Part shown: positions 1-64,000 of the stretch, piece after piece
Position numbering within the stretch: position 1 is the first letter of the stretch
Layout of the letters: every line of letters starts with the position of its first letter
Assembly: GCF_964355755.1 (NCBI RefSeq)
Contig: NC_092672.1
Coordinates: forward strand, 18,720,501-18,784,500
Direction of reading: 5' to 3'
Source: Antedon mediterranea
Lineage: Eukaryota > Echinodermata > Crinoidea > Comatulida > Antedonidae
DNA: 64,000 bases
Translations under genes and position numbers: made by a program
The notes under the pieces: model-generated
The model's input: only the letters and a program-made list of their open reading frames with translations
The model's database searches: none
Told to the model about the DNA's origin: nothing

Positions 1-106
1 TTATGAATGAAAATTGTGTTAAGAAATGAATATGCTAGAATATGAATTGTGTTAAGAAATGAATATGCTACAATATGAATTGTGTTAAGAAATGAATATG
101 TTTAGG
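1..106. repeat. 33-bp tandem repeat, three copies
   Basis: Three head-to-tail copies sit at about 1-40, 41-73 and 74-106, sharing GAATTGTGTTAAGAAATG followed by AATATG. Copies two and three differ only at their last few bases. The array may continue beyond the left edge of the window. Confidence 0.85.
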
Positions 107-3100
107 AAAATGAATAGGCCTACGCTAATTGAATGTGTTAAGACATTTATGTTACGTTATGAATATTATGAAATAAAAGAAAAAAAAATGTTTATTACAT
201 AAATCATTGCACTGCTTATATTAATACAATAAATAAATAAACATAAATATAGCAACTATATTGGTATACATATTACTACCAATACTACTAATTAATTCAA
301 CGTGATGGTAATTTTTATTTTTATAGCCATTTGATTAGTTAGTCCCGACGTGTACGATTGAAGGTATCAGCTGGCTTATAAATAATATAGAATCATATTG
401 AAATCTAACCTGTTAGTGTATGCCTTCTGTAACGGCTCTTCAAACGCTCCTTTCTACTCAAGATGGAAGCGGCGGTATATTTAATCTATAAATGACTTAT
501 AAAACAAATAATGAACGTTTTTTATTCGTTGAATGTTAAATATAATATATATCCCAAGATAAACAGTAAAATGCTATATCGGATGTTTAGTGTTTAATTT
601 TATATTGTGATGGCCACGATATTTACATATTGGTTGATGATAGCTCCCTCAATCAATCCTTAATCGAAACTCTGTTTAATGTGACGATATAGATGGCGCC
701 CCTTTTCTATGAGTCATGTTATGTTAATGATATGCATTTCATACATCTTATTAAACTATAATTTCCATCTCATTAACTCTTCTATGCATAGAATTCATAT
801 AATTATCTGGCGGTGACTAATGCTTGTTTTTCGTACATAATGAGTGCACCCTGTGACGTGAAAGAGTGTGAGCATTTTATAATCTGATTTCTGTTCGCAT
901 CAATAGGCCTACAAAACATTTACAATGAATAGAAAAATTGAATAACATAGTTTAATAACTATTTAAACAAAATTTAAATACTTGTAATGATAACATTATG
1001 TCTCTTTTTAACATTTTCATTTCGTGATTTATTAAAAAAATATATATTGTCATGTAGGAGGCCTTTCAAATATGTATTAAATAAATAAAGACATTTATTA
1101 CTGATATTAAATTACTTGTATAATATGTAGGCAAATATTTTTTTTAAAAACACAGATATAAACATTTTCTCACAGGCAAAGTAATCTTATATTATCAGGT
1201 TGAAATTAAGAATTATAATTTTGAACATTGCATAACATAAATATAGTAAATACCCCGACAAAATTATGCTGTAACATGTAATTTCTCAATGTTACGAAAT
1301 ATAAATGCCGTCACTTTCAGATGACTCATCTTGGATCTAAATGGAAATTGCCATATGTCTCGTTCGTAATACAATTACTAGACTGCTTATTATTCTTATC
1401 GACCGTCTTTTTCGCATCTTATTATCCTTTGTCTTGGCAATAAATGACTGCGCAATCTCCTGTTCGTTAATCATATTCACACTGCATGAATATGAACGTA
1501 TTGAAAGTTATTGACGTCAAAAAAACCCGGATGGCCATCAAAATTTAAAAATGAACATCTCATTTAGAGCTGTACAATAGACAACATTACCATTTTTTAA
1601 TTTGCCTATATTATAGCAACACGACATTTATTTTTAACAGATTTTTAAAACGGCGTGAATTATTTACTTTCAGTAAAAAAAAGTGTTTAATTTTAAGCTA
1701 GAATGTACAATTTTAAAGCAATTTTTAAATATAATTTTCAAGTTGTTTTGCGCCCTCTATATTTTCTACTAAAATTGCCACGATTCAGAGGACGTCTATC
1801 GGTTCGTGGTGTCATTCAAACTTACTTAACATAATAAATATAATACTGCCAAGCCCTTCTTTGTTGCCAGGATATTCAGCCTACATTTTACCCAATATGT
1901 TTTAGAAACGGTAGTGTTTGCCAGAAAACATTGGTTGGGTGGTGTGGTTGATTATGTCTTAATATTGTTTATATTGAATAAGTTAAGTACGCTTGTTATT
2001 ATAATCATGCTATAGATATTGTGATTTCCTGGGATCATACCTCAATATAGTATTTTTATATACTGTTGGAGCTATTATGAATTCGTGGTACTTAAACGTG
2101 AATTTAAAGTCAACGAATATGATATTAATAATACTACTTCTATTGAATAATTTAGTTGTTTGTTCTTTATTAGTTTCCACATATAATACATATAATTTTC
2201 TTAATAAATCATTAAATATTTATAAATGTTGATGGTGGTCCCAATATCTCTAGAAGCAGACTTTAAGCAGAGGCCACCATTAACAAAATAGAAAAAAAAA
2301 ACATGATAAAGGTAGAATGGTTTATGACATAGAATGTAGGCCTACATATACCAACCGTGGCTGCACATGTCATAATTCAGCTGAGAAGGAAAAAAAGGCA
2401 TACAAATGAAGGAATAAGTAATTAGATAGTAAAATATAAATCATAACAGAAGACTTAACACACCAATACCAGATGCTTTTTGATATTGAATTTAAAAGAA
2501 GAAGAAGTTAGTTGAGATATAAAAAAACGGGTCGAAACTATTCCATAGTTTTGGTCCATTATAAAAAAACATTTTTTCCTAAGCAAAGTTATATTTTTTT
2601 AAATTGTAACACTACCTTTTGCAAATCTAGTTAGGTATCAGTGTATATCAGACTCATGCTGTTTTGGAAATAAAGAAATGTGTTTTGGTAATGAATTATT
2701 AATAAAACGATACATGAACGTGTAGGTTTGTTTGTTTGAGATCAAAAACTTTTAGGCCCATTTATTATGCCTGGGATGATATAATACTGTACTCGAGCTG
2801 TTTAACCGGATTTCAGCTATTAAAAACAATTATTGTAGAAGGAGATAGGTAGGCCTAAATGCGAAGCATCCTCGTATTATTAAGTGTGGGTATTTTTCAG
2901 CATCATTATCCATAGACAGTGAATGCCACGATCGGAAAACACCCCTATTTGGAAAAATCGTTGAACCTAAATTCGTTTTGATTGTCTAATTATCTAATTC
3001 AACTTAATAAATGGTCTCTAGGATCTGAGTCAGATTTGTATGCATTTAATTTAGAAGAGAATATCTCAACTGTTATAGGATAATTTGACTCCAATAAACA

Positions 3101-3119
3101 ACATGGGATGTGTGCTAAA
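107..3119. other. AT-rich non-coding stretch
   Basis: I see no coding sequence in either strand: all open frames are short and of low-complexity composition. TAGGCCTA octamers occur at 115, 904, 2337 and 2850. The part from about 2230 to 2790 has the unbroken, slightly less AT-biased look of an old interspersed repeat, starting with a short inverted repeat (GATGGTGG and CCACCATT, 2233-2282). I cannot assign it to a family. Confidence 0.5.
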
Positions 3120-3399
3120 TTCGCTATCCGGGGCGAACTTGCCCAAAATCGGGGTCAAAGGTTAAAAATGTGTGGTACTTATATCTCGACAACCACTTGT
3201 CGTACAGATTTGCCTTTGGTTTCAAATTTTTCAGAATATATATATTTATATTCGGTCTAACACAAAGTTTATCGAAAAATATGACCGGAAATGCTTTTAC
3301 TGACCTTTGACCAAAAAATGGATAAAAAACACATTTTTGGGTTAAATTATTCTTTAAAATGTCAATGGACAAACTGTATAATATCAAATGAAACATATA

Positions 3400-5335
3400 C
3401 ATTATGCTACCCACTGCTACCCAACTTGTATTGAACATTTTTAGTTATGTTGGGTAGCATATTGTATATGCTAATTATTTTTATTAATTTTAGAAAAAAA
3501 TTAGTATAAATTAGTCTAAATTAGTCTAAATAATTCTAGCGTTGTAATGAAATATTTTGTATAAAATATAAAATCCCATAAAATATGCTATCCATTGCTA
3601 CCCAACATAATATGCTATCCATTGCTACCCAACATGTATTGAAAATCTTTAATTATGACGCTAACTTTATTTTTTGAAAATTGCAAAAATTGAGTAAACA
3701 GTAAACATCTATTTTGGTTTGTTTGTTTTGTTTGTGTTATCTTTATACTGGGTGACCTCTTCAGTCAAAGACTGATCTCCCAGAGGGCCCAGTTGGTGAT
3801 CAGTGGCTGTGATGTACTAATACACCGGGGTAACCCCCTACTCGTCTCGAAAGATGTACTAGGTTCTTTAAAGTGCACACGAGCAAGTTGTGTACACTGG
3901 ACCTACGGTTTATAGTCCTTATCCGAGAAGACTCGTTCTACCACCAGAACCATGGAGTGAGTGAGCCTCGAACTCGAACCCCTGTCGATGTTATGGCTAC
4001 GTGATTACGGTTCCACTGTCTTAACCGCTCGGCCACTCACTCACTCACTTGATTTATTTTATATAATTTATAGAGTTTTTTATGCATAGATTCATTTTCA
4101 ATACATATTATAATCTGTATGTACTAGGTAGCATGTTTTATGGGTTTCATTTGATACCAAATAGTTAATTAAAACACTAGAATTAAATGTATAATAAACC
4201 AAAATATATACACTAACTGTATACCGTACTCATTTTTTGTCAATTTTAGTTGACAAAATATGCACATTTTCGGAATTATTATATACTTGATAATTAAAGG
4301 CTTTTAATACAAGAAATTGGATAGCATGTTTGATTGGCTTTTATTTGATGTCACATAGTTTATTAAAGCTAAACAAATATTGATTTATTATACAAAATAA
4401 ACCAAAATATATGTACACTAAATTAATAAAATATGCACATTTATTTTTTAAAATAGCATCATAATTAGATTTTTGATACAAGTTGGGTAGCAATGGATAT
4501 AATATTTTATGGGCTTTTATTTTATACTAAATAGATCTTCCAAACGCACAACAAATTATTTAATCATTATAATTAACCGAAATAAATGTACAGTATTTAA
4601 TATTAATTATAGAATTCCTGGCGCTCTTTATCCATTATTTTCAACATATCGATTTTAAAAAAACTAAAAATAATAGATACCAATATTTATGTTTCACATA
4701 ACAAGCAATAACATGAGAAACATGAGTCTTGCCTGATTATGAGTAATCATCTTATTATTTATTTATTGTGAAAATTGTTAATACATTCTGTCAGAGAATA
4801 AACACTCCTGATACTAAGTTCAGTTTTTTGCTATGAACCTTGTCTTGTTAAAAAAAAATTATCTATCTATTTATTTTTTTTAAAGCAGGATATGTCATGA
4901 GTCGAACGGGACAACGGGACACAACATAATAAAGCGGGACAATTCCGCCAAAAGCGGCGGGACAGTTGCAATCTATGTCTGTGGTCGGTATCCTTTATAC
5001 GATCAGCTGTTTGGTGGTTCATGTATTGGTGGTAGGCCTACATTTTCATCATCAGCATCAAATTCATAAGTTATTACATTTTTCTAAAAAATGAATAAAA
5101 TATGCACATTTAAAAAAAAAGTAGCATCATAATTACAGTTTTTTAATATAAGTTGGGTAGCAATGGATAGAATATTTTATAGGCTTCATTTGATACCAAA
5201 TAGTTTTTCCAAACACTTAAATTATGTAATATTATATAAATAAACACAACAATTACGCTACCAAATATTCTTTTTTTGTATAAAAATAACCAAATTATGT
5301 ACATTTTCCAAAAAATTAGCTTATACATAATTAAA
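3400..5335. repeat. Diverged repeat family around GGGTAGCAATGGATA
   Basis: A motif reading TTGGGTAGCAATGGATA, followed by TATTTTATGGGC and TTTGATACCAAATAG, recurs in both orientations. Clear copies are near 3418-3460, 3585-3640 (two tandem reverse copies), 4125-4170, 4318-4365, 4486-4535 and 5152-5205. The copies are spaced irregularly and diverged. They account for the short open frames of this region, which I do not regard as genes. A SINE-like element (3735-4050) interrupts the series. Confidence 0.6.
3735..4050 (-). repeat. tRNA-derived SINE-like element
   Basis: On the minus strand the element begins with a tRNA-like head carrying an RNA polymerase III A box (TGGCCGAGCGG, complement of 4025-4035) and a B box (GGTTCGAGTTC, complement of 3970-3980). 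The 44-bp spacing fits a tRNA with a long variable arm (Leu or Ser type). A body of about 230 bp follows, with GTACACTGGACCTACGG, a stretch I associate with dispersed repeats of marine invertebrates. The head end abuts a CACT-rich simple repeat at 4033-4050. Boundaries are approximate and the family name is not assigned. Confidence 0.65.
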
Positions 5336-7055
5336 AATGTTTGGTAACAGTAGGTATCGACAGGGCTTCGAATTTAACGCAAATTATTCTTATATTAAAT
5401 ATAATGTAGTTGTTATGATTTTCTACTTTCTGTCTTTTTCCCTCTCTTCGCTTTCATTTCATTCTCTTTTTCTTCTCTTTCCACTTTGCCCTTTATATGG
5501 AATCGTAATTAATTCCCCCTTGCAGATGATTTCTGTCCTTGAAATCCATTAAAATCTCTTTATGTTATTGTAAAGAAAGAGCAAATGTTTTAATATCTAA
5601 TTTTTCTTTATTATAAAGAATGTTGCTGGTACACCAACGTGAGCAATTTAGGACTAAATGAAAATAATAAAACGTAATTTACACTTGACAATGTGGTTTT
5701 CCGGATCTTATTCTAGGGCTTCACTAGCTTTTTAACGTAGCAAGTCAAAGCGCAGTCAGTAAGAACGATGTAGGCCTACATGTTCAGAAACTTGGGTCTA
5801 GCTTACTATCAATTACGAGATGTATACAGTATCTGTTCAGAAACTTGGGTCTAGCAATTACGAGATGTATACACTCTCTATTGCCCCTTTTTCATGAGCT
5901 AAAGTACATTATTGTTTATATGCCGGAAGGTTATTTTTTATTATCATGTTTTATGGTGTAATGAGAGCTGGTGATAGAAGTAATGATCACGTCAATCAAG
6001 TTTATCACTATACCAGTCAATGTGACATATTGCAAAATAGTACTTTAATTAGGTTTGAAAAGGTACATATAAAAGTCACAAGAATAATTTTGTTTAAAAA
6101 TTATAATTAATATATTTTAGTTTTTATAAAAATCATTATTAATATAATTGTAATTGTGTGAATTTGTATAGTATATAGAGGAAGAGAAACAAACCATCTG
6201 GAATGGAGGTTGCTCTACAAGATATTGCATTCAGTATAGCCCGCAATAATTCACAAACGCATACCTTGTGTTATACAAGATCAATAAACAACCGGCGTTG
6301 GTTTGCTAATAGGCTCATATTAAGTAGGGTCTATGGATAACAGATCGTTGTTAGATATATGCCTCATATTATTATTATTATTAGATTTCAGATTTAATAT
6401 TATTACAATTATCAGGGATAAACATGTTAGCTCTGCTTATTATTTAACCATCTACCTGTATTATGACGTATAATACAAATTCCCTGTTCAAAATAATCTT
6501 CTAGTTGTGTAGGTTGTCTAATTACATCAAACCGTATTATTTTTCTTCAATCCAAATATCAATCAATCAAGCAATCTACAAAGCAAGATTTTACTACAAT
6601 GAATGACGGGATTTTGTGTCATCATCATTGTATATCATTATTCTACTATATCTCATCATATAATAGTTATTCTTCACATCTTTCTATTTTAGTAATGATT
6701 AGTATTAACACTAATATTATTCATAATAAAATTATGTATTGTTCATTCACATTAGTATTCGTTTCCTTTTTGATTTAGCCTATACACAATTTTATAGATT
6801 GTACTCAATACGATTCTGTAGGCATATAATATAATTATGATAATAAAACGGAATATGAACCAGCAAGAGACACCGTCTCAATCTCATTGATGTGAAACAA
6901 AGAGGACATGCATGGATGGCTTTGCCCGAGTGAACGTGAATAGCAATCATATTTTATCCATGATTAAAGGTTATCATTTTGCGGTGCGCAAGTAATATTG
7001 ACTAAACTAAAAGCTTGGTCAAATTACTGGCGTGGGTGCCTAACCGTACCATATC
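5336..7055. other. AT-rich non-coding stretch with a local direct duplication
   Basis: No gene is supported. A direct duplication of about 40 bp, GTTCAGAAACTTGGGTCTAG followed by CAATTACGAGATGTATACA, lies at 5782-5828 and 5835-5872; the first copy carries a short internal insertion. A TAGGCCTA octamer is at 5771 and an ATT triplet run at about 6368-6384. Confidence 0.5.
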
Positions 7056-7059
7056 TTGC

Positions 7060-7320
7060 TTTGAAGTTGATAATATAATAATAGATAGATTTATATAGCG
7101 CAAATAAACTATGTCTCTATGCGCTGGATAATAAAAAGAAAGAGTGGAAAACAAAAGGAAGAGAACAAAAAGACAAACACACCAAGCTAACACCCAAACC
7201 AGAGTATGGGGATACACAACTCACCGCTAACTGGGGATCAGTGTGAAGTACCCCAGTTAGCATCGGTTAAGTCTTGATCTTTTTAGAGATCCTCCGGTGC
7301 CTCCTAGCCTAGTCAGAAAA
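7060..7320. repeat. Putative interspersed repeat
   Basis: The stretch starts with TTTATATAGCGC and continues with GTCTCTATGCGCT, a type of sequence common in dispersed repeats of aquatic animals. It contains an inverted pair GCTAACTGGGG / CCCCAGTTAGC (7229-7262) and a second short palindrome GATCTTTTTAGAGATC (7278-7293). It differs in composition from its flanks. Assignment is by recognition of style only. Confidence 0.35.
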
Positions 7321-10300
7321 CAGGCAACAAACACTTCATTAATGTTTACTTCATATCCCACTCTTATTATATAAAAATTTTTTTATATTGTAACAGAATC
7401 ATTATTTCCTGTTGGCATATATGCTTACACATTGAGGTCAGTAGCCAGCATCATGAGGTATTCGTAGTGTGCCTTTATAAGATGATGTCACATAGAAAAC
7501 ATTTCCAGGACAAAATACCGGGGATAGAACCCTGTCTCCAATAAGACAACGATTTTTGTTTTAAAGTAGCTTAAACTGGTATACAGAACTAATGTGTAGG
7601 AATTAGAGCTGATTGCCAAACACACCATCAACCAAAGTTGATAAGTGTTTATATTAGAGTTTAAATAATATAAAATCTATATTTAATTGATCCTCAATTG
7701 CCTTTTCACGGCCAAAGATTGTTTGATGATTATATTCGATGTGTAAATAAAAGACATGTGTGTACTTACTGTAAATCTACTTTTTTTAATTCTTTTCATA
7801 GATTAGATTAGAACACGGATATAATTATTTTTTGTAGATAATATGGATGAAATTATACATTATTAATTACTATTGCTGGTTTAATTACTACTATTAGATA
7901 TATGCATTTGCCAACCATATACAGTGCTCAAGTGGTGGTTCGTTTATGAACCAGTTGTGTGGGTCGGTGTGTGTCGACGTGTTTCAATTGTAGCCCTTTG
8001 TCGGTGACACAGCGTATTGAAAGCACATCGTTAAGATTCGTATGAAAATACATTGCAAAAGACCAATGTATCTTAGGATTAGGTAATAGAAACCATTAAA
8101 TAAAGTACAACTTTCCATAGTTTTATTATTGTCGGCAATCTGGGGCTTTACGTGTGCCGACTAGGCTATACACCCATTTACATAGCCAGTCGGGACGGGG
8201 TCGGCAAATTGGGATTTGGCAAACTGGAGTCGGCGAACTTTATGTCGACAAATTGGGTTTGATAAAATTGAGTGAGTGAGTGTGAGTATTATTAATATGT
8301 TACTATTGATTAATTATTTGATATTATTTTTATCAGATAGTAGGCCTATATTTGTATTTGTTTTATATTAAGGGATTATATTTTTACCTTTATCATAACA
8401 ATTAGTTATGTTAATTATTATTTTAAAAATCATTATTGTTAGGACTAAAATACTTAATAACTAGTAAGTCCGATTTCAATATTGCACAGTAAACAAATCT
8501 GACTAGTCGTAGCTCATTATAATATTCCGTGTCAGTACGCGTGTCTCATTATAATAAGAGACACTTTGTAATTCTGCATTTGTTGGCCTTTTATCTACAA
8601 TGAATTGATTTGATTTTAATTAAATTTGATTAATTATCAACCAATTTATTATACAAACGAATATCTATAGACAATATGTGAACATTTTCAAACAACTTTA
8701 TTTATTCAATACTATTACAAAAAAATATAAAATGTTAAAACTAAACAATTCCTAAATTAAAATGTAGTGCTTCAATAAGAAATGTTAACGATTTTAGATA
8801 ATTTAGTGCAATATCCGTGATACAGCGGAACATCGATACACAACAGTATCACATCATGTGCGACGGTATTTAGAATTGTTCTATTTGAGAGTGGGTAAAT
8901 ATGTAATGAACAAGATAGTTTGAATCTACTTTACAACTTACTATGACAATTACTTGTACATAGCTACAGTAGTATTAACATTAGTACCTTATTTAGCAAT
9001 TGCATTATATATACACAACGTAATGATTATAACCCAAAAGTTCTAATTCTAAAATATTAATATGTCCAGTGCACCAAATGTATTACAAAACCTATTACTT
9101 ATATGTAATAGTCTAATTACGTAAATAATTAAAAATTAATAGGATTACCATTTAACATTACATATAATACACAATTTATAAATATTCACGATCATCATTG
9201 TAATTCTCTGCACAGGTTTGCAATAATGGCAACAGCATCGCGTTCAAAAAAAAGAATATATACGGTCACATGCTATATTGAATTTAAAATTAATTTACCC
9301 AAATAACTATCTTGATCATATTAGAACTTCATAATTACAATATTATCTATTTTTTATAGTAATTTTAAAACTTAGATATGCCTACCAACGATGAAATTGT
9401 CAACGTGTTTAATACTCAAATAACTATAAGTATACAGCACATTTATATAACATTATATTATATCTATAGCAAGCTTATAATATTCATATGACCTACAACT
9501 ACAACTTACATCAATGTTTGGTTTTATTGTTGGTCATTTATCGACTGGCTTCTAACAATATCAATAATATTAATAATAAAGTGATGTCGGATATTACGCT
9601 GTGTGTAGAAGACAAAGAACTTACGAACAAAGGATCTCTTTCTTTTAGTAGTATTGTAGTATTTATTTTAATTAGCTCTAAGCATTGAGCTAATTAACAT
9701 AAATACTACATTATTGGCATAATGTGAGTAACTTGCATTATGCCTATAATACTCTCATTCTTTAAACTGAAATTATTATACTGTAGCTATTTTATTTATA
9801 ATAAGAAAAACCCTCTTAACTACGACTATAAAAATGTATATATATAATTTATATATATATATATGTAAATGAATATGAATGTTAATGATAAATGAACCAT
9901 AATACTAATTATTGTATTAACATATTTAAACATATTTTTTTCTAAGAATAACATTATTTATACTGAATATATCTATGTATTGAATATGTTTTGGCACATA
10001 TTATTAGCGAAATATATAAATTAATTAATAAAAAATAAACAGGTAGAGAGCAATGCCCTATCTCACTTGAAATAACTAATTTAATTCTTTATGTACAGAT
10101 ATTTTTTACTAGAGTTGCTTATACATATTTGTTACAGTACATCACTAGTTAAATCCTTGTAGAGCTAAGCAAATAAAACACAACATTTACATAACCTATA
10201 ATTATGATAATGTTTTGGGCACCGTGCGCTTTGTCATTGATTATGCTAATGTATGCATTTGTATTTAAACGCCAACAAGGAATATTCATTTTACCGACTT

Positions 10301-11150
10301 ACGACTTATACCTTTGGTTAAAACCGTCCCCAGTGAGTCATAACATAATAATTACGTTGTAGGCTTGTAAGTTATTTCAGCTGTGGTCTAAAACATGCTA
10401 ATATTCGATGGCTTCTTTGTACACAGAATACAAAATGGCTGAGTACACTTGCAATTACGTAATTGTCTGCTGTCTGTAATAAACAAAAACATGAAATACA
10501 TTATTATGCTATGGCATGCTAATAATAATAATGGCAATACTTTGATAATGATAATGATGATGGCAGGTGGGTGCTGGTTAATGATAATGTTCATAATCAT
10601 ACAACTATAAATATTAGAAATGAAAATAATAGTACAAAGATAAAATGTGTTAAGAACGTGATAAAGATCCGTCTTGTAGTTGACCATAGAGTAATAGTTA
10701 TTACTCTATGGGTTGACGTACAACCTAAAATTAGAAAAATAATAAAAATGTGTCCAGAATTAGGATCCTGGATTGTCAGTCCTTGAATAGGCAAATTTTC
10801 ACTTATAAAAAGAAAAAATAAATAAAATCAACCTAAAACACGTTGACTAGCATCGGTAAAATTTTCAGGTAAATAATATATTTTCTTTGATCCAATTTTT
10901 TGCCAATGTGAATAACTATTCTTTGACATAAAATGGACTATTCAACCAAAAAATTAAAAGAAATGTTTTTTCAGGGGTACAATTTATCTTTAAATTTGAC
11001 AAATATCCGACTTTTAGTTTTGAGGTTATTATTCTAACAGAAAACATACACAAATATCTCAAATGAAACTGTAATAGTATTACTTTTTAATTGTCAATTC
11101 ATGTTTTTAGAATCATAATTCAGTACCATAAAAAAACGAAGGCTTTCATT
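7321..11150. other. AT-rich non-coding stretch
   Basis: No gene is supported. Visible structure: a degenerate short repeat of GTCGGCAAATTGGG type at about 8125-8262, a GAGT simple repeat at 8271-8287, a TAGGCCTA octamer at 8341, a TA microsatellite at about 9836-9866 and a hairpin at 10674-10723. Confidence 0.5.
10684..10711. repeat. Perfect hairpin, 13-bp arms
   Basis: CCATAGAGTAATA (10684-10696) is followed by a 2-base loop and its exact complement (10699-10711). Outside it TTGTA (10674-10678) pairs again with TACAA (10719-10723), making a longer imperfect hairpin. It is not followed by a T run and is far from any gene I can support. Confidence 0.7.
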
Positions 11151-11160
11151 TTGAAAGAAA

Positions 11161-11266
11161 TTTCATTCCTCGATTGATCGAGTATCAGATATAAACCAGG
11201 TTAGTGACATTTCATTCCTCGATTGATCGAGTATCAGATATAAACCAGGTTAGTGACATTTCATTC
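11161..11266. repeat. 49-bp tandem duplication
   Basis: The unit starting TTTCATTCCTCGATTGATCG is present twice without a mismatch that I can see (11161-11209 and 11210-11258). The first 8 bases of a third copy follow. The unit carries the palindrome TCGATTGATCGA. Perfect identity suggests a recent event. Confidence 0.9.
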
Positions 11267-12226
11267 TTTTTTGTTGGTTTTGTTTGATTATCGTTATTCA
11301 TAATTATGATTATTTATATGAACATCATAAATTGAAAAAGAGTAAATGTGTGGGTGGTGGGCAAACCTCAAGGCATCTCCACTAAGGAAAAGATAAATAA
11401 AAATAATATTAATACTGTTCTAAAAACGTAATATACCCAAATCTGCTCATCGTGCCTGTCAATAACACAACTCCTAAACTAGGCATTTAACCAAGTGTTT
11501 TCAGTACATTACCACAATGTCTAACCTTTATACTGGTCAGGAAAACTGTACTAAATGTACTGAATATGTATACATAAACTTTAGTGTAGTTTCGTGAGAG
11601 ATTCTAATAAATCGATTCCCAGTTTACGTTAGAATGATATAGTGGTACAGTGGACATGACATTCTAACGATTCTTGCAGTTGTAAATTAAAAAATTAATA
11701 CTGTACTTTGACTTAGAATAGGCCCTTTCTTGGTTTTTCACTTCCGTAGAAAAAAAGGAACAACATAATTTCACAAAATAACCAATTAAATTAAACTCCC
11801 ATTGTTTAAAAGACAATGTCTGTAAAATACAGTTTTGTTGGGTAAATAATTTATTTTCGATCACATATTTGGTCAAAGTGAGTACCTATTATATATCTTT
11901 AATCGATTATGATAAATAGCTGAAAAGTATGATATGATTGATTAACGATTATAAGAAATTAACAATAGTTAGAATGTAAGAAATATATATTTGCTGGTTG
12001 TTTCTTTATTCAATGTCCCTATTAAGACCATAATGTCTCTAGTGACGTCACGACGTAGGTAAATACTGTATGGCAAACATGAATCTCACAGAGCACTTTG
12101 AAATAATCTCTTGTTTCATTGTACATAGTAGATCGATGTAGGTTAGTAGTTTAATTTTACATCTTTGGAAAAACAGAACCGTAATGTATATTAAGTACTA
12201 TAGTCCACAGACAACAACTTACTTTA
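11267..12226. other. Non-coding stretch and 3' flank of the first A gene
   Basis: No gene is supported. The right end is the 3' side of the gene at 12227. Read on the minus strand, TAAAGTAAGTTG starts within the stop codon (12216-12227 on the plus strand), which resembles a splice donor. Confidence 0.4.
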
Positions 12227-13615
12227 CTAAAGTGTGTTTTGATTGTTTCTGTCTCCAATGTACGTATATCCTTGTACATCAAGATCTTCAGGAACTTGAG
12301 AAGCAAATGAATGTCTCCAGTGACCATAATGTCCAGTACTTGGTAATCGAGGTAAAGATCGATCATAAAGACCACTATTTGAAACTCGATCTCTGGTATC
12401 ATAGTACACAGTAGGTTGATATATCTCTCTACCAGATGAATCAGTAGCAGTCCTTGTCTTACAGAAGCATTGATAATAAACAGGAATGATGACAACAACT
12501 ACAACAATAATGACGACTAATATGATAATAATGATCACAACATACAAAGAGATTTCCCTTTTGTCTCCTAAATCATCTGATAAAAGCATTTTATTTTCAT
12601 CTTCATAGTCTGATTCGGAATTTCCACCCGTATTGCCATGATGTACATTACTATTCCGTTTCTCTTCACTAATGTATAATACAACTGTATGTGACGTTTC
12701 ACCTACCACATTTTTACCTGTACATGTTATCTTAGTTCCATTGTGCTTGCGTGTGGGTTGCAAAAGACGGAATACTTGTCCATCATTTTCATATTCATTG
12801 ACATCTAGCATTGGCAGAGAAATCCATTCATATTGTTTCACCGGTGGGTTTGCAAATGATTGACAAAATAGTATAGCATCAGATCCTGTATATATAACAT
12901 CAGTATGTTGAATTTTTATGACTGGTTTGTAATAAATATTTAAATTGTCGACTACACAGAAAGCAACATATGGCTGTTGTTTTACATGCGAAGATTGTTT
13001 ACAAGTAAATGCATATTTTTTTTCAGCTTTTTTAGCATTAAATGTCAAATTTGTATAAAAAAATTTTCCCCACACGTTACTTCGTACACCACTTGTAATT
13101 ATCGTACCATTTTCATGTATCCAATTAAGTTCAACTGGTGGTTTGATAAGTTCACTTACGCATGATAATGTTATAGTAGATCCAACAATAAAACTGTCTC
13201 CAGAACCAATACACTGTGGGTAATCAGAAGATGGTATTTGAAGTACCGTAAGATGCGCCGTGCCAGATCTTATGTTTTCATCTTCTTGTAGTCTACAGTG
13301 ATAATCGTCTTCGTCTGTTAATGTAACATCTGATATCACCAATGAATACATACGCATTTCACCAGAAGGAACTTTCAAGGAAGACATGGACATTCGGGCA
13401 TTTTCATCCTTTATATTTTCATTTAGATCTGCTAACTTACTACGTCCTTTCCACCAAGAAACGGCATTAACTACATCTTCAGAAATAAAACAAGAAAGAA
13501 CTGCTTGTTTTCCTTCTATTACAGATACATCTTCAAGTTTTCCAACAAAACTAACACAACTAACGCCTAAAATGTGTGTCCACAGAAACAGTATAGTTAC
13601 AATAATGTTTCCCAT
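12227..13615 (-). CDS. Three-Ig type I membrane receptor, family A subtype A1
   Basis: Single exon, 462 residues. A hydrophobic signal peptide (about 1-20) precedes Ig1 (Cys42 to Cys107, with SWW core and DEDDYHC), Ig2 (Cys152 to Cys205, N-W core) and Ig3 (Cys251 to Cys298, motif CQSFANPPV). Two further cysteines, Cys135 in YPQC and Cys220, bracket Ig2 and recur in every gene of the window, so a second Ig2 disulfide is likely. An acidic linker (319-355) leads to a transmembrane helix made almost only of Ile and Val (356-378). The cytoplasmic tail carries YYQCFC, PTVYYDTRD, RSLPRLP (matching the class I SH3-ligand pattern) and WRHSFASQVPEDLDV. By architecture it is a cell-surface adhesion or recognition receptor; the ligand is unknown. 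It starts with VSFVGK after the signal peptide, as does its neighbour at 14423. Confidence 0.93.
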   Translation of the reverse strand: MGNIIVTILFLWTHILGVSCVSFVGKLEDVSVIEGKQAVLSCFISEDVVNAVSWWKGRSKLADLNENIKDENARMSMSSLKVPSGEMRMYSLVISDVTLTDEDDYHCRLQEDENIRSGTAHLTVLQIPSSDYPQCIGSGDSFIVGSTITLSCVSELIKPPVELNWIHENGTIITSGVRSNVWGKFFYTNLTFNAKKAEKKYAFTCKQSSHVKQQPYVAFCVVDNLNIYYKPVIKIQHTDVIYTGSDAILFCQSFANPPVKQYEWISLPMLDVNEYENDGQVFRLLQPTRKHNGTKITCTGKNVVGETSHTVVLYISEEKRNSNVHHGNTGGNSESDYEDENKMLLSDDLGDKREISLYVVIIIIILVVIIVVVVVIIPVYYQCFCKTRTATDSSGREIYQPTVYYDTRDRVSNSGLYDRSLPRLPSTGHYGHWRHSFASQVPEDLDVQGYTYIGDRNNQNTL

Positions 13616-14422
13616 TACATGTTCTATACAATATATTTTCCGTTATGTTTCTTTCCTTGTTATTCAAAAAGTCAATCACCATTGTTTGTACCTTATAAAT
13701 ATTATTGTTTGACTGTTTCTAGTGAATTATAAGAAGTATAATATCTGTTTGTCAGGCAGAAAAGGTGCGTGCATATCGTTTGATAAAGCATGCTCATTAA
13801 AAAAAATAGTTTCTGGTATCTAAAAAATAACTAATGTGAATGCATATTGATTATAAAGTTACAACATTATACCTTTATCAAATTGGATTTTGTTTTCAAT
13901 AATCTACAAAATAAACAATTAAAGTCGTTATAGATGATATAATAATAGTGTATACGAACCATATTTGACGTCGAATGAAGGTAAAGAAGTTCGTATGATC
14001 ACATTAAACTAGCAATCTAGGAATGTTGCTGGGCGCAAGTGCTATGATTGTGAACAACGGTGACTTTATTTTTGGAATAGGCCTTAAGTAGAAATACTTC
14101 ATACATACATAAAATAATTATGTAAAACTGAATAAATACTGTACTCTTAGGCTATTTATGTATTCACTGAAATGTATTCACTGAGCACATCATGATTATA
14201 TAATTTTTTTTAACGGATGTGGATTTGGAAATAAAAATGAAAATATAATAAGAACAATGCATTTTTTATCTTATCCTTTCTGTGATGAACTTCATATTTA
14301 ACATGCACTCATTATTTCAACAAAGTTGAGAGGACCAGTGGCTATAAAAATGACCAATATTCTACTTGGTAGAGCTAAAATAAAATAATTATTTTTTTCT
14401 GTAACAAGAACAACCTACTATG
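13616..14422 (-). promoter_or_regulatory. Upstream region of A1 gene, variant family A motif
   Basis: This spacer ends at the 3' flank of the next gene. About 195 bp before the ATG it has TTTCTGGTATCTAAAA (about 13808-13824), a variant of the TGTTACnGGTAT box found in other family A spacers. The block from 13616 to about 14060 closely resembles 15812-16220 upstream of the next A1 gene, showing that promoter and gene duplicated together. I see no other gene. Confidence 0.5.
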
Positions 14423-15811
14423 CTAAAGTGTATTCTGATTGTTCCTATCTTCGATGTATGTATATCCTTGTGCATCAAGATCTTCAGGAACTTGAGAAGC
14501 AAAGGAATGTCTCCAGTGACCATAATGTCCAGTACTTGGTAATCGAGGTAAAGATCGATCATAAAGACCACTATTAGAAACTCGATCTCTGGTATCATAG
14601 TACACAGTAGGTTGATATATCTCTCTACCAGATGAATCAGTAGCAGTCCTTGTTTTACAGAAGCATTGATAATAAACAGGAATGATGACAACAACTACAA
14701 CAATAATGACGACTAATATGATAATAATGATCACAACATACAAAGAGATTTTCGTTTTGTCTTCTAAATCATCTGATAAAAGCATATTATTTTCATCTTC
14801 ATAGTCTGATTTGGAATTTTCACCTGTATTGCCATGATGTACATTACTATTTTGTTTCCCGTCACTAATGTATAATACAACTGTATGTGACGTTTCACCT
14901 ACCACATTTTTGCCTGTACATGTTATCTTAGTTCCATTGTGCTTGCGTGTGGGTTGCAAAAGACGGAATACTTGTCCATCATTTTCATATTCATTGACAT
15001 CTAGCATTGGCTGAGAAATCCATTCATATTGTTTCACCGGTGGGTTTGAAAATGATTGACAAAATAGTATAGCATCAGATCCTGTATATATAACATCAGT
15101 ATGTTGAATTTTTATGACTGGTTTATAATAAATATTTAAATTGTCCACTACACAGAAAGCAACACCTGGCTGTTGTCTTACATGCGAAGATTGTTTACAA
15201 GTAAATGTATGTTTGTTGTCAGCTTTTTTAGCATTAAATGTGAAATTTGTATAAACAAATTTCCCCCACACGTTACTTCGTACATCACTTGTAATTATCG
15301 TACCATCATCATTTATCCAATTTAGTTCAACTGGTGGTTTGATAAACTCACTTACACATGATAATGTTATAGTAGATTCAACTATAAAACTGTCTCCAGA
15401 AACAATACACTGTGGGTAATCAGATGATGGTATTTGAAGTACCGCAAGATGCGCCGTGCCAGATCTTATGTTTTCATCTTCTTGTAGTCTACAGTGATAA
15501 TCGCCTTCGTCTGTTAATGTAACATCTGATATCATCAACGAATACATACGCATTTCACTAGCAGGAACCTTCGAGGAAGACATGGACATTCTAGAGTCTT
15601 CATCAATTGTATTTACAGTTAGAGCTGCTAACTTATCCAGTCCTTTCCACCAAGAAACGACATTAACTACATCTTCAGAAATAAAACAAGAAAGAACTGC
15701 TTGTTTTCCTTCTATCGCAGATACATCTTCGGGCTTTCCAACAAAACTAACACAACTAACGTCTAAAATGTTTGTCCACAGAAACAGTATAGTTACAATA
15801 ATGGTTCCCAT
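14423..15811 (-). CDS. Three-Ig type I membrane receptor, family A subtype A1
   Basis: This 462-residue single-exon gene is a close duplicate of the one at 12227. Domain order and cysteine positions are identical. Substitutions are mostly conservative and scattered through Ig1 and Ig2: NVVSWWKGLDK replaces NAVSWWKGRSK, and Ig2 has INDDGTIITSD. Ig3 differs by only a few residues, and transmembrane segment plus tail are nearly identical (QGYTYIED against QGYTYIGD). The ATG is in the same place as in its duplicate and is followed by a good signal peptide. Shared 5' flanking sequence indicates a duplication that included the promoter. Confidence 0.93.
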   Translation of the reverse strand: MGTIIVTILFLWTNILDVSCVSFVGKPEDVSAIEGKQAVLSCFISEDVVNVVSWWKGLDKLAALTVNTIDEDSRMSMSSSKVPASEMRMYSLMISDVTLTDEGDYHCRLQEDENIRSGTAHLAVLQIPSSDYPQCIVSGDSFIVESTITLSCVSEFIKPPVELNWINDDGTIITSDVRSNVWGKFVYTNFTFNAKKADNKHTFTCKQSSHVRQQPGVAFCVVDNLNIYYKPVIKIQHTDVIYTGSDAILFCQSFSNPPVKQYEWISQPMLDVNEYENDGQVFRLLQPTRKHNGTKITCTGKNVVGETSHTVVLYISDGKQNSNVHHGNTGENSKSDYEDENNMLLSDDLEDKTKISLYVVIIIIILVVIIVVVVVIIPVYYQCFCKTRTATDSSGREIYQPTVYYDTRDRVSNSGLYDRSLPRLPSTGHYGHWRHSFASQVPEDLDAQGYTYIEDRNNQNTL

Positions 15812-16732
15812 TACATGTCCTATACAATAGTTTTTTCGTTATGTTTCTTTCCTTGTTATCCAAAAAGTAATTCACCATTGTTTGTACCTTATAAATATTA
15901 TTGTTTGACTGTTTCTAGTGAATTCTGAAAAGTATAATATCTGTTTATCAGGCAAAAAGCGCGCATGCCCATCGTTTGCTAAAGCATGCTCAATTTAAAA
16001 AATAGTTTCTGGTATCTAAAAAATAACTAATGTGTGTGAATATTCATTAATAGAATTACAACATTATAACTATAAACAATTAAAGTCGTAGTAGATGATG
16101 TAATAATAGTGTATACGAACCATATTAGACGTATACGATGAAGGTAAAGAAGTTCGCATGATCACATTGAACTAGCAACATGGGAATGTTGCTGGGCGGA
16201 AGTGCTATGACTGTCAACAACGGTGACTTCATTTTTTGAATAGGCCTTACATACAGCCTCTTACAAACATAAACTTGACAAACGTAAATGCCTGTATTAT
16301 CATTTCCACCATATAAAATAATGTAAAACTGAATACTGTACTCTTAGGTTGTTTTTATATTAACTGAGCACCTTATGATTATATAGTATTTTTTTTAGAC
16401 ATGTGTATTTGGAAATAAAGATAAAATGAATGCATGTATATATATATATATATAGAAGAAAAATATATATAAAAGAAAAATATTGAAAAAATGACAATGC
16501 TGTGGGTATCTCTGTATCTGCCAGAAAAGTTAGCAGAGCTTTTGGACAACACTGGCCCTTCATCAGTAAAGATACTAGGACAAAGATAAAATTATCCAAA
16601 GTATCCTCCAGGATTACAGAGTCAGATAAAGCTATTTCAATGAAGTTGAGAGGACCAGTGATTATAAAATTACCAGTATTCTACTTGGCAGAGCTAAAAT
16701 AATTATTTTTTCTGTAACAACAACTTACTATG
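15812..16732 (-). promoter_or_regulatory. Upstream region of second A1 gene plus repeat fragment
   Basis: The family A box appears as TTTCTGGTATCTAAAA at about 16006-16022, 195 bp before the ATG. From 16436 a TA microsatellite adjoins GAAAAAATGACAATGCTGTG and the sequence after it up to about 16590. The same GAAAAAATGACAATGCTGTG recurs at about 42650 next to another TA run, so this is a dispersed repeat end. From about 16630 the spacer resembles 14320-14400, the 3' flank of the preceding gene, including GTTGAGAGGACCAGTG. Confidence 0.5.
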
Positions 16733-18100
16733 TTAAAGTGTATTCTGATTGTTCCTATCTTCAATGTACGTATATCCTTGTACATCAAGATCTTCAGGAA
16801 CTTGAGAAGCAAATGAATGTCTCCAGTGACCATAATGTCCAGTACTTGGTAAACGAGGTAAAGATCGATCATAAAGACCACTATTTGAAACTCGATCTCT
16901 GGTATCATAGTACACAGTAGGTTGATATATCTCTCTACCAGATGAATCAGTAGCAGTCCTTGTTTTACAAAAGCATTGATAATAAACAGGAATAATGACA
17001 ACAACGACAACAATAATGACGACTAATATGATAATAATGATCACAACATACAAAGAGACACTATCCTTATTTTCTTCAGTATTCCTATTTGTATTTACTT
17101 TGTGTAATTGTATTAAGTCATTATTTTCTTCTCTATACAATTCATTTTCTCTTACAAGTGATATTATCAAAGTAAGTGTATCTCTACTGATACCAACATT
17201 GTTTTCGGCAGAACACGTGATTATTGTTCCATTTGCCGCTATTGATGGTTTTATAAGCGTCAATACTTGTCCATCTGCAATATATTTATTTGCATTTATT
17301 ACAGGTAAAAATGTCCATCTGAATTGAGTAACTGGAGGATTAGCAAATGATTGACAGAATAAAATAGAATCAGATCCGGCGAATAGTGTACTTGTGTGTT
17401 GTATTTTAACTTCTGGGCGATATTGTATATTCAGATTTTGAACTGTACAGTTGCGCTTTCCAGGTAAAACATCTGTTGTTTGAAAACAAGTAAATGTACC
17501 ATCGTTATCTAGTTTGTTTGCTTTGAATACATAATGATTATATATAAGTGGGTCTTTATTTTCCCTCGATGTCTTCGAAAGCGAAACATCTCTTGTCTTG
17601 TAATTCCAACTTAATTGAACTGGTGGATTAATCATTTCACTAATACAAGATAACTTTATTTCCGATCCAACAACGTAACTCTCTTTTGATTGAATACATT
17701 TTGGATATTCACCTGATGGAATTTGATAAACTGCGAGATAAGCTGGTTGTGATTTAACTTTATTATTTATTTTACAGTGATATTCACCTGCATCTGTTTG
17801 CTTTAGGTTGGTAATCAGCAACAAATATGAATAAATGTGTGTGTCACCAACTTGCTCTAGGTTTACTGACAACCTCGAATCTTTCAATAAAACTTCTGCT
17901 TGATTGCTTAACTTAACATCATCTCTCCACCACGAAACTTCATCATTTTTTGGATTAATGTTTTCAATATAACATTTTAGCGTTGCTGCTTTACCTTCTG
18001 GTTCGCCTACATCATTGGGTCTTGCAGTAAAATGTCCACATTCTACAATATGTACAACTACGACGCAAATTACGTATGTACGTATTATTATTATTTCCAT
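16733..18100 (-). CDS. Three-Ig type I membrane receptor, family A subtype A2
   Basis: Single exon, 455 residues. Subtype A2 is marked by HFTARPNDVGEPEGK at the start of Ig1. Ig1 runs from Cys43 to Cys109 with VSWWRDD and TDAGEYHC. Ig2 starts after YPKC (Cys135) and contains KLSCISEMINPP and VQLSW. Ig3 has the A2 pattern RPEVKIQHTSTLFAG and CQSFANPPVTQFRW. The linker here reads VRENELYREENNDLIQ, unlike the other A2 genes. The tail is the common family A tail ending NNQNTL. Asn-x-Ser/Thr sites (NCTVQN, NGTIIT) suggest a glycosylated ectodomain. On the minus strand CATAGTAAGTTG follows the stop immediately and looks like a splice donor. Confidence 0.93.
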   Translation of the reverse strand: MEIIIIRTYVICVVVVHIVECGHFTARPNDVGEPEGKAATLKCYIENINPKNDEVSWWRDDVKLSNQAEVLLKDSRLSVNLEQVGDTHIYSYLLLITNLKQTDAGEYHCKINNKVKSQPAYLAVYQIPSGEYPKCIQSKESYVVGSEIKLSCISEMINPPVQLSWNYKTRDVSLSKTSRENKDPLIYNHYVFKANKLDNDGTFTCFQTTDVLPGKRNCTVQNLNIQYRPEVKIQHTSTLFAGSDSILFCQSFANPPVTQFRWTFLPVINANKYIADGQVLTLIKPSIAANGTIITCSAENNVGISRDTLTLIISLVRENELYREENNDLIQLHKVNTNRNTEENKDSVSLYVVIIIIILVVIIVVVVVIIPVYYQCFCKTRTATDSSGREIYQPTVYYDTRDRVSNSGLYDRSLPRLPSTGHYGHWRHSFASQVPEDLDVQGYTYIEDRNNQNTL

Positions 18101-18592
18101 TTGAAGAATTCCTGATTGCGATTTTCAATATTTTACCAGTATAATAATGAAAGTTTATGCGCTGAATACCTACAACATAATCCGAACGTTTAAGAGTCTA
18201 AATATGAGAGTAATATTAAATGAATATTAAATTCACATTAAATGAACATATTACCTCCAAGTTTCATCATTCGATTCCTAATGCTGTTATTGTTTATTTA
18301 ACAATATTACCGATCTCTCATATTTATATCCTTCGCAAAATTAAAATGAAAAAGATCTTACTAGCATTAAAACGATACAACGCATACTGGATATTAAGTT
18401 GTGTTACTGGTATGGGCAAAATGAAGTTTTCATAATAATACAATAATCACACTAGGCCAACCTCCAAAATTAGTTTCAGTGTTTTTGTTTTTTCAGAGTT
18501 TTGTTGTAATAATTCTTAAAACGAAAGAAAGTTGAGAAGAAGGTTTTTGTATAATTATCTTTTGCATCCAAACAGTCGATAGGAAGCTTGAT
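18101..18592 (-). promoter_or_regulatory. Upstream region of A2 gene
   Basis: The family A box TGTTACTGGTAT is at about 18402-18413, 300 bp upstream of the ATG. Between box and ATG, minus-strand GAAACTTGGAGGTAATAT (complement of about 18247-18264) looks like the end of a 5' UTR exon with its splice donor; the same arrangement is seen before the A2 genes at 18593 and 22514. I see no further gene. Confidence 0.5.
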
Positions 18593-19948
18593 TTAATCTT
18601 GAAGTGTATTTTGATTGTTCTTATCTTCAATATACGTATATCCTTGTACATCAAGATCTTCAGGAACTTGAGAAGCAAATGAATGTCTCCAGTGACCATA
18701 ATGTCCAGTACTTGGTAATCGAGGTAAAGATCGATCATAAAGACCACTATTTGAAACGCGACCTCTGGTATCATAGTACACAGTAGGTTGATACATCTCT
18801 CTACCAGATGAATCAGTAGCAGTCCTTGTCTTACAGAAGCATTGATAATAAACAGGAATGATGACAACAACTACCAAAATTATGACGACTAATATGATAA
18901 TAATGATCACAACATATAAAGAGACACTGTCTTTATCTTCTTCTTTATTCGTATTTATATTTACCTTGTGTAATTGTATTACGTCATTACTTTCTTTTGT
19001 AGAATCTTTATTGGGTCTTCCATTTGATATTATTAAATTTATTGTGTCTCTACTAGTACCAACATTATTTTCTGCAGAACACGTGATTATTGTTCCATTT
19101 GTGGTAATTGATGGTTTTATAAGCGTCAACACTTGTCCATCTGCAATGTATTCATTTGCGTTCAATACAGGCGAAAACGTCCACATAAACTGAGTAACTG
19201 GAGGATTAGCAAATGATTGACAGAATAAAATGGAATCAGATCCAATGAATAGTGTACTTGTGTGTTGTATTTTAACTTCTGGGCGATATTGTATATTTAG
19301 ATTTTGAATTGTACAGTTGCGCTTTTCAGGTAAAACATCTGTTGTTTGATAACAAGTAAATGTACCATCGTTATCTAGTTTGTTTGCTTCAAATACATAA
19401 TGATTATAGACAAGTGTGTCTTTAATTTCCATTGATGTCTTAGAAAGCGAAACATCTCTCCATTTTAATTGTACTGGTGGATTTAGCATTTCACTAATAC
19501 AAGATAATTTTATTTCCGATCCAACAACGTAACTCTCTTTTGATTGAATACATTTTGGATATTCACTAGATGGAATTTGGTAAACTGCGAGATGAGCTGG
19601 TTGTGATTTAATTTCATTATTTATTTCACAGTGATATTCACCGGCATCTGTTTGCTTTATATTCACAATCAACAACGAATATAAATAAATTTGTGTCTCA
19701 CCAACTTTCTCGACACTTACTGACAACCTTGAATCTTTCGCTATAACTTCTGCTTGATTGCTTATTTTGAAATTTCCCTTCCACCACGAAACTTCATCAT
19801 TTTCTGGATTAATTTTTTCAATATAACATTTTAGCGTTGCGACTTTACCCTCTGGTTCGCCTACATCATTTGGTCTTGCAGCAAAATGTCCACATTCTAC
19901 AATATATACAGCTACACAGATTGCAAATGTACGTATTAATATTTCCAT
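18593..19948 (-). CDS. Three-Ig type I membrane receptor, family A subtype A2, extended C-terminus
   Basis: 451 residues from the ATG at 19948. The frame stays open a little further upstream, but the paralogues and the signal peptide MEILIRTFAICV support this start. Ig2 is about four residues shorter than in the other A2 genes (WRDVSLSK, without the NYKT stretch). Ig3 matches the gene at 20679 residue for residue from RPEVKIQH through CSAENN, although the Ig1 domains of the two genes are of different subtypes. The tail runs two residues past the usual end (NTLQD), because the usual stop codon is lost. The tail also has DTRGRV where the others have DTRDRV. Confidence 0.92.
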   Translation of the reverse strand: MEILIRTFAICVAVYIVECGHFAARPNDVGEPEGKVATLKCYIEKINPENDEVSWWKGNFKISNQAEVIAKDSRLSVSVEKVGETQIYLYSLLIVNIKQTDAGEYHCEINNEIKSQPAHLAVYQIPSSEYPKCIQSKESYVVGSEIKLSCISEMLNPPVQLKWRDVSLSKTSMEIKDTLVYNHYVFEANKLDNDGTFTCYQTTDVLPEKRNCTIQNLNIQYRPEVKIQHTSTLFIGSDSILFCQSFANPPVTQFMWTFSPVLNANEYIADGQVLTLIKPSITTNGTIITCSAENNVGTSRDTINLIISNGRPNKDSTKESNDVIQLHKVNINTNKEEDKDSVSLYVVIIIIILVVIILVVVVIIPVYYQCFCKTRTATDSSGREMYQPTVYYDTRGRVSNSGLYDRSLPRLPSTGHYGHWRHSFASQVPEDLDVQGYTYIEDKNNQNTLQD

Positions 19949-20678
19949 TTGAAAAAAATCCTGATTCTGATTTTCAATATTCCACAAGTAAAACAATGAA
20001 TGTTTCTGAACTGAATACATACATTACAACACTATCTTCATGTTTAAAAGTCTATATCTGATGTACTTCATTTATAGCAAAATTAAATAAACATTAAATT
20101 CAGATTGATGAAAAGATTACCTCCAAGTTTCATATGTTCTATTTACACTGTCATTATCAATTTAATATTTATCTTATACCATATCTTGAGCAAAAATAAA
20201 ATAAACAGAAACTGACAAGTATTATATATAATATATAAAGCATGCTGGATATTAAGTTTTGTTACTGGTATCAGTAAAATGCGGTTTTTAAAATCACACT
20301 ACTTCAAGAATTAGTTTCAACGTTTTGGTAATCATGTTTTGTTCTCTGAGCAAGCTTAGAAGAAATGTTATGTTTTCTATATATATCGTATCCAAATATT
20401 TAATAGGAAACTTAATTTAATCTTAAATTTTATTCTCATTATTCTTATCTTTAAGTAAAATCTTATCAGTAAAACATTCTAGTCGTGTTTGTGCCATAGT
20501 TTTCCATTTAAATTGTTGAAATGCTCTGTTAATCACAGAAGTCAGCTGAGTTGCATCTATGATTTGTATTTATGTTTTTTTGGCTCCAAATATTCGAAAA
20601 AATTTGCGAAAAAAATCTGAGAAGAAATTTAATTGTATTGTTTTCATTGTTCCATTCGTTAGGAAACTCCATTTATTC
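19949..20678 (-). promoter_or_regulatory. Upstream region of A2 gene, copy 1 of a duplicated spacer
   Basis: The family A box TGTTACTGGTAT is at about 20259-20270, 315 bp before the ATG. Minus-strand CTTGGAGGTAATC (complement of about 20117-20129) is a candidate 5' UTR splice donor. The whole spacer is nearly identical to 23879-24607, offset by about 3929 bp, which marks a segmental duplication of a two-gene block. No other gene is visible. Confidence 0.55.
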
Positions 20679-22043
20679 TTAAAGTGTATTCTGATTATTT
20701 CTATCTTCAATGTACGTATATCCTTGTACATCAAGATCTTCAGGAACTTGAGAAGCAAATGAATGTCTCCAGTGACCATAATGTCCAGTACTTGGTAAAC
20801 GAGGTAAAGATCGATCATAAAGACCACTATTTGAAACTCGATCTCTGGTATCATAGTACACAGTAGGTTGATATATCTCTCTACCAGATGAATCAGTAGC
20901 AGTCCTTGTCTTACAGAAGCATTGATAATAAACAGGAATGATGACAACAACTACAACAATAATGACGACTAATATGATAATAATGATCACAACATACAAA
21001 GACACACTATCCTTATCTTCTTCATTATTCGTATTTATATTCACCTTATGTAATTGTATTACGTCATTACTTTCTTTTGTAGAGTCTTTATTTTGTCTTC
21101 CATTTGATATTATTAAAGTTATTGAATCTCTACTGATACCAATATTATTTTCTGCAGAACACGTGATTATTGTTCCATTTGTGGTAATTGATGGTTTTAT
21201 AAGCGTCAACACTTGTCCATCTGCAATGTATTCATTTGCGTTCAATACAGGCGAAAAGGTCCACATAAACTGAGTAACTGGAGGATTAGCAAATGATTGA
21301 CAGAATAAAATGGAATCAGATCCAATGAATAGTGTACTTGTGTGTTGTATTTTAACTTCTGGACGATATTGTATATTTAGATTTCGAATTGTACAGTTAC
21401 TTACTCCAGATGTAGCTTCCGATGTTTGTTTACAAGTAAAGTTGGCATCATTGTCTATTTTCTTCGCATTGAATGTATAATGCGTATAAGTCAAATAACT
21501 GTCTGTCTCAGACTGAGTATTCAATATATTAACTTTTCCATAACGACTCCATGTTAACTGCACTGGTGGTCTAAGTAATTGACTAATACAAGTTAACTTG
21601 ACTTTTGAATCAACAATGAAACTGTTGGCAGACTTTTTACATTGTGGATATTCTGATGAAGGAACTTGCATTACGGTTAGACGGGCTACTCCAGAACTGA
21701 CGACGGGAGTTTGATCAATCTGGCAATGATAATTTCCCTCATCCTCAAGCAATAAATCTGAAATAGTTATTGAATACAAAAGTGATCCTTTAAATGTGGG
21801 AATTTCATCAATTTCAACAGATAGACGATTGTTTTTAGTCAATATCTTATTATTCGAAGTTAAATGCAGGCCTTCTTTCCACCAGGATACAATATGAATA
21901 TCATTATCAAATCCTCCTATGAAGCATTTCAAAGTTGCAACTTGTCCTTCAAGCTCATTCACATCCTTTGGTTTAGCATCAAATTTAACAGACTGAACAA
22001 GAAATATTTGGACAAAACATATCAAATATTCAAATAAATCCAT
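20679..22043 (-). CDS. Three-Ig type I membrane receptor, mosaic A3 ectodomain with A2-type Ig3
   Basis: 454 residues. The signal peptide MDLFEYLICFVQIF and the Ig1 start KFDAKPKDVNELEG define subtype A3. Ig1 spans Cys40-Cys107 (VSWWKEG, DEGNYHC). Ig2 spans Cys152-Cys204 (RPPVQLTWSRYG), bracketed by Cys135 and Cys217. From RPEVKIQH onward the protein switches to A2 sequence and is essentially identical to the gene at 18593. Linker, Ile/Val transmembrane helix and tail follow the family norm. The abrupt change of affinity at the Ig2-Ig3 border indicates recombination or gene conversion. AATAAA lies within ten bases after the stop and could serve as the polyadenylation signal. Confidence 0.92.
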   Translation of the reverse strand: MDLFEYLICFVQIFLVQSVKFDAKPKDVNELEGQVATLKCFIGGFDNDIHIVSWWKEGLHLTSNNKILTKNNRLSVEIDEIPTFKGSLLYSITISDLLLEDEGNYHCQIDQTPVVSSGVARLTVMQVPSSEYPQCKKSANSFIVDSKVKLTCISQLLRPPVQLTWSRYGKVNILNTQSETDSYLTYTHYTFNAKKIDNDANFTCKQTSEATSGVSNCTIRNLNIQYRPEVKIQHTSTLFIGSDSILFCQSFANPPVTQFMWTFSPVLNANEYIADGQVLTLIKPSITTNGTIITCSAENNIGISRDSITLIISNGRQNKDSTKESNDVIQLHKVNINTNNEEDKDSVSLYVVIIIIILVVIIVVVVVIIPVYYQCFCKTRTATDSSGREIYQPTVYYDTRDRVSNSGLYDRSLPRLPSTGHYGHWRHSFASQVPEDLDVQGYTYIEDRNNQNTL

Positions 22044-22513
22044 GTTTAATTCTTTCCAAATTACAATTATGTATCAAACTTTCATAACGTAAATGTGTGA
22101 ATATAAAGATCAATGTGTTATACCTTTTTGATAACGAGAATGAAAAAGCCCTCCATGTTATAAAACAAATTTGGAACGTTAAATATTGTGTTTTGTTACA
22201 GGTTGTTGTGATTTTAATTTCCGTCTAAAAGTTTAAATTACTACTTTATTCATATTTTTTTTTATCATGTAGGCTATATATTTTCCAACTTACGTTAAAT
22301 TTTTAAATCAATTTAACTATTGATATTGACATATTCCAACACATTTTTAAACACTAAATATCATAGTGTATTATGACTGTTACTACAGTATCTTGAAATA
22401 ATTAGGTTATATACTACAATTTGTACAACTTGTACAATTATTACAAAGCAACTAATAATACAAAGAAGATTATAATTTTAATCATAATTTTACAATTCAT
22501 AAATGAAAAATGA
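22044..22513 (-). promoter_or_regulatory. Upstream region of A3 gene
   Basis: The family A box is TGTTACAGGTTG (22195-22206), about 150 bp before the ATG, a shorter distance than for A2. The first 160 bp match the spacer upstream of the other A3 gene (27916-28090), including TTTGGAACGTT. The far end is the 3' flank of the gene at 22514. No gene is visible. Confidence 0.5.
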
Positions 22514-23878
22514 TCATAGTGTATTCTGATTGTTTGTATCTTCGATGTACGTATATCCTTGTACGTCAAGATCTTCAGGAACTTGAGAAGCAAATGAATG
22601 TCTCCAGTGACCATAATGTCCAGTACTTGGTAATCGAGGTAAAGATCGATCATAAAGACCACTATTAGAAACTCGATCTCTGGTATCATAGTACACAGTA
22701 GGTTGATACATCTCTCTACCAGATGAATCAGTAGCAGTCCTTGTCTTACAGAAGCATTGATAATAAACAGGAATGATGACAACAACTACAACAATAATGA
22801 CGACTAATATGATAATAATGATTACAACATACAAAGAGACACTATCCTTATTTTCTTCAGTATTCCTATTTATATTCACTTTATGTAATTGTATTACGTC
22901 ATTACTTTCTTCTGTAGATTCCTTGTTGTTTCTTACATTTGATATTATTAAAGTTATTGTATTTCTACTAATCCCAACATTATTTTCGGCAGAACACGTA
23001 ATTATTGTTCCATTTGCCGCTATTGATGGTTTTATAAGAGTCAATACTTGTCCATCTGCAATGTATTTATTTGCATTTATTACAGGTAAAAATGTCCATC
23101 TGAATTGAGTAATTGGAGGATTAGCAAATGATTGACAGAATAAAATGGAATCAGATCCAGCGAATAGTGTACTTGTGTGTTGTATTTTAACTTCTGGGCG
23201 ATATTGTATATTCAGATTTTGAATTGTACAGTTGCGCTTTTCAGGTAAAACATCTGTTGTTTGGAAACATGTAAATGTACCATCGTTATCTAGTTTGTTT
23301 GCTTTGAAAACATAATGATTATAGACCAGCGAGTCTTTATTTTCCCTTGATGTCTTCGAAAGAGAAATATCTTTTGTCTTGTAATTCCAACTTAATTGAA
23401 CTGGTGGATTAATCATTTCACTAATACAAGATAACTTTATTTCCGATCCAACAACGTAACTCTCTTTTGATTGAACACATTTTGGATATTCACCTGATGG
23501 AATTTGGTAAACTGCGAGACGAGCTGGTTGTGATTTAATGTCATTATTAATTTCACAGTGATATTCACCTGCATCTGTTTGCTTTATATTCACTATCAAC
23601 AACGAATATGAATAAATGTGTGTCTCACCAACTTGCTCTAGGTTTACTGACAACCTAGAATCTTTCACTGTAACTTCTGCTTGATTGCTTAATTTAGCAT
23701 CATCTTTCCACCACGAAACATCATCATTTTTTGGATTAATGTTTTCAATATAGCATTTTAGCGTTGCTACTTTACCCTCTGGTTCACCTACATCATTTGG
23801 TCTTGCAGCAAAATGTCCACATTCTACAATATATACAGCTACACAGATTGCAAATATACGTATTATTAATATATCCAT
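22514..23878 (-). CDS. Three-Ig type I membrane receptor, family A subtype A2
   Basis: 454 residues. Signal peptide and Ig1 start (AVYIVECGHFAARPND) are almost those of the gene at 18593. The rest of Ig1 and Ig2 (DVSWWKDDAKLSNQ, SWNYKTKDISLSK) are nearer to the gene at 16733. Ig3 again has TLFAGSDS and ITQFRWTFLPVINAN, like 16733. The linker VRNNKESTEESNDVIQ is shared with the gene at 28355. Different segments therefore have different nearest relatives. The tail is standard, ending EDTNNQNTL. Confidence 0.93.
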   Translation of the reverse strand: MDILIIRIFAICVAVYIVECGHFAARPNDVGEPEGKVATLKCYIENINPKNDDVSWWKDDAKLSNQAEVTVKDSRLSVNLEQVGETHIYSYSLLIVNIKQTDAGEYHCEINNDIKSQPARLAVYQIPSGEYPKCVQSKESYVVGSEIKLSCISEMINPPVQLSWNYKTKDISLSKTSRENKDSLVYNHYVFKANKLDNDGTFTCFQTTDVLPEKRNCTIQNLNIQYRPEVKIQHTSTLFAGSDSILFCQSFANPPITQFRWTFLPVINANKYIADGQVLTLIKPSIAANGTIITCSAENNVGISRNTITLIISNVRNNKESTEESNDVIQLHKVNINRNTEENKDSVSLYVVIIIIILVVIIVVVVVIIPVYYQCFCKTRTATDSSGREMYQPTVYYDTRDRVSNSGLYDRSLPRLPSTGHYGHWRHSFASQVPEDLDVQGYTYIEDTNNQNTL

Positions 23879-24607
23879 TTGAAAAAATCCTGATTCTGAT
23901 TTTCAATATTCCACAAGTAAAATAATGACTGTTTATGAACTGAATACATACATTACAACACTATCTTCATGTTTAAAAGTCTATATCTGATGTACTTCAT
24001 TTATAGCAAAATTAAATAAACATTAAATTCAGATTGATGAAAAGATTACCTCCAAGTTTCATATGTTCTATTTACACTGTCATTATCAATTTAATATTTA
24101 TCTTATACCATATCTTGAGCAAAAATAAAATAAACAGAAACTGACAAGTATTATATATAATATATAAAGCATGCTGGATATTAAGTTTTGTTACTGGTAT
24201 CAGTAAAATGCGGTTTTTAAAATGACACTACTTCAAGAAATAGTTTCAACGTTTTGGTAATCATGTTTTGTTCTCTGAGCAAGCTTAGAAGAAATGTTAT
24301 GTTTTCTATATATATCGTATCCAAATATTTAATAGGAAACTTAATTTAATCTTAAATTTTATTCTCATTATTCTTATCTTTAAGTAAAATCTTATCAGTA
24401 AAACATTCTAGTCATGTTTGTGCCATAGTTTTCCATTTAAATTGTTGAAATGCTCTGTTAATCACAGAAGTCAGCTGAGTTGCATGTATGATTTGTATTT
24501 ATGTTTTTTTGGCTCCAAATATTCCAAAAAAATTTCGAAAACAATCTGAGAAGAAATTTATTTGTATTGTTTTCATTGTTTCATTCGTTAGGAAACTCCA
24601 TTTATTC
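23879..24607 (-). promoter_or_regulatory. Upstream region of A2 gene, copy 2 of a duplicated spacer
   Basis: Near-identical copy of 19949-20678. The family A box TGTTACTGGTAT is at about 24188-24200, 315 bp before the ATG. The same candidate splice donor (CTTGGAGGTAATC on the minus strand) is kept. Only scattered substitutions separate the two copies, so the duplication is recent. Confidence 0.55.
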
Positions 24608-25978
24608 TTAAAGTGTATTTTGATTATTTCTATCTTCAATGTACGTATATCCTTGTACGTCAAGATCTTCAGGAACTTGAGAAGCAAATGAATGTCTCCA
24701 GTGACCATAATGTCCAGTACTTGGTAATCGAGGTAAAGATCGATCATAACGACCACTATTTGAAACTCGATCTCTGGTATCATAGTACACAGTAGGTTGA
24801 TATAACTCTCTACCAGATGAATCAGTAGCAGTCCTTGTCTTACAGAAGCATTGATAATAAACAGGAATGATGACAACAACTACAACAATAATGACGACTA
24901 ATATGATAATAATGATCACAACATACAAAGAGACACTATCCTTATTTTCTTCATTATTCTTATTTGTGTTCACTTTATGCAATTGCATTACATCATTACT
25001 TCCTTCTGTAGAGTCTTCATTTTTTCTTACATTTGATATTATTAAAGTTATTGAATCTCTACTGATACCAACATTATTTTCTGCAGAACAAGTGATTATT
25101 GTTCCATTTTTCGTAATTGATGGTTTTGTAAGTGTCAACACTTGTCCATCTGCAATGTACTCATTTGCATGTAATACAGGTGAAAATGCCCACCTGAACT
25201 GAGTAACTGGAGGATTAGCGAATGATTGACAGAATAAAATGGAATCAGATCCAGCGAATAGTGTACTTGTGTGTTGTATTTTAACTTCTGGGCGATATTG
25301 TATATTCAGATTTTGAATTGTACAGTTACGTTTTTCAGGTAAAACATCTGTTGTTTGGAAACATGTAAATGTACCATCGTTATCTAGTTTGTTTGCTTCA
25401 AATACATAATGATTATAGACAAGCGAGTCTTTAATTTCCGCTGATGTCTTCGAAAGAGAAACATCTCTTGTCTTGTAACTCCAAATTAATTGAACTGGTG
25501 GATTAATCATTTCACTAATACAAGATAACTTTATTGCTGATCCAACAACGTAACTCTCTTTTGATTGAATACATTTTGGATATTCACTAGAAGGAATTTG
25601 ATAAACTGCGAGATGAGCTGGTTGTGATGATATCATTTTTATTCCATTATTGATTTCACAGTGGTATTCACCTTCATCTGTTTGCTTCAGATTGGCAATC
25701 AACAACATATATGAATAAATGTGTGTGTCAACTACCTTCTCTAAATTTACGGAAAATCTAGAATCTGTCACTTTAACTTCTGCTTGACTACTTATTTTAA
25801 CATTATTTTTCCACCATGAAACTGTATAACTATCATCTCTAAGGTCATCAATGTAGCATTTAAGAGTTACAGCTTTACCTTCTATTTCCCCAACGTCCTT
25901 TGGTCTTTCGGCAAATTCTACACTTTCTACGATATATACAATTATGGCAATTACTGAAACACATTTCAATACTTCCAT
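24608..25978 (-). CDS. Three-Ig type I membrane receptor, family A subtype A2 variant
   Basis: 456 residues. The signal peptide MEVLKCVSVIAIIVYIV and Ig1 start EFAERPKDVGEIEGK form a sub-branch shared with the gene at 28355. Ig1 carries a short insertion before the domain end (NNGIKMISSQPAHL). Ig2 and Ig3 are A2 type (SAIKLSCISEMINPP, TLFAGSDS, FRWAFSPVLHAN). The linker VRKNEDSTEGSNDVMQ is shared almost exactly with the A3 gene at 26554. The tail has RELYQP and SNSGRYDRSLP, one of very few tail substitutions in the array. AATAAA follows the stop within ten bases. Confidence 0.93.
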   Translation of the reverse strand: MEVLKCVSVIAIIVYIVESVEFAERPKDVGEIEGKAVTLKCYIDDLRDDSYTVSWWKNNVKISSQAEVKVTDSRFSVNLEKVVDTHIYSYMLLIANLKQTDEGEYHCEINNGIKMISSQPAHLAVYQIPSSEYPKCIQSKESYVVGSAIKLSCISEMINPPVQLIWSYKTRDVSLSKTSAEIKDSLVYNHYVFEANKLDNDGTFTCFQTTDVLPEKRNCTIQNLNIQYRPEVKIQHTSTLFAGSDSILFCQSFANPPVTQFRWAFSPVLHANEYIADGQVLTLTKPSITKNGTIITCSAENNVGISRDSITLIISNVRKNEDSTEGSNDVMQLHKVNTNKNNEENKDSVSLYVVIIIIILVVIIVVVVVIIPVYYQCFCKTRTATDSSGRELYQPTVYYDTRDRVSNSGRYDRSLPRLPSTGHYGHWRHSFASQVPEDLDVQGYTYIEDRNNQNTL

Positions 25979-26553
25979 TTTTGATAGCGGTGTTTTAAAT
26001 AAATCGTCAGTAACAACATTTGATAATGCTAAATGTTTCTGAATTGATTGCTAATTGGCGTTGTTGTCCTCACTTTTAAATATCACAAAACTATATCTCT
26101 TTGATGTATTTCACTATTAGCAATACGATTAAAGTAAACATGTGAACATTGGCTTACATTTTTCGAAAAAAATACGGCAAAAAGTCCTTCCTATTAAATG
26201 ACATTGCTAATTTATCAGTTACCAACAAGACGATCTCTGACATTCTTTTCAAAAAGCAAAATGAATATAATCGAGAAAATGACTCGTATTATAAATCGTG
26301 TAACGCATATTCAATTTGAAGTTGTGTTACAGGTATCAGTAAAATAATCTATTCATGTTTGTGCAATAGTTTTCGAATTGAATTGTTGAAATGCTCTGTT
26401 AATCACAGACGTCAGCTGAGTAGCATCTATGATTTGTATTTATATTTTTTTGGATCCAAATATTCGAAAAACATTACGAAAACAAGCTGAGAAGAAATTT
26501 ATTTGTATTGTTTTCATTATTTGCATCCATTCGTTAGGAAACTCCATTTAATC
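25979..26553 (-). promoter_or_regulatory. Upstream region of A2-variant gene
   Basis: The family A box TGTTACAGGTATCAG is at about 26325-26339, some 347 bp before the ATG and the most distant in the array. The right part from about 26350 resembles the 3' flanks near 20480-20670 and 24410-24600 (GCTCTGTTAATCACAGA, ATGATTTGTATTTAT). No gene is visible. Confidence 0.5.
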
Positions 26554-27915
26554 TTAAAGTGTATTTTGATTATTTCTATCTTCAATGTAAGTATATCCTT
26601 GTACGTCAAGATCTTCAGGAACTTGAGAAGCAAATGAATGTCTCCAGTGACCATAATGTCCAGTACTTGGTAATCGAGGTAAAGATCGATCATAAAGACC
26701 ACTATTTGAAACTCGATCTCTGGTATCATAGTACACAGTAGGTTGATATATCTCTCTACCAGATGAATCAGTAGCAGTCCTTGTCTTACAGAAGCATTGA
26801 TAATAAACAGGAATGATGACAACAACTACAACAATAATGACGACTAATATGATAATAATGATCACAACATACAAAGAGACACTATCCTTATTTTCTTCAT
26901 TATTCTTATTTGTGTTCACTTTATGTAATTGCATTACATCATTACTTCCTTCTGTAGAGTCTTCATTTTTTCTTACATTTGATATTATTAAAGTTATAGA
27001 ATTTCTACTGATATCAACATTATTTTCTGCAGAACACGTGATTATTGTTCCATTTGTGGTAATTGATGGTTTTATAAGCGTCAATACTTGTCCATCTGTA
27101 ATGTATTCATTTGCATTCAATACAGGCGAAAACATCCACATAAACTTAGTAACTGGAGGATTAGCAAATGATTGACAGAATAAAATGGAATCAGATCCAA
27201 TGAATAGTGTACTTGTGTGTTGTATTTTAACTTCTGGACGATACTGTATATTTAGATTTCGAATTGTACAGTTAGTTACTCCAGATGTAGCTTCCGATGT
27301 TTGTTTACAAGTAAAGCTTGCATCATTGTCTATTTTCTTAGCATTAAATGTATAATGCGTATACGTCAAATAACGGTCTGTCTCAGACTGAGTATTCAAT
27401 ATATTAACTTTTCCATAACGACTCCATGTTAACTGCACTGGTGGTCTAAGTAATTGACTAATACAAGTTAACTTGACTTTTGAATCAACAATGAAACTGT
27501 TAGCAGACTTTTTACATTGTGGATATCCTGATGAAGGAACTTGCATTACGGTTAGACGGGCTACTCCAGAACTGACGACGGGAGTTTGATCAATTTGGCA
27601 ATGATAATTTCCCTCATCCTCAAGCAATAAATCTGAAATAGTTATTGAATACGTATATGCCTCTTCATAAGGGAGCTCTTCAATATCAACAGAAATATGT
27701 TGGTTATTAGATATTACCTTATTGTTTGCACTTAATTGAAAATCCTCTTTCCACCATGATACAACATGAACACTTTCATCAAAACCTCTAAAATGACACT
27801 TCAATGTTGCAACTTGGCCTTCTAGCTCTTTCACATCTTTTGGTTTAGCATCAAATTGAACAGACTGAACAAAAAATATGTGGATACAAAATATCAAATA
27901 TTCAAATAAATCCAT
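26554..27915 (-). CDS. Three-Ig type I membrane receptor, mosaic A3 ectodomain with A2-type Ig3
   Basis: 453 residues. This second A3 gene pairs with 20679. Ig2 is nearly identical between the two (KVKLTCISQLLRPP, NILNTQSETD). Ig1 differs strongly between about residues 40 and 90: CHFRGFDESVHVVSWW here against CFIGGFDNDIHIVSWW there, and EELPYEEAYTYS against DEIPTFKGSLLYS. Ig3 is of A2 type (TLFIGSDS, TKFMWMFSPVLNAN), and the linker matches the neighbouring gene at 24608. The change concentrated in one part of Ig1, between otherwise near-identical domains, points to a locally diversifying surface. Confidence 0.92.
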   Translation of the reverse strand: MDLFEYLIFCIHIFFVQSVQFDAKPKDVKELEGQVATLKCHFRGFDESVHVVSWWKEDFQLSANNKVISNNQHISVDIEELPYEEAYTYSITISDLLLEDEGNYHCQIDQTPVVSSGVARLTVMQVPSSGYPQCKKSANSFIVDSKVKLTCISQLLRPPVQLTWSRYGKVNILNTQSETDRYLTYTHYTFNAKKIDNDASFTCKQTSEATSGVTNCTIRNLNIQYRPEVKIQHTSTLFIGSDSILFCQSFANPPVTKFMWMFSPVLNANEYITDGQVLTLIKPSITTNGTIITCSAENNVDISRNSITLIISNVRKNEDSTEGSNDVMQLHKVNTNKNNEENKDSVSLYVVIIIIILVVIIVVVVVIIPVYYQCFCKTRTATDSSGREIYQPTVYYDTRDRVSNSGLYDRSLPRLPSTGHYGHWRHSFASQVPEDLDVQGYTYIEDRNNQNTL

Positions 27916-28354
27916 GTTTTTTTTCCAAATTACAATTATCTGTCAAACTTTCATAACGTCGATGTGTAATTATAAAGATCAGTGTGTTATAACATTTTGA
28001 TAACAAGAATAAAAAAGTCCTCTATGTTAAAAAAACAAATTTGGAACGTTGAATATTGTGTTTTGTTACAGGCTTTTGTGATTTTTATCTCCGTCTAACT
28101 GTTTAAATAAGCAATGTAGTCCTTTTAATTTGATCATGTAGGCAATACCTTTTCCAACTTACGTTACATTTTTAAATCAATTTAATTGTTGATATTGAAA
28201 TTTCCGAACACATACAATATCATAGTGTATTCTGACTGTTCCCATCTTGAAATGAATTAGGTTATGTATACTGCAATTTGTACAATTATTACGAAGCTAA
28301 TAAATACAAAGAAGGTTAATATCATAATTGTACAATACCTAAAGCAAAAGATGA
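27916..28354 (-). promoter_or_regulatory. Upstream region of second A3 gene
   Basis: The family A box appears as TGTTACAGGCTT (about 28064-28075), 150 bp before the ATG, at the same distance as in the other A3 gene. The left 170 bp are homologous to 22044-22215. The remainder is the 3' flank of the gene at 28355. No gene is visible. Confidence 0.5.
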
Positions 28355-29719
28355 TCATGGTGTATTCTGATTGTTCGTATCTTCAATGTACGTATATCCT
28401 TGTACGTCAAGATCTTCAGGAACTTGAGAAGCAAATGAATGTCTCCAGTGACCATAATGTCCAGTACTTGGTAATCGGGGTAAAGATCGATCATAAAGAC
28501 CACTATTAGAAACTCGATCTCTGGTATCATAGTACACAGTAGGTTGATATATCTCTCTACCAGATGAATCAGTAGCAGTCCTTGTCTTACAGAAGCATTG
28601 ATAATAAACAGGAATGACGACAACAACTACAACAATAATGACGACTAATATGATAATAATGATTACAACATACAAAGACACACTATCCTTATCTTCTTCA
28701 TTACTCGTATTTATATTCACCTTATGTAATTGTATTACGTCATTACTTTCTTCTGTAGATTCCTTGTTGTTTCTTACATTTGATATTATTAAAGTTATTG
28801 TATTTCTACTAATCCCAACATTATTTTCTGCAGAACATGTGATTATTGTTCCATTTATCGCTATTGATGGTTTTATAAGCGTCAATACTTGTCCATCTGC
28901 AATGAACTCATTAGCAACCAATGCAGGTGAAGTCGTCCACATAAACTGAGTAACTGGAGGATTAGCAAATGATTGACAGAATAAAATAGAATCAGATCCA
29001 GCAAATATTGTGCTTGCGTGTTGTATTTTAACTTCTGGACGATATTGTATATTCAGATTTTGAATTGTACAGTTACGCTTTTCAGGTAAAACATCTGTTG
29101 TTTGGAAACATGTAAATGTACCATCGTTATCTAGTTTGTTTGCTTCAAATACAAAATGATTATAGACAAGCGACTCTTTAATTTCCGTGGATGTCTTTGA
29201 ATATGAAACTTCTATTGTCTTGTAATTCCAACTTAATTGAACTGGTGGATCAAGCAGTTCACTAATACAAGATAACTTTATTTCAGTTCCAGCAACGTAA
29301 CTTTCCTTTGATTGAATACATTTTGGATATTCACTAGACGGAATTTGATAAACTACGAGATGAGCTGGTTGTGATTTAAGATTACTATTTATTTCACAGT
29401 GATATTCACCTGCATCTGATTGCTGTAGGTTGACAATCAACAACACATATGAATAAACTAGTGTGTCAAGGACTTTATCCAAATTTACTGACAATCTAGA
29501 ATCTTTTACTATAACTTCTGCCTGATTGCTTATTTTAACATTACCCTTCCACCATGAAACAAATTCATTCTTGTCATCGTTAAGGTTATTAATATAACAT
29601 TTAAGCGTTGCGACTTTACCTTCTATTTCTCCAACGTCTTTTGGTTTTTCAGCAAATTCTAAACTTTGTACAATATATGCAGCTATTAAAATTACTGAAG
29701 CAAATTTTAATATTTCCAT
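28355..29719 (-). CDS. Three-Ig type I membrane receptor, family A subtype A2 variant
   Basis: 454 residues. The signal peptide MEILKFASVILIAAYIV and EFAEKPKDVGEIEGK relate it to 24608. Ig1 has the distinctive NNLNDDKNEFVSWWKGN; Ig2 has GTEIKLSCISELLDPP. Ig3 starts HASTIFAG and includes FMWTTSPALVANEF, the most divergent A2-type Ig3 here. The linker is shared with 22514. The last residue is Pro (NNQNTP) where the others end in Leu. Past the stop, minus-strand GCTTTAGGTATTG looks like a splice donor. Confidence 0.93.
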   Translation of the reverse strand: MEILKFASVILIAAYIVQSLEFAEKPKDVGEIEGKVATLKCYINNLNDDKNEFVSWWKGNVKISNQAEVIVKDSRLSVNLDKVLDTLVYSYVLLIVNLQQSDAGEYHCEINSNLKSQPAHLVVYQIPSSEYPKCIQSKESYVAGTEIKLSCISELLDPPVQLSWNYKTIEVSYSKTSTEIKESLVYNHFVFEANKLDNDGTFTCFQTTDVLPEKRNCTIQNLNIQYRPEVKIQHASTIFAGSDSILFCQSFANPPVTQFMWTTSPALVANEFIADGQVLTLIKPSIAINGTIITCSAENNVGISRNTITLIISNVRNNKESTEESNDVIQLHKVNINTSNEEDKDSVSLYVVIIIIILVVIIVVVVVVIPVYYQCFCKTRTATDSSGREIYQPTVYYDTRDRVSNSGLYDRSLPRLPSTGHYGHWRHSFASQVPEDLDVQGYTYIEDTNNQNTP

Positions 29720-30108
29720 TTCTGATTGTGTTTAAAAAAAAATAAATCGTCAACAAGAACATTTATAATACATTTTGAAAAACAAAATACGGCAAAACTG
29801 TCTTAACCGGTCCTAACGTCATTGTTAATTTAACATTTACCAAACAAGACAATCTCGCATTATAAATAAATAAAGCATAATCAATTTTAAGTTGTGTTAC
29901 AGGTATTAGCACACTACGTTTTTCATGTTGATAAATTAGTTCTTAAATGAAGTTGTTGAAATTCTCTGTTTACAACGGCTGTCAGCTGTGTAGCACCTAC
30001 ATGATTTGTATTTTCTTGTCTTTTGCACCCAAATATTCGATAGGAAACCCTAACGAAAACAGGCTTTAGTTTTATCTTTTGCACCCTTTCTGGGAGGTTC
30101 ATTTAATC
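29720..30108 (-). promoter_or_regulatory. Upstream region of A2-variant gene
   Basis: The family A box TGTTACAGGTATTAG is at about 29895-29909, 175 bp before the ATG, preceded by AAGTTG as in the box at 26320. The right end is the 3' flank of the gene at 30109. Nothing else is visible. Confidence 0.5.
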
Positions 30109-31491
30109 TTAAAGTGTATTTTGAATATTTCTATCTTCAATGTAAGTATATCCTTGTACATCAAGATCTTCAGGAACTTGAGAAGCAAATGAATGTCTCC
30201 AGTGACCATAATGTCCAGTACTTGGTAAACGAGGTAAAGATCGATCATAAAGACCACTATTTGAAACTCGATCTCTGGTATCATAGTACACAGTAGGTTG
30301 ATATATCTCTATACCAGATGAATCAGTAGCAGTCCTTGTTTTACAAAAGCATTGATAATAAACAGGAATAATGACAACAACGACAACAATAATGACGACT
30401 AATATGATAATAATGATCACAACATACAATGATACTTCATCTTCTACTTCAGCGTTATTCTCTGTATTTATATCGAACTCCGACCTGCTACTATATTCTC
30501 CATTTGAATCTATTTTATTGTTATAATCCTTTGATGTTACATACTTTTCATTGAAAATATATATTGTTGTTGTGGCGACATGTGATCCAATAGAGTTTTC
30601 TGCTTTACACGTAATCTGTGTTCCATTTCTACTAATAGTTGGTTTTAGAAGTCTCAATACTTGGCCTTCAGTCGCATATCCGTATGATTCCAACATTGGT
30701 TTAAATGTCCAGGTAAATGTCCTTACAGGAGGGTTTGCTATTGCCTGGCAAAATAAAATAGAATCTGACCCAGAAAAAATGACGCTAGTGTGTCGTATTT
30801 TGACTTCGGGAATATATTGTATATTGAGATTGGTAATTGTACAATTAGAAGTAGCGGGAACAACTTCTGAATTTTGCAAGCAAACAAATGTGTCGTCATT
30901 GTCAGATTTTTTAGCAGTAAATTGAAGATGTTTATAAACAATGTTATCGCGTATATCTGTACTTACATCCTGATCTGATATTGGCAGTATGGTACGTTTC
31001 CACCTTAATTCCACTGGAGGATTAATTATCTCTGATATACAAGAGAGTTGTACATCAGAACCGGATATATAACTTTCTTTTGATTGAAAGCATTGTGGGT
31101 ATTCATCGGATGGCTTCTGTAATATAGTCACACGAACAATTTCAGAATGTATTTCATCAATATTAGAAATCTTACAATAATATCCTCCTTCATCTTCTCG
31201 TACAGATTGTGAAATTCCTAACAAATATGTTAGTTTGTTAGTTCCTGGAAAGTCTGTCAAAGTTGCAATTAATCTTGAATCTTTAATAAGTATGTTGTTC
31301 TTATTACTCAATTGACGTTCTCCTTTCCACCATGCAATGTCGCTTGAATCTGGTAATTTGCCTTGAATAAAACATTTGACTGTAACTGAATCTCCTTCTA
31401 GTACGCTAACGTCATTCATATCAGGCAAGAATTGTTGACCAATTGCATTTTCCATGATAACAAAAAGCATAAATAAAAGAGCCTTATACAT
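30109..31491 (-). CDS. Three-Ig type I membrane receptor, family A subtype A4
   Basis: 460 residues from the ATG at 31491; the frame is open slightly further, but only a TTG precedes it. Subtype A4 starts the mature protein with GQQFLPDMNDVSVLEGDSVTVKC. Ig1 has IAWWKGERQLSNKNN and EDEGGYYC; Ig2 follows the junction QKPSDEYPQC. Ig3 reads IPEVKIRHTSVIFSG, CQAIANPPVRTFTW and CKAENSIGS, distinct from A2. A long Asn/Ser/Asp-rich linker (about 315-350) precedes the Ile/Val helix. The tail has SSGIEIYQP in place of SSGREIYQP, shared only with the gene at 35355. Confidence 0.92.
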   Translation of the reverse strand: MYKALLFMLFVIMENAIGQQFLPDMNDVSVLEGDSVTVKCFIQGKLPDSSDIAWWKGERQLSNKNNILIKDSRLIATLTDFPGTNKLTYLLGISQSVREDEGGYYCKISNIDEIHSEIVRVTILQKPSDEYPQCFQSKESYISGSDVQLSCISEIINPPVELRWKRTILPISDQDVSTDIRDNIVYKHLQFTAKKSDNDDTFVCLQNSEVVPATSNCTITNLNIQYIPEVKIRHTSVIFSGSDSILFCQAIANPPVRTFTWTFKPMLESYGYATEGQVLRLLKPTISRNGTQITCKAENSIGSHVATTTIYIFNEKYVTSKDYNNKIDSNGEYSSRSEFDINTENNAEVEDEVSLYVVIIIIILVVIIVVVVVIIPVYYQCFCKTRTATDSSGIEIYQPTVYYDTRDRVSNSGLYDRSLPRLPSTGHYGHWRHSFASQVPEDLDVQGYTYIEDRNIQNTL

Positions 31492-31826
31492 TTTTAATAT
31501 TAAAACCAATGTCCAGTATGTTTTTGTTACTAATAAATAACAGCTTAATCACAGTTGTACCAATTTTGTTTGACGAGTCTACAAAATACAAGTAAAAATG
31601 TACAGTACAGTATCCATCTGATTGGTTAAATGAACAGCAACGATAAAAAAAAAATATGTTACTGGTATAACATATATTTGTTTCCTAAAATAATAATAGG
31701 CTAATGTTATAAAATAGTTTATGTGTATGATGTAATGATGATGATGTATTTTATACTTTAGCTTTTGATAAGATAAACATTGTCTTAAATGAGACAAATA
31801 ACATAGTTTACCTCCTTTAAAAAGTA
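31492..31826 (-). promoter_or_regulatory. Upstream region of first A4 gene
   Basis: The family A box TGTTACTGGTATAAC is at about 31657-31671, 165 bp before the ATG. GAACAGCAACGATAAAA lies about 20 bp to its left and recurs next to the box in the other A4 spacers. Beyond the stop of the next gene, minus-strand TTTAAAGGAGGTAAAC (complement of 31808-31823) looks like a splice donor. Confidence 0.5.
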
Positions 31827-33215
31827 TCATAGTGTATTCTGATTGTTCCTGTTTTCAATGTATGTATAACCTTGTACATCAAGATCTTCAGGAACTTGAG
31901 AAGCAAATGAATGTCTCCAGTGACCATAATGCCCAGTACTTGGTAAACGAGGTAAAGATCGATCATAAATACCACTATTAGAAACTCGATCTCTGGTATC
32001 ATAGTACACAGTAGGTTGATATAACTCTCTACCAGATGAATCAGTAGCAGTCCTTGTCTTACAGAAGCATTGATAATAAACAGGAATGATGACAACAACT
32101 ACAACAATTATTACGACTAATATAATAATAATGATCACAACATACAATGATACTTTATCTTCCTTACCAGCAGTGTTCTCGGAATTGATATCTTCCTCTG
32201 ACCAGTTATTATATTCTGTATTTGAATCTATTTTATTGTTAAAATCTTTTGATTTTACATAATTTTCATTGAAAATATATACTGTTGTTGTGGCGACAGA
32301 TGACCCAATAGAGTTTTCTGCTTTACACGTAATCTGTGTTCCATTTCTACTAATAGTTGGTTTAAGAAGTCTCAATACTTGGCCTTCAGTCGCATATTCA
32401 TATGATTCTAAAACAGGTTGAAATGTCCAACCAAACGTCATTACAGGAGGGTTTGCTGCTGTCTGGCAAAATAATATAGAATCTGACCCAACAAAAATTA
32501 CGTTAGTGTGTCGTATTTTTACTTCAGGAATATATTGTATATTGAGATCGGTAATTGTACAATTAGAAGTAGCGGGAACAACTTCTGAGTTTTGTAAGCA
32601 GACAAAAGTTTCGTCATTGTCAGTTTTTTCAGCAGTAAACTGAAGATGTTTATAAACAATGTCATCACGTATATCTGTATTTACATCCTCATTTGATATT
32701 GCTGTTTTTGTTCGTGTCCAACTTAAATCTACTGGAGGATTAATTACCTTTGAAATACAAGACATTTTTACATCAGAACCGACAATATAACTTTCCTTTG
32801 ACTTTGTGCATTGTGGGTATTCATCAGAAGGCTTCTGTAATATGGTAACTCGAACAATTTCAGAACGAATTTCATCATTATCTGAAATAATCCTACAATA
32901 ATAGTTTCCTTCATCTTCTCGTAATGATTGTGGAATTACCAACAAATATGCTATTTTGTTAGTTCCTGGAAAATCTGTTAAAGTTGCAGTTATTCTAGAA
33001 TCCTCAATAAGTATGTTGTTCTTGTTACTCAATTGACTATCTCCTTTCCACCAAGATATAGCACTTGACTCTGGTAATTTACCTTGAATGAAGCATTTGA
33101 CTGTAACTGATTCACCTTCTAATACGCTAATATCATTTATACCAGACAAGAATTGCTGTCCATTTGTATTTCCCAGTATGATAACAGTATACATAAATAC
33201 AATAACAAAATACAT
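31827..33215 (-). CDS. Three-Ig type I membrane receptor, family A subtype A4
   Basis: 462 residues. The signal peptide MYFVIVFMYTVIILGN is the one used by the next two genes. Ig1: ISWWKGDSQLSNKNN, EDEGNYYC. Ig2 begins YPQCTKSKESYIVGSDVKMSC. Ig3: HTNVIFVGSDS, CQTAANPPVMTFGW. The linker ends NSENTAGKEDK. The tail has RELYQP and SNSGIYDRSLP. It shares its upstream region with the genes at 33588 and 35355 but lies outside the exact 1767-bp repeat that includes those genes, so the promoter and start appear to have spread with the duplication series. Confidence 0.93.
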   Translation of the reverse strand: MYFVIVFMYTVIILGNTNGQQFLSGINDISVLEGESVTVKCFIQGKLPESSAISWWKGDSQLSNKNNILIEDSRITATLTDFPGTNKIAYLLVIPQSLREDEGNYYCRIISDNDEIRSEIVRVTILQKPSDEYPQCTKSKESYIVGSDVKMSCISKVINPPVDLSWTRTKTAISNEDVNTDIRDDIVYKHLQFTAEKTDNDETFVCLQNSEVVPATSNCTITDLNIQYIPEVKIRHTNVIFVGSDSILFCQTAANPPVMTFGWTFQPVLESYEYATEGQVLRLLKPTISRNGTQITCKAENSIGSSVATTTVYIFNENYVKSKDFNNKIDSNTEYNNWSEEDINSENTAGKEDKVSLYVVIIIIILVVIIVVVVVIIPVYYQCFCKTRTATDSSGRELYQPTVYYDTRDRVSNSGIYDRSLPRLPSTGHYGHWRHSFASQVPEDLDVQGYTYIENRNNQNTL

Positions 33216-33587
33216 AGTTAACGTCTAAGAGTATTGACTCATTACTATTAATAATATACCAAATCAATTGACCACTGTATATCCTCAATATAATCTTGAA
33301 ATGAAATAGTCAACAACGGATGAAAAGGCTTAAAAATAAAATTATAAATAGTATTCATCTGAATGGTTGCAGTTACAGCAACGAGAATATAAAATTATGT
33401 TACGGGTATAAATAATCTTTGCTTCTTAAAATAAGTGATTGGTTTGTATCTTGTAATTCTATATGTTAAACGTTTTTACCTGTGTACGGTTTGATGTAGG
33501 TGTAGAATATATACGTAAGTTACTAACAAGATAAGTATTATTATAAAGAAAAGTAATAACATAATTTTACAAATACCTTGAAAAAAA
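33216..33587 (-). promoter_or_regulatory. A4 upstream region, first of three near-identical spacers
   Basis: The family A box is TGTTACGGGTATAAA at about 33398-33412, 185 bp before the ATG, with GTTACAGCAACGAGAA just to its left. The spacer is nearly identical to 34983-35354 and 36750-37121. Its far end carries minus-strand TTTCAAGGTATTTG right after the stop of the next gene, a possible splice donor. Confidence 0.55.
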
Positions 33588-34982
33588 TCATAATGTGTTC
33601 TGATTCTGATTGTTTTTGTTGTCAATGTACGTATATCCTTGTACATCAAGATCTTCTGGAACCTGAGAAGCAAATGAATGTCTCCAGTGACCATAATGTC
33701 CAGTACTGGGTAAACGAGGTAAAGATCGATCATAAAGACCACTATTTGAAACTCGATCTCTGGTATCATAGTACACAGTAGGTTGATATAACTCTCTTCC
33801 AGATGAATCAGTAGCAGTCCTTGTCTTACAGAAGCACTGATAATAAACAGGAATGATGACAACAACTACAACAATAATAACGACTAATATAATAATAATG
33901 ATCACAACATACAATGATACTTTATCTTCATTATCAGCATTATTTTCAGTATTTATATCGACCTCCACCCTGCCGTTATTTTCCACATTTGAATCTATTT
34001 TATTGTTAGAATCTTTTGATTTTACGTAAATTTCTTTTAAAATATATACTGTTGTTGTGGCGATAGTTGACCCAATAGTGTTTTCTGCTTTACACGTGAT
34101 CTGTGTTCCATTTCTACTAATAGTTGGTTTAAGAAGTCTCAATACTTGGCCTTCGGTCGCATATTCGTATGATTTCAAAACAGGTTGAAATGTCCAACTA
34201 AACTTCCGTACAGGAGGGTTTGCTGCTGTCTGGCAAAATAATATAGAATCGGACCCAGCAAAAATGACGCTAGTGTGTCGTATTTTTACTTCAGGAATAT
34301 ATTGTATATTGAGATTAGCAATTGTACAATTAGAAGTAGCGGGAACAACTTCTGATATTTGTAAGCAGACGAATGTTTCGTCATTGTCAGTATTTTTAGC
34401 AGTAAACTGAAGATGTTTATAAACAATGTCATCAAGTATATCTGTACTTACATCCTGATCTGATATTGATGTTTTTGTACGTGTCCAACTCAAATCTACT
34501 GGAGGATTAATTAATTCTGAAATACAAGAAAGTTTTACATCAGAACCGGCTATATAACTTTCCTTTGATTTAATGCATTGTGGGTATTCATCAGAAGGCT
34601 TCCGTAATATGGTAACTTGAATAATTTCAGAACGAATTTCATTGTTATCTGAAATAATCCTACAATAATATTTGCCTTCATCTTCTCGTACTGATGGTGA
34701 GATTACTAATAAATATGTTATTTTGTTAGTTCCTGGAAAGTCTGTTAAAGTTGCAGTTATTCTGGAATCCTCAATAAGTATGTTGTTCTTGTTACTCAAT
34801 TGACGATCTCCTTTCCACCAAGATATAGCACTTGACTCTGGTAATGTACCTTGAATGAAGCATTTGACTGTAACTGATTCACCTTCTAATACGCTAATAT
34901 CATTTATACCAGACAAGAATTGCTGTCCATCTGTATTTCCCAGTATGATAACAATATACATAAATACAATAACAAAATACAT
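33588..34982 (-). CDS. Three-Ig type I membrane receptor, family A subtype A4, repeat unit 1
   Basis: 464 residues, the first of three genes spaced exactly 1767 bp apart. Ig1: ISWWKGDRQLSNKNN, EDEGKYYC. Ig2: YPQCIKSKESYIAGSDVKLSC. Ig3: HTSVIFAGSDS, CQTAANPPVRKFSW. The tail has two extra residues near its end (NNQNQNTL), a mark of this repeat series. It differs from the gene at 35355 by only a handful of residues, including K/Q and V/S changes in the linker and RELYQP against IEIYQP in the tail. The near identity implies a recent unequal crossover or gene conversion. Confidence 0.93.
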   Translation of the reverse strand: MYFVIVFMYIVIILGNTDGQQFLSGINDISVLEGESVTVKCFIQGTLPESSAISWWKGDRQLSNKNNILIEDSRITATLTDFPGTNKITYLLVISPSVREDEGKYYCRIISDNNEIRSEIIQVTILRKPSDEYPQCIKSKESYIAGSDVKLSCISELINPPVDLSWTRTKTSISDQDVSTDILDDIVYKHLQFTAKNTDNDETFVCLQISEVVPATSNCTIANLNIQYIPEVKIRHTSVIFAGSDSILFCQTAANPPVRKFSWTFQPVLKSYEYATEGQVLRLLKPTISRNGTQITCKAENTIGSTIATTTVYILKEIYVKSKDSNNKIDSNVENNGRVEVDINTENNADNEDKVSLYVVIIIIILVVIIVVVVVIIPVYYQCFCKTRTATDSSGRELYQPTVYYDTRDRVSNSGLYDRSLPRLPSTGHYGHWRHSFASQVPEDLDVQGYTYIDNKNNQNQNTL

Positions 34983-35354
34983 AGTTAACGTCTAAGAGTA
35001 TTGACTCATTACTATTAATAATATACCAAATCAATTGACCACTGTATATCCTCAATATAATCTCGAAATGAAATAGTCAACAACGGATGAAAAGGCTTAA
35101 AAATAAAATTATAAATAGTATTCATCTGAATGGTTGCAGTTACAGCAACGAGAATATAAAATTATGTTACGGGTATAAATAATCTTTGCTTCTTAAAATA
35201 AGTGATTGGTTTGTATCTTGTAATTCTATATGTTAAACGTTTTTACCTGTGTACGGTTTGATGTAGGTGTAGAATATATACGTAAGTTACTAACAAGATA
35301 AGTATTATTATAAAGAAAAATAATAAAATAATTTTACAAATACCTTGAAAAAAA
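34983..35354 (-). promoter_or_regulatory. A4 upstream region, second of three near-identical spacers
   Basis: Copy of 33216-33587, with the box TGTTACGGGTATAAA at about 35165-35179 and the same spacing of about 185 bp to the ATG. Only scattered single-base changes are visible. No gene is present. Confidence 0.55.
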
Positions 35355-36749
35355 TCATAATGTGTTCTGATTCTGATTGTTTTTGTTGTCAATGTACGTA
35401 TATCCTTGTACATCAAGATCTTCAGGAACTTGAGAAGCAAATGAATGTCTCCAGTGACCATAATGTCCAGTACTGGGTAAACGAGGTAAAGATCGATCAT
35501 AAAGACCACTATTTGAAACTCGATCTCTGGTATCATAGTACACAGTAGGTTGATATATCTCTATACCAGATGAATCAGTAGCAGTCCTTGTATTACAGAA
35601 GCATTGATAATAAACAGGAATGATGACAACAACTACAACAATAATAACGACTAATATAATAATAATGATCACAACATACAATGATACTTTATCTTCATTA
35701 TCAGCATTATTTTCAGTATTTATATCGACCTCTGACCTGCCGTTATTTTCCACATTTGAATCTATTTTATTGTTAGAATCTTTTGATTGTACGTAAATTT
35801 CTTTTAAAATATATACTGTTGTTGTGGCGATAGTTGACCCAATAGTGTTTTCTGCTTTACACGTGATCTGTGTTCCATTTCTACTAATAGTTGGTTTAAG
35901 AAGTCTCAATACTTGGCCTTCGGTTGCATATTCGTATGATTTCAAAACAGGTTGAAATGTCCAACTAAACTTCCGTACAGGAGGGTTTGCTGCTGTCTGG
36001 CAAAATATTATAGAATCTGACCCAGCAAAAATGACGCTAGTGTGTCGTATTTTTACTTCAGGAATATATTGTATATTGAGATTAGCAATTGTACAATTAG
36101 AAGTAGCGGGAACAACTTCTGATATTTGTAAGCAGACGAATGTTTCGTCATTGTCAGTATTTTTAGCAGTAAACTGAAGATGTTTATAAACAATGTCATC
36201 AAGTATATCTGTACTTACATCCTGATCTGATATTGATGTTTTTGTACGTGTCCAACTCAAATCTACTGGAGGATTAATTAATTCTGAAATACAAGAAAGT
36301 TTTACATCAGAACCGGCTATATAACTTTCCTTTGATTTAATGCATTGTGGGTATTCATCAGAAGGCTTCCGTAATATGGTAACTTGAATAATTTCAGAAC
36401 GAATTTCATTGTTATCTGAAATAATCCTACAATAATATTTGCCTTCATCTTCTCGTACTGATGGTGAGATTACCAACAAATATGCTATTTTGTTAGTTCC
36501 TGGAAAATCTGTTAAAGTTGCAGTTATTCTAGAATCCTCAATAAGTATGTTGTTCTTGTTACTCAATTGACGATCTCCTTTCCACCAAGATATAGCACTT
36601 GACTCTGGTAATGTACCTTGAATGAAGCATTTGACTGTAACTGATTCACCTTCTAATACGCTAATATCATTTATACCAGACAAGAATTGCTGTCCATTTG
36701 TATTTCCCAGTATGATAACAATATACATAAATACAATAACAAAATTCAT
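35355..36749 (-). CDS. Three-Ig type I membrane receptor, family A subtype A4, repeat unit 2
   Basis: 464 residues, nearly identical to the gene at 33588. Visible differences: MNFV for MYFV at the start, NGQQ for DGQQ at the mature N-terminus, IAYLLV for ITYLLV in Ig1, SIIFC for SILFC in Ig3. In the tail, YYQCFCNTRT replaces YYQCFCKTRT and SSGIEIYQP replaces SSGRELYQP. Loss of the first basic residue after the membrane is unusual for a type I protein, though arginines follow nearby. The reading frame is intact. Confidence 0.92.
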   Translation of the reverse strand: MNFVIVFMYIVIILGNTNGQQFLSGINDISVLEGESVTVKCFIQGTLPESSAISWWKGDRQLSNKNNILIEDSRITATLTDFPGTNKIAYLLVISPSVREDEGKYYCRIISDNNEIRSEIIQVTILRKPSDEYPQCIKSKESYIAGSDVKLSCISELINPPVDLSWTRTKTSISDQDVSTDILDDIVYKHLQFTAKNTDNDETFVCLQISEVVPATSNCTIANLNIQYIPEVKIRHTSVIFAGSDSIIFCQTAANPPVRKFSWTFQPVLKSYEYATEGQVLRLLKPTISRNGTQITCKAENTIGSTIATTTVYILKEIYVQSKDSNNKIDSNVENNGRSEVDINTENNADNEDKVSLYVVIIIIILVVIIVVVVVIIPVYYQCFCNTRTATDSSGIEIYQPTVYYDTRDRVSNSGLYDRSLPRLPSTGHYGHWRHSFASQVPEDLDVQGYTYIDNKNNQNQNTL

Positions 36750-37121
36750 AGTTAACGTCTAAGAGTATTGGCTCATTACTATTAATAATATACCAAATCA
36801 ATTGACCACTGTATATCCTTAATATAATCTCGAAATGAAATAGTCAACAACGGATGAAAAGGCTTAAAAATAAAATTATAAATAGTATTCATCTGAATGG
36901 TTGCAGTTACAACAACGAGAATATAAAATTATGTTACGGGTATAAATAATCTTTGCTTCTTAAAATAAGTGATTGGTTTGTATCTTGTAATTCTATATGT
37001 TAAACGTTTTTACCTGTGTACGGTTTGATGTAGGTGTAGAATATATACCTAAGTTACTAACAAGATAAGTATTATTATAAAGAAAAGTAATAACATAATT
37101 TTACAAATACCTTGAAAAAAA
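36750..37121 (-). promoter_or_regulatory. A4 upstream region, third of three near-identical spacers
   Basis: Third copy of the 372-bp spacer, with TGTTACGGGTATAAA at about 36932-36946. It differs from the other two at isolated positions (for example GTTACAACAACGAGAA). No gene is present. Confidence 0.55.
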
Positions 37122-38513
37122 TCATAATGTGTTCTGATTCTGATTGTTTTTGTTGTCAATGTACGTATATCCTTGTACATCAAGATCTTCAGGAACTTGA
37201 GAAGCAAATGAATGTCTCCAGTGACCATAATGTCCAGTACTGGGTAAACGAGGTAAAGATCGATCATAAAGACCACTATTTGAAACTCGATCTCTGGTAT
37301 CATAGTACACAGTAGGTTGATATATCTCTCTACCAGATGAATCAGTAGCAATCCTTGTTTTACAGAAGCATTGATAATAAACAGGAATGATGACAACAAC
37401 TACAACAATAATGACGACTAATATGATAATAATGATCACAACATACAATGATACTTTATCTTCATTATCAGCATTATTTTCAGTATTTATATCGACCTCC
37501 ACCCTGCCGTTATTTTCCACATTTGAATCTAATTTATTGTTATAATCTTTTGATTTTACGTAAATTTCTTTTAAAATATACACTGTTGTTGTGGCGATAG
37601 ATGACCCAATAGTGTTTTCTGCTTTACACGTGATCTGTGTTCCATTTCTACTAATAGTTGGTTTAAGAAGTCTCAATACTTGGCCTTCGGTCGCATATTC
37701 GTATGATTTCAAAACAGGTTGAAATGTCCAACTAAACTTCCGTACAGGAGGGTTTGCTGCTGTCTGGCAAAATAATATAGAATCTGACCCAGCAAAAATG
37801 ACGCTAGTGTGTCGTATTTTTACTTCAGGAATATATTGTATATTGAGATTAGCAATTGTACAATTAGAAGTAGCGGGAACAACTTCTGATATTTGTAAGC
37901 AGACAAATGTTTCGTCATTGTCAGTCTTTTTAGCAGTAAACTGAAGATGTTTATAAACAACGTCATCACGTATATCTGTATTTACATCCTGATCTGATAT
38001 TGGTGTTTTTGTACGTCTCCAACTCAAATCTACTGGAGGATTAATTACTTCTGAAATACAAGACAGTTTTACAGCAGAACCGGCTATATAACTTTCCTTT
38101 GATTTGATGCATTGTGGGTATTCATCAGAAGGCTTCCGTAATATGGTAACTCGAACAATTTCAGAACGAATTTCATTGTTATCTAAAATAATCTTACAAT
38201 AATATTTGCCTTCATCTTCTCGTACTGATGGTGAGATTACTAATAAATAAGCTATTTTGTTGGTGTCTGGAATTTCTGTTAAGGTTGCAGTTATTCTTGA
38301 ACCTTCAATTAGTATGTTGTTTTTGTTACTCAACTGACGATCTCCTTTCCACCACGAAATAGCGCTTGATTCTGGTAATTTGCCTTGAATAAAACATTTT
38401 ACTGTAACTGCACTTTTTTCTAATACGCTGACATCATTCATATCAGGCAAGAATTGTTGTCCACTTGTATTTTCCAGGAAGATAACAAAGATAAATAAAG
38501 CAGCATAATACAT
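37122..38513 (-). CDS. Three-Ig type I membrane receptor, family A subtype A4, repeat unit 3
   Basis: 463 residues from the ATG at 38513; the frame extends upstream only to a TTG. The C-terminal half matches repeat units 1 and 2, including the NNQNQNTL end. The signal peptide (MYYAALFIFVIFLEN) and the first part of Ig1 (GQQFLPDMNDVSVLEKSAVTVKC) resemble the genes at 30109 and 40125. The EGD or EGE of other A4 genes is EKS here. In the tail, KTRIATDSS replaces KTRTATDSS. The mixed affinity places a recombination border inside or upstream of Ig1. Confidence 0.92.
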   Translation of the reverse strand: MYYAALFIFVIFLENTSGQQFLPDMNDVSVLEKSAVTVKCFIQGKLPESSAISWWKGDRQLSNKNNILIEGSRITATLTEIPDTNKIAYLLVISPSVREDEGKYYCKIILDNNEIRSEIVRVTILRKPSDEYPQCIKSKESYIAGSAVKLSCISEVINPPVDLSWRRTKTPISDQDVNTDIRDDVVYKHLQFTAKKTDNDETFVCLQISEVVPATSNCTIANLNIQYIPEVKIRHTSVIFAGSDSILFCQTAANPPVRKFSWTFQPVLKSYEYATEGQVLRLLKPTISRNGTQITCKAENTIGSSIATTTVYILKEIYVKSKDYNNKLDSNVENNGRVEVDINTENNADNEDKVSLYVVIIIIILVVIIVVVVVIIPVYYQCFCKTRIATDSSGREIYQPTVYYDTRDRVSNSGLYDRSLPRLPSTGHYGHWRHSFASQVPEDLDVQGYTYIDNKNNQNQNTL

Positions 38514-39428
38514 GGTTAATTTTGAAACTAATATCAACAGTTATTTATTTTTTGGTTACTTTTATAAACACCACTATCATTTAACCAGAATGTATTTTAG
38601 ATCTGATAAAATAATCACCATTCTGTATAATGAGAGACCACAAAATAGGGTAATATTATTAATAATTTGTACTGTGGCGGTTATAGCAACGAGAAAATAA
38701 AATTGTGTTACCTGTATACATATGTTAAACTCAAACATGTATTGTTCATTTATTCAATTCGGTACTAAAAAATCAAAAACATGGTGATGAATAAAGCTGA
38801 AAACAGTTCTATTTATATCAATGTTACATTATTTTCAGTCTGTTCTGAAACGTTTGGTCAATATGACACACTTTGTCATCTATTAATAATAATAATAAAA
38901 ATAAATAAAAAGAATAGAATGGTCAATTGTATTAATAGCCTATTGTAAGTCAAGCATGATCATACCTACAGAATTACGTTTTCTAATTAAATCTTTTAGG
39001 TGAATGAGGATTAAGTTGGTAGAGACAACATATTCTAAATAAGTATTTAAAGACTACCTTTTCTAAAATTTAAAATACGTATGGGTTTTCGGTAATTTCA
39101 TTACAGTATCTTTTGGATCTTTTATGTTAAGAGGCAACACATTGGCTAATTTCAAATTATTTGAATAATATTCATAATTATAAATTAACAACATTAATGG
39201 CCTTTTAAAAAGTTGGCTGGAATATTATCAAGTACAAGTCCTTTGTTTAAGATAAGTCTGCTGATTTCATAACATATTTTTTCTTCACTAACTTCTGACA
39301 AAGAAAAATTTGTTTTTAGAAGCATAGACAAAATAGACAAATTAAATGGCCTATTCAAATAAACACATTGTTAACATTACTGTTTTTCAATGGGACAATA
39401 TATATTGTATATTGTATTATCTTATTAT
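38514..39428 (-). promoter_or_regulatory. Upstream region of third repeat-unit gene and spacer
   Basis: The family A box is present as TGTTACCTGTAT at about 38706-38717, with TATAGCAACGAGAAAAT to its left, 190 bp before the ATG. The rest of the spacer to 39428 is AT-rich with an AAT triplet run at about 38884-38900, and I see no gene in it. Confidence 0.45.
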
Positions 39429-39778
39429 AGTAATAATAATAAACAGGAATGATGACAACAACTACAACAATAATGACGACTAATATGATAATAATGATCA
39501 CAACATACAATGATACTTTATCATTTTTTCAGCTTTATTCTCGGTTTTGATATCGACCTCCGACCTGCCATTATATTCTCCATTTGAATCTATTTTATTG
39601 TTAGAATCTTTTGATTTTAGATAATTGTCTTTGGAAATATAATTATACTGTTGTTGTGGCGACAGATGACCAAATAGAGTTTCGACTTTACACGTAATCT
39701 GTGTTCCATTTCTACTAATAGTTGGTTTAAAAAGTCTCAATACTTGACCTTCAGTCACATATTCATATGATTCTAAAA
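39429..39778 (-). pseudogene. Truncated family A4 gene fragment
   Basis: Homology to family A4 covers only the end of Ig3, the linker and the transmembrane helix: ESYEYVTEGQVLRLFKP, then NGTQITCKVE. After that the frame shifts (TLFGHLSPQQQ in place of the usual NSIGS..ATT). A second shift precedes the Ile/Val helix sequence at 39429-39520. Signal peptide, Ig1, Ig2, most of Ig3 and the whole tail are absent. It is closest to the gene at 40125 (same VTEGQVLRLFKP) and is probably a broken partial duplicate of it. Confidence 0.85.
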
Positions 39779-40124
39779 CTTCTCACATACAGTTACTAAA
39801 ACACATTTGACTATCAATTAAAGCAGGAAATCATTTTTTAAATTAAATAAAAAAATTAAGTGATTAAAAAAAGTCTCTAAAACTAGTGCATGTTATAATT
39901 GTATTTTAAAGTTTATAGAATAAAATGTATGAATAATAATTTGTAGTTATAACTAAATATTCTGAAATTGTTTTCGATATTAGCTAGGAAATAATGAATT
40001 TAAGAAAATCGAGTGTGTTAGGCCCTATAAAATTTCAATTTTGCAAATGTGTAATTATTATGATGATACTATAAAGATATGAAGAAGATTATTATCATAA
40101 TTTTGAAATACCTCAAACAAAGTA
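39779..40124. other. AT-rich spacer
   Basis: I see no coding sequence. The right end (40080-40124) is the 3' flank of the gene at 40125, with minus-strand TTTGAGGTATTTC, a candidate splice donor, shortly after the stop. Confidence 0.4.
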
Positions 40125-41501
40125 TCATAGTGTATTCTGATGGTTCATATCTTCAATGTACGTATATCCTTGTACGTCAAGATCTTCAGGAACTTGAGAA
40201 GCAAATGAATGTCTCCAGTGACCATAATGTCCAGTACTTGGTAAACGAGGTAAAGATCGATCATAAAGACCACTATTTGAAACTCGATCTCTGGTATCAT
40301 AGTACACAGTAGGTTGATATATCTCTCTACCAGATGAATCAGTAGCAGTCCTTGTCTTACAGAAGCATTGATAATAAACAGGAATGATGACAACAACTAC
40401 AACAATAATGACGACTAATATGATAATAATGATCACAACATACAATGATACTTCATTACCAGCATTTTTCTCGGTATTGATATCTACCTCCGACCTGCTA
40501 TTATATTCTTCATTTGAATCAATTTTATTGTTATAATCTTTTGATTTTACGTAAATTTCTTTAAAAATATATACTGTTGTTGTGGCGACAGATGACCCAA
40601 TAGAGTTTTCGACTTTACACGTAATCTGTGTTCCATTTCTACTAATAGTTGGTTTAAAGAGTCTCAATACTTGGCCTTCAGTCACATATTCATATGATTC
40701 TAAAACAGGTTTAAATGTCCAGCTAAATGTCCTTACAGGAGGGTTTGCTGCTGTCTGGCAAAACAATATAGAATCTGACCCAGCAAAAATTACGTTAGTA
40801 TGTCGTATTTTTACTTCAGGGATATATTGTATATTTAGATCGTTAATTGTACAATTAGAAGTAGCCGGAACAACTTTTGATTTTTGTAAGCAGAAAAATG
40901 TTTCGTCATTGTCAGTCTCTTTAGCAGTAAACTGAAGATGTTTATAAACAATGTCATCACGTATATCTGTACTTACATCCTGATCTGATATTGATGTTTT
41001 TGTACGTGTCCAAATTAAATCTACTGGAGGATTGATTACCTCTGAAATACAAGACAATTTTACATCAGAACCGGCTATATAACTTTCCTTTGATTTAAAG
41101 CATTGTGGGTATTTATCAGAAGGCTTCTGTAATATAGTAACTTGAACAATTTCAGAACGTATTTGATTAATATTTGCAATCTTACAATAATAATCTCCTT
41201 TATCCTCTAGTACTGATTGTGAAATTACTAACACATATGCTATTTTGTTAGTTTCTGGAATTTCTGTTAAAGTTACAATTTTCCTTGAATCTTCAATAAT
41301 TTTGCTGTTTTTGTTACTAAATTGGTGATCTTCTTTCCACCACGAAATACTACTACGATCCGTTAATAAACCTTGAATGAAACATTTTAATGTTATCTTT
41401 TCTCCCTCCAATACGCTAACGTCATTCATATTATGTAAAAATTGCTGTCCACATGCATTTTGCTGGATAAGAATGAAAATAAAGCAAACAGCGTAATACA
41501 T
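40125..41501 (-). CDS. Three-Ig type I membrane receptor, family A subtype A4, outermost copy
   Basis: 458 residues, the minus-strand gene nearest the hinge. Signal peptide MYYAVCFIFILIQQN. Ig1: GQQFLHNMNDVSVLEGEKITLKC, ISWWKEDHQFSNKNS, and EDKGDYYC with Lys in place of the common Glu or Ala. Ig2: YPQCFKSKESYIAGSDVKLSC, VDLIWTRTKTS. Ig3: HTNVIFAGSDS, CQTAANPPVRTFSW. The tail is standard with EDMNHQNTL at the end. It is the most diverged A4 member in Ig1 and the likely parent of the fragment at 39429. Confidence 0.93.
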   Translation of the reverse strand: MYYAVCFIFILIQQNACGQQFLHNMNDVSVLEGEKITLKCFIQGLLTDRSSISWWKEDHQFSNKNSKIIEDSRKIVTLTEIPETNKIAYVLVISQSVLEDKGDYYCKIANINQIRSEIVQVTILQKPSDKYPQCFKSKESYIAGSDVKLSCISEVINPPVDLIWTRTKTSISDQDVSTDIRDDIVYKHLQFTAKETDNDETFFCLQKSKVVPATSNCTINDLNIQYIPEVKIRHTNVIFAGSDSILFCQTAANPPVRTFSWTFKPVLESYEYVTEGQVLRLFKPTISRNGTQITCKVENSIGSSVATTTVYIFKEIYVKSKDYNNKIDSNEEYNSRSEVDINTEKNAGNEVSLYVVIIIIILVVIIVVVVVIIPVYYQCFCKTRTATDSSGREIYQPTVYYDTRDRVSNSGLYDRSLPRLPSTGHYGHWRHSFASQVPEDLDVQGYTYIEDMNHQNTL

Positions 41502-41832
41502 GATGATTATTGCCGTGACTGTTCAAAGCTAATAGTTCCTTGTTTATTGAAAAAGGCACCGTAATCACTATTGACGAATTAGAACACGATTAAATCTGTA
41601 TAAAGTGATAGTGCAGCTCAATAATTAGTATAACGCATTCATCTGAATAATAACAGCAATTTGAAAACAAAAATATGTTACAGGTATATAATATAATAAC
41701 GTAGTTGTGTTTTTTAAAATAAGTAAATAAAAATAAAATTTCCAAATGTTGTGCAAGTTAGATATGCCTACTGTAGTACAGTAGAAAGTAAAGTGCAGTA
41801 CAATTTCGATAGGTATATATATATATATATAT
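41502..41832 (-). promoter_or_regulatory. Upstream region of outermost A4 gene
   Basis: The family A box TGTTACAGGTATATA is at about 41676-41690, 180 bp before the ATG, with AACAGCAATTTGAAAAC to its left as in the other A4 spacers. A TA microsatellite at 41814-41833 marks the border with the tRNA-containing repeat. No gene is visible. Confidence 0.5.
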
Positions 41833-42039
41833 ACAAGAGGCAAAGAATATTAATTCTAAACCGCCCGGTGATATACTGAAATTTAATTAATTAATTTGAA
41901 ACGATAAAGATGAGGAAATCTGTGAGAATGAGAAAAAGTCGCCCCAACCGAGACTCGAACTCGGACCGCCTGCTTGATATGCAGATGTCCTAACCATTAG
42001 ACCACTGGGGCTTTCATGGTATTGTTCGAACTCGATTGG
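41833..42039. repeat. Duplicated tRNA-containing unit, copy 1
   Basis: The block from ACAAGAGGCAAAGAATATTA to TATTGTTCGAACTCGATTG is repeated almost exactly at 42234-42439. It holds a tRNA-like gene on the minus strand. An extra partial copy of its left end is at about 42191-42215. TA runs flank all copies. Confidence 0.85.
41941..42011 (-). tRNA. tRNA-like gene, anticodon loop reads ATC, copy 1
   Basis: The 71-base minus-strand sequence folds as a cloverleaf. The acceptor stem is GCCCCAG with TTGGGGC, the D arm GTCTAATGGTTAGGA, the anticodon stem TCTGC with GCAGG around the loop ATATCAA, and the T arm CCGAG-TTCGAGT-CTCGG. Placing T33 as usual gives anticodon ATC (codon GAT, Asp). This is atypical, because Asp is normally read by GTC. 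The acceptor and D arm resemble tRNA-Arg or tRNA-Glu more than tRNA-Asp. A TTTTT pol III terminator lies a few bases beyond the 3' end. It could be a functional odd isoacceptor, a diverged pseudo-tRNA or a SINE head. Confidence 0.7.
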
Positions 42040-42233
42040 ATAACGACTCTTTAACATTCTCGGCGTGGAACGGCGGAACAGCACTAGTCCTCAGTTGTAC
42101 GCACGCGCAACAGAGATCAAATTGATACGCCCTCATCTTTCAGTATTTTTATTCACAAGGCGGGATCTCCGAAGAGATACTTTTATATATATAAACACAA
42201 GAGGCAAAGAACATTATATATATATATATAAAC
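42040..42233. other. Spacer between the tRNA-containing units
   Basis: Less AT-biased than its surroundings up to about 42180, then TA runs and a partial copy of the unit's left end. No gene is supported. Confidence 0.4.
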
Positions 42234-42439
42234 ACAAGAGGCAAAGAACATTAATTCTAAACCGCCCGGTGATATACTGAAATTTAATTAATTAATTTGA
42301 AACGATAAAGATGAGGAAATCTGTGAGAATGAGAAAAAGTCGCCCCAACCGAGACTCGAACTCGGACCGCCTGCTTGATATGCAGATGTCCTAACCATTA
42401 GACCACTGGGGCTTTCATGGTATTGTTCGAACTCGATTG
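42234..42439. repeat. Duplicated tRNA-containing unit, copy 2
   Basis: Near-exact copy of 41833-42039, ending in GTTCGAACTCGATTG. It directly abuts the palindrome that starts at 42441. Confidence 0.85.
42342..42412 (-). tRNA. tRNA-like gene, anticodon loop reads ATC, copy 2
   Basis: Identical over all 71 bases to the copy at 41941, as far as I can read it, including the ATATCAA anticodon loop and the downstream TTTTT. Identity of both copies fits either recent duplication or constraint. Confidence 0.7.
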
Positions 42440-42440
42440 A

Positions 42441-42582
42441 TATATATAAATCATACTGTCAAATTATTGAACCAATGAAACAGTGCTCATATTCGGAACA
42501 TGATCTCATAATCGACGCGATTATGAGATCATGTTCCGAATATGAGTACTGTTTCTATAATTTACAGTATGATTTATATATA
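42441..42582. repeat. Large palindrome (MITE-like or hairpin)
   Basis: The outer arms TATATATAAATCATACTGT (42441-42459) and its exact complement (42564-42582) enclose inner arms. The inner arms run from AAACAGTGCTCATATTCGG through ATAATCG, ending at 42514, and return from 42518. The centre is only 3 bases (ACG). Two small asymmetries interrupt the pairing. A miniature inverted-repeat transposon is one possibility. Confidence 0.85.
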
Positions 42583-43454
42583 ATTTACACAGTGCTACGC
42601 AACACATTGATTTATATTATATATATATAAATCCAAAGGCCAATTACTGAAAAAATGACAATGCTGTGGGTATCAGTGGCTGGATCTCAATTGAGATACA
42701 ATATATATATATATATATATTCATCAAATTGCCTTTATCAAGATAACAGTTGCAATATAAAATATAATATATGAAGCACAATACTAAAAATATCATTAAA
42801 ATTAGTATTAGAAATATAATATAAACCATACTTATACAAAAAATTAATAAAGCAAAAATTACTTTTATTTACAAACATTTTGCAATGTCAAAATAAAATG
42901 AATAAGACGTGGACCGATTTTAAAATGACTTATCGAAGAAAGACAAAAGGTTTAATTAAATTCAATTTGATTTATTTTTCCACATACACTACCGACATAA
43001 TATGCATGTACATTGAGGATGTATATTTTAAGATCTGTGCTACGTAGAAATCTTTAAGCTAATAAGCAAATAATAAAAAAAGTAAAAAAGCAGTGAATAC
43101 AAAACAAATGCTGTTATACATAATTAAGTTAAGAAAATTAAAAAAAGGTAATTGGGAAGATCGTTGGAGTCTCAATACAGAGAAAGAACTTCCACCGACC
43201 TTGAATCCGTGAAAAGAATATATATATATAAGTCGTAGACTTTAGATTATCTATAGAAGGCTAAAATTTATAATGTGGTTTTTAGAGGCACACATCGATA
43301 ATGTATCATCGTGTCGGTTCTTACGCTACAACCTGACGCTGTCAAACCGATGCAAAACCACCATTATACGTGGCAATTTGATTCGATATCAAACAATATA
43401 GATAGATAGATATATGATATTGGACAACTTATTTGTATTCTACAGGTTTCTCTT
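42583..43454. other. AT-rich spacer
   Basis: I see no gene. At about 42650 it has GAAAAAATGACAATGCTGTG, the repeat end also found near 16484, followed by a TA microsatellite (about 42700-42720). A short ATAG repeat is at about 43399-43412. Confidence 0.4.
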
Positions 43455-45077
43455 ATACCCCTATTACACCGCCTGCAAATTGCGAAGTTGATCCGGAATT
43501 GTGTAGCCTGAGTCGTACCCGGACACAACAATGCTGAAATGTAGGCCGGTGTAAACGACGTAAAAAGTTACCTAGGTTGCTGTACCACCCGGGACGCATT
43601 ATTTTTTTCCCTATTAGGTTAAGGCAGAAACTATAGAGGGCGTGCATATTTCATGAATTTTCATGAGGCATGCGTGAGGTCATGACGTCAGACACATTTC
43701 GCGAGCGAAAGAAGATCTGTCTACATCTTCTCTGAAAATATTGATGTTTTTGAGATATTTGTGTGTAGTGCACAATGGTGATATTCCCCTACTTCAGGTA
43801 TCTAAACATCATTTAATTTAATAATAGTACATCCCTTTATTATTTAGTTATTTGGTGTTTATTTTAACTACCCTATGAACAGTAGGTAGGTCTAGGCCGC
43901 TAGGCCTAGGACCAACAAAGTAGAATGACTTCTTAGGACCTAGGCCCGTTTTATATTGTATTTATTTACATTGTATATTTAAATGTAGGCCAGCTATATA
44001 ATTAAACCTGTATATAATATAATTGCACTATGTTAGGCCTATACTATATACTTATATATTTTATTTAATTTGTGAGATTGTTTTTTAACTTTAAAAATAA
44101 GCGATGGTTTTAACCAAAATCTACATCTGCATACGAATCTTTTAACATTAGCCATAGGATCTTGGATCACATTAATTTTAATTAAGCATCATATCACCTA
44201 GGACCAAAAATGTAATACAGTACATACTGAAAATTGGAGAATGATATTGCCTGTAATCGAGCTTTTGATTACAAATTATATTCCACAAAAAAACCTAAGA
44301 TAATTATAAACACATGAATAATTGTCATGATTGCGCACCACTAAATATTAATCTCCATGTGTACCAGGTCCTTTAAAAAACGTATAACATAAATAATAAA
44401 CATTGAATGTGGAACACAGTTAAAGGAAGGTAAAACAGTTCTACGGTAATTCTAGAGGTTTGTGATTATTAATTGATTAATTAAATTCATTTAATACATT
44501 GTAGTACATTGTTAGATGTCAAAAAATAAATATTTCACAAGCATAAGCAACATTTTTTACGTTTTTATTTCTTGAGTGTTTTTTTTGCATTAGCAGTTTC
44601 ATCGCGGCGAGAGATCAACATTTCGATTACCGCGTGGGAACTATTTCCAAGTTTGTCCGTCACATCATGAATATTAATGTGTGGATGTCTGCCATAACCT
44701 ATTAGGAGAAAATTAATGCATCCGGGACGAACCCGTGTGTAAACAGTCCCGCGTATACTTTCCCGGTTGGTTGAATAATAAATATGGTCATTTGTTATTC
44801 ATTTTTATTTTAAGAAATATTATTCTCACGAGTAGACTTAATTTGTTTGTATTGCAAAACAATTTTAGAAGGTATAATGAGTTACTACAGTAGGGTGTCT
44901 CTTCATGTGTGAGAAGGCGATATTTCGATTAGTCTAGAACATTTACATGGGTTGGCATTTTGCAGTGTAAATACAAGCAACCCGTGTCATTCCCGGGTTA
45001 ATGAATCAGGTGTGAAATTGAAATTTATCCGGACACGAAACGAGTTCATTCTAAGCTCGGCGGTGTAAAAGGGGTAT
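43455..45077. mobile_element. Non-autonomous element with long terminal inverted repeats
   Basis: The left end ATACCCCTATTACACCGCC (43455-43473) pairs with the right end (45059-45077) at 18 of 19 positions. Further inverted homology lies inside: GCATTATTTTTTTCCCTATT (43595-43614) against the complement of AATAGGTTATGGC-side sequence at 44692-44735, and ATCCGG-containing blocks near both ends. So the inverted repeats are long and interrupted by indels. No transposase frame is visible in the 1.6 kb. Two TAGGCCTA octamers lie inside (43901, 44034). I cannot identify a convincing target-site duplication, so the superfamily is open. Confidence 0.7.
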
Positions 45078-45079
45078 TT

Positions 45080-45505
45080 GTGACAATGGAGCAAAAAACA
45101 TATACTGTTAGTCAGGTAAAATGCCACGTGATTATGGATGCGATCGGAAATAAACCAGAGACAAATTTTATTGAATCATTGAATGTCAAAAAACAGAGAA
45201 AAAAGTATCTTATCAGTTTTACTAGCTGTTGTATCTGTATTAGTTCGTGTTATTGTATTTGCTATTATTGTTCCTGTTTATTACGTTTGTGTTTGCTCAA
45301 AGAAAGAAGAAACGTTGTTGTTGCTCCAATGGAAGTATATTTTGAACATCAAGATCATCTGACATTTTGCCAAATAAAAGAAACTCTGTGTTGTGGAGAC
45401 GTTCATTTGGAGCACAGATAAAGATGTAGATGCCTTGTATTTGGAGATACAGTGTGAGCATTACATCTTCACACCTGATAGCAGAGGAAATACTCCTGAA
45501 TCGGT
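45080..45505 (+). pseudogene. Truncated family B gene
   Basis: Homology to family B starts abruptly at about 45088 with a degraded form of the Ig3 end (ATACTGTTAGTCAGG, then CACGTGATTATGGATG). It runs through linker, helix and tail (EVYFEHQDHL, then GATGTAGATGCC and CATTACATCTTCACACC). Frame changes break the tail, and the helix is out of frame with the Ig3 remnant. Signal peptide, Ig1, Ig2 and most of Ig3 are missing. The cut lies within about 10 bp of the end of the inverted-repeat element, suggesting that the element or its excision removed the 5' part. Confidence 0.85.
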
Positions 45506-45844
45506 AACAACTTTTTATTTGGAGAATGAGAGTAATTACTAAAACATTTAACCCAATTACAAATCATTTCTAATAATGTGTTTAATGCTGGCAATTAACA
45601 ATAACGCAAACAATTTGTCTTATGGCCAATTTTAGAATATATTACAAGTAACAGAATACTGTGTTTGTTGTTCCGTAATTTATCTTTATTCATGATTAGG
45701 AGGGAATTGAAAATAGCCGAAGAAGGCACACATATAATAATGCATTGCTACAGATCTGAAAGCTGTTATGTTGGAGTTATCAGTGTGAGTAGTCAATACT
45801 GCAGTTATGATATCTTTTAAAGTTGAGATTTATGTATAATTAGA
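45506..45844 (+). promoter_or_regulatory. Upstream region of first B gene, degenerate family B block
   Basis: Only a partial form of the family B upstream block is present: GAAAATAGCCGAAGAAGGCAC at about 45709-45729, some 115 bp before the ATG. GAGTAAC and the TATGTAGTGAA part are not recognisable. No other gene is visible. Confidence 0.35.
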
Positions 45845-47212
45845 ATGGATCTTTCATGTAGTTATTGTTTTATGACAGTTGTAATTGCTGTTTGCATATT
45901 ACAGGAACATATCAACGCTATTGATTTTCTGTTGCATCCTAAAAGTAAAACTGTCATTGAAGGTAAAGATGTTGAGCTATTTTGTTTAATATCTGGAAGT
46001 GTTTTACATCAAGATATATCCTGGATGAAACAAGGACAAGCAATTACTGAAGGTGTGTCTGTTTTGGAAACAAGTAAACTTAAAAACCGTGGTATTAGTT
46101 TGGATATATCGGGGCCTAGAGAGGCAGCAATGTATAAATTACTCATACCCAAGGTTAGAAAATCAGACGAGGGCGAATACGCATGTGCTGTGTATCAAGA
46201 TGGCGATGAAATAAAGTCAAAGGAAGGAAGACTGATAGTTTACCAATTACCAGACGATATTTATCCTATATGTAATAAAATAAAAAGTTATATACTGGAA
46301 GGAAGTCCTGTAAATGTAAACTGCAATGGAGGAAAAAGCATTGACCCACCGGTTAATTTAAAATTACTGAAATCTGCTACAAGTGAAAGCAATGATAAAA
46401 CGTTGATAAAAAATGTACAGAATTCACCAATAAGTCATTCATTTGTAGCCAGTCATACTGATACTAATGTTATATATACGTGCCAACTAACAACACCATC
46501 GAATGCAAGTATTTTTAGAACATGTAGCATTGGACCACTAAATGTTTGGTATAAACCCAATGTTACAATACAACATGCAGGGATATCATTATCAGGAAGG
46601 GAAGCCATTTTTATATGTCAATCAGATGCAAACCCACCAGTAGTAGATTTTACTTGGAAATTTGATCCGATATTAAATATTGAGCGTTATGTTATTGATG
46701 ATATTGGGCAGGTTATGCGTATTCTGCGCGTTACTCTTGATGAAAATGGGATGATTATTAAATGCATAGCAAAAAATACTGTTGGCCAGGGGACATATCA
46801 TGTGACCATGGACGTGATCGGTAATAAAGTAGATGAAAAACCAAAGACAAACGCTATTGAATCTGTGAATGAAAAACAAACCGAAAAGAAAAGTATATCT
46901 TTATCAGTTTTACTAGCTGTTGTATCTGTATTAGTTCTTGTTATTGTATTTGCTATTATTGTTCCTGTTTATTACTTCTGTATTTGCTCAAAGAAAGAGG
47001 AAAATGTTGTTATTGCTCAACCGGAAGTATACTTTGAACCTCAAGATCGTCTGACATTACCATTGCCAAATAAAAGAAACTCTGTGTTGTGGAGACGTTC
47101 ATTTGGAGCTCAAGTTCCTACAGATAGAGATGTAGATGCCATGTATTTGGAGATACAGAGTGAGCATTACATCTTCACACCAGATAGCAGAGGAAATACT
47201 CTTCCTTATTGA
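45845..47212 (+). CDS. Three-Ig type I membrane receptor, family B subtype B1
   Basis: Single exon, 455 residues, the only B1 member. After a hydrophobic start (about 1-24) Ig1 begins DFLLHPKSKTVIEGKDVELFC and ends SDEGEYAC. Ig2 follows YPIC and has PPVNLKLLKS, lacking the usual core Trp. Ig3 has the family-wide WYKPNVTIQHAG, CQSDANPPVVDFTW and CIAKNTVGQ. The helix is SVLLAVVSVLVLVIVFAIIV, more mixed than in family A. The tail has PVYYFCICSKK, QPEVYFEP, WRRSFGAQVPTDRDVD, MYLEI and HYIF, and ends NTLPY. YLEI and YFEP are plausible SH2-type phosphotyrosine sites; that is inference from motif form. Confidence 0.92.
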   Translation: MDLSCSYCFMTVVIAVCILQEHINAIDFLLHPKSKTVIEGKDVELFCLISGSVLHQDISWMKQGQAITEGVSVLETSKLKNRGISLDISGPREAAMYKLLIPKVRKSDEGEYACAVYQDGDEIKSKEGRLIVYQLPDDIYPICNKIKSYILEGSPVNVNCNGGKSIDPPVNLKLLKSATSESNDKTLIKNVQNSPISHSFVASHTDTNVIYTCQLTTPSNASIFRTCSIGPLNVWYKPNVTIQHAGISLSGREAIFICQSDANPPVVDFTWKFDPILNIERYVIDDIGQVMRILRVTLDENGMIIKCIAKNTVGQGTYHVTMDVIGNKVDEKPKTNAIESVNEKQTEKKSISLSVLLAVVSVLVLVIVFAIIVPVYYFCICSKKEENVVIAQPEVYFEPQDRLTLPLPNKRNSVLWRRSFGAQVPTDRDVDAMYLEIQSEHYIFTPDSRGNTLPY

Positions 47213-47699
47213 ATACAGGATGACGTGTGAATGGTATGAGCGCCGGTAACCAGTATTAATTCTATAATACAAAGAAGATCCAATATACTTAACTTGTAAC
47301 AATAACAGTAGATTCCTATACAAACAGTAATAATTTACGTACTGTTTTCAACAGGCAGCGTTTTGAAGATATTGTTACAATATTATTAAATAATATTATT
47401 AATACCGTGCAACATTTGTCATAATAGGCTTAAATAACATAATTATTTATTTTACTATCCAAAAAACAATTGAGTAACAGTAAGTTTTATTTTAGTAGCC
47501 GTAACAATTATTGAAGAAGGCGTTGTTTACAAGACAGTCATTAATATTTAATATTTAGTGAACCTTGAACGTGTATTTAGACCTAAAACCGCCTTGAACA
47601 TTCAACTTTGGAGGTTCTTTTCTGGAAAGGACTATCACAACATTGAAATAACTAGAAATTGGATAATCAACTGAGACCAACTACTGTATATTTTTGATT
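47213..47699 (+). promoter_or_regulatory. Upstream region of B2 gene, family B block
   Basis: The block runs from GAGTAAC (47472) through TTTTATTTTAGTAGCCGT, GAAGGCGTTGTTTAC and TTTAGTGAACC (to about 47564). It ends about 135 bp before the ATG. TGTTTAC has the form of a forkhead-factor core site. No further gene is visible. Confidence 0.55.
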
Positions 47700-49043
47700 A
47701 TGGAAATGTTTATAAGTGTGTTGTTATTGTGTCTGATTAATTTAGCGTGCTGTTTACAATTTAGCAATCATCCGATCGGAGATAAAATTCAAGAAGGTTA
47801 TGATGTAGAACTCGCCTGTATTTTGACTGGCGACTTGTCACAAGTACAATTATCTTGGGAAAAAGATAGTGCAAAAATAACTGAAGGCGAGGAACTATTA
47901 GATACAAGTGGATTAGCCAAAGAAAGAATAAGTGTGGACATAATACGCACCGGTGTTTATGTATATACACTGTTCATATCTAGAGTCGTTTATGAAGATA
48001 GCGGGTCATACTCTTGCGTTGTTTTTCAAAATGGTGAACAAGTATTGGAATCTGATTACGCTGTTGTAACGGTTTTTCAACTACCAAGTCCAGAATATCC
48101 AATATGTACCAGAATGTCACGACCAGTAATAACAGAGGAAGAAATAACCTTTAAATGTGAAGGGGAAGCGATAAACCCACCAATAGATTTAAGTTGGTCT
48201 ATCATTGGTAGCAAGTTAGCAATTAACGATAAATCATATGTTGATTCAGAGAGAACCTTTGCTACGTATTCATTAACAGCAAGTCCAAATAACAACAATG
48301 CCGTTTACGTATGCTCACTCACAACTCCAGCTAACCGTAGTATTGTCAGAAGCTGTAGCATTGGACCACTAAATGTTTGGTATAAACCTAATATTACAAT
48401 GCAACATGCAGGAAGATCGTTTTCAGGAAGGGAAGCCATTTTTATTTGCCAATCTGATGCAAACCCACCAGTAGTAGATTTTACGTGGCAATTTGATCCA
48501 CCATTAAACATTGAGCGTTATGTTATTGATGATATTGGGCAGGTTATGCGCATTCTGCGTGTTACTCTTGATGAAAATGGATTACTTGTTAAATGCATAG
48601 CAAAAAATACTGTTGGTCAGGTGACATCTCACGTGATCATGGAAGTGATCGGTAATAAAGAAAATGACAAACCAAAGACAAACGCTATTGAATCTGTGAA
48701 TGAAAAACAACCAGAAAAGAAAAGTATATCTTTATCAGTTTTACTAGCTGTTGTATCTGTATTAGTTCTTGTTATTGTATTTGCTATTATTGTTCCTGTT
48801 TATTACTTCTGTATTTGCTCTAAGAAAGAGGAAACTGTTGTTATTGCTCAACCGGAAGTATACTTTGAACCTCAAGATCGTCTGACATTACCATTGCCAA
48901 ATAAAAGAAACTCTGTGTTGTGGAGACGTTCATTTGGAGCTCAAGTTCCTACTGATAGAGATATAGATGCCATGTATTTGGAGATACAAAGTGATCATTA
49001 CATCTTCACACCAGATAGCAGAGGAAATACTCTACCTTATTGA
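47700..49043 (+). CDS. Three-Ig type I membrane receptor, family B subtype B2
   Basis: 447 residues from the ATG at 47700; upstream the frame has only a TTG. Subtype B2 begins QFSNHPIGDKIQEGYDVELAC. Ig1 has QLSWEKDSAK and YEDSGSYSC. Ig2 follows SPEYPIC and, unlike B1 and B3, keeps a core Trp (PPIDLSWSIIGSK). Ig3 carries the variant MQHAGRSFSGREAIF. The tail has DRDIDAMYLEIQSDHYIF, with Ile in place of the common Val. Ig2 is nearly identical to the B2 genes at 51589 and 55127. Confidence 0.92.
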   Translation: MEMFISVLLLCLINLACCLQFSNHPIGDKIQEGYDVELACILTGDLSQVQLSWEKDSAKITEGEELLDTSGLAKERISVDIIRTGVYVYTLFISRVVYEDSGSYSCVVFQNGEQVLESDYAVVTVFQLPSPEYPICTRMSRPVITEEEITFKCEGEAINPPIDLSWSIIGSKLAINDKSYVDSERTFATYSLTASPNNNNAVYVCSLTTPANRSIVRSCSIGPLNVWYKPNITMQHAGRSFSGREAIFICQSDANPPVVDFTWQFDPPLNIERYVIDDIGQVMRILRVTLDENGLLVKCIAKNTVGQVTSHVIMEVIGNKENDKPKTNAIESVNEKQPEKKSISLSVLLAVVSVLVLVIVFAIIVPVYYFCICSKKEETVVIAQPEVYFEPQDRLTLPLPNKRNSVLWRRSFGAQVPTDRDIDAMYLEIQSDHYIFTPDSRGNTLPY

Positions 49044-49119
49044 ATAACGACTGAAATGTATGAGATATGTAATTTATATTTCCATTCATAATACTGTATA
49101 ATCAGTAACCATAATCTTA
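49044..49119. other. Short spacer before the LINE
   Basis: Few bases separate the stop of the B2 gene from recognisable LINE sequence. No signal of note. Confidence 0.3.
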
Positions 49120-51240
49120 ACAATATTTTTAATCGTATACCATGGGATTTATTTGAATGTTTTGATGATATTAATGAATGTTCCTACAATCACTCCTAGA
49201 AAAAGACTGTCACTATGGTTCGATAAGGATCTTCGAAAGGCCTTAAAGGTCAAGAAAGTAAACCTAAGCTCTCTAGGCAGTGCCGAACAAATTTCAATTG
49301 TGAAGATTTTAAAATTGCTCGTAGGAGCTTTAAACAACTCTGCAGGGTGAAATATTTAAATTATGTTTCTTCCCTATCACAAAAGTTAAATGAAAATCCA
49401 AAAGGTTTTTGGTCTTGGGTTAAAAGTAATTACAAACAAACAGCACCTTCTTCGTTGAGTTATGGAACGTCCAAAGCTATTACTGATAGTGAAAAAGCAA
49501 ATCTATTTAACGTATTTTTTCATTCTGTTTTAGTTACATTACTATTACAACTTTTCCAGATCTAATCTAGTAATCTATAAGCAAACTATCCAATAATATT
49601 GTCGACTCTCAACAGGTGGGAAAACTTCTCACTAGTATCCAACCGCATAAGGCCTCCGGATGTGACGGGCTTAGTAACAAGGTTCTTAAATTTTGTGCCA
49701 AACCTCTTTCTGTTCTCTTATCTTACATTTTCAAATCCCGCTTAATTGTGGTTCTTTTCTCTCTGATTGGAAACGTAGTAACATTTATCCTATTTTCAAA
49801 GCGGGATCTCGTACTTCTGTCGAGAATTATCGGCCTATTTCTTTACTTCCTACCCTTTATAAAATCTATTATCATATCTCCCGTCTCATATCTCGCCTTT
49901 TCTTTCTTGCTTTCAACACGGCTTTGTGTCTAGTAGGTTGTATCAGACCAATCTATCAACGATGCTTTCCGTTGCCTATGGAGCATTTAGATACAAAAAG
50001 TCAGTGTGATGTAGTGTACACGGGTTATTCCAAAGCGTTTGATAGAGTTTGCCACGACCTACTAGTATACAAAGTCACTAAATTTGGCATCTGTGGTTCT
50101 TTTCTTTCCTGGATTAAAAGTTACCTCAATAATTGCTTCCAATGTGTTACTTATAATGGGTGCACTTCCCCTTGGCTGCCTGTTACATCCGGAGTCCATC
50201 AAGGGTCAATCTTAAGACAAATACTGTTCACGATGTTTGTGAATGATGTTCCTGATATTTCCTCTTTTTCGCATTGCCTCCTTTTTGCGGACGATATTAA
50301 GCTTTATCGCGGTGTCAACAACTTAGATGATTCGCGTTTACTGCAGCGGGACCTGGAAGAGTTGTAGAACTAGTCTTCTACCTGGAAAATGTCCTTTAAT
50401 CCCCAAAAGTGTCAGGTTCTTTCGTTGACTCTAAAAAAAAACAGTTACTGCCTTATGATTACATGATAAATGGTGCAATAATTGAAAGGGTCAATGTTCA
50501 AAAGAATCTCAGAATACTTATTGACTCCAAGCTTAATTTTAACAAACATGTTGATTATATTGTTTTCAAGGGCAATATAATGTTGGGTATGTTCTATATT
50601 CGATATTGTAAAGATCTTGATAGTAAAACTAAGCTTCATCTTTATATTTCATTTGTTAGACCGATTTTTGATTATTCCTCTACTATTTTTAATTCTATAT
50701 CCGTATCTCAATCAACTCGTATTGAGCGGGTCCAGTCCAAATGTATTAATTATTTTATTAATTATCACAATGCTGGTCTTTCTATTTCTCTGTGGCTGCT
50801 TCATACTAGGAGAAAACTTGTTGATATGGTTTTTCTCTTTAAGTGCCTGAATTTTATCTTTTTGATTTCCCTCTTCCCTCCTTATTTCTGCTTACAATCC
50901 ACATACCAAATTTAAGCAACACTGAATTCCTCTCCGTTCCTTACAGTCGAGTTAATGCTACCAAAAATGGTTTCATTCATAGACTTTCCTTTCAAAATAA
51001 TATGATTTCACGCAAAAATAAAACTATTGACCTTTTCTATAACAATATTTCCATGTTCAAAATTTAGGTAGTTTGTGCTATTTAGGCCTAACTGTTTTTA
51101 TTGTTCTTGTATTAATTTTCTGATAGTTAACTTTAATGTGTAAGTTATTTTAATCTTATATATTTATATGTGAGTCTTTAATGCATCCTGTAATTGGCGA
51201 TATCGCTGTTGGATGTATGTGCAATAAAATAAAATAAAGC
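49120..51240 (+). mobile_element. Degenerate LINE (non-LTR retrotransposon), 5'-truncated
   Basis: Reverse-transcriptase signatures occur in order but in different frames: a linker motif (LWFDKDLRKALK, about 49215-49250), GCDGLSNKVLKF (about 49660-49695), SVENYRPISLLP (about 49815-49850), KAFDRVCHDLL (about 50032), SGVHQGS (about 50188), and the catalytic-site motif FADD (about 50284). No endonuclease domain is left at the 5' side. The 3' end has a tail of AATAAAATAAAATAAA at about 51222-51237. It is of the broad jockey/CR1-like group by motif style; the clade is not resolved. It sits between two B2 genes and does not disrupt either. Confidence 0.88.
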
Positions 51241-51588
51241 TAAATAACACTTGAAGATAGCAGGTATTAAAAAAGAGAAGAATCAGCTGCAGCAATGAAA
51301 AGAATGTTGCTATAATTATCATGTTTGATATAATTTATGTTGTATTATTAGGCATAAGTAACATAATTATTTATGCCACTATCCCTAAAATAATTGAGTA
51401 ACAATAAGTTTTATTTTAGTAGCTTTAGATATTAATGAAGAAGGCGGTGTTTACGAGACGATCATTAATATGTAGTGAATCGTCAACGTGTATTTTGGTC
51501 TACCGCCTCTTCAGTGCTGCAGTGCATGGTGTACATTCAACGAAGCAGGTTAAATTATCGCAAAGAATATCAAAACTACTTCCTGGTG
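51241..51588 (+). promoter_or_regulatory. Upstream region of second B2 gene, family B block
   Basis: GAGTAAC (51395), TTTTATTTTAGTAGC, GAAGGCGGTGTTTAC and TATGTAGTGAAT (to about 51480) form the complete block, ending about 110 bp before the ATG. The LINE ends about 150 bp upstream of it, so the block is intact. Confidence 0.6.
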
Positions 51589-52935
51589 ATGGACGCGTTT
51601 ATCAGTTTGTTTTTATTGTGTTTTACTACTTTAACGTGCTGTTTAAAATTTAGCCATCATCCGACCGGAGGAAAGATACAAGAAGGTTTTGAAATAGAAC
51701 TTACGTGCTTTTTAACGGGTGATATATTACAAAAGCAGTTATCGTGGGAAAAGAATAGGTCCAAATTATCGGAAGGAGAAACAATTTTAGAAACAAGCGG
51801 ATTAGACGAAAAAAGAATAGATGTGGACATTAAACAGACAACTGGGGCTTATTCATATACAATATCTATATCCAACGTTGTGTATAAAGATAGCGGGTCA
51901 TATGCTTGCGTTGTTTTTCAAAATGGTGAACAAGTATTGACATCTGATTACGCTATTGTAACGGTTTTTCAACTACCAAGCCCAGAATATCCAATATGTA
52001 CCAGAATATCACGACCAGTAATAACAGAGGAAGAAATAACCTTTAAATGTGAAGGGGAAACGATAAACCCACCAATAGATTTAAGTTGGTCTATTGGTGG
52101 AAGCAAATTAGAAATTAGCGATGAATCATATGTTGATTCAGAGAGAACGTTTGCTATGTATTCATTAACAGCAAGTCCAAATAACAACAATGCCGTTTAC
52201 GTATGCTCACTCACAACTCCAGCTAACCGTAGTATTGTCAAAAACTGTAGCATTGGACCACTAAATGTTTGGTATAAACCTAATGTTACAATACAACATG
52301 CAGGGATATCATTGTCAGGAAGGGAAGCCATCTTTATTTGTCAAGCAGATGCAAACCCCCCAGTTGTAGATTTTACGTGGCTGTTTGATCCGCCATTAAA
52401 AATTGAACGTTATGTTATTGATGACATTGGGCAAGTTATGCGTATTCTACGCGCTACTCTTGATGAAAATGGATTACTTGTTAAATGCATAGCAGAAAAT
52501 ACTGTTGGTCAGGTGACATCTCACGTGATCATGGAAGTGATTGGTAATAAAGATGATGACAAACCAAAGACAAACGCTATTGAATCTGTGAATGAAAAAC
52601 AAGCAGAAAAGAAAAGTATATCTTTATCAGTTTTATTAGCTGTTGTATCTGTATTAGTTCTTGTTATTGTATTTGCTATTATTGTTCCTGTTTATTACTT
52701 CTGTATTTGCTCAAAGAAAGAGGAAACTGTTGTTATTGCTCAACCGGAAGTATACTTTGAACCTCAAGATCGTCTGACATTACCATTGCCAAATAAAAGA
52801 AACTCTGTGTTGTGGAGACGTTCATTTGGAGCTCAAGTTCCTACAGATAGAGATGTAGATGCCATGTATTTGGAGATACAGAGTGATCATTACATCTTCA
52901 CACCTGATAGCAGAGGAAATACTCTGCCTTATTGA
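51589..52935 (+). CDS. Three-Ig type I membrane receptor, family B subtype B2 with B3-type Ig3 segment
   Basis: 448 residues from the ATG at 51589. The frame is open 38 codons further upstream, but that stretch lacks a signal peptide and overlaps the conserved upstream block. MDAFISLFLLCFTTLTCC fits a signal peptide. Ig1 and Ig2 are B2 (KFSHHPTGGKIQEGFEIELTC, IDLSWSIGGSK). Ig3 has VTIQHAGISLSGREAIFICQADANPP, and HAGISLSG is the form seen in B1 and B3 genes, not in the other two B2 genes. This points to conversion of Ig3. AATAAA overlaps the stop region. Confidence 0.92.
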   Translation: MDAFISLFLLCFTTLTCCLKFSHHPTGGKIQEGFEIELTCFLTGDILQKQLSWEKNRSKLSEGETILETSGLDEKRIDVDIKQTTGAYSYTISISNVVYKDSGSYACVVFQNGEQVLTSDYAIVTVFQLPSPEYPICTRISRPVITEEEITFKCEGETINPPIDLSWSIGGSKLEISDESYVDSERTFAMYSLTASPNNNNAVYVCSLTTPANRSIVKNCSIGPLNVWYKPNVTIQHAGISLSGREAIFICQADANPPVVDFTWLFDPPLKIERYVIDDIGQVMRILRATLDENGLLVKCIAENTVGQVTSHVIMEVIGNKDDDKPKTNAIESVNEKQAEKKSISLSVLLAVVSVLVLVIVFAIIVPVYYFCICSKKEETVVIAQPEVYFEPQDRLTLPLPNKRNSVLWRRSFGAQVPTDRDVDAMYLEIQSDHYIFTPDSRGNTLPY

Positions 52936-53332
52936 ATAAAGTTTACGTTTGATAGACACACGTAACTTATTTACCAGTAGTAACTTAATTTTCTTATTAA
53001 AACATTTGTAAAATTTGCGAAATTGTACGATACTGTATTGTAATTGTCCTTATTGTTATAACAATGGTGTACTAAGTAACATTACTTTTTTTCAAGTTTC
53101 CCTCAATTAATAGATAACACGAACTTTAATCATAGTAGCCATGTATAATGTATATTACCGAGAAAGGCGGTGCTTACAAATGGTTAATAATAATGTAGTG
53201 AACCATGAACGTGTGTGTTGCGAAACATTCTATAGCACAGTTTAGTATATTACCAGATGCATTGGTCTTGTTATGGTTATCAGTTGTGAGAAAGTAAAAC
53301 ACACGTTTTTAAGTGAATCACCAATTATCACA
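52936..53332 (+). promoter_or_regulatory. Upstream region of first B3 gene, family B block
   Basis: AAGTAACATTAC (about 53074), TAGTAGCC (53133), AAAGGCGGTGCTTACA and AATGTAGTGAACC (to about 53204). The block is stretched by about 30 bp between its first two parts and lies about 130 bp before the ATG. No other gene is visible. Confidence 0.5.
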
Positions 53333-54688
53333 ATGGTTAACTCAAGGTATATTTTGATGTTACTAAAATTGTGCTTTTTTAAAAGAATTATGACATCGTC
53401 AACCGAATTTAGTCATCATCCTCGGGAAGAAACTGTGATTGAGGGTACTGCTGTAAAATTGACATGCGGTATTGAAGGAGTTGATTCTGAAAGTACGTTT
53501 GCTTGGATAAAAAATGGTGTTACATTGACTAGCGGTAATGCCATTTTAGAATCTAGCCCATATTTTCATCGTAATGTATTAGTTGATTTTGGATGGTTGT
53601 CAAAAACATCTATTTACTATGGACTTAAAATTAATAATGTTCTGTACAGTGATTCAGGAGAATACGCATGCATTGTAAATCATAATGGATTTGAGGTAAA
53701 ATCTAATACAGCTTATATAACAGTTAATCAATTACCGGATCGTACTTATCCGTTATGTAAACAAATAGGCAGCCCTGTTAAGGAAGGAAAGCAAGTGAAT
53801 CTGAGATGTGAAGGTGAAGTTTTAAACCCACCCATCGAATTACAATTATCAAGATCAATGGCAGGTAACCAATCAGTTACCATATTGAATAAGCGAACAA
53901 CGCCTATTATTAATTCATTTGTAGCAAATCGTGTTGATAATAATGCTATATTTAATTGTCAGCTAACAACACCAGCGAATACAAGTATCGTTAGAACATG
54001 TAGTATTGGACCACTAAATGTTTGGTATAAACCTAATGTTACAATACAACATGCAGGGATATCATTATCAGGAAGAGAAGCCATTTTTATTTGCCAATCT
54101 GATGCAAACCCACCAGTAGTAGATTTTACGTGGCAATTTGATCCGCCATTAAACATTGAGCGTTATGTTATTGATGATATTGGGCAAGTTATGCGCATTC
54201 TAAAAGTTGACATTGATGACAATGGATTACTTGTTAAATGCATTACCAAAAATACTGTTGGTCAGGTGACATCTCACGTGATCATGGAAGTGATTGGTGT
54301 TAAAGAAGAGGACAAACCAAAGACAAACGCTATTGAATCTGTGAATGAAAAACAAGCAGAAAAGAAAAGTATATCTTTATCAGTTTTACTAGCTGTTGTA
54401 TCTGTATTAGTTCTTGTTATTGTATTTGCTATTATTGTTCCTGTTTATTACTTCTGTATTTGCTCTAAGAAAGAGGAAACTGTTGTTATTGCTCAACCGG
54501 AAGTATACTTTGAACCTCAAGATCGTCTGACATTACCATTGCCAAATAAAAGAAATTCTGTGTTGTGGAGACGTTCATTTGGAGCTCAAGTTCCTACAGA
54601 CAGAGATGTAGATGCCATGTATTTGGAGATACAAAGTGATCACTATATCTTCACACCAGATAGCAGAGGAAATACTTTGCCTTATTGA
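53333..54688 (+). CDS. Three-Ig type I membrane receptor, family B subtype B3
   Basis: 451 residues from the ATG at 53333, aligned with the starts of the other B3 genes; an in-frame ATG 60 bp upstream is less likely because it precedes the signal peptide (MVNSRYILMLLKLCFF). Ig1: EFSHHPREETVIEGTAVKLTC, TFAWIKNGVTL, YSDSGEYAC. Ig2: YPLC, then PPIELQLSRS with Leu where Ig domains usually have the core Trp, and Cys in FNCQLTTPAN. Ig3 is HAGISLSG type. The linker IGVKEEDKPKTN is shared with the B2 gene at 55127 next to it, a hint of local exchange. Confidence 0.92.
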   Translation: MVNSRYILMLLKLCFFKRIMTSSTEFSHHPREETVIEGTAVKLTCGIEGVDSESTFAWIKNGVTLTSGNAILESSPYFHRNVLVDFGWLSKTSIYYGLKINNVLYSDSGEYACIVNHNGFEVKSNTAYITVNQLPDRTYPLCKQIGSPVKEGKQVNLRCEGEVLNPPIELQLSRSMAGNQSVTILNKRTTPIINSFVANRVDNNAIFNCQLTTPANTSIVRTCSIGPLNVWYKPNVTIQHAGISLSGREAIFICQSDANPPVVDFTWQFDPPLNIERYVIDDIGQVMRILKVDIDDNGLLVKCITKNTVGQVTSHVIMEVIGVKEEDKPKTNAIESVNEKQAEKKSISLSVLLAVVSVLVLVIVFAIIVPVYYFCICSKKEETVVIAQPEVYFEPQDRLTLPLPNKRNSVLWRRSFGAQVPTDRDVDAMYLEIQSDHYIFTPDSRGNTLPY

Positions 54689-55126
54689 ATAATTATGTTT
54701 CATTAACATATGTATATTATAATTAATCAATTACATATAATATGACAATGAAAATAATATAGTCGTACACACAGTAATTGTTTAGAATAACAAATAGGCC
54801 TACATGTTCTTAATTTTTCCATTAAGAAATATACATAATTATCATTATTGGTGTGATTTTAGTTTGTACCATAAGTATAAGATTGCTCGATGACATAAGT
54901 AACACGATTTGTCATCTTAGTATCCTCAAATTAATTGAGTAACATATAGTTTTATTTTAATAGCCGTACATGTTTAATGAATAAGGCGGTGTTTACTAAA
55001 CCTTCATTAATATGTAGTGAAACATTAGCATAAGTGCACAGTCAAAGAGGCAGGTTCAGTTGTCGCAAAGCATATCACAAATTTACTTGAACTTCATAAT
55101 CAAAGCAGCACAACTTTATTGTCGTT
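54689..55126 (+). promoter_or_regulatory. Upstream region of third B2 gene, family B block
   Basis: GAGTAACATA (about 54936), TTTTATTTTAATAGCCGT, AAGGCGGTGTTTAC and TATGTAGTGAAAC (to about 55023) lie about 105 bp before the ATG. A TAGGCCTA octamer is at 54795. No gene is visible. Confidence 0.6.
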
Positions 55127-56473
55127 ATGGAAGTGTTTGTATGGTTTCACACATTGCTTATTATTCATGTATCGTTCTGTTTCAAATTTAGCCATCATCC
55201 GATTGGAAGTAAGGTTCAAGAAGGGTTTGGTGTGGAACTTACCTGCTTTTTAACGGGCGATTTATCAAAAGAACAGTTATCGTGGGTGAAGGATAGTTCA
55301 TCACTAACAAAAGGAGAAATAATTTTAGACACAAGTGGTGTAGACCAAGAAAGAATAAATGTGCACATCATACAGACAACTGGTGTTTATGCATATACAA
55401 TATCTATATCCAGCGTTGTGTATAAAGATAGCGGGTCATATGCTTGCGTTGTTTTTCAAAATGGTGAACAAGTATTGACATCTGATTACGCTGTTGTAAC
55501 TGTTTTTCAACTACCAAGTCCCGAATATCCAATATGTACCAGAATATCACGACCAGTAATAACAGAGGAAGAAATAACCTTTAAATGTGAAGGGGAAACG
55601 ATAAACCCACCAATATATTTAAGTTGGTCTATTGGTGGAAGCAAATTAGAAATTAACGTTGAATCACATGTTGATTCAGAGAAAACGTTTTCTACGTATT
55701 CATTAACAGCAAGTCCAAATAACAACAATGCCGTCTACGTATGCTCACTCACAACTCCAGCTAACCGTAGTATTGTCAAAAACTGTAGCATTGGACCACT
55801 AAATGTCTGGTATAAACCTAATATTACAATACAACATGCAGGAAGATCGTTTTCAGGAAGAGAAGCCATTTTTATTTGCCAATCTGATGCAAACCCACCA
55901 GTAGTAGATTTTACGTGGCAATTTGATCCGCCATTAAACATTAAGCGTTATGTTATTGATCATATTGGGCAGGTTATGCGTATTCTACGTGTTACTCTTG
56001 ATGACAATGGATTACTTGTTAAATGCATAGCAGAAAATACTGTTGGTCAGGTGACATCTCACGTGATCATGGAAGTGATTGGTGTTAAAGAAGAGGACAA
56101 ACCAAAGACAAACGCTATTGAATCTGTGAATGAAAAACAAGCAGAAAAGAAAAGTATATCTTTATCAGTTTTACTAGCTGTTGTATCTGTATTAGTTCTT
56201 GTTATTGTATTTGCTATTATTGTTCCTGTTTATTACTTCTGTATTTGCTCAAAGAAAGAGGAAACTGTTGTTATTGCTCAACCGGAAGTATACTTTGAAC
56301 CTCAAGACCGACTGACATTACCATTGCCAAATAAAAGAAACTCTGTGTTGTGGAGACGTTCATTTGGAGCACAAGTTCCTACAGATAGAGATGTTGATGC
56401 CATGTATTTGGAAATACAGAGTGAGCATTACATCTTCACACCAGATAGCAGAGGAAATACTCTGCCTTATTGA
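55127..56473 (+). CDS. Three-Ig type I membrane receptor, family B subtype B2
   Basis: 448 residues. Signal peptide MEVFVWFHTLLIIHVSFC. Ig1: KFSHHPIGSKVQEGFGVELTC, QLSWVKDSSSL, YKDSGSYAC. Ig2 is B2 type with core Trp (YLSWSIGGSK). Ig3 has IQHAGRSFSGREAIF like 47700, and a private change IDHIGQVMR where all others have IDDIGQVMR. The linker is that of the preceding B3 gene (VKEEDKPKTN). The tail is standard. Confidence 0.93.
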   Translation: MEVFVWFHTLLIIHVSFCFKFSHHPIGSKVQEGFGVELTCFLTGDLSKEQLSWVKDSSSLTKGEIILDTSGVDQERINVHIIQTTGVYAYTISISSVVYKDSGSYACVVFQNGEQVLTSDYAVVTVFQLPSPEYPICTRISRPVITEEEITFKCEGETINPPIYLSWSIGGSKLEINVESHVDSEKTFSTYSLTASPNNNNAVYVCSLTTPANRSIVKNCSIGPLNVWYKPNITIQHAGRSFSGREAIFICQSDANPPVVDFTWQFDPPLNIKRYVIDHIGQVMRILRVTLDDNGLLVKCIAENTVGQVTSHVIMEVIGVKEEDKPKTNAIESVNEKQAEKKSISLSVLLAVVSVLVLVIVFAIIVPVYYFCICSKKEETVVIAQPEVYFEPQDRLTLPLPNKRNSVLWRRSFGAQVPTDRDVDAMYLEIQSEHYIFTPDSRGNTLPY

Positions 56474-57239
56474 CCGATAATTAAGTTTCCGGAAGAGTGA
56501 AATTAATGTTCATGCATTCCTTCATTCATCTTTTTATATACCATAACAAATCATTGAAATAAATCCCAAGCCAAAAAAAACCACAAAAAAAAAACACACA
56601 CACACGCTTTAACCAAGAAAAAAAAGTAGAAATATAGAAATATATCTCGTGGCGCAGGGCCCTTCTGAATCACTCGGCTCTGACTAGCCTTCCTAGCAAG
56701 TAAAGGAGCCTCGCATTCAAACGCCGCTTGTACCACAGCCATTTTAACCAAATAGAAATGTTATTTCATTAAACAATTAAATTAGAAGTTCAAATAATAT
56801 TTAGTGTTTTGAAACGAAGAAGACGAAATTTCACTCTAAGCTCCGCCCACTTTGTTAAAGCGCATGCATAAATTATTTATGAGCACCGTCCTGTTTTAAT
56901 AAAGTCCATATAATTGTAATTGTAGAAGGTTTAAGATTGTGAGATAGGTCTGGTATCGCCATAATTATTTCAATAAATAAGGGTTTATTAAGAAACAATG
57001 TTTTTTATCCTAGTATCCGGAATTTAATGAGTAACGTTACATTTTATTTTAGTAGCCGTCGATCATGTGTATTGCAGAAAAGGCGGTGCTTACAATTATG
57101 TAATTAATATGTAGTGAAGCATGAAACGCGTAACTAAATATTTCTCGGCTTAGTATATTGTAGTTAACATACGTATACAATTTGTTATCACTATAACCCT
57201 TCTGGGAAAGTAATACATGTATTTAAGTTACTGTACAAA
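56474..57239 (+). promoter_or_regulatory. Upstream region of second B3 gene, with an inserted segment
   Basis: The family B block (GAGTAACGTTAC at 57029, TAGTAGCCGTCGATC, AAAGGCGGTGCTTACA, TATGTAGTGAAGC to about 57119) ends about 120 bp before the ATG. To its left, about 56640-56880 is less AT-rich and absent from the related spacer at 60291-60890. It may be a small interspersed insertion (it includes CGTGGCGCAGGGCCC), family unknown. An A-rich and CA-repeat stretch lies at 56570-56605. Confidence 0.55.
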
Positions 57240-58598
57240 ATGAATATTTTAAGGTACGTTTTTATTCTATTTCAATTTTGTTTTGTTAAGCGGATTGTGG
57301 CAACATCCGCAGAATTTGTTTACCATCCTCAAACTGAAACCGTAATTGAAGGTACTACTGCTTTGAAATTGACATGCGTTTTTGAAGGAGCTGATTCTGA
57401 AAGTACGTTTTCTTGGATAAAAAATGGTGTTACATTAACCAATGGTAAAGACATTTTAGAATCTAGTCCATTTTTTGATCACAATGTATTCGTTGATTTT
57501 AGATGGTTAACTACAACTTCTATTTACTATACACTTGAAATAAGTAACGTTTTGTATAGTGATTCCGGAGAATACGCATGCGTTGTAAATCAGAATGGAT
57601 TTGAGGTAAAATCCAATACAGCTTATATAACAGTTAATCAATTACCGGATCGTACTTATCCGTTATGTGAACAAATAGGCAGCCCTGTTAAAGAAGGAAA
57701 GCAAGTGAATTTAAGATGTGAAGGTGAGGTTATAAACCCACCCATCGAATTACAATTATCAAGATCAATGCCAGGTAACCAAGCAGTTACCATATTGAAT
57801 AAGCGGACAACGCCTATTATTAATTCATTTGTAGCAAATCGTGTTGATAATAATGCTATATTTAATTGTCAGCTAACAACACCAGCGAATACAAGTATCG
57901 TTAGAACATGTAGTATTGGACCACTAAATGTCTGGTATAAACCCAATGTTACAATACAACATGCAGGGATATCATTATCAGGAAGGGAAGCCATTTTTAT
58001 TTGTCAATCTGATGCAAACCCCCCAGTAGTAGATTTTACGTGGCAATTTGATCCGATATTAAACATTGAGCGTTATGTTATTGATGATATTGGGCAAGTT
58101 ATGCGCATTCTAAAAATTGAAATTGAGGACAATGGATTACTTGTTAAATGCATAGCCAAAAATACTGTTGGTCAGGTGACATCTCACGTGATCATGGAAG
58201 TGATCGGTAATAAAGCAGATGACAAACCAAAGACAAACGCTATTGAATCTGTGAATGAAAAAGAAGCAGAAAAGAAAAATATATCTGTATCAGTTTTACT
58301 AGCTGTTGTATCTGTATTAGTTCTTGTTATTGTATTTGCTATTATTGTTCCTGTTTATTACTTCTGTATTTGTTCAAAGAAAGAGGAAAATGTTGTTATT
58401 GCTCAACCGGAAGTATACTTTGAACCTCAAGATCGTCTGACATTACCATTGCCAAATAAAAGAAACTCTGTGTTGTGGAGACGTTCATTTGGAGCTCAAG
58501 TTCCTACAGACAGAGATGTAGATGCCATGTATTTGGAGATACAGAGTGAGCATTACATCTTCACGCCAGATAGCAGAGGAAATACCCTGCCTTATTGA
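57240..58598 (+). CDS. Three-Ig type I membrane receptor, family B subtype B3
   Basis: 452 residues. Signal peptide about 1-24. Ig1 spans Cys46-Cys114 (TTALKLTC with one extra residue relative to 53333, FSWIKNGVTL, SDSGEYAC). Ig2 spans Cys160-Cys210, bracketed by Cys143 and Cys224, without a core Trp. Ig3 spans Cys255-Cys304. The helix is about 349-371 and the tail 372-452. Private features are FRWLTTTSIYYTLE in Ig1 and KEAEKKNISVSV before the membrane. It starts a run of four closely similar B3 genes. Confidence 0.93.
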   Translation: MNILRYVFILFQFCFVKRIVATSAEFVYHPQTETVIEGTTALKLTCVFEGADSESTFSWIKNGVTLTNGKDILESSPFFDHNVFVDFRWLTTTSIYYTLEISNVLYSDSGEYACVVNQNGFEVKSNTAYITVNQLPDRTYPLCEQIGSPVKEGKQVNLRCEGEVINPPIELQLSRSMPGNQAVTILNKRTTPIINSFVANRVDNNAIFNCQLTTPANTSIVRTCSIGPLNVWYKPNVTIQHAGISLSGREAIFICQSDANPPVVDFTWQFDPILNIERYVIDDIGQVMRILKIEIEDNGLLVKCIAKNTVGQVTSHVIMEVIGNKADDKPKTNAIESVNEKEAEKKNISVSVLLAVVSVLVLVIVFAIIVPVYYFCICSKKEENVVIAQPEVYFEPQDRLTLPLPNKRNSVLWRRSFGAQVPTDRDVDAMYLEIQSEHYIFTPDSRGNTLPY

Positions 58599-58928
58599 CT
58601 GATAATTAAGTTTCATCAGGGAAGAGTGAAATTAGTGTCTGGTATCGCCATAATTATTGCAATAATTGAGGTTTTATTAAGTAACAATGTTTTTTATCCT
58701 TGTATCCGGAATTAAAGGAGTAACGTTACATTTTATTTTAGTAGCCGTCGATCATGTGTATTGCAGAAAAGGCGGTGCCTACAATTATGTAATTAATATG
58801 TAGTGAAGCATGAAACGCGTAACTAAATATTTCTCGGCTTAGTATATTGTAGTTAACATACGTATACAATTTGTTATCACTATAACCCTTCTGGGAAAGT
58901 AATACATGTATTTAAGTTACTGTACAAA
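58599..58928 (+). promoter_or_regulatory. Upstream region of third B3 gene, family B block
   Basis: The most compact B3 spacer. GAGTAACGTTAC at 58718, TAGTAGCCGTCGATC, AAGGCGGTGCCTACA and TATGTAGTGAAGC (to about 58808), 120 bp before the ATG. The 200 bp before the ATG are almost identical to those of 57240 and 60891. Confidence 0.6.
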
Positions 58929-60290
58929 ATGAATATTTTAAGGTACGTTTTTATTCTATTTCAATTTTATTTTGTTAAGCGGATTGTGGCAACATCCACA
59001 GAATTCATTTATCATCCTCGAGCTGAAACCGCAATTGAGGGAACTGCCGTTAAATTGACATGCGGTGTTGAAGGAGTTGATTCTGAAAGTACGTTTTCTT
59101 GGATTAAAAATGGTGTTACATTGACCAATGGTAAAGACATTTTAGAATCTAGTCCATATTTTGATCGCAATGTATTAGTTGATTTTGGGTGGTTAACCAC
59201 AACATCTATCTACTATGGACTTGAAATAAGTAATGTTTTGTATAGTGATTCCGGAGAATACGCATGCGTTGTAAATATGAATGGAGTTGAGGTAAAATCC
59301 AATACAGCTTATGTAACAGTTAATCAATTACCGGATCGTACTTATCCGATATGTAAACAAATAGGCAGCCCTGTTAAAGAAGGAAAGGAAGTGAATCTGA
59401 GATGTGAAGGTGAGGTTATAAACCCACCCATCGAATTACAATTATCAAGATCAATGCCAGGTAACCAAGCAGTTACCATATTGAATAAGCGGACAACGCC
59501 TATTATTAATTCATTTGTAGCAAATCGTGTTGATAATAATGCTATATTTAATTGTCAGCTAACAACACCAGCGAATACAAGTATCGTTAGAACATGTAGT
59601 ATTGGACCACTAAATGTCTGGTATAAACCCAATGTTACAATACAACATGCAGGGATATCATTATCAGGAAGGGAAGCCATTTTTATTTGCCAATCTGATG
59701 CAAACCCACCAGTAGTAGATTTTACTTGGCAATTTGATCCGCCATTAAACATTGAGCGTTATGTTATTGATGATATTGGCCAAGTTATGCGCATTCTAAA
59801 AGTTGACATTGATGACAATGAATTACTTGTTAAATGCATAGCCAAAAATACTGTTGGTCAGGTGACATCTCACGTGATCATGGAAGTGATCGGTAATAAA
59901 GAAAATGACAAACCAAAGACAAACGCTATTGAATCTGTGAATGAAAAACAAGCAGAAAAGAAAAGTAGGCCTATATCTTTATCAGTTTTATTAGCTGTTG
60001 TATCTGTATTAGTTCTTGTTATTGTATTTGCTATTATTGTTCCTGTTTATTACTTCTGTATTTGCTCAAAGAAAGAGGAAACTGTTGTTATTGCTCAACC
60101 GGAAGTATACTTTGAACCTCAAGATCGTCTGACATTACCATTGCCAAATAAAAGAAACTCTGTGTTGTGGAGACGTTCATTTGGAGCTCAAGTTCCTACA
60201 GACAGAGATGTAGATTCCATGTATTTGGAGATACATAGTGAGCATTACATCTTCACACCAGATAGCAGAGGAAATACTCTGCCTTATTGA
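58929..60290 (+). CDS. Three-Ig type I membrane receptor, family B subtype B3, with TAGGCCTA insertion
   Basis: 453 residues. Ig1 is a distinct allele-like version (EFIYHPRAETAIEGTAVKLTC, FGWLTTTSIYYGLE, VVNMNGVEVKS), close to the partial gene at 62849. Ig2 is nearly identical to 57240. Just before the membrane the protein reads EKKSRPISLS where paralogues read EKKSISLS. At DNA level six bases are inserted, creating TAGGCCTA at 59966-59973 without breaking the frame. The tail has two private changes, DVDSMYLEI and EIHSEHY. Confidence 0.93.
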   Translation: MNILRYVFILFQFYFVKRIVATSTEFIYHPRAETAIEGTAVKLTCGVEGVDSESTFSWIKNGVTLTNGKDILESSPYFDRNVLVDFGWLTTTSIYYGLEISNVLYSDSGEYACVVNMNGVEVKSNTAYVTVNQLPDRTYPICKQIGSPVKEGKEVNLRCEGEVINPPIELQLSRSMPGNQAVTILNKRTTPIINSFVANRVDNNAIFNCQLTTPANTSIVRTCSIGPLNVWYKPNVTIQHAGISLSGREAIFICQSDANPPVVDFTWQFDPPLNIERYVIDDIGQVMRILKVDIDDNELLVKCIAKNTVGQVTSHVIMEVIGNKENDKPKTNAIESVNEKQAEKKSRPISLSVLLAVVSVLVLVIVFAIIVPVYYFCICSKKEETVVIAQPEVYFEPQDRLTLPLPNKRNSVLWRRSFGAQVPTDRDVDSMYLEIHSEHYIFTPDSRGNTLPY

Positions 60291-60890
60291 CTGATAATTA
60301 AGTTTCATCAGGGAAGAGTGAAATTAATGTTACATTCATTCTTTCATTGATCTTTTTCTTTCTTATATACCATAACAAATCATCATAAGAAATCCATAGC
60401 AAATTTAAAAAAAAACAAACTTTAACCAAGAAAAAAATAGAAATAGATGTACAATTATAAAGGAATAGTCAATGTAAGAAAGTATTCCATTGTTTATGCA
60501 TTATTGAGACATTAAGAAGGTGATTTCTAATAGTCTTGATCTTAGTGAATCGTCTTAGTAATAATAGTAATTGTAGAAGATTTAAGATTGTGGGATAGGT
60601 CTGGTATCGCCATACTTATTGCAATAGATAAGGGTTTATTAAGTAACAATGCTTTTTATCCTAGTATCCGGAATTAAAGGAGTAACATTATATTTTATTG
60701 TAGTAGCCGTCGATCATGTACATTGCAAAAAAGGCGGTGCTTACAATTATGTAATTAATATGTAGTGAACCATGAAACGCGTAACTAAATATTTCTCGGC
60801 TTAGTATATTGTAGTTAACACACGTATTCAATTTGTTATCACTATAACCCTTCTGGGAAAGTAATACATGTATTTAAGATACTGTACAAA
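60291..60890 (+). promoter_or_regulatory. Upstream region of fourth B3 gene, family B block
   Basis: GAGTAACATTA at 60680, TAGTAGCCGTCGATC, AAAGGCGGTGCTTACA and TATGTAGTGAACC to about 60770, 120 bp before the ATG. The complete 600-bp spacer is nearly identical to 62250-62848, showing duplication of a roughly 1960-bp unit of gene plus spacer. Confidence 0.6.
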
Positions 60891-62249
60891 ATGAATATTT
60901 TAAGGTACGTTTTTATTCTATTTCAATTATATTTTGTTAAGCGAATTGTGGCAACATCCGCAGAATTTGTTTACCATCCTCAAACTGAAACCGTAATTGA
61001 AGGTACTCCTGCTTTGAAATTGACATGCGTTTTTGAAGGAGTTGATTCTGAAAGTACGTTTTCTTGGATAAAAAATGGTGTTACATTGACCAATGATAAA
61101 GACATTTTAGAATCTAGTCCATATTTTGATCGCAATGTATTCGTTGATTTTGGATGGTTAACTACAAATTCTATTTACTATAAACTTGAAATAAGTAATG
61201 TTTTGTATAGTGATTCCGGAGAATACGCATGCGTTGTAAATCAGAATGGATTTGAGGTAAAATCCAATACAGCTTATATAACAGTTAATCAATTACCGCA
61301 TCGTACTTATCCGTTATGTGAACAAATAGGCAGCCCTGTTAAAGAAGGAAAGGAAGTGAATCTCAGATGTGAAGGTGAGGTTATAAACCCACCCATCGAA
61401 TTACAATTATCAAGATCAATGGCAGGTAACCAAGCAGTTACCATATTGAATAAGCGGACAACGCCTATTATTAATTCATTTGTAGCAAATCGTGTTGATA
61501 ATAATGCCATATTTAATTGTCAGCTAACAACACCAGCAAATACAAGCATTGTTAGAACATGTAGCATTGGACCACTAAATGTCTGGTATAAACCTAATGT
61601 TACAATACAACATGCAGGGATATCATTATCAGGAAGGGAAGCCATTTTTATTTGCCAATCTGATGCAAACCCACCAGTAGTAGATTTTACTTGGCAATTT
61701 GATCCGATATTAAAAATTGAGCGTTATGTTATTGATGATATTGGGCAAGTTATGCGCATTCTAAAAATTGAAATTGAGGACAATGGATTACTTGTTAAAT
61801 GCATAGCCAAAAATACTGTTGGTCAGGTGACATCTCACGTGATTATGGAAGTGATCGGTAATAAAGAAGATGACAAACCAAAGAAAAAGGCTATTGAATC
61901 TGTGAATGAAAAACAAACAGAAAAGAAAAGTATATCTTTATCAGTTTTACTAGCTGTTGTATCTGTATTAGTTCTTGTTATTGTATTTGCTATTATTGTT
62001 CCTGTTTATTACTTCTGTATTTGCTCAAAGAAAGAGGAAACTGTTGTTATTGCTCAACCGGAAGTATACTTTGAACCTCAGGATCGTCTGACATTACCAT
62101 TGCCAAATAAAAGAAACTCTGTGTTGTGGAGACGTTCATTTGGAGCTCAAGTTCCTACAGACAGAGATGTTGATGCCATGTATTTGGAGATACAGAGTGA
62201 GCATTACATCTTCACACCAGATAGCAGAGGAAATACTCTGCCTTATTGA
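60891..62249 (+). CDS. Three-Ig type I membrane receptor, family B subtype B3
   Basis: 452 residues. Ig1 is like 57240 (EFVYHPQTETVIEGT) with PALKLTC, NDKDILES and TTNSIYYKLE as private changes. The junction reads QLPHRTYPLC, a His shared with the gene at 62849. Ig3 has FDPILKIERY. The linker has PKKKAIESVNE where nearly all others have PKTNAIESVNE, making it strongly basic. The tail is standard. Confidence 0.93.
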   Translation: MNILRYVFILFQLYFVKRIVATSAEFVYHPQTETVIEGTPALKLTCVFEGVDSESTFSWIKNGVTLTNDKDILESSPYFDRNVFVDFGWLTTNSIYYKLEISNVLYSDSGEYACVVNQNGFEVKSNTAYITVNQLPHRTYPLCEQIGSPVKEGKEVNLRCEGEVINPPIELQLSRSMAGNQAVTILNKRTTPIINSFVANRVDNNAIFNCQLTTPANTSIVRTCSIGPLNVWYKPNVTIQHAGISLSGREAIFICQSDANPPVVDFTWQFDPILKIERYVIDDIGQVMRILKIEIEDNGLLVKCIAKNTVGQVTSHVIMEVIGNKEDDKPKKKAIESVNEKQTEKKSISLSVLLAVVSVLVLVIVFAIIVPVYYFCICSKKEETVVIAQPEVYFEPQDRLTLPLPNKRNSVLWRRSFGAQVPTDRDVDAMYLEIQSEHYIFTPDSRGNTLPY

Positions 62250-62848
62250 CTGATAATTAAGTTTCATCAGGGAAGAGTGAAATTAATGTTACATTCATTC
62301 TTTCATTGATCTTTTTATTTCTTATATACCATAACAAATCATCGTAAGAAATGCATAGCAAATAAAAAAAAAAAAAAAATTTAACCAAGAAAAAAATAGA
62401 AATAGATGTACAATTATAAAGGAATAGTCAATGTAAGAAAGTATTCCATTGTTTATGCATTATTGAGACATTAAGAAGGTGATTTCTAATAGTCTTGATC
62501 TTAGTGAATCGTCTTAGTAATAATAGTAATTGTAGAAGATTTAAGATTGTGAGATAGGTCTGGTATCGCCATACTTATTGCAATAGATAAGGGTTTATTA
62601 AGTAACAATGCTTTTAATCCTAGTATCCGGAATTTAAGGAGTAACATTATATTTTATTTTAGTAGCCGTCGATCATGTGTATTGCAGAAAAGGCGGTGCT
62701 TATAATTATGTAATTAATATGTAGTGAACCATGAAACGTGTAACTAAATATTTCTCGGCTTAGTACATTATAGTAACATACGTATTCAATTTGTTATCAC
62801 TATAACCCTTCTGGGAAAGTAATACATGTATGTAAGTTACTGTACAAA
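62250..62848 (+). promoter_or_regulatory. Upstream region of last B3 gene, family B block
   Basis: GAGTAACATTA at 62639, TAGTAGCCGTCGATC, AAAGGCGGTGCTTATA and TATGTAGTGAACC to about 62730, 120 bp before the ATG. Near-identical to the preceding spacer, with a longer A run (about 62365-62380). No gene is visible. Confidence 0.6.
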
Positions 62849-64000
62849 ATGAATATTTTAAGGTACGTTTTTATTCTTTTTCAATTTTATTTTGTTAATC
62901 GAATTGTGGCAACATCCACAGAATTCATTTATCATCCTCGAGCTGAAACTGCAATTGAGGGAACTGTTGTGAAATTGACATGCGGTGTTGAAGGAGTTGA
63001 TTCTGAAAGTACGTTTTCTTGGATAAAAAATGGTGTTACATTGACCAATGGTAAAGACATTTTAGAATCTAGTCCATATTTGGATCGCAATTTATTCGTC
63101 GATTTTGGATGGTTAACTACAACTTCTATTTACTATACCCTTGAAATAAGTAATGTTTTGCACAGTGATTCCGGAGAATACGCATGCATTGTAAATCATA
63201 ATGGATTTGAGGTAAAATCTAATACAGCTTATATAACAGTTAATCAATTACCACATCGTACTTATCCGTTATGTGAACAAATAGGCAGCCCTGTTAAAGA
63301 AGGAAAGCAAGTGAATCTGAGATGTGAAGGTGAGGTTATAAACCCACCCATCGAATTAAAATTATCAAGATCAATGCCAGGTAACCAAGCAGTTACCATA
63401 TTGAATAAGCGGACAACGCCTATTATTAATTCATTTGTAGCAAATCGTGTTGATAATAATGCTATATTTAATTGTCAGCTAACAACACCAGCGAATACAA
63501 GTATCGTTAGAACATGTAGTATTGGACCACTAAATGTTTGGTATAAACCTAATGTTACAATACAACATGCAGGGATATCATTATCAGGAAGGGAAGCCAT
63601 TTTTATTTGTCAAGCAGATGCAAACCCACCAGTAGACTTTACGTGGCAATTTGATCCGATATTAAACATTGAGCGTTATGTTATTGATGATATTGGGCAA
63701 GTTATGCGCATTCTAAATGTTGACATTGATGACAATGGATTACTTGTTAAATGCATAGCCAAAAATACTGTTGGTCAGGTGACATCTCACGTGATCATGG
63801 AAGTGATCGGTAATAAAGAAGACGACAAACCAAAGACAAACGCTATTGAATCTGTGAATGAAAAACAAGCAGAAAAGAAAAGTATATCTTTATCAGTTTT
63901 ACTAGCTGTTGTATCTGTATTAGTTCTTGTTATTGTATTTGCTATTATTGTTCCTGTTTATTACTTTTGTATTTGCTCAAAGAAAGAGGAAACTGTTGTT
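62849..64000 (+). CDS. Three-Ig type I membrane receptor, family B subtype B3 (3' end outside window)
   Basis: The ATG at 62849 opens a frame that stays open for 384 codons to the window edge, where it ends in the first residues of the tail (CSKKEETVV). Ig1 resembles 58929 at its start (EFIYHPRAETAIEGT) and 60891 or 57240 further in, so it is itself a mosaic. One codon is missing in Ig3, PPVDFTW where the others have PPVVDFTW. LKVDIDDNG after the Ig3 core appears as LNVDIDDNG. The missing part should be the remaining tail of about 70 residues. Confidence 0.9.
   Translation, partial: MNILRYVFILFQFYFVNRIVATSTEFIYHPRAETAIEGTVVKLTCGVEGVDSESTFSWIKNGVTLTNGKDILESSPYLDRNLFVDFGWLTTTSIYYTLEISNVLHSDSGEYACIVNHNGFEVKSNTAYITVNQLPHRTYPLCEQIGSPVKEGKQVNLRCEGEVINPPIELKLSRSMPGNQAVTILNKRTTPIINSFVANRVDNNAIFNCQLTTPANTSIVRTCSIGPLNVWYKPNVTIQHAGISLSGREAIFICQADANPPVDFTWQFDPILNIERYVIDDIGQVMRILNVDIDDNGLLVKCIAKNTVGQVTSHVIMEVIGNKEDDKPKTNAIESVNEKQAEKKSISLSVLLAVVSVLVLVIVFAIIVPVYYFCICSKKEETVV

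Follow-up and report, generated by a model that had tools for sequence, protein, structure and literature searches.

In vertebrates, the clustered protocadherins form tandem, same-orientation arrays in which the whole ectodomain and the TM are encoded without introns, and in which, as measured by domain-wise dS, the recognition domains diverge while other parts are homogenised by gene conversion (PMC4978886); the large protocadherin family of octopus is also of this type. In the vertebrate alpha and gamma clusters, the cytoplasmic tail is largely a shared constant region that is spliced on. Among Ig receptors, the Hydractinia Alr family (allorecognition complex) is a clustered invertebrate family of V/I-type Ig receptors with a TM and a tail, for which 41 members have been reported (PMC11999971). 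Alr genes are intron-bearing, and the function of this cnidarian family has been shown by genetics and extreme polymorphism. Nectin, nectin-like (CADM), DIP and Kirrel adhesion receptors have three-Ig ectodomains and, in the case of nectins and CADMs, a single TM. Vertebrate clustered Ig immune receptors (KIR/LILR, CEACAM and fish NILT/NITR) combine variable ectodomains with tyrosine-bearing tails and concerted evolution (CEACAM, PMC7042247; NILT, PMC3022915), but they are multi-exon genes with bona fide ITIM/ITAM motifs. Finally, the known immune expansions of echinoderms are the TLR, NLR, SRCR and SpTransformer families; the sea urchin SRCR and SpTransformer families are large, clustered and lineage-specific (PMC10855680; PMC5103432), but they are different proteins and not three-Ig TM receptors.

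Here, we describe part of a very large family of intron-free genes for three-Ig cell-surface receptors in an echinoderm-like animal, probably a feather star. The outer domain differs strongly from gene to gene, while gene conversion keeps the predicted signalling tail nearly identical within each array. As in clustered protocadherins, one part of the gene escapes conversion and another is homogenised, although that Ig1 is the recognition domain is inferred. In contrast to protocadherins, these genes encode Ig instead of cadherin domains, and the tail is present in every ORF and kept alike by conversion rather than supplied by spliced constant exons. We did not find a matching report in literature searches for intronless or crinoid Ig receptor families, and a family of about 100 intron-free three-Ig receptors is not described in any paper that we could find. 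The family offers a clean case of how a recognition repertoire with one common output can be maintained by domain-specific gene conversion, convergent with clustered protocadherins, and a test bed for asking whether crinoids, the sister group of other echinoderms, use Ig receptors for self/non-self recognition or for neural identity.

The initial annotation of the window (the whole 64-kb stretch of DNA analysed) had proposed two divergent arrays of 24 intronless genes, 15 on the minus and nine on the plus strand, each with a signal peptide, three Ig-like domains, one helix and a shared-type tail, plus two broken copies. This observation was confirmed. All 24 ORFs and both broken copies are present (Table 1), the ORFs span 447–475 aa from ATG to stop, and the last one, which is cut by the window edge, is complete in the genome at C3:18783349–18784701 (C3 being the chromosome concerned). 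In 20 simulated 64-kb sequences with the same dinucleotide content, the longest ATG ORF was 179 aa, so 24 ORFs of about 455 aa are not due to chance. A few of the ORFs, as indicated in the table, begin at upstream in-frame ATGs that are probably not the true start.

Table 1. Positions of the receptor genes and broken copies within the window
Feature	Position	Strand	Length (aa)	Remarks
Array B gene 1	12227..13615	-	462	three-Ig receptor
Array B gene 2	14423..15811	-	462	
Array B gene 3	16733..18100	-	455	
Array B gene 4	18593..20020	-	475	upstream in-frame ATG; true start probably internal
Array B gene 5	20679..22043	-	454	modelled protein
Array B gene 6	22514..23878	-	454	
Array B gene 7	24608..25978	-	456	
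Array B gene 8	26554..27915	-	453	
Array B gene 9	28355..29719	-	454	
Array B gene 10	30109..31491	-	460	
Array B gene 11	31827..33215	-	462	
Array B gene 12	33588..34982	-	464	
Array B gene 13	35355..36749	-	464	
Array B gene 14	37122..38513	-	463	
Broken copy	39436..39782	-		Ig3 and tail remnants
Array B gene 15	40125..41501	-	458	
Broken copy	45346..45539	+		tail remnant, two frames
Array C gene 1	45845..47212	+	455	
Array C gene 2	47700..49043	+	447	
Array C gene 3	51526..52935	+	469	upstream in-frame ATG
Array C gene 4	53273..54688	+	471	upstream in-frame ATG
Array C gene 5	55127..56473	+	448	
Array C gene 6	57240..58598	+	452	
Array C gene 7	58929..60290	+	453	
Array C gene 8	60891..62249	+	452	
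Array C gene 9	62849..64000	+	450	cut by the window end; length is that of the complete gene in the genome

The window turned out to be a fragment of something larger. Its two arrays are the middle two of four adjacent arrays (10 genes on the minus strand, 15 minus, nine plus and 17 plus; arrays A to D), which together form a 213-kb cluster with 51 intact genes. Genome searches with single proteins as queries revealed at least 96 single-frame loci, 94 of them on one chromosome. The Hox genes (ambulacrarian, probably crinoid), GC and chromosome number suggest a crinoid, in agreement with the echinoderm setting assumed in the initial annotation. A search for mitochondrial COX1, intended for species identification, found nothing in the assembly.

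Each gene encodes a leader, a variable V/I-type Ig1, a C2-type Ig2, an I-type Ig3, a TM helix and a short cytoplasmic tail in one uninterrupted frame. Hydrophobic leaders are present in all 51 cluster genes checked, Pfam Ig families were found over the cut-off for three domains, and an AlphaFold model shows three Ig domains and a single TM helix at residues 349–376. The six Ig cysteines, a canonical pair in each domain, and two tail tyrosines (Tyr396 and Tyr444) are invariant in 62 of the 62 members compared. The family thus belongs to the immunoglobulin superfamily, and its closest folds are those of the DIP, nectin/Necl and Kirrel/SYG recognition receptors.

To find out how the genes evolve, we compared synonymous divergence along the coding sequence. 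Within an array, synonymous divergence is near saturation in Ig1 (mean dS 1.1–1.5), whereas it is about 0.12–0.14 in the tail. The step down lies at the TM segment in arrays B and D, near Ig3 in array C and near Ig2 in array A, and divergence rises again toward the stop codon, beyond which the 3' flanks become mostly unalignable. Tail dS is not correlated with Ig1 dS in arrays A, B and C, although the two are partly correlated in array D (rho 0.63). Every array is monophyletic for all domains, with shallow tails and deep Ig1, and we did not observe exchange between arrays. Altogether, these data indicate array-restricted gene conversion of a constant 3' module beside a divergent 5' module. The initial annotation had missed this homogenisation of the tail, which is the strongest clue.

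We also considered whether the similar tails could reflect selection on the nucleotide sequence or very recent duplication. The TM and tail are indeed constrained at the protein level (pN/pS 0.09). However, third-base identity of the tail at same-residue codons is 92–94% within arrays but only 43–58% between arrays, so this is not a general nucleotide constraint. In addition, Ig1 of the same genes is saturated, so the duplications are not recent, and divergence rises again at the 3' edge of homology although pN stays near zero. We therefore rejected this alternative as very unlikely.

We next searched for signs of diversifying selection. No segment reaches a pN/pS above 1, and positive selection on Ig1 was not detected. 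Values in Ig1 segments are mostly 0.4–0.9, with the highest well-sampled value in the BC loop (0.69–0.81), and values of 0.88–0.93 were found only in segments with fewer than ten synonymous changes. Hence, the diversifying recognition role that had been suggested on account of the dense arrays with variable ectodomains, which look like allorecognition and innate immune receptor complexes, is not shown. The same result makes it very unlikely that these are gamete-recognition or other reproductive surface proteins. Broadcast spawners often have fast-diverging gamete proteins, but such families are usually small and show pN/pS above 1.

Most likely (probability of roughly 0.55), the genes encode a large germline-encoded family of single-pass surface recognition receptors. 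In this view, each array grew from its own founder by tandem duplication, and the membrane-proximal and cytoplasmic module is repeatedly overwritten by conversion between neighbours, so that all receptors of an array would feed the same intracellular pathway, while Ig1 escapes conversion and diverges, which would give each gene its own binding specificity. Ligands, by analogy with the nearest folds other Ig-bearing cell-surface proteins or non-self structures, would bind Ig1, and phosphorylation of the tail tyrosines would recruit SH2 proteins. We favour an immune or self/non-self role over a developmental one, but neither use is proven. Our analysis demonstrates the anatomy of the genes, the size of the family, the array-restricted homogenisation and the purifying selection on the tail; in contrast, ligand binding by Ig1, tyrosine signalling and immune use are inferred from sequence alone. 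A more speculative and unlikely possibility is that the intron-free genes act as natural two-module cassettes, in which ongoing conversion, possibly also somatic in immune cells as reported for sea urchin coelomocyte immune genes, keeps one signalling module per array while Ig1 diversifies. Each array would then be a many-specificities-to-one-output repertoire used for self/non-self recognition.

An alternative, which we consider unlikely but cannot discard, is that the family is a cell-identity or adhesion code, labelling neurons or other cells through homophilic or heterophilic Ig1–Ig1 binding, as DIP/Dpr, nectins or clustered protocadherins do, with the shared tail giving one common output. 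In support of this, the nearest solved folds are mostly adhesion and not immune receptors. The best three-domain folds, by Foldseek and structural comparison, are DIP-theta/eta/alpha and Necl-4 (Z about 17), and the two N-terminal domains fit Rst/SYG-1/Neph1 D1–D2 at 2.5–3.0 Å. The lack of detectable positive selection and the similar domain-specific dS pattern of clustered protocadherins, whose specificity domains escape conversion (PMC4978886), are also in line with this idea. However, shared Ig-chain folds do not show function, and four separately expanded arrays with very divergent Ig1 in one chromosome region, plus further single-exon Ig clusters on other chromosomes, fit recognition of changing targets at least as well.

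With respect to the nectin/CADM family, the genes have the V-C2-I ectodomain with one TM, and the best PDB sequence match is CADM4. They differ in being single-exon members of a huge tandem family and in the tail, which is unrelated, carries the two invariant tyrosines and lacks the features of an afadin- or band-4.1-binding tail with a C-terminal PDZ-binding motif. The tails end in QNTL or TEND in arrays B and D, which is not the PDZ-binding type of nectins and CADMs, and they share a different conserved pattern, QPxVYFEPxD...W..S..QVP..Y; only array C (LPY) resembles a class II PDZ end. We did not find any Pfam relative of the tail, and a tail search in the PDB gave only chance-level matches. 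When we searched for the strict ITIM motif ([ILVS]xYxx[ILV]), a clear C-terminal ITIM was found in 5 of 15 tail types (for example SVYAEI and SVYMDI), with an overall count not above that of shuffles (P=0.07), although the tyrosine itself is invariant. ITAM and ITSM motifs were not enriched.

Regarding the origin of the family, the initial annotation had suggested founding by a retrocopy and later tandem expansion, on the grounds that Ig domains of animal genes are normally separated by introns. Under this hypothesis, which is compatible with either functional reading, a spliced mRNA of an intron-bearing nectin- or Kirrel-like gene would have been reverse transcribed. Overall, the interpretation given in the initial annotation was only partly supported: the dense same-orientation arrays of single-exon genes with a variable ectodomain and a shared tail hold, whereas retrocopy founding, like the diversifying role, is not shown and remains a tentative possibility. 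All scored family loci are single open frames in the coding sequence apart from a few broken copies, although introns in the 5'UTR are not excluded. However, the genome search with the tail recovered only single-exon members and no intron-bearing gene, and there was no excess of poly(A) runs downstream of the genes (2 of 51, against 1 of 51 upstream); an old event would have erased such relics, and a weak or diverged parent could be missed in this genome search. Intron loss is not excluded either. In the same genome, a different Ig cluster on chromosome C8 has one Ig per exon with GT donors at the exon ends, so the lack of introns is unusual here. On the other hand, other single-exon three-Ig genes with different tails exist on chromosome C11, so the intron-free state is older and wider than this family.

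To establish whether the ORFs described in the initial annotation are genuine, we first re-examined the window. The observation held: all 24 ORFs lie where they had been placed, are 447-475 aa long and run from ATG to stop in one frame, with the last one cut by the window edge. In contrast, simulated sequence of the same dinucleotide content never gave an ORF above 179 aa in 20 tries. Pfam searches identified three Ig domains (V-set or Ig_3 for Ig1, C2-set_2 for Ig2 in the minus-array genes, and Ig_2/Ig_3/I-set for the others). In agreement with these results, an AlphaFold model of one of the genes showed three predicted Ig sandwiches, of which Ig3 is less confident, one TM helix at residues 349-376 and a disordered tail. 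The two broken copies are also present.

We next looked at the genomic context within the 354-Mb, 18-contig assembly, in which the window belongs to contig C3. Reading the flanking DNA revealed four neighbouring arrays, named A to D, with 51 intact ORFs plus several broken ones. Combining two genome searches, each of which scored only 93-94 candidates, we counted at least 96 full-length or nearly full-length single-frame loci, 94 of them on C3 and two on contig C10. More distant single-exon three-Ig genes with other tails occur on C11, and further, apparently similar single frames were seen on C7, C9, C11 and elsewhere. Among these clusters with different tails, one gene has repeated LYAxP motifs in its tail and another a Thr/Pro-rich mucin-like stalk. 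A cluster on C8 has one Ig per exon with GT donors at the exon ends, so intron-bearing Ig genes coexist in this genome. Array D differs in its wider gene spacing (median 4.8 kb against 1.7-1.9 kb), and ORFs that are not family members sit between its genes, at least one of them reverse-transcriptase-like by eye.

Coordinates of the receptor arrays and of other features in the window and the assembly
Location	Strand	Feature
C3:18720501-18784500		The window
Window 1-12226		Stretch without family members between arrays A and B; no convincing protein-coding gene
Window 20679-22043		Receptor gene used for the AlphaFold model
Window 41940-42011 and 42341-42412	minus	Two tRNA-Asp genes (ARAGORN anticodon 'atc' as printed) in the gap between the two divergent arrays
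C3:18.701-18.914 Mb	A and B minus, C and D plus	Four neighbouring arrays: A, 10 genes; B, 15; C, 9; D, 17
C3:3.28-18.91 Mb		Range of the 94 family loci on C3
C3:11.8737-11.9036 Mb	plus	Very dense run of 18 family genes about 1.67 kb apart
C3:18866590-18867348, 18838457-18839374 and 18896268-18897242		ORFs between array D genes that are not family members
C11:5.48-5.60 and 15.84-16.12 Mb; C9:2.92-2.96 Mb; C7:0.03-0.9 and 3.3-3.6 Mb		Further clusters of single-frame multi-Ig genes with different tails
C8:4.7-5.78 Mb		Large cluster of C2-set Ig exons of about 110 aa each, with introns
C2:7.79-8.21 Mb		Apparently complete, ordered ambulacrarian Hox cluster

In an alignment of 62 members, the six Ig cysteines, the Ig3 tryptophan and two tail tyrosines were found to be invariant. 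The tail follows roughly the pattern QPxVYFEPxD ... W.RS..QVPxD ... xYxx, where several members outside the window read SxYAE(I/V), an ITIM. Strict ITIMs were not enriched by count (P=0.07), whereas a YxxP motif was present in 13 of 15 tail types (P=0.0005 against shuffles), although shared descent alone would give this result. We conclude that tyrosine signalling, of either sign, is likely. Searches of Pfam and the PDB with the tail did not reveal any related family or any chain with significant resemblance.

We then compared synonymous divergence between domains. Within arrays, mean dS for the leader plus Ig1 was 1.06, 1.47, 1.28 and 1.42 in A, B, C and D, but only 0.14, 0.14, 0.12 and 0.13 for the tail; as saturated pairs were left out of these means, the Ig1 values are underestimates. 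The low-divergence region starts near Ig2 in A, near Ig3 in C and abruptly at the TM in B and D (pS falls from 0.50 to 0.11 in B, and from 0.51 through 0.33 to 0.05 in D). Among pairs with Ig1 dS above 0.8 (32, 78, 23 and 91 pairs in A-D), tail dS still averaged 0.12, 0.16, 0.09 and 0.17. Tail third-base identity at codons for the same residue was 92-94% within arrays and 43-58% between arrays, which excludes a general nucleotide constraint as the cause of the similar tails. Except among recent duplicates, 3' flanks are mostly unalignable from the stop codon, and pS rises again in the last 25-50 codons while pN stays near zero, as expected if conversion weakens toward the edge of homology. Tail dS did not track Ig1 dS in A, B and C (rho 0.14, 0.17 and -0.04), but partly did so in D (0.63). 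A pair from a fifth array showed the same direction more weakly (pS 0.77 against 0.35). Each array is monophyletic for every domain. The simplest account of these data is founder-by-founder tandem expansion, with continuing gene conversion of a 3' module inside each array.

To assess selection, we calculated pN/pS in 20 non-overlapping close pairs. Values were 0.09 in TM and tail, 0.34-0.40 in Ig3 and Ig2, and 0.23-0.93 across Ig1 segments. The well-sampled maximum was the BC loop (0.69); the values of 0.88 and 0.93 rest on fewer than ten synonymous changes. The genes are under selection and Ig1 is the freest Ig domain, but no segment exceeds 1, and positive diversifying selection is therefore not demonstrated.

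Regarding function, the three-domain folds closest to the model are those of DIPs and Necl-4/nectins, and the first two domains fit Rst/SYG-1/Neph1 at 2.5-3.0 A. A phmmer search returned CADM4, PVR and nectins. Since such receptors bind through the Ig1 front sheet, it is a reasonable inference that Ig1 is the specificity domain. A pattern in which the specificity domain escapes conversion and the remainder is homogenised has been reported for clustered protocadherins using the same dS measure (PMC4978886). We therefore propose that many binding specificities would feed one common tail output per array, most likely for self/non-self or immune recognition (probability about 55%), with a cell-identity/adhesion code as the main rival, possible but less favoured. 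In this proposal, the gene anatomy, the minimum family size, the homogenisation of tails within arrays and the selection on the genes come directly from the sequence data, whereas binding by Ig1, tyrosine signalling and use in immunity are inferred. The interpretation given in the initial annotation, which suggested founding by a retrocopy and likened the arrays to allorecognition and innate immune receptor complexes, is supported only in part. Single-exon structure is universal in the family found, but no intron-bearing parent with this tail appeared in the genome search results and no poly(A) excess remains. Retrocopy founding is plausible but unproven.

Arrayed Ig recognition receptors are already known; the family described here differs in being intron-free, in occurring in an ambulacrarian and in showing array-restricted tail conversion. 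Full-text literature searches, which covered few subscription papers, found no matching description of intronless, single-exon or crinoid Ig receptor families or of ITIM Ig families in sea urchins.

Finally, we identified on contig C2 a Hox cluster that contains, in order, homeodomains that we assign from their sequence to Hox1 to Hox8, including Hox4- and Hox6-type genes, followed by Hox9/10 and 11/13-type genes. Together with a window GC of about 32% and homeobox genes on 11 contigs, this fits best with a crinoid, although a hemichordate is not excluded, as Anneissia japonica has 33.2% GC and an organised Hox cluster (PMC7351957).
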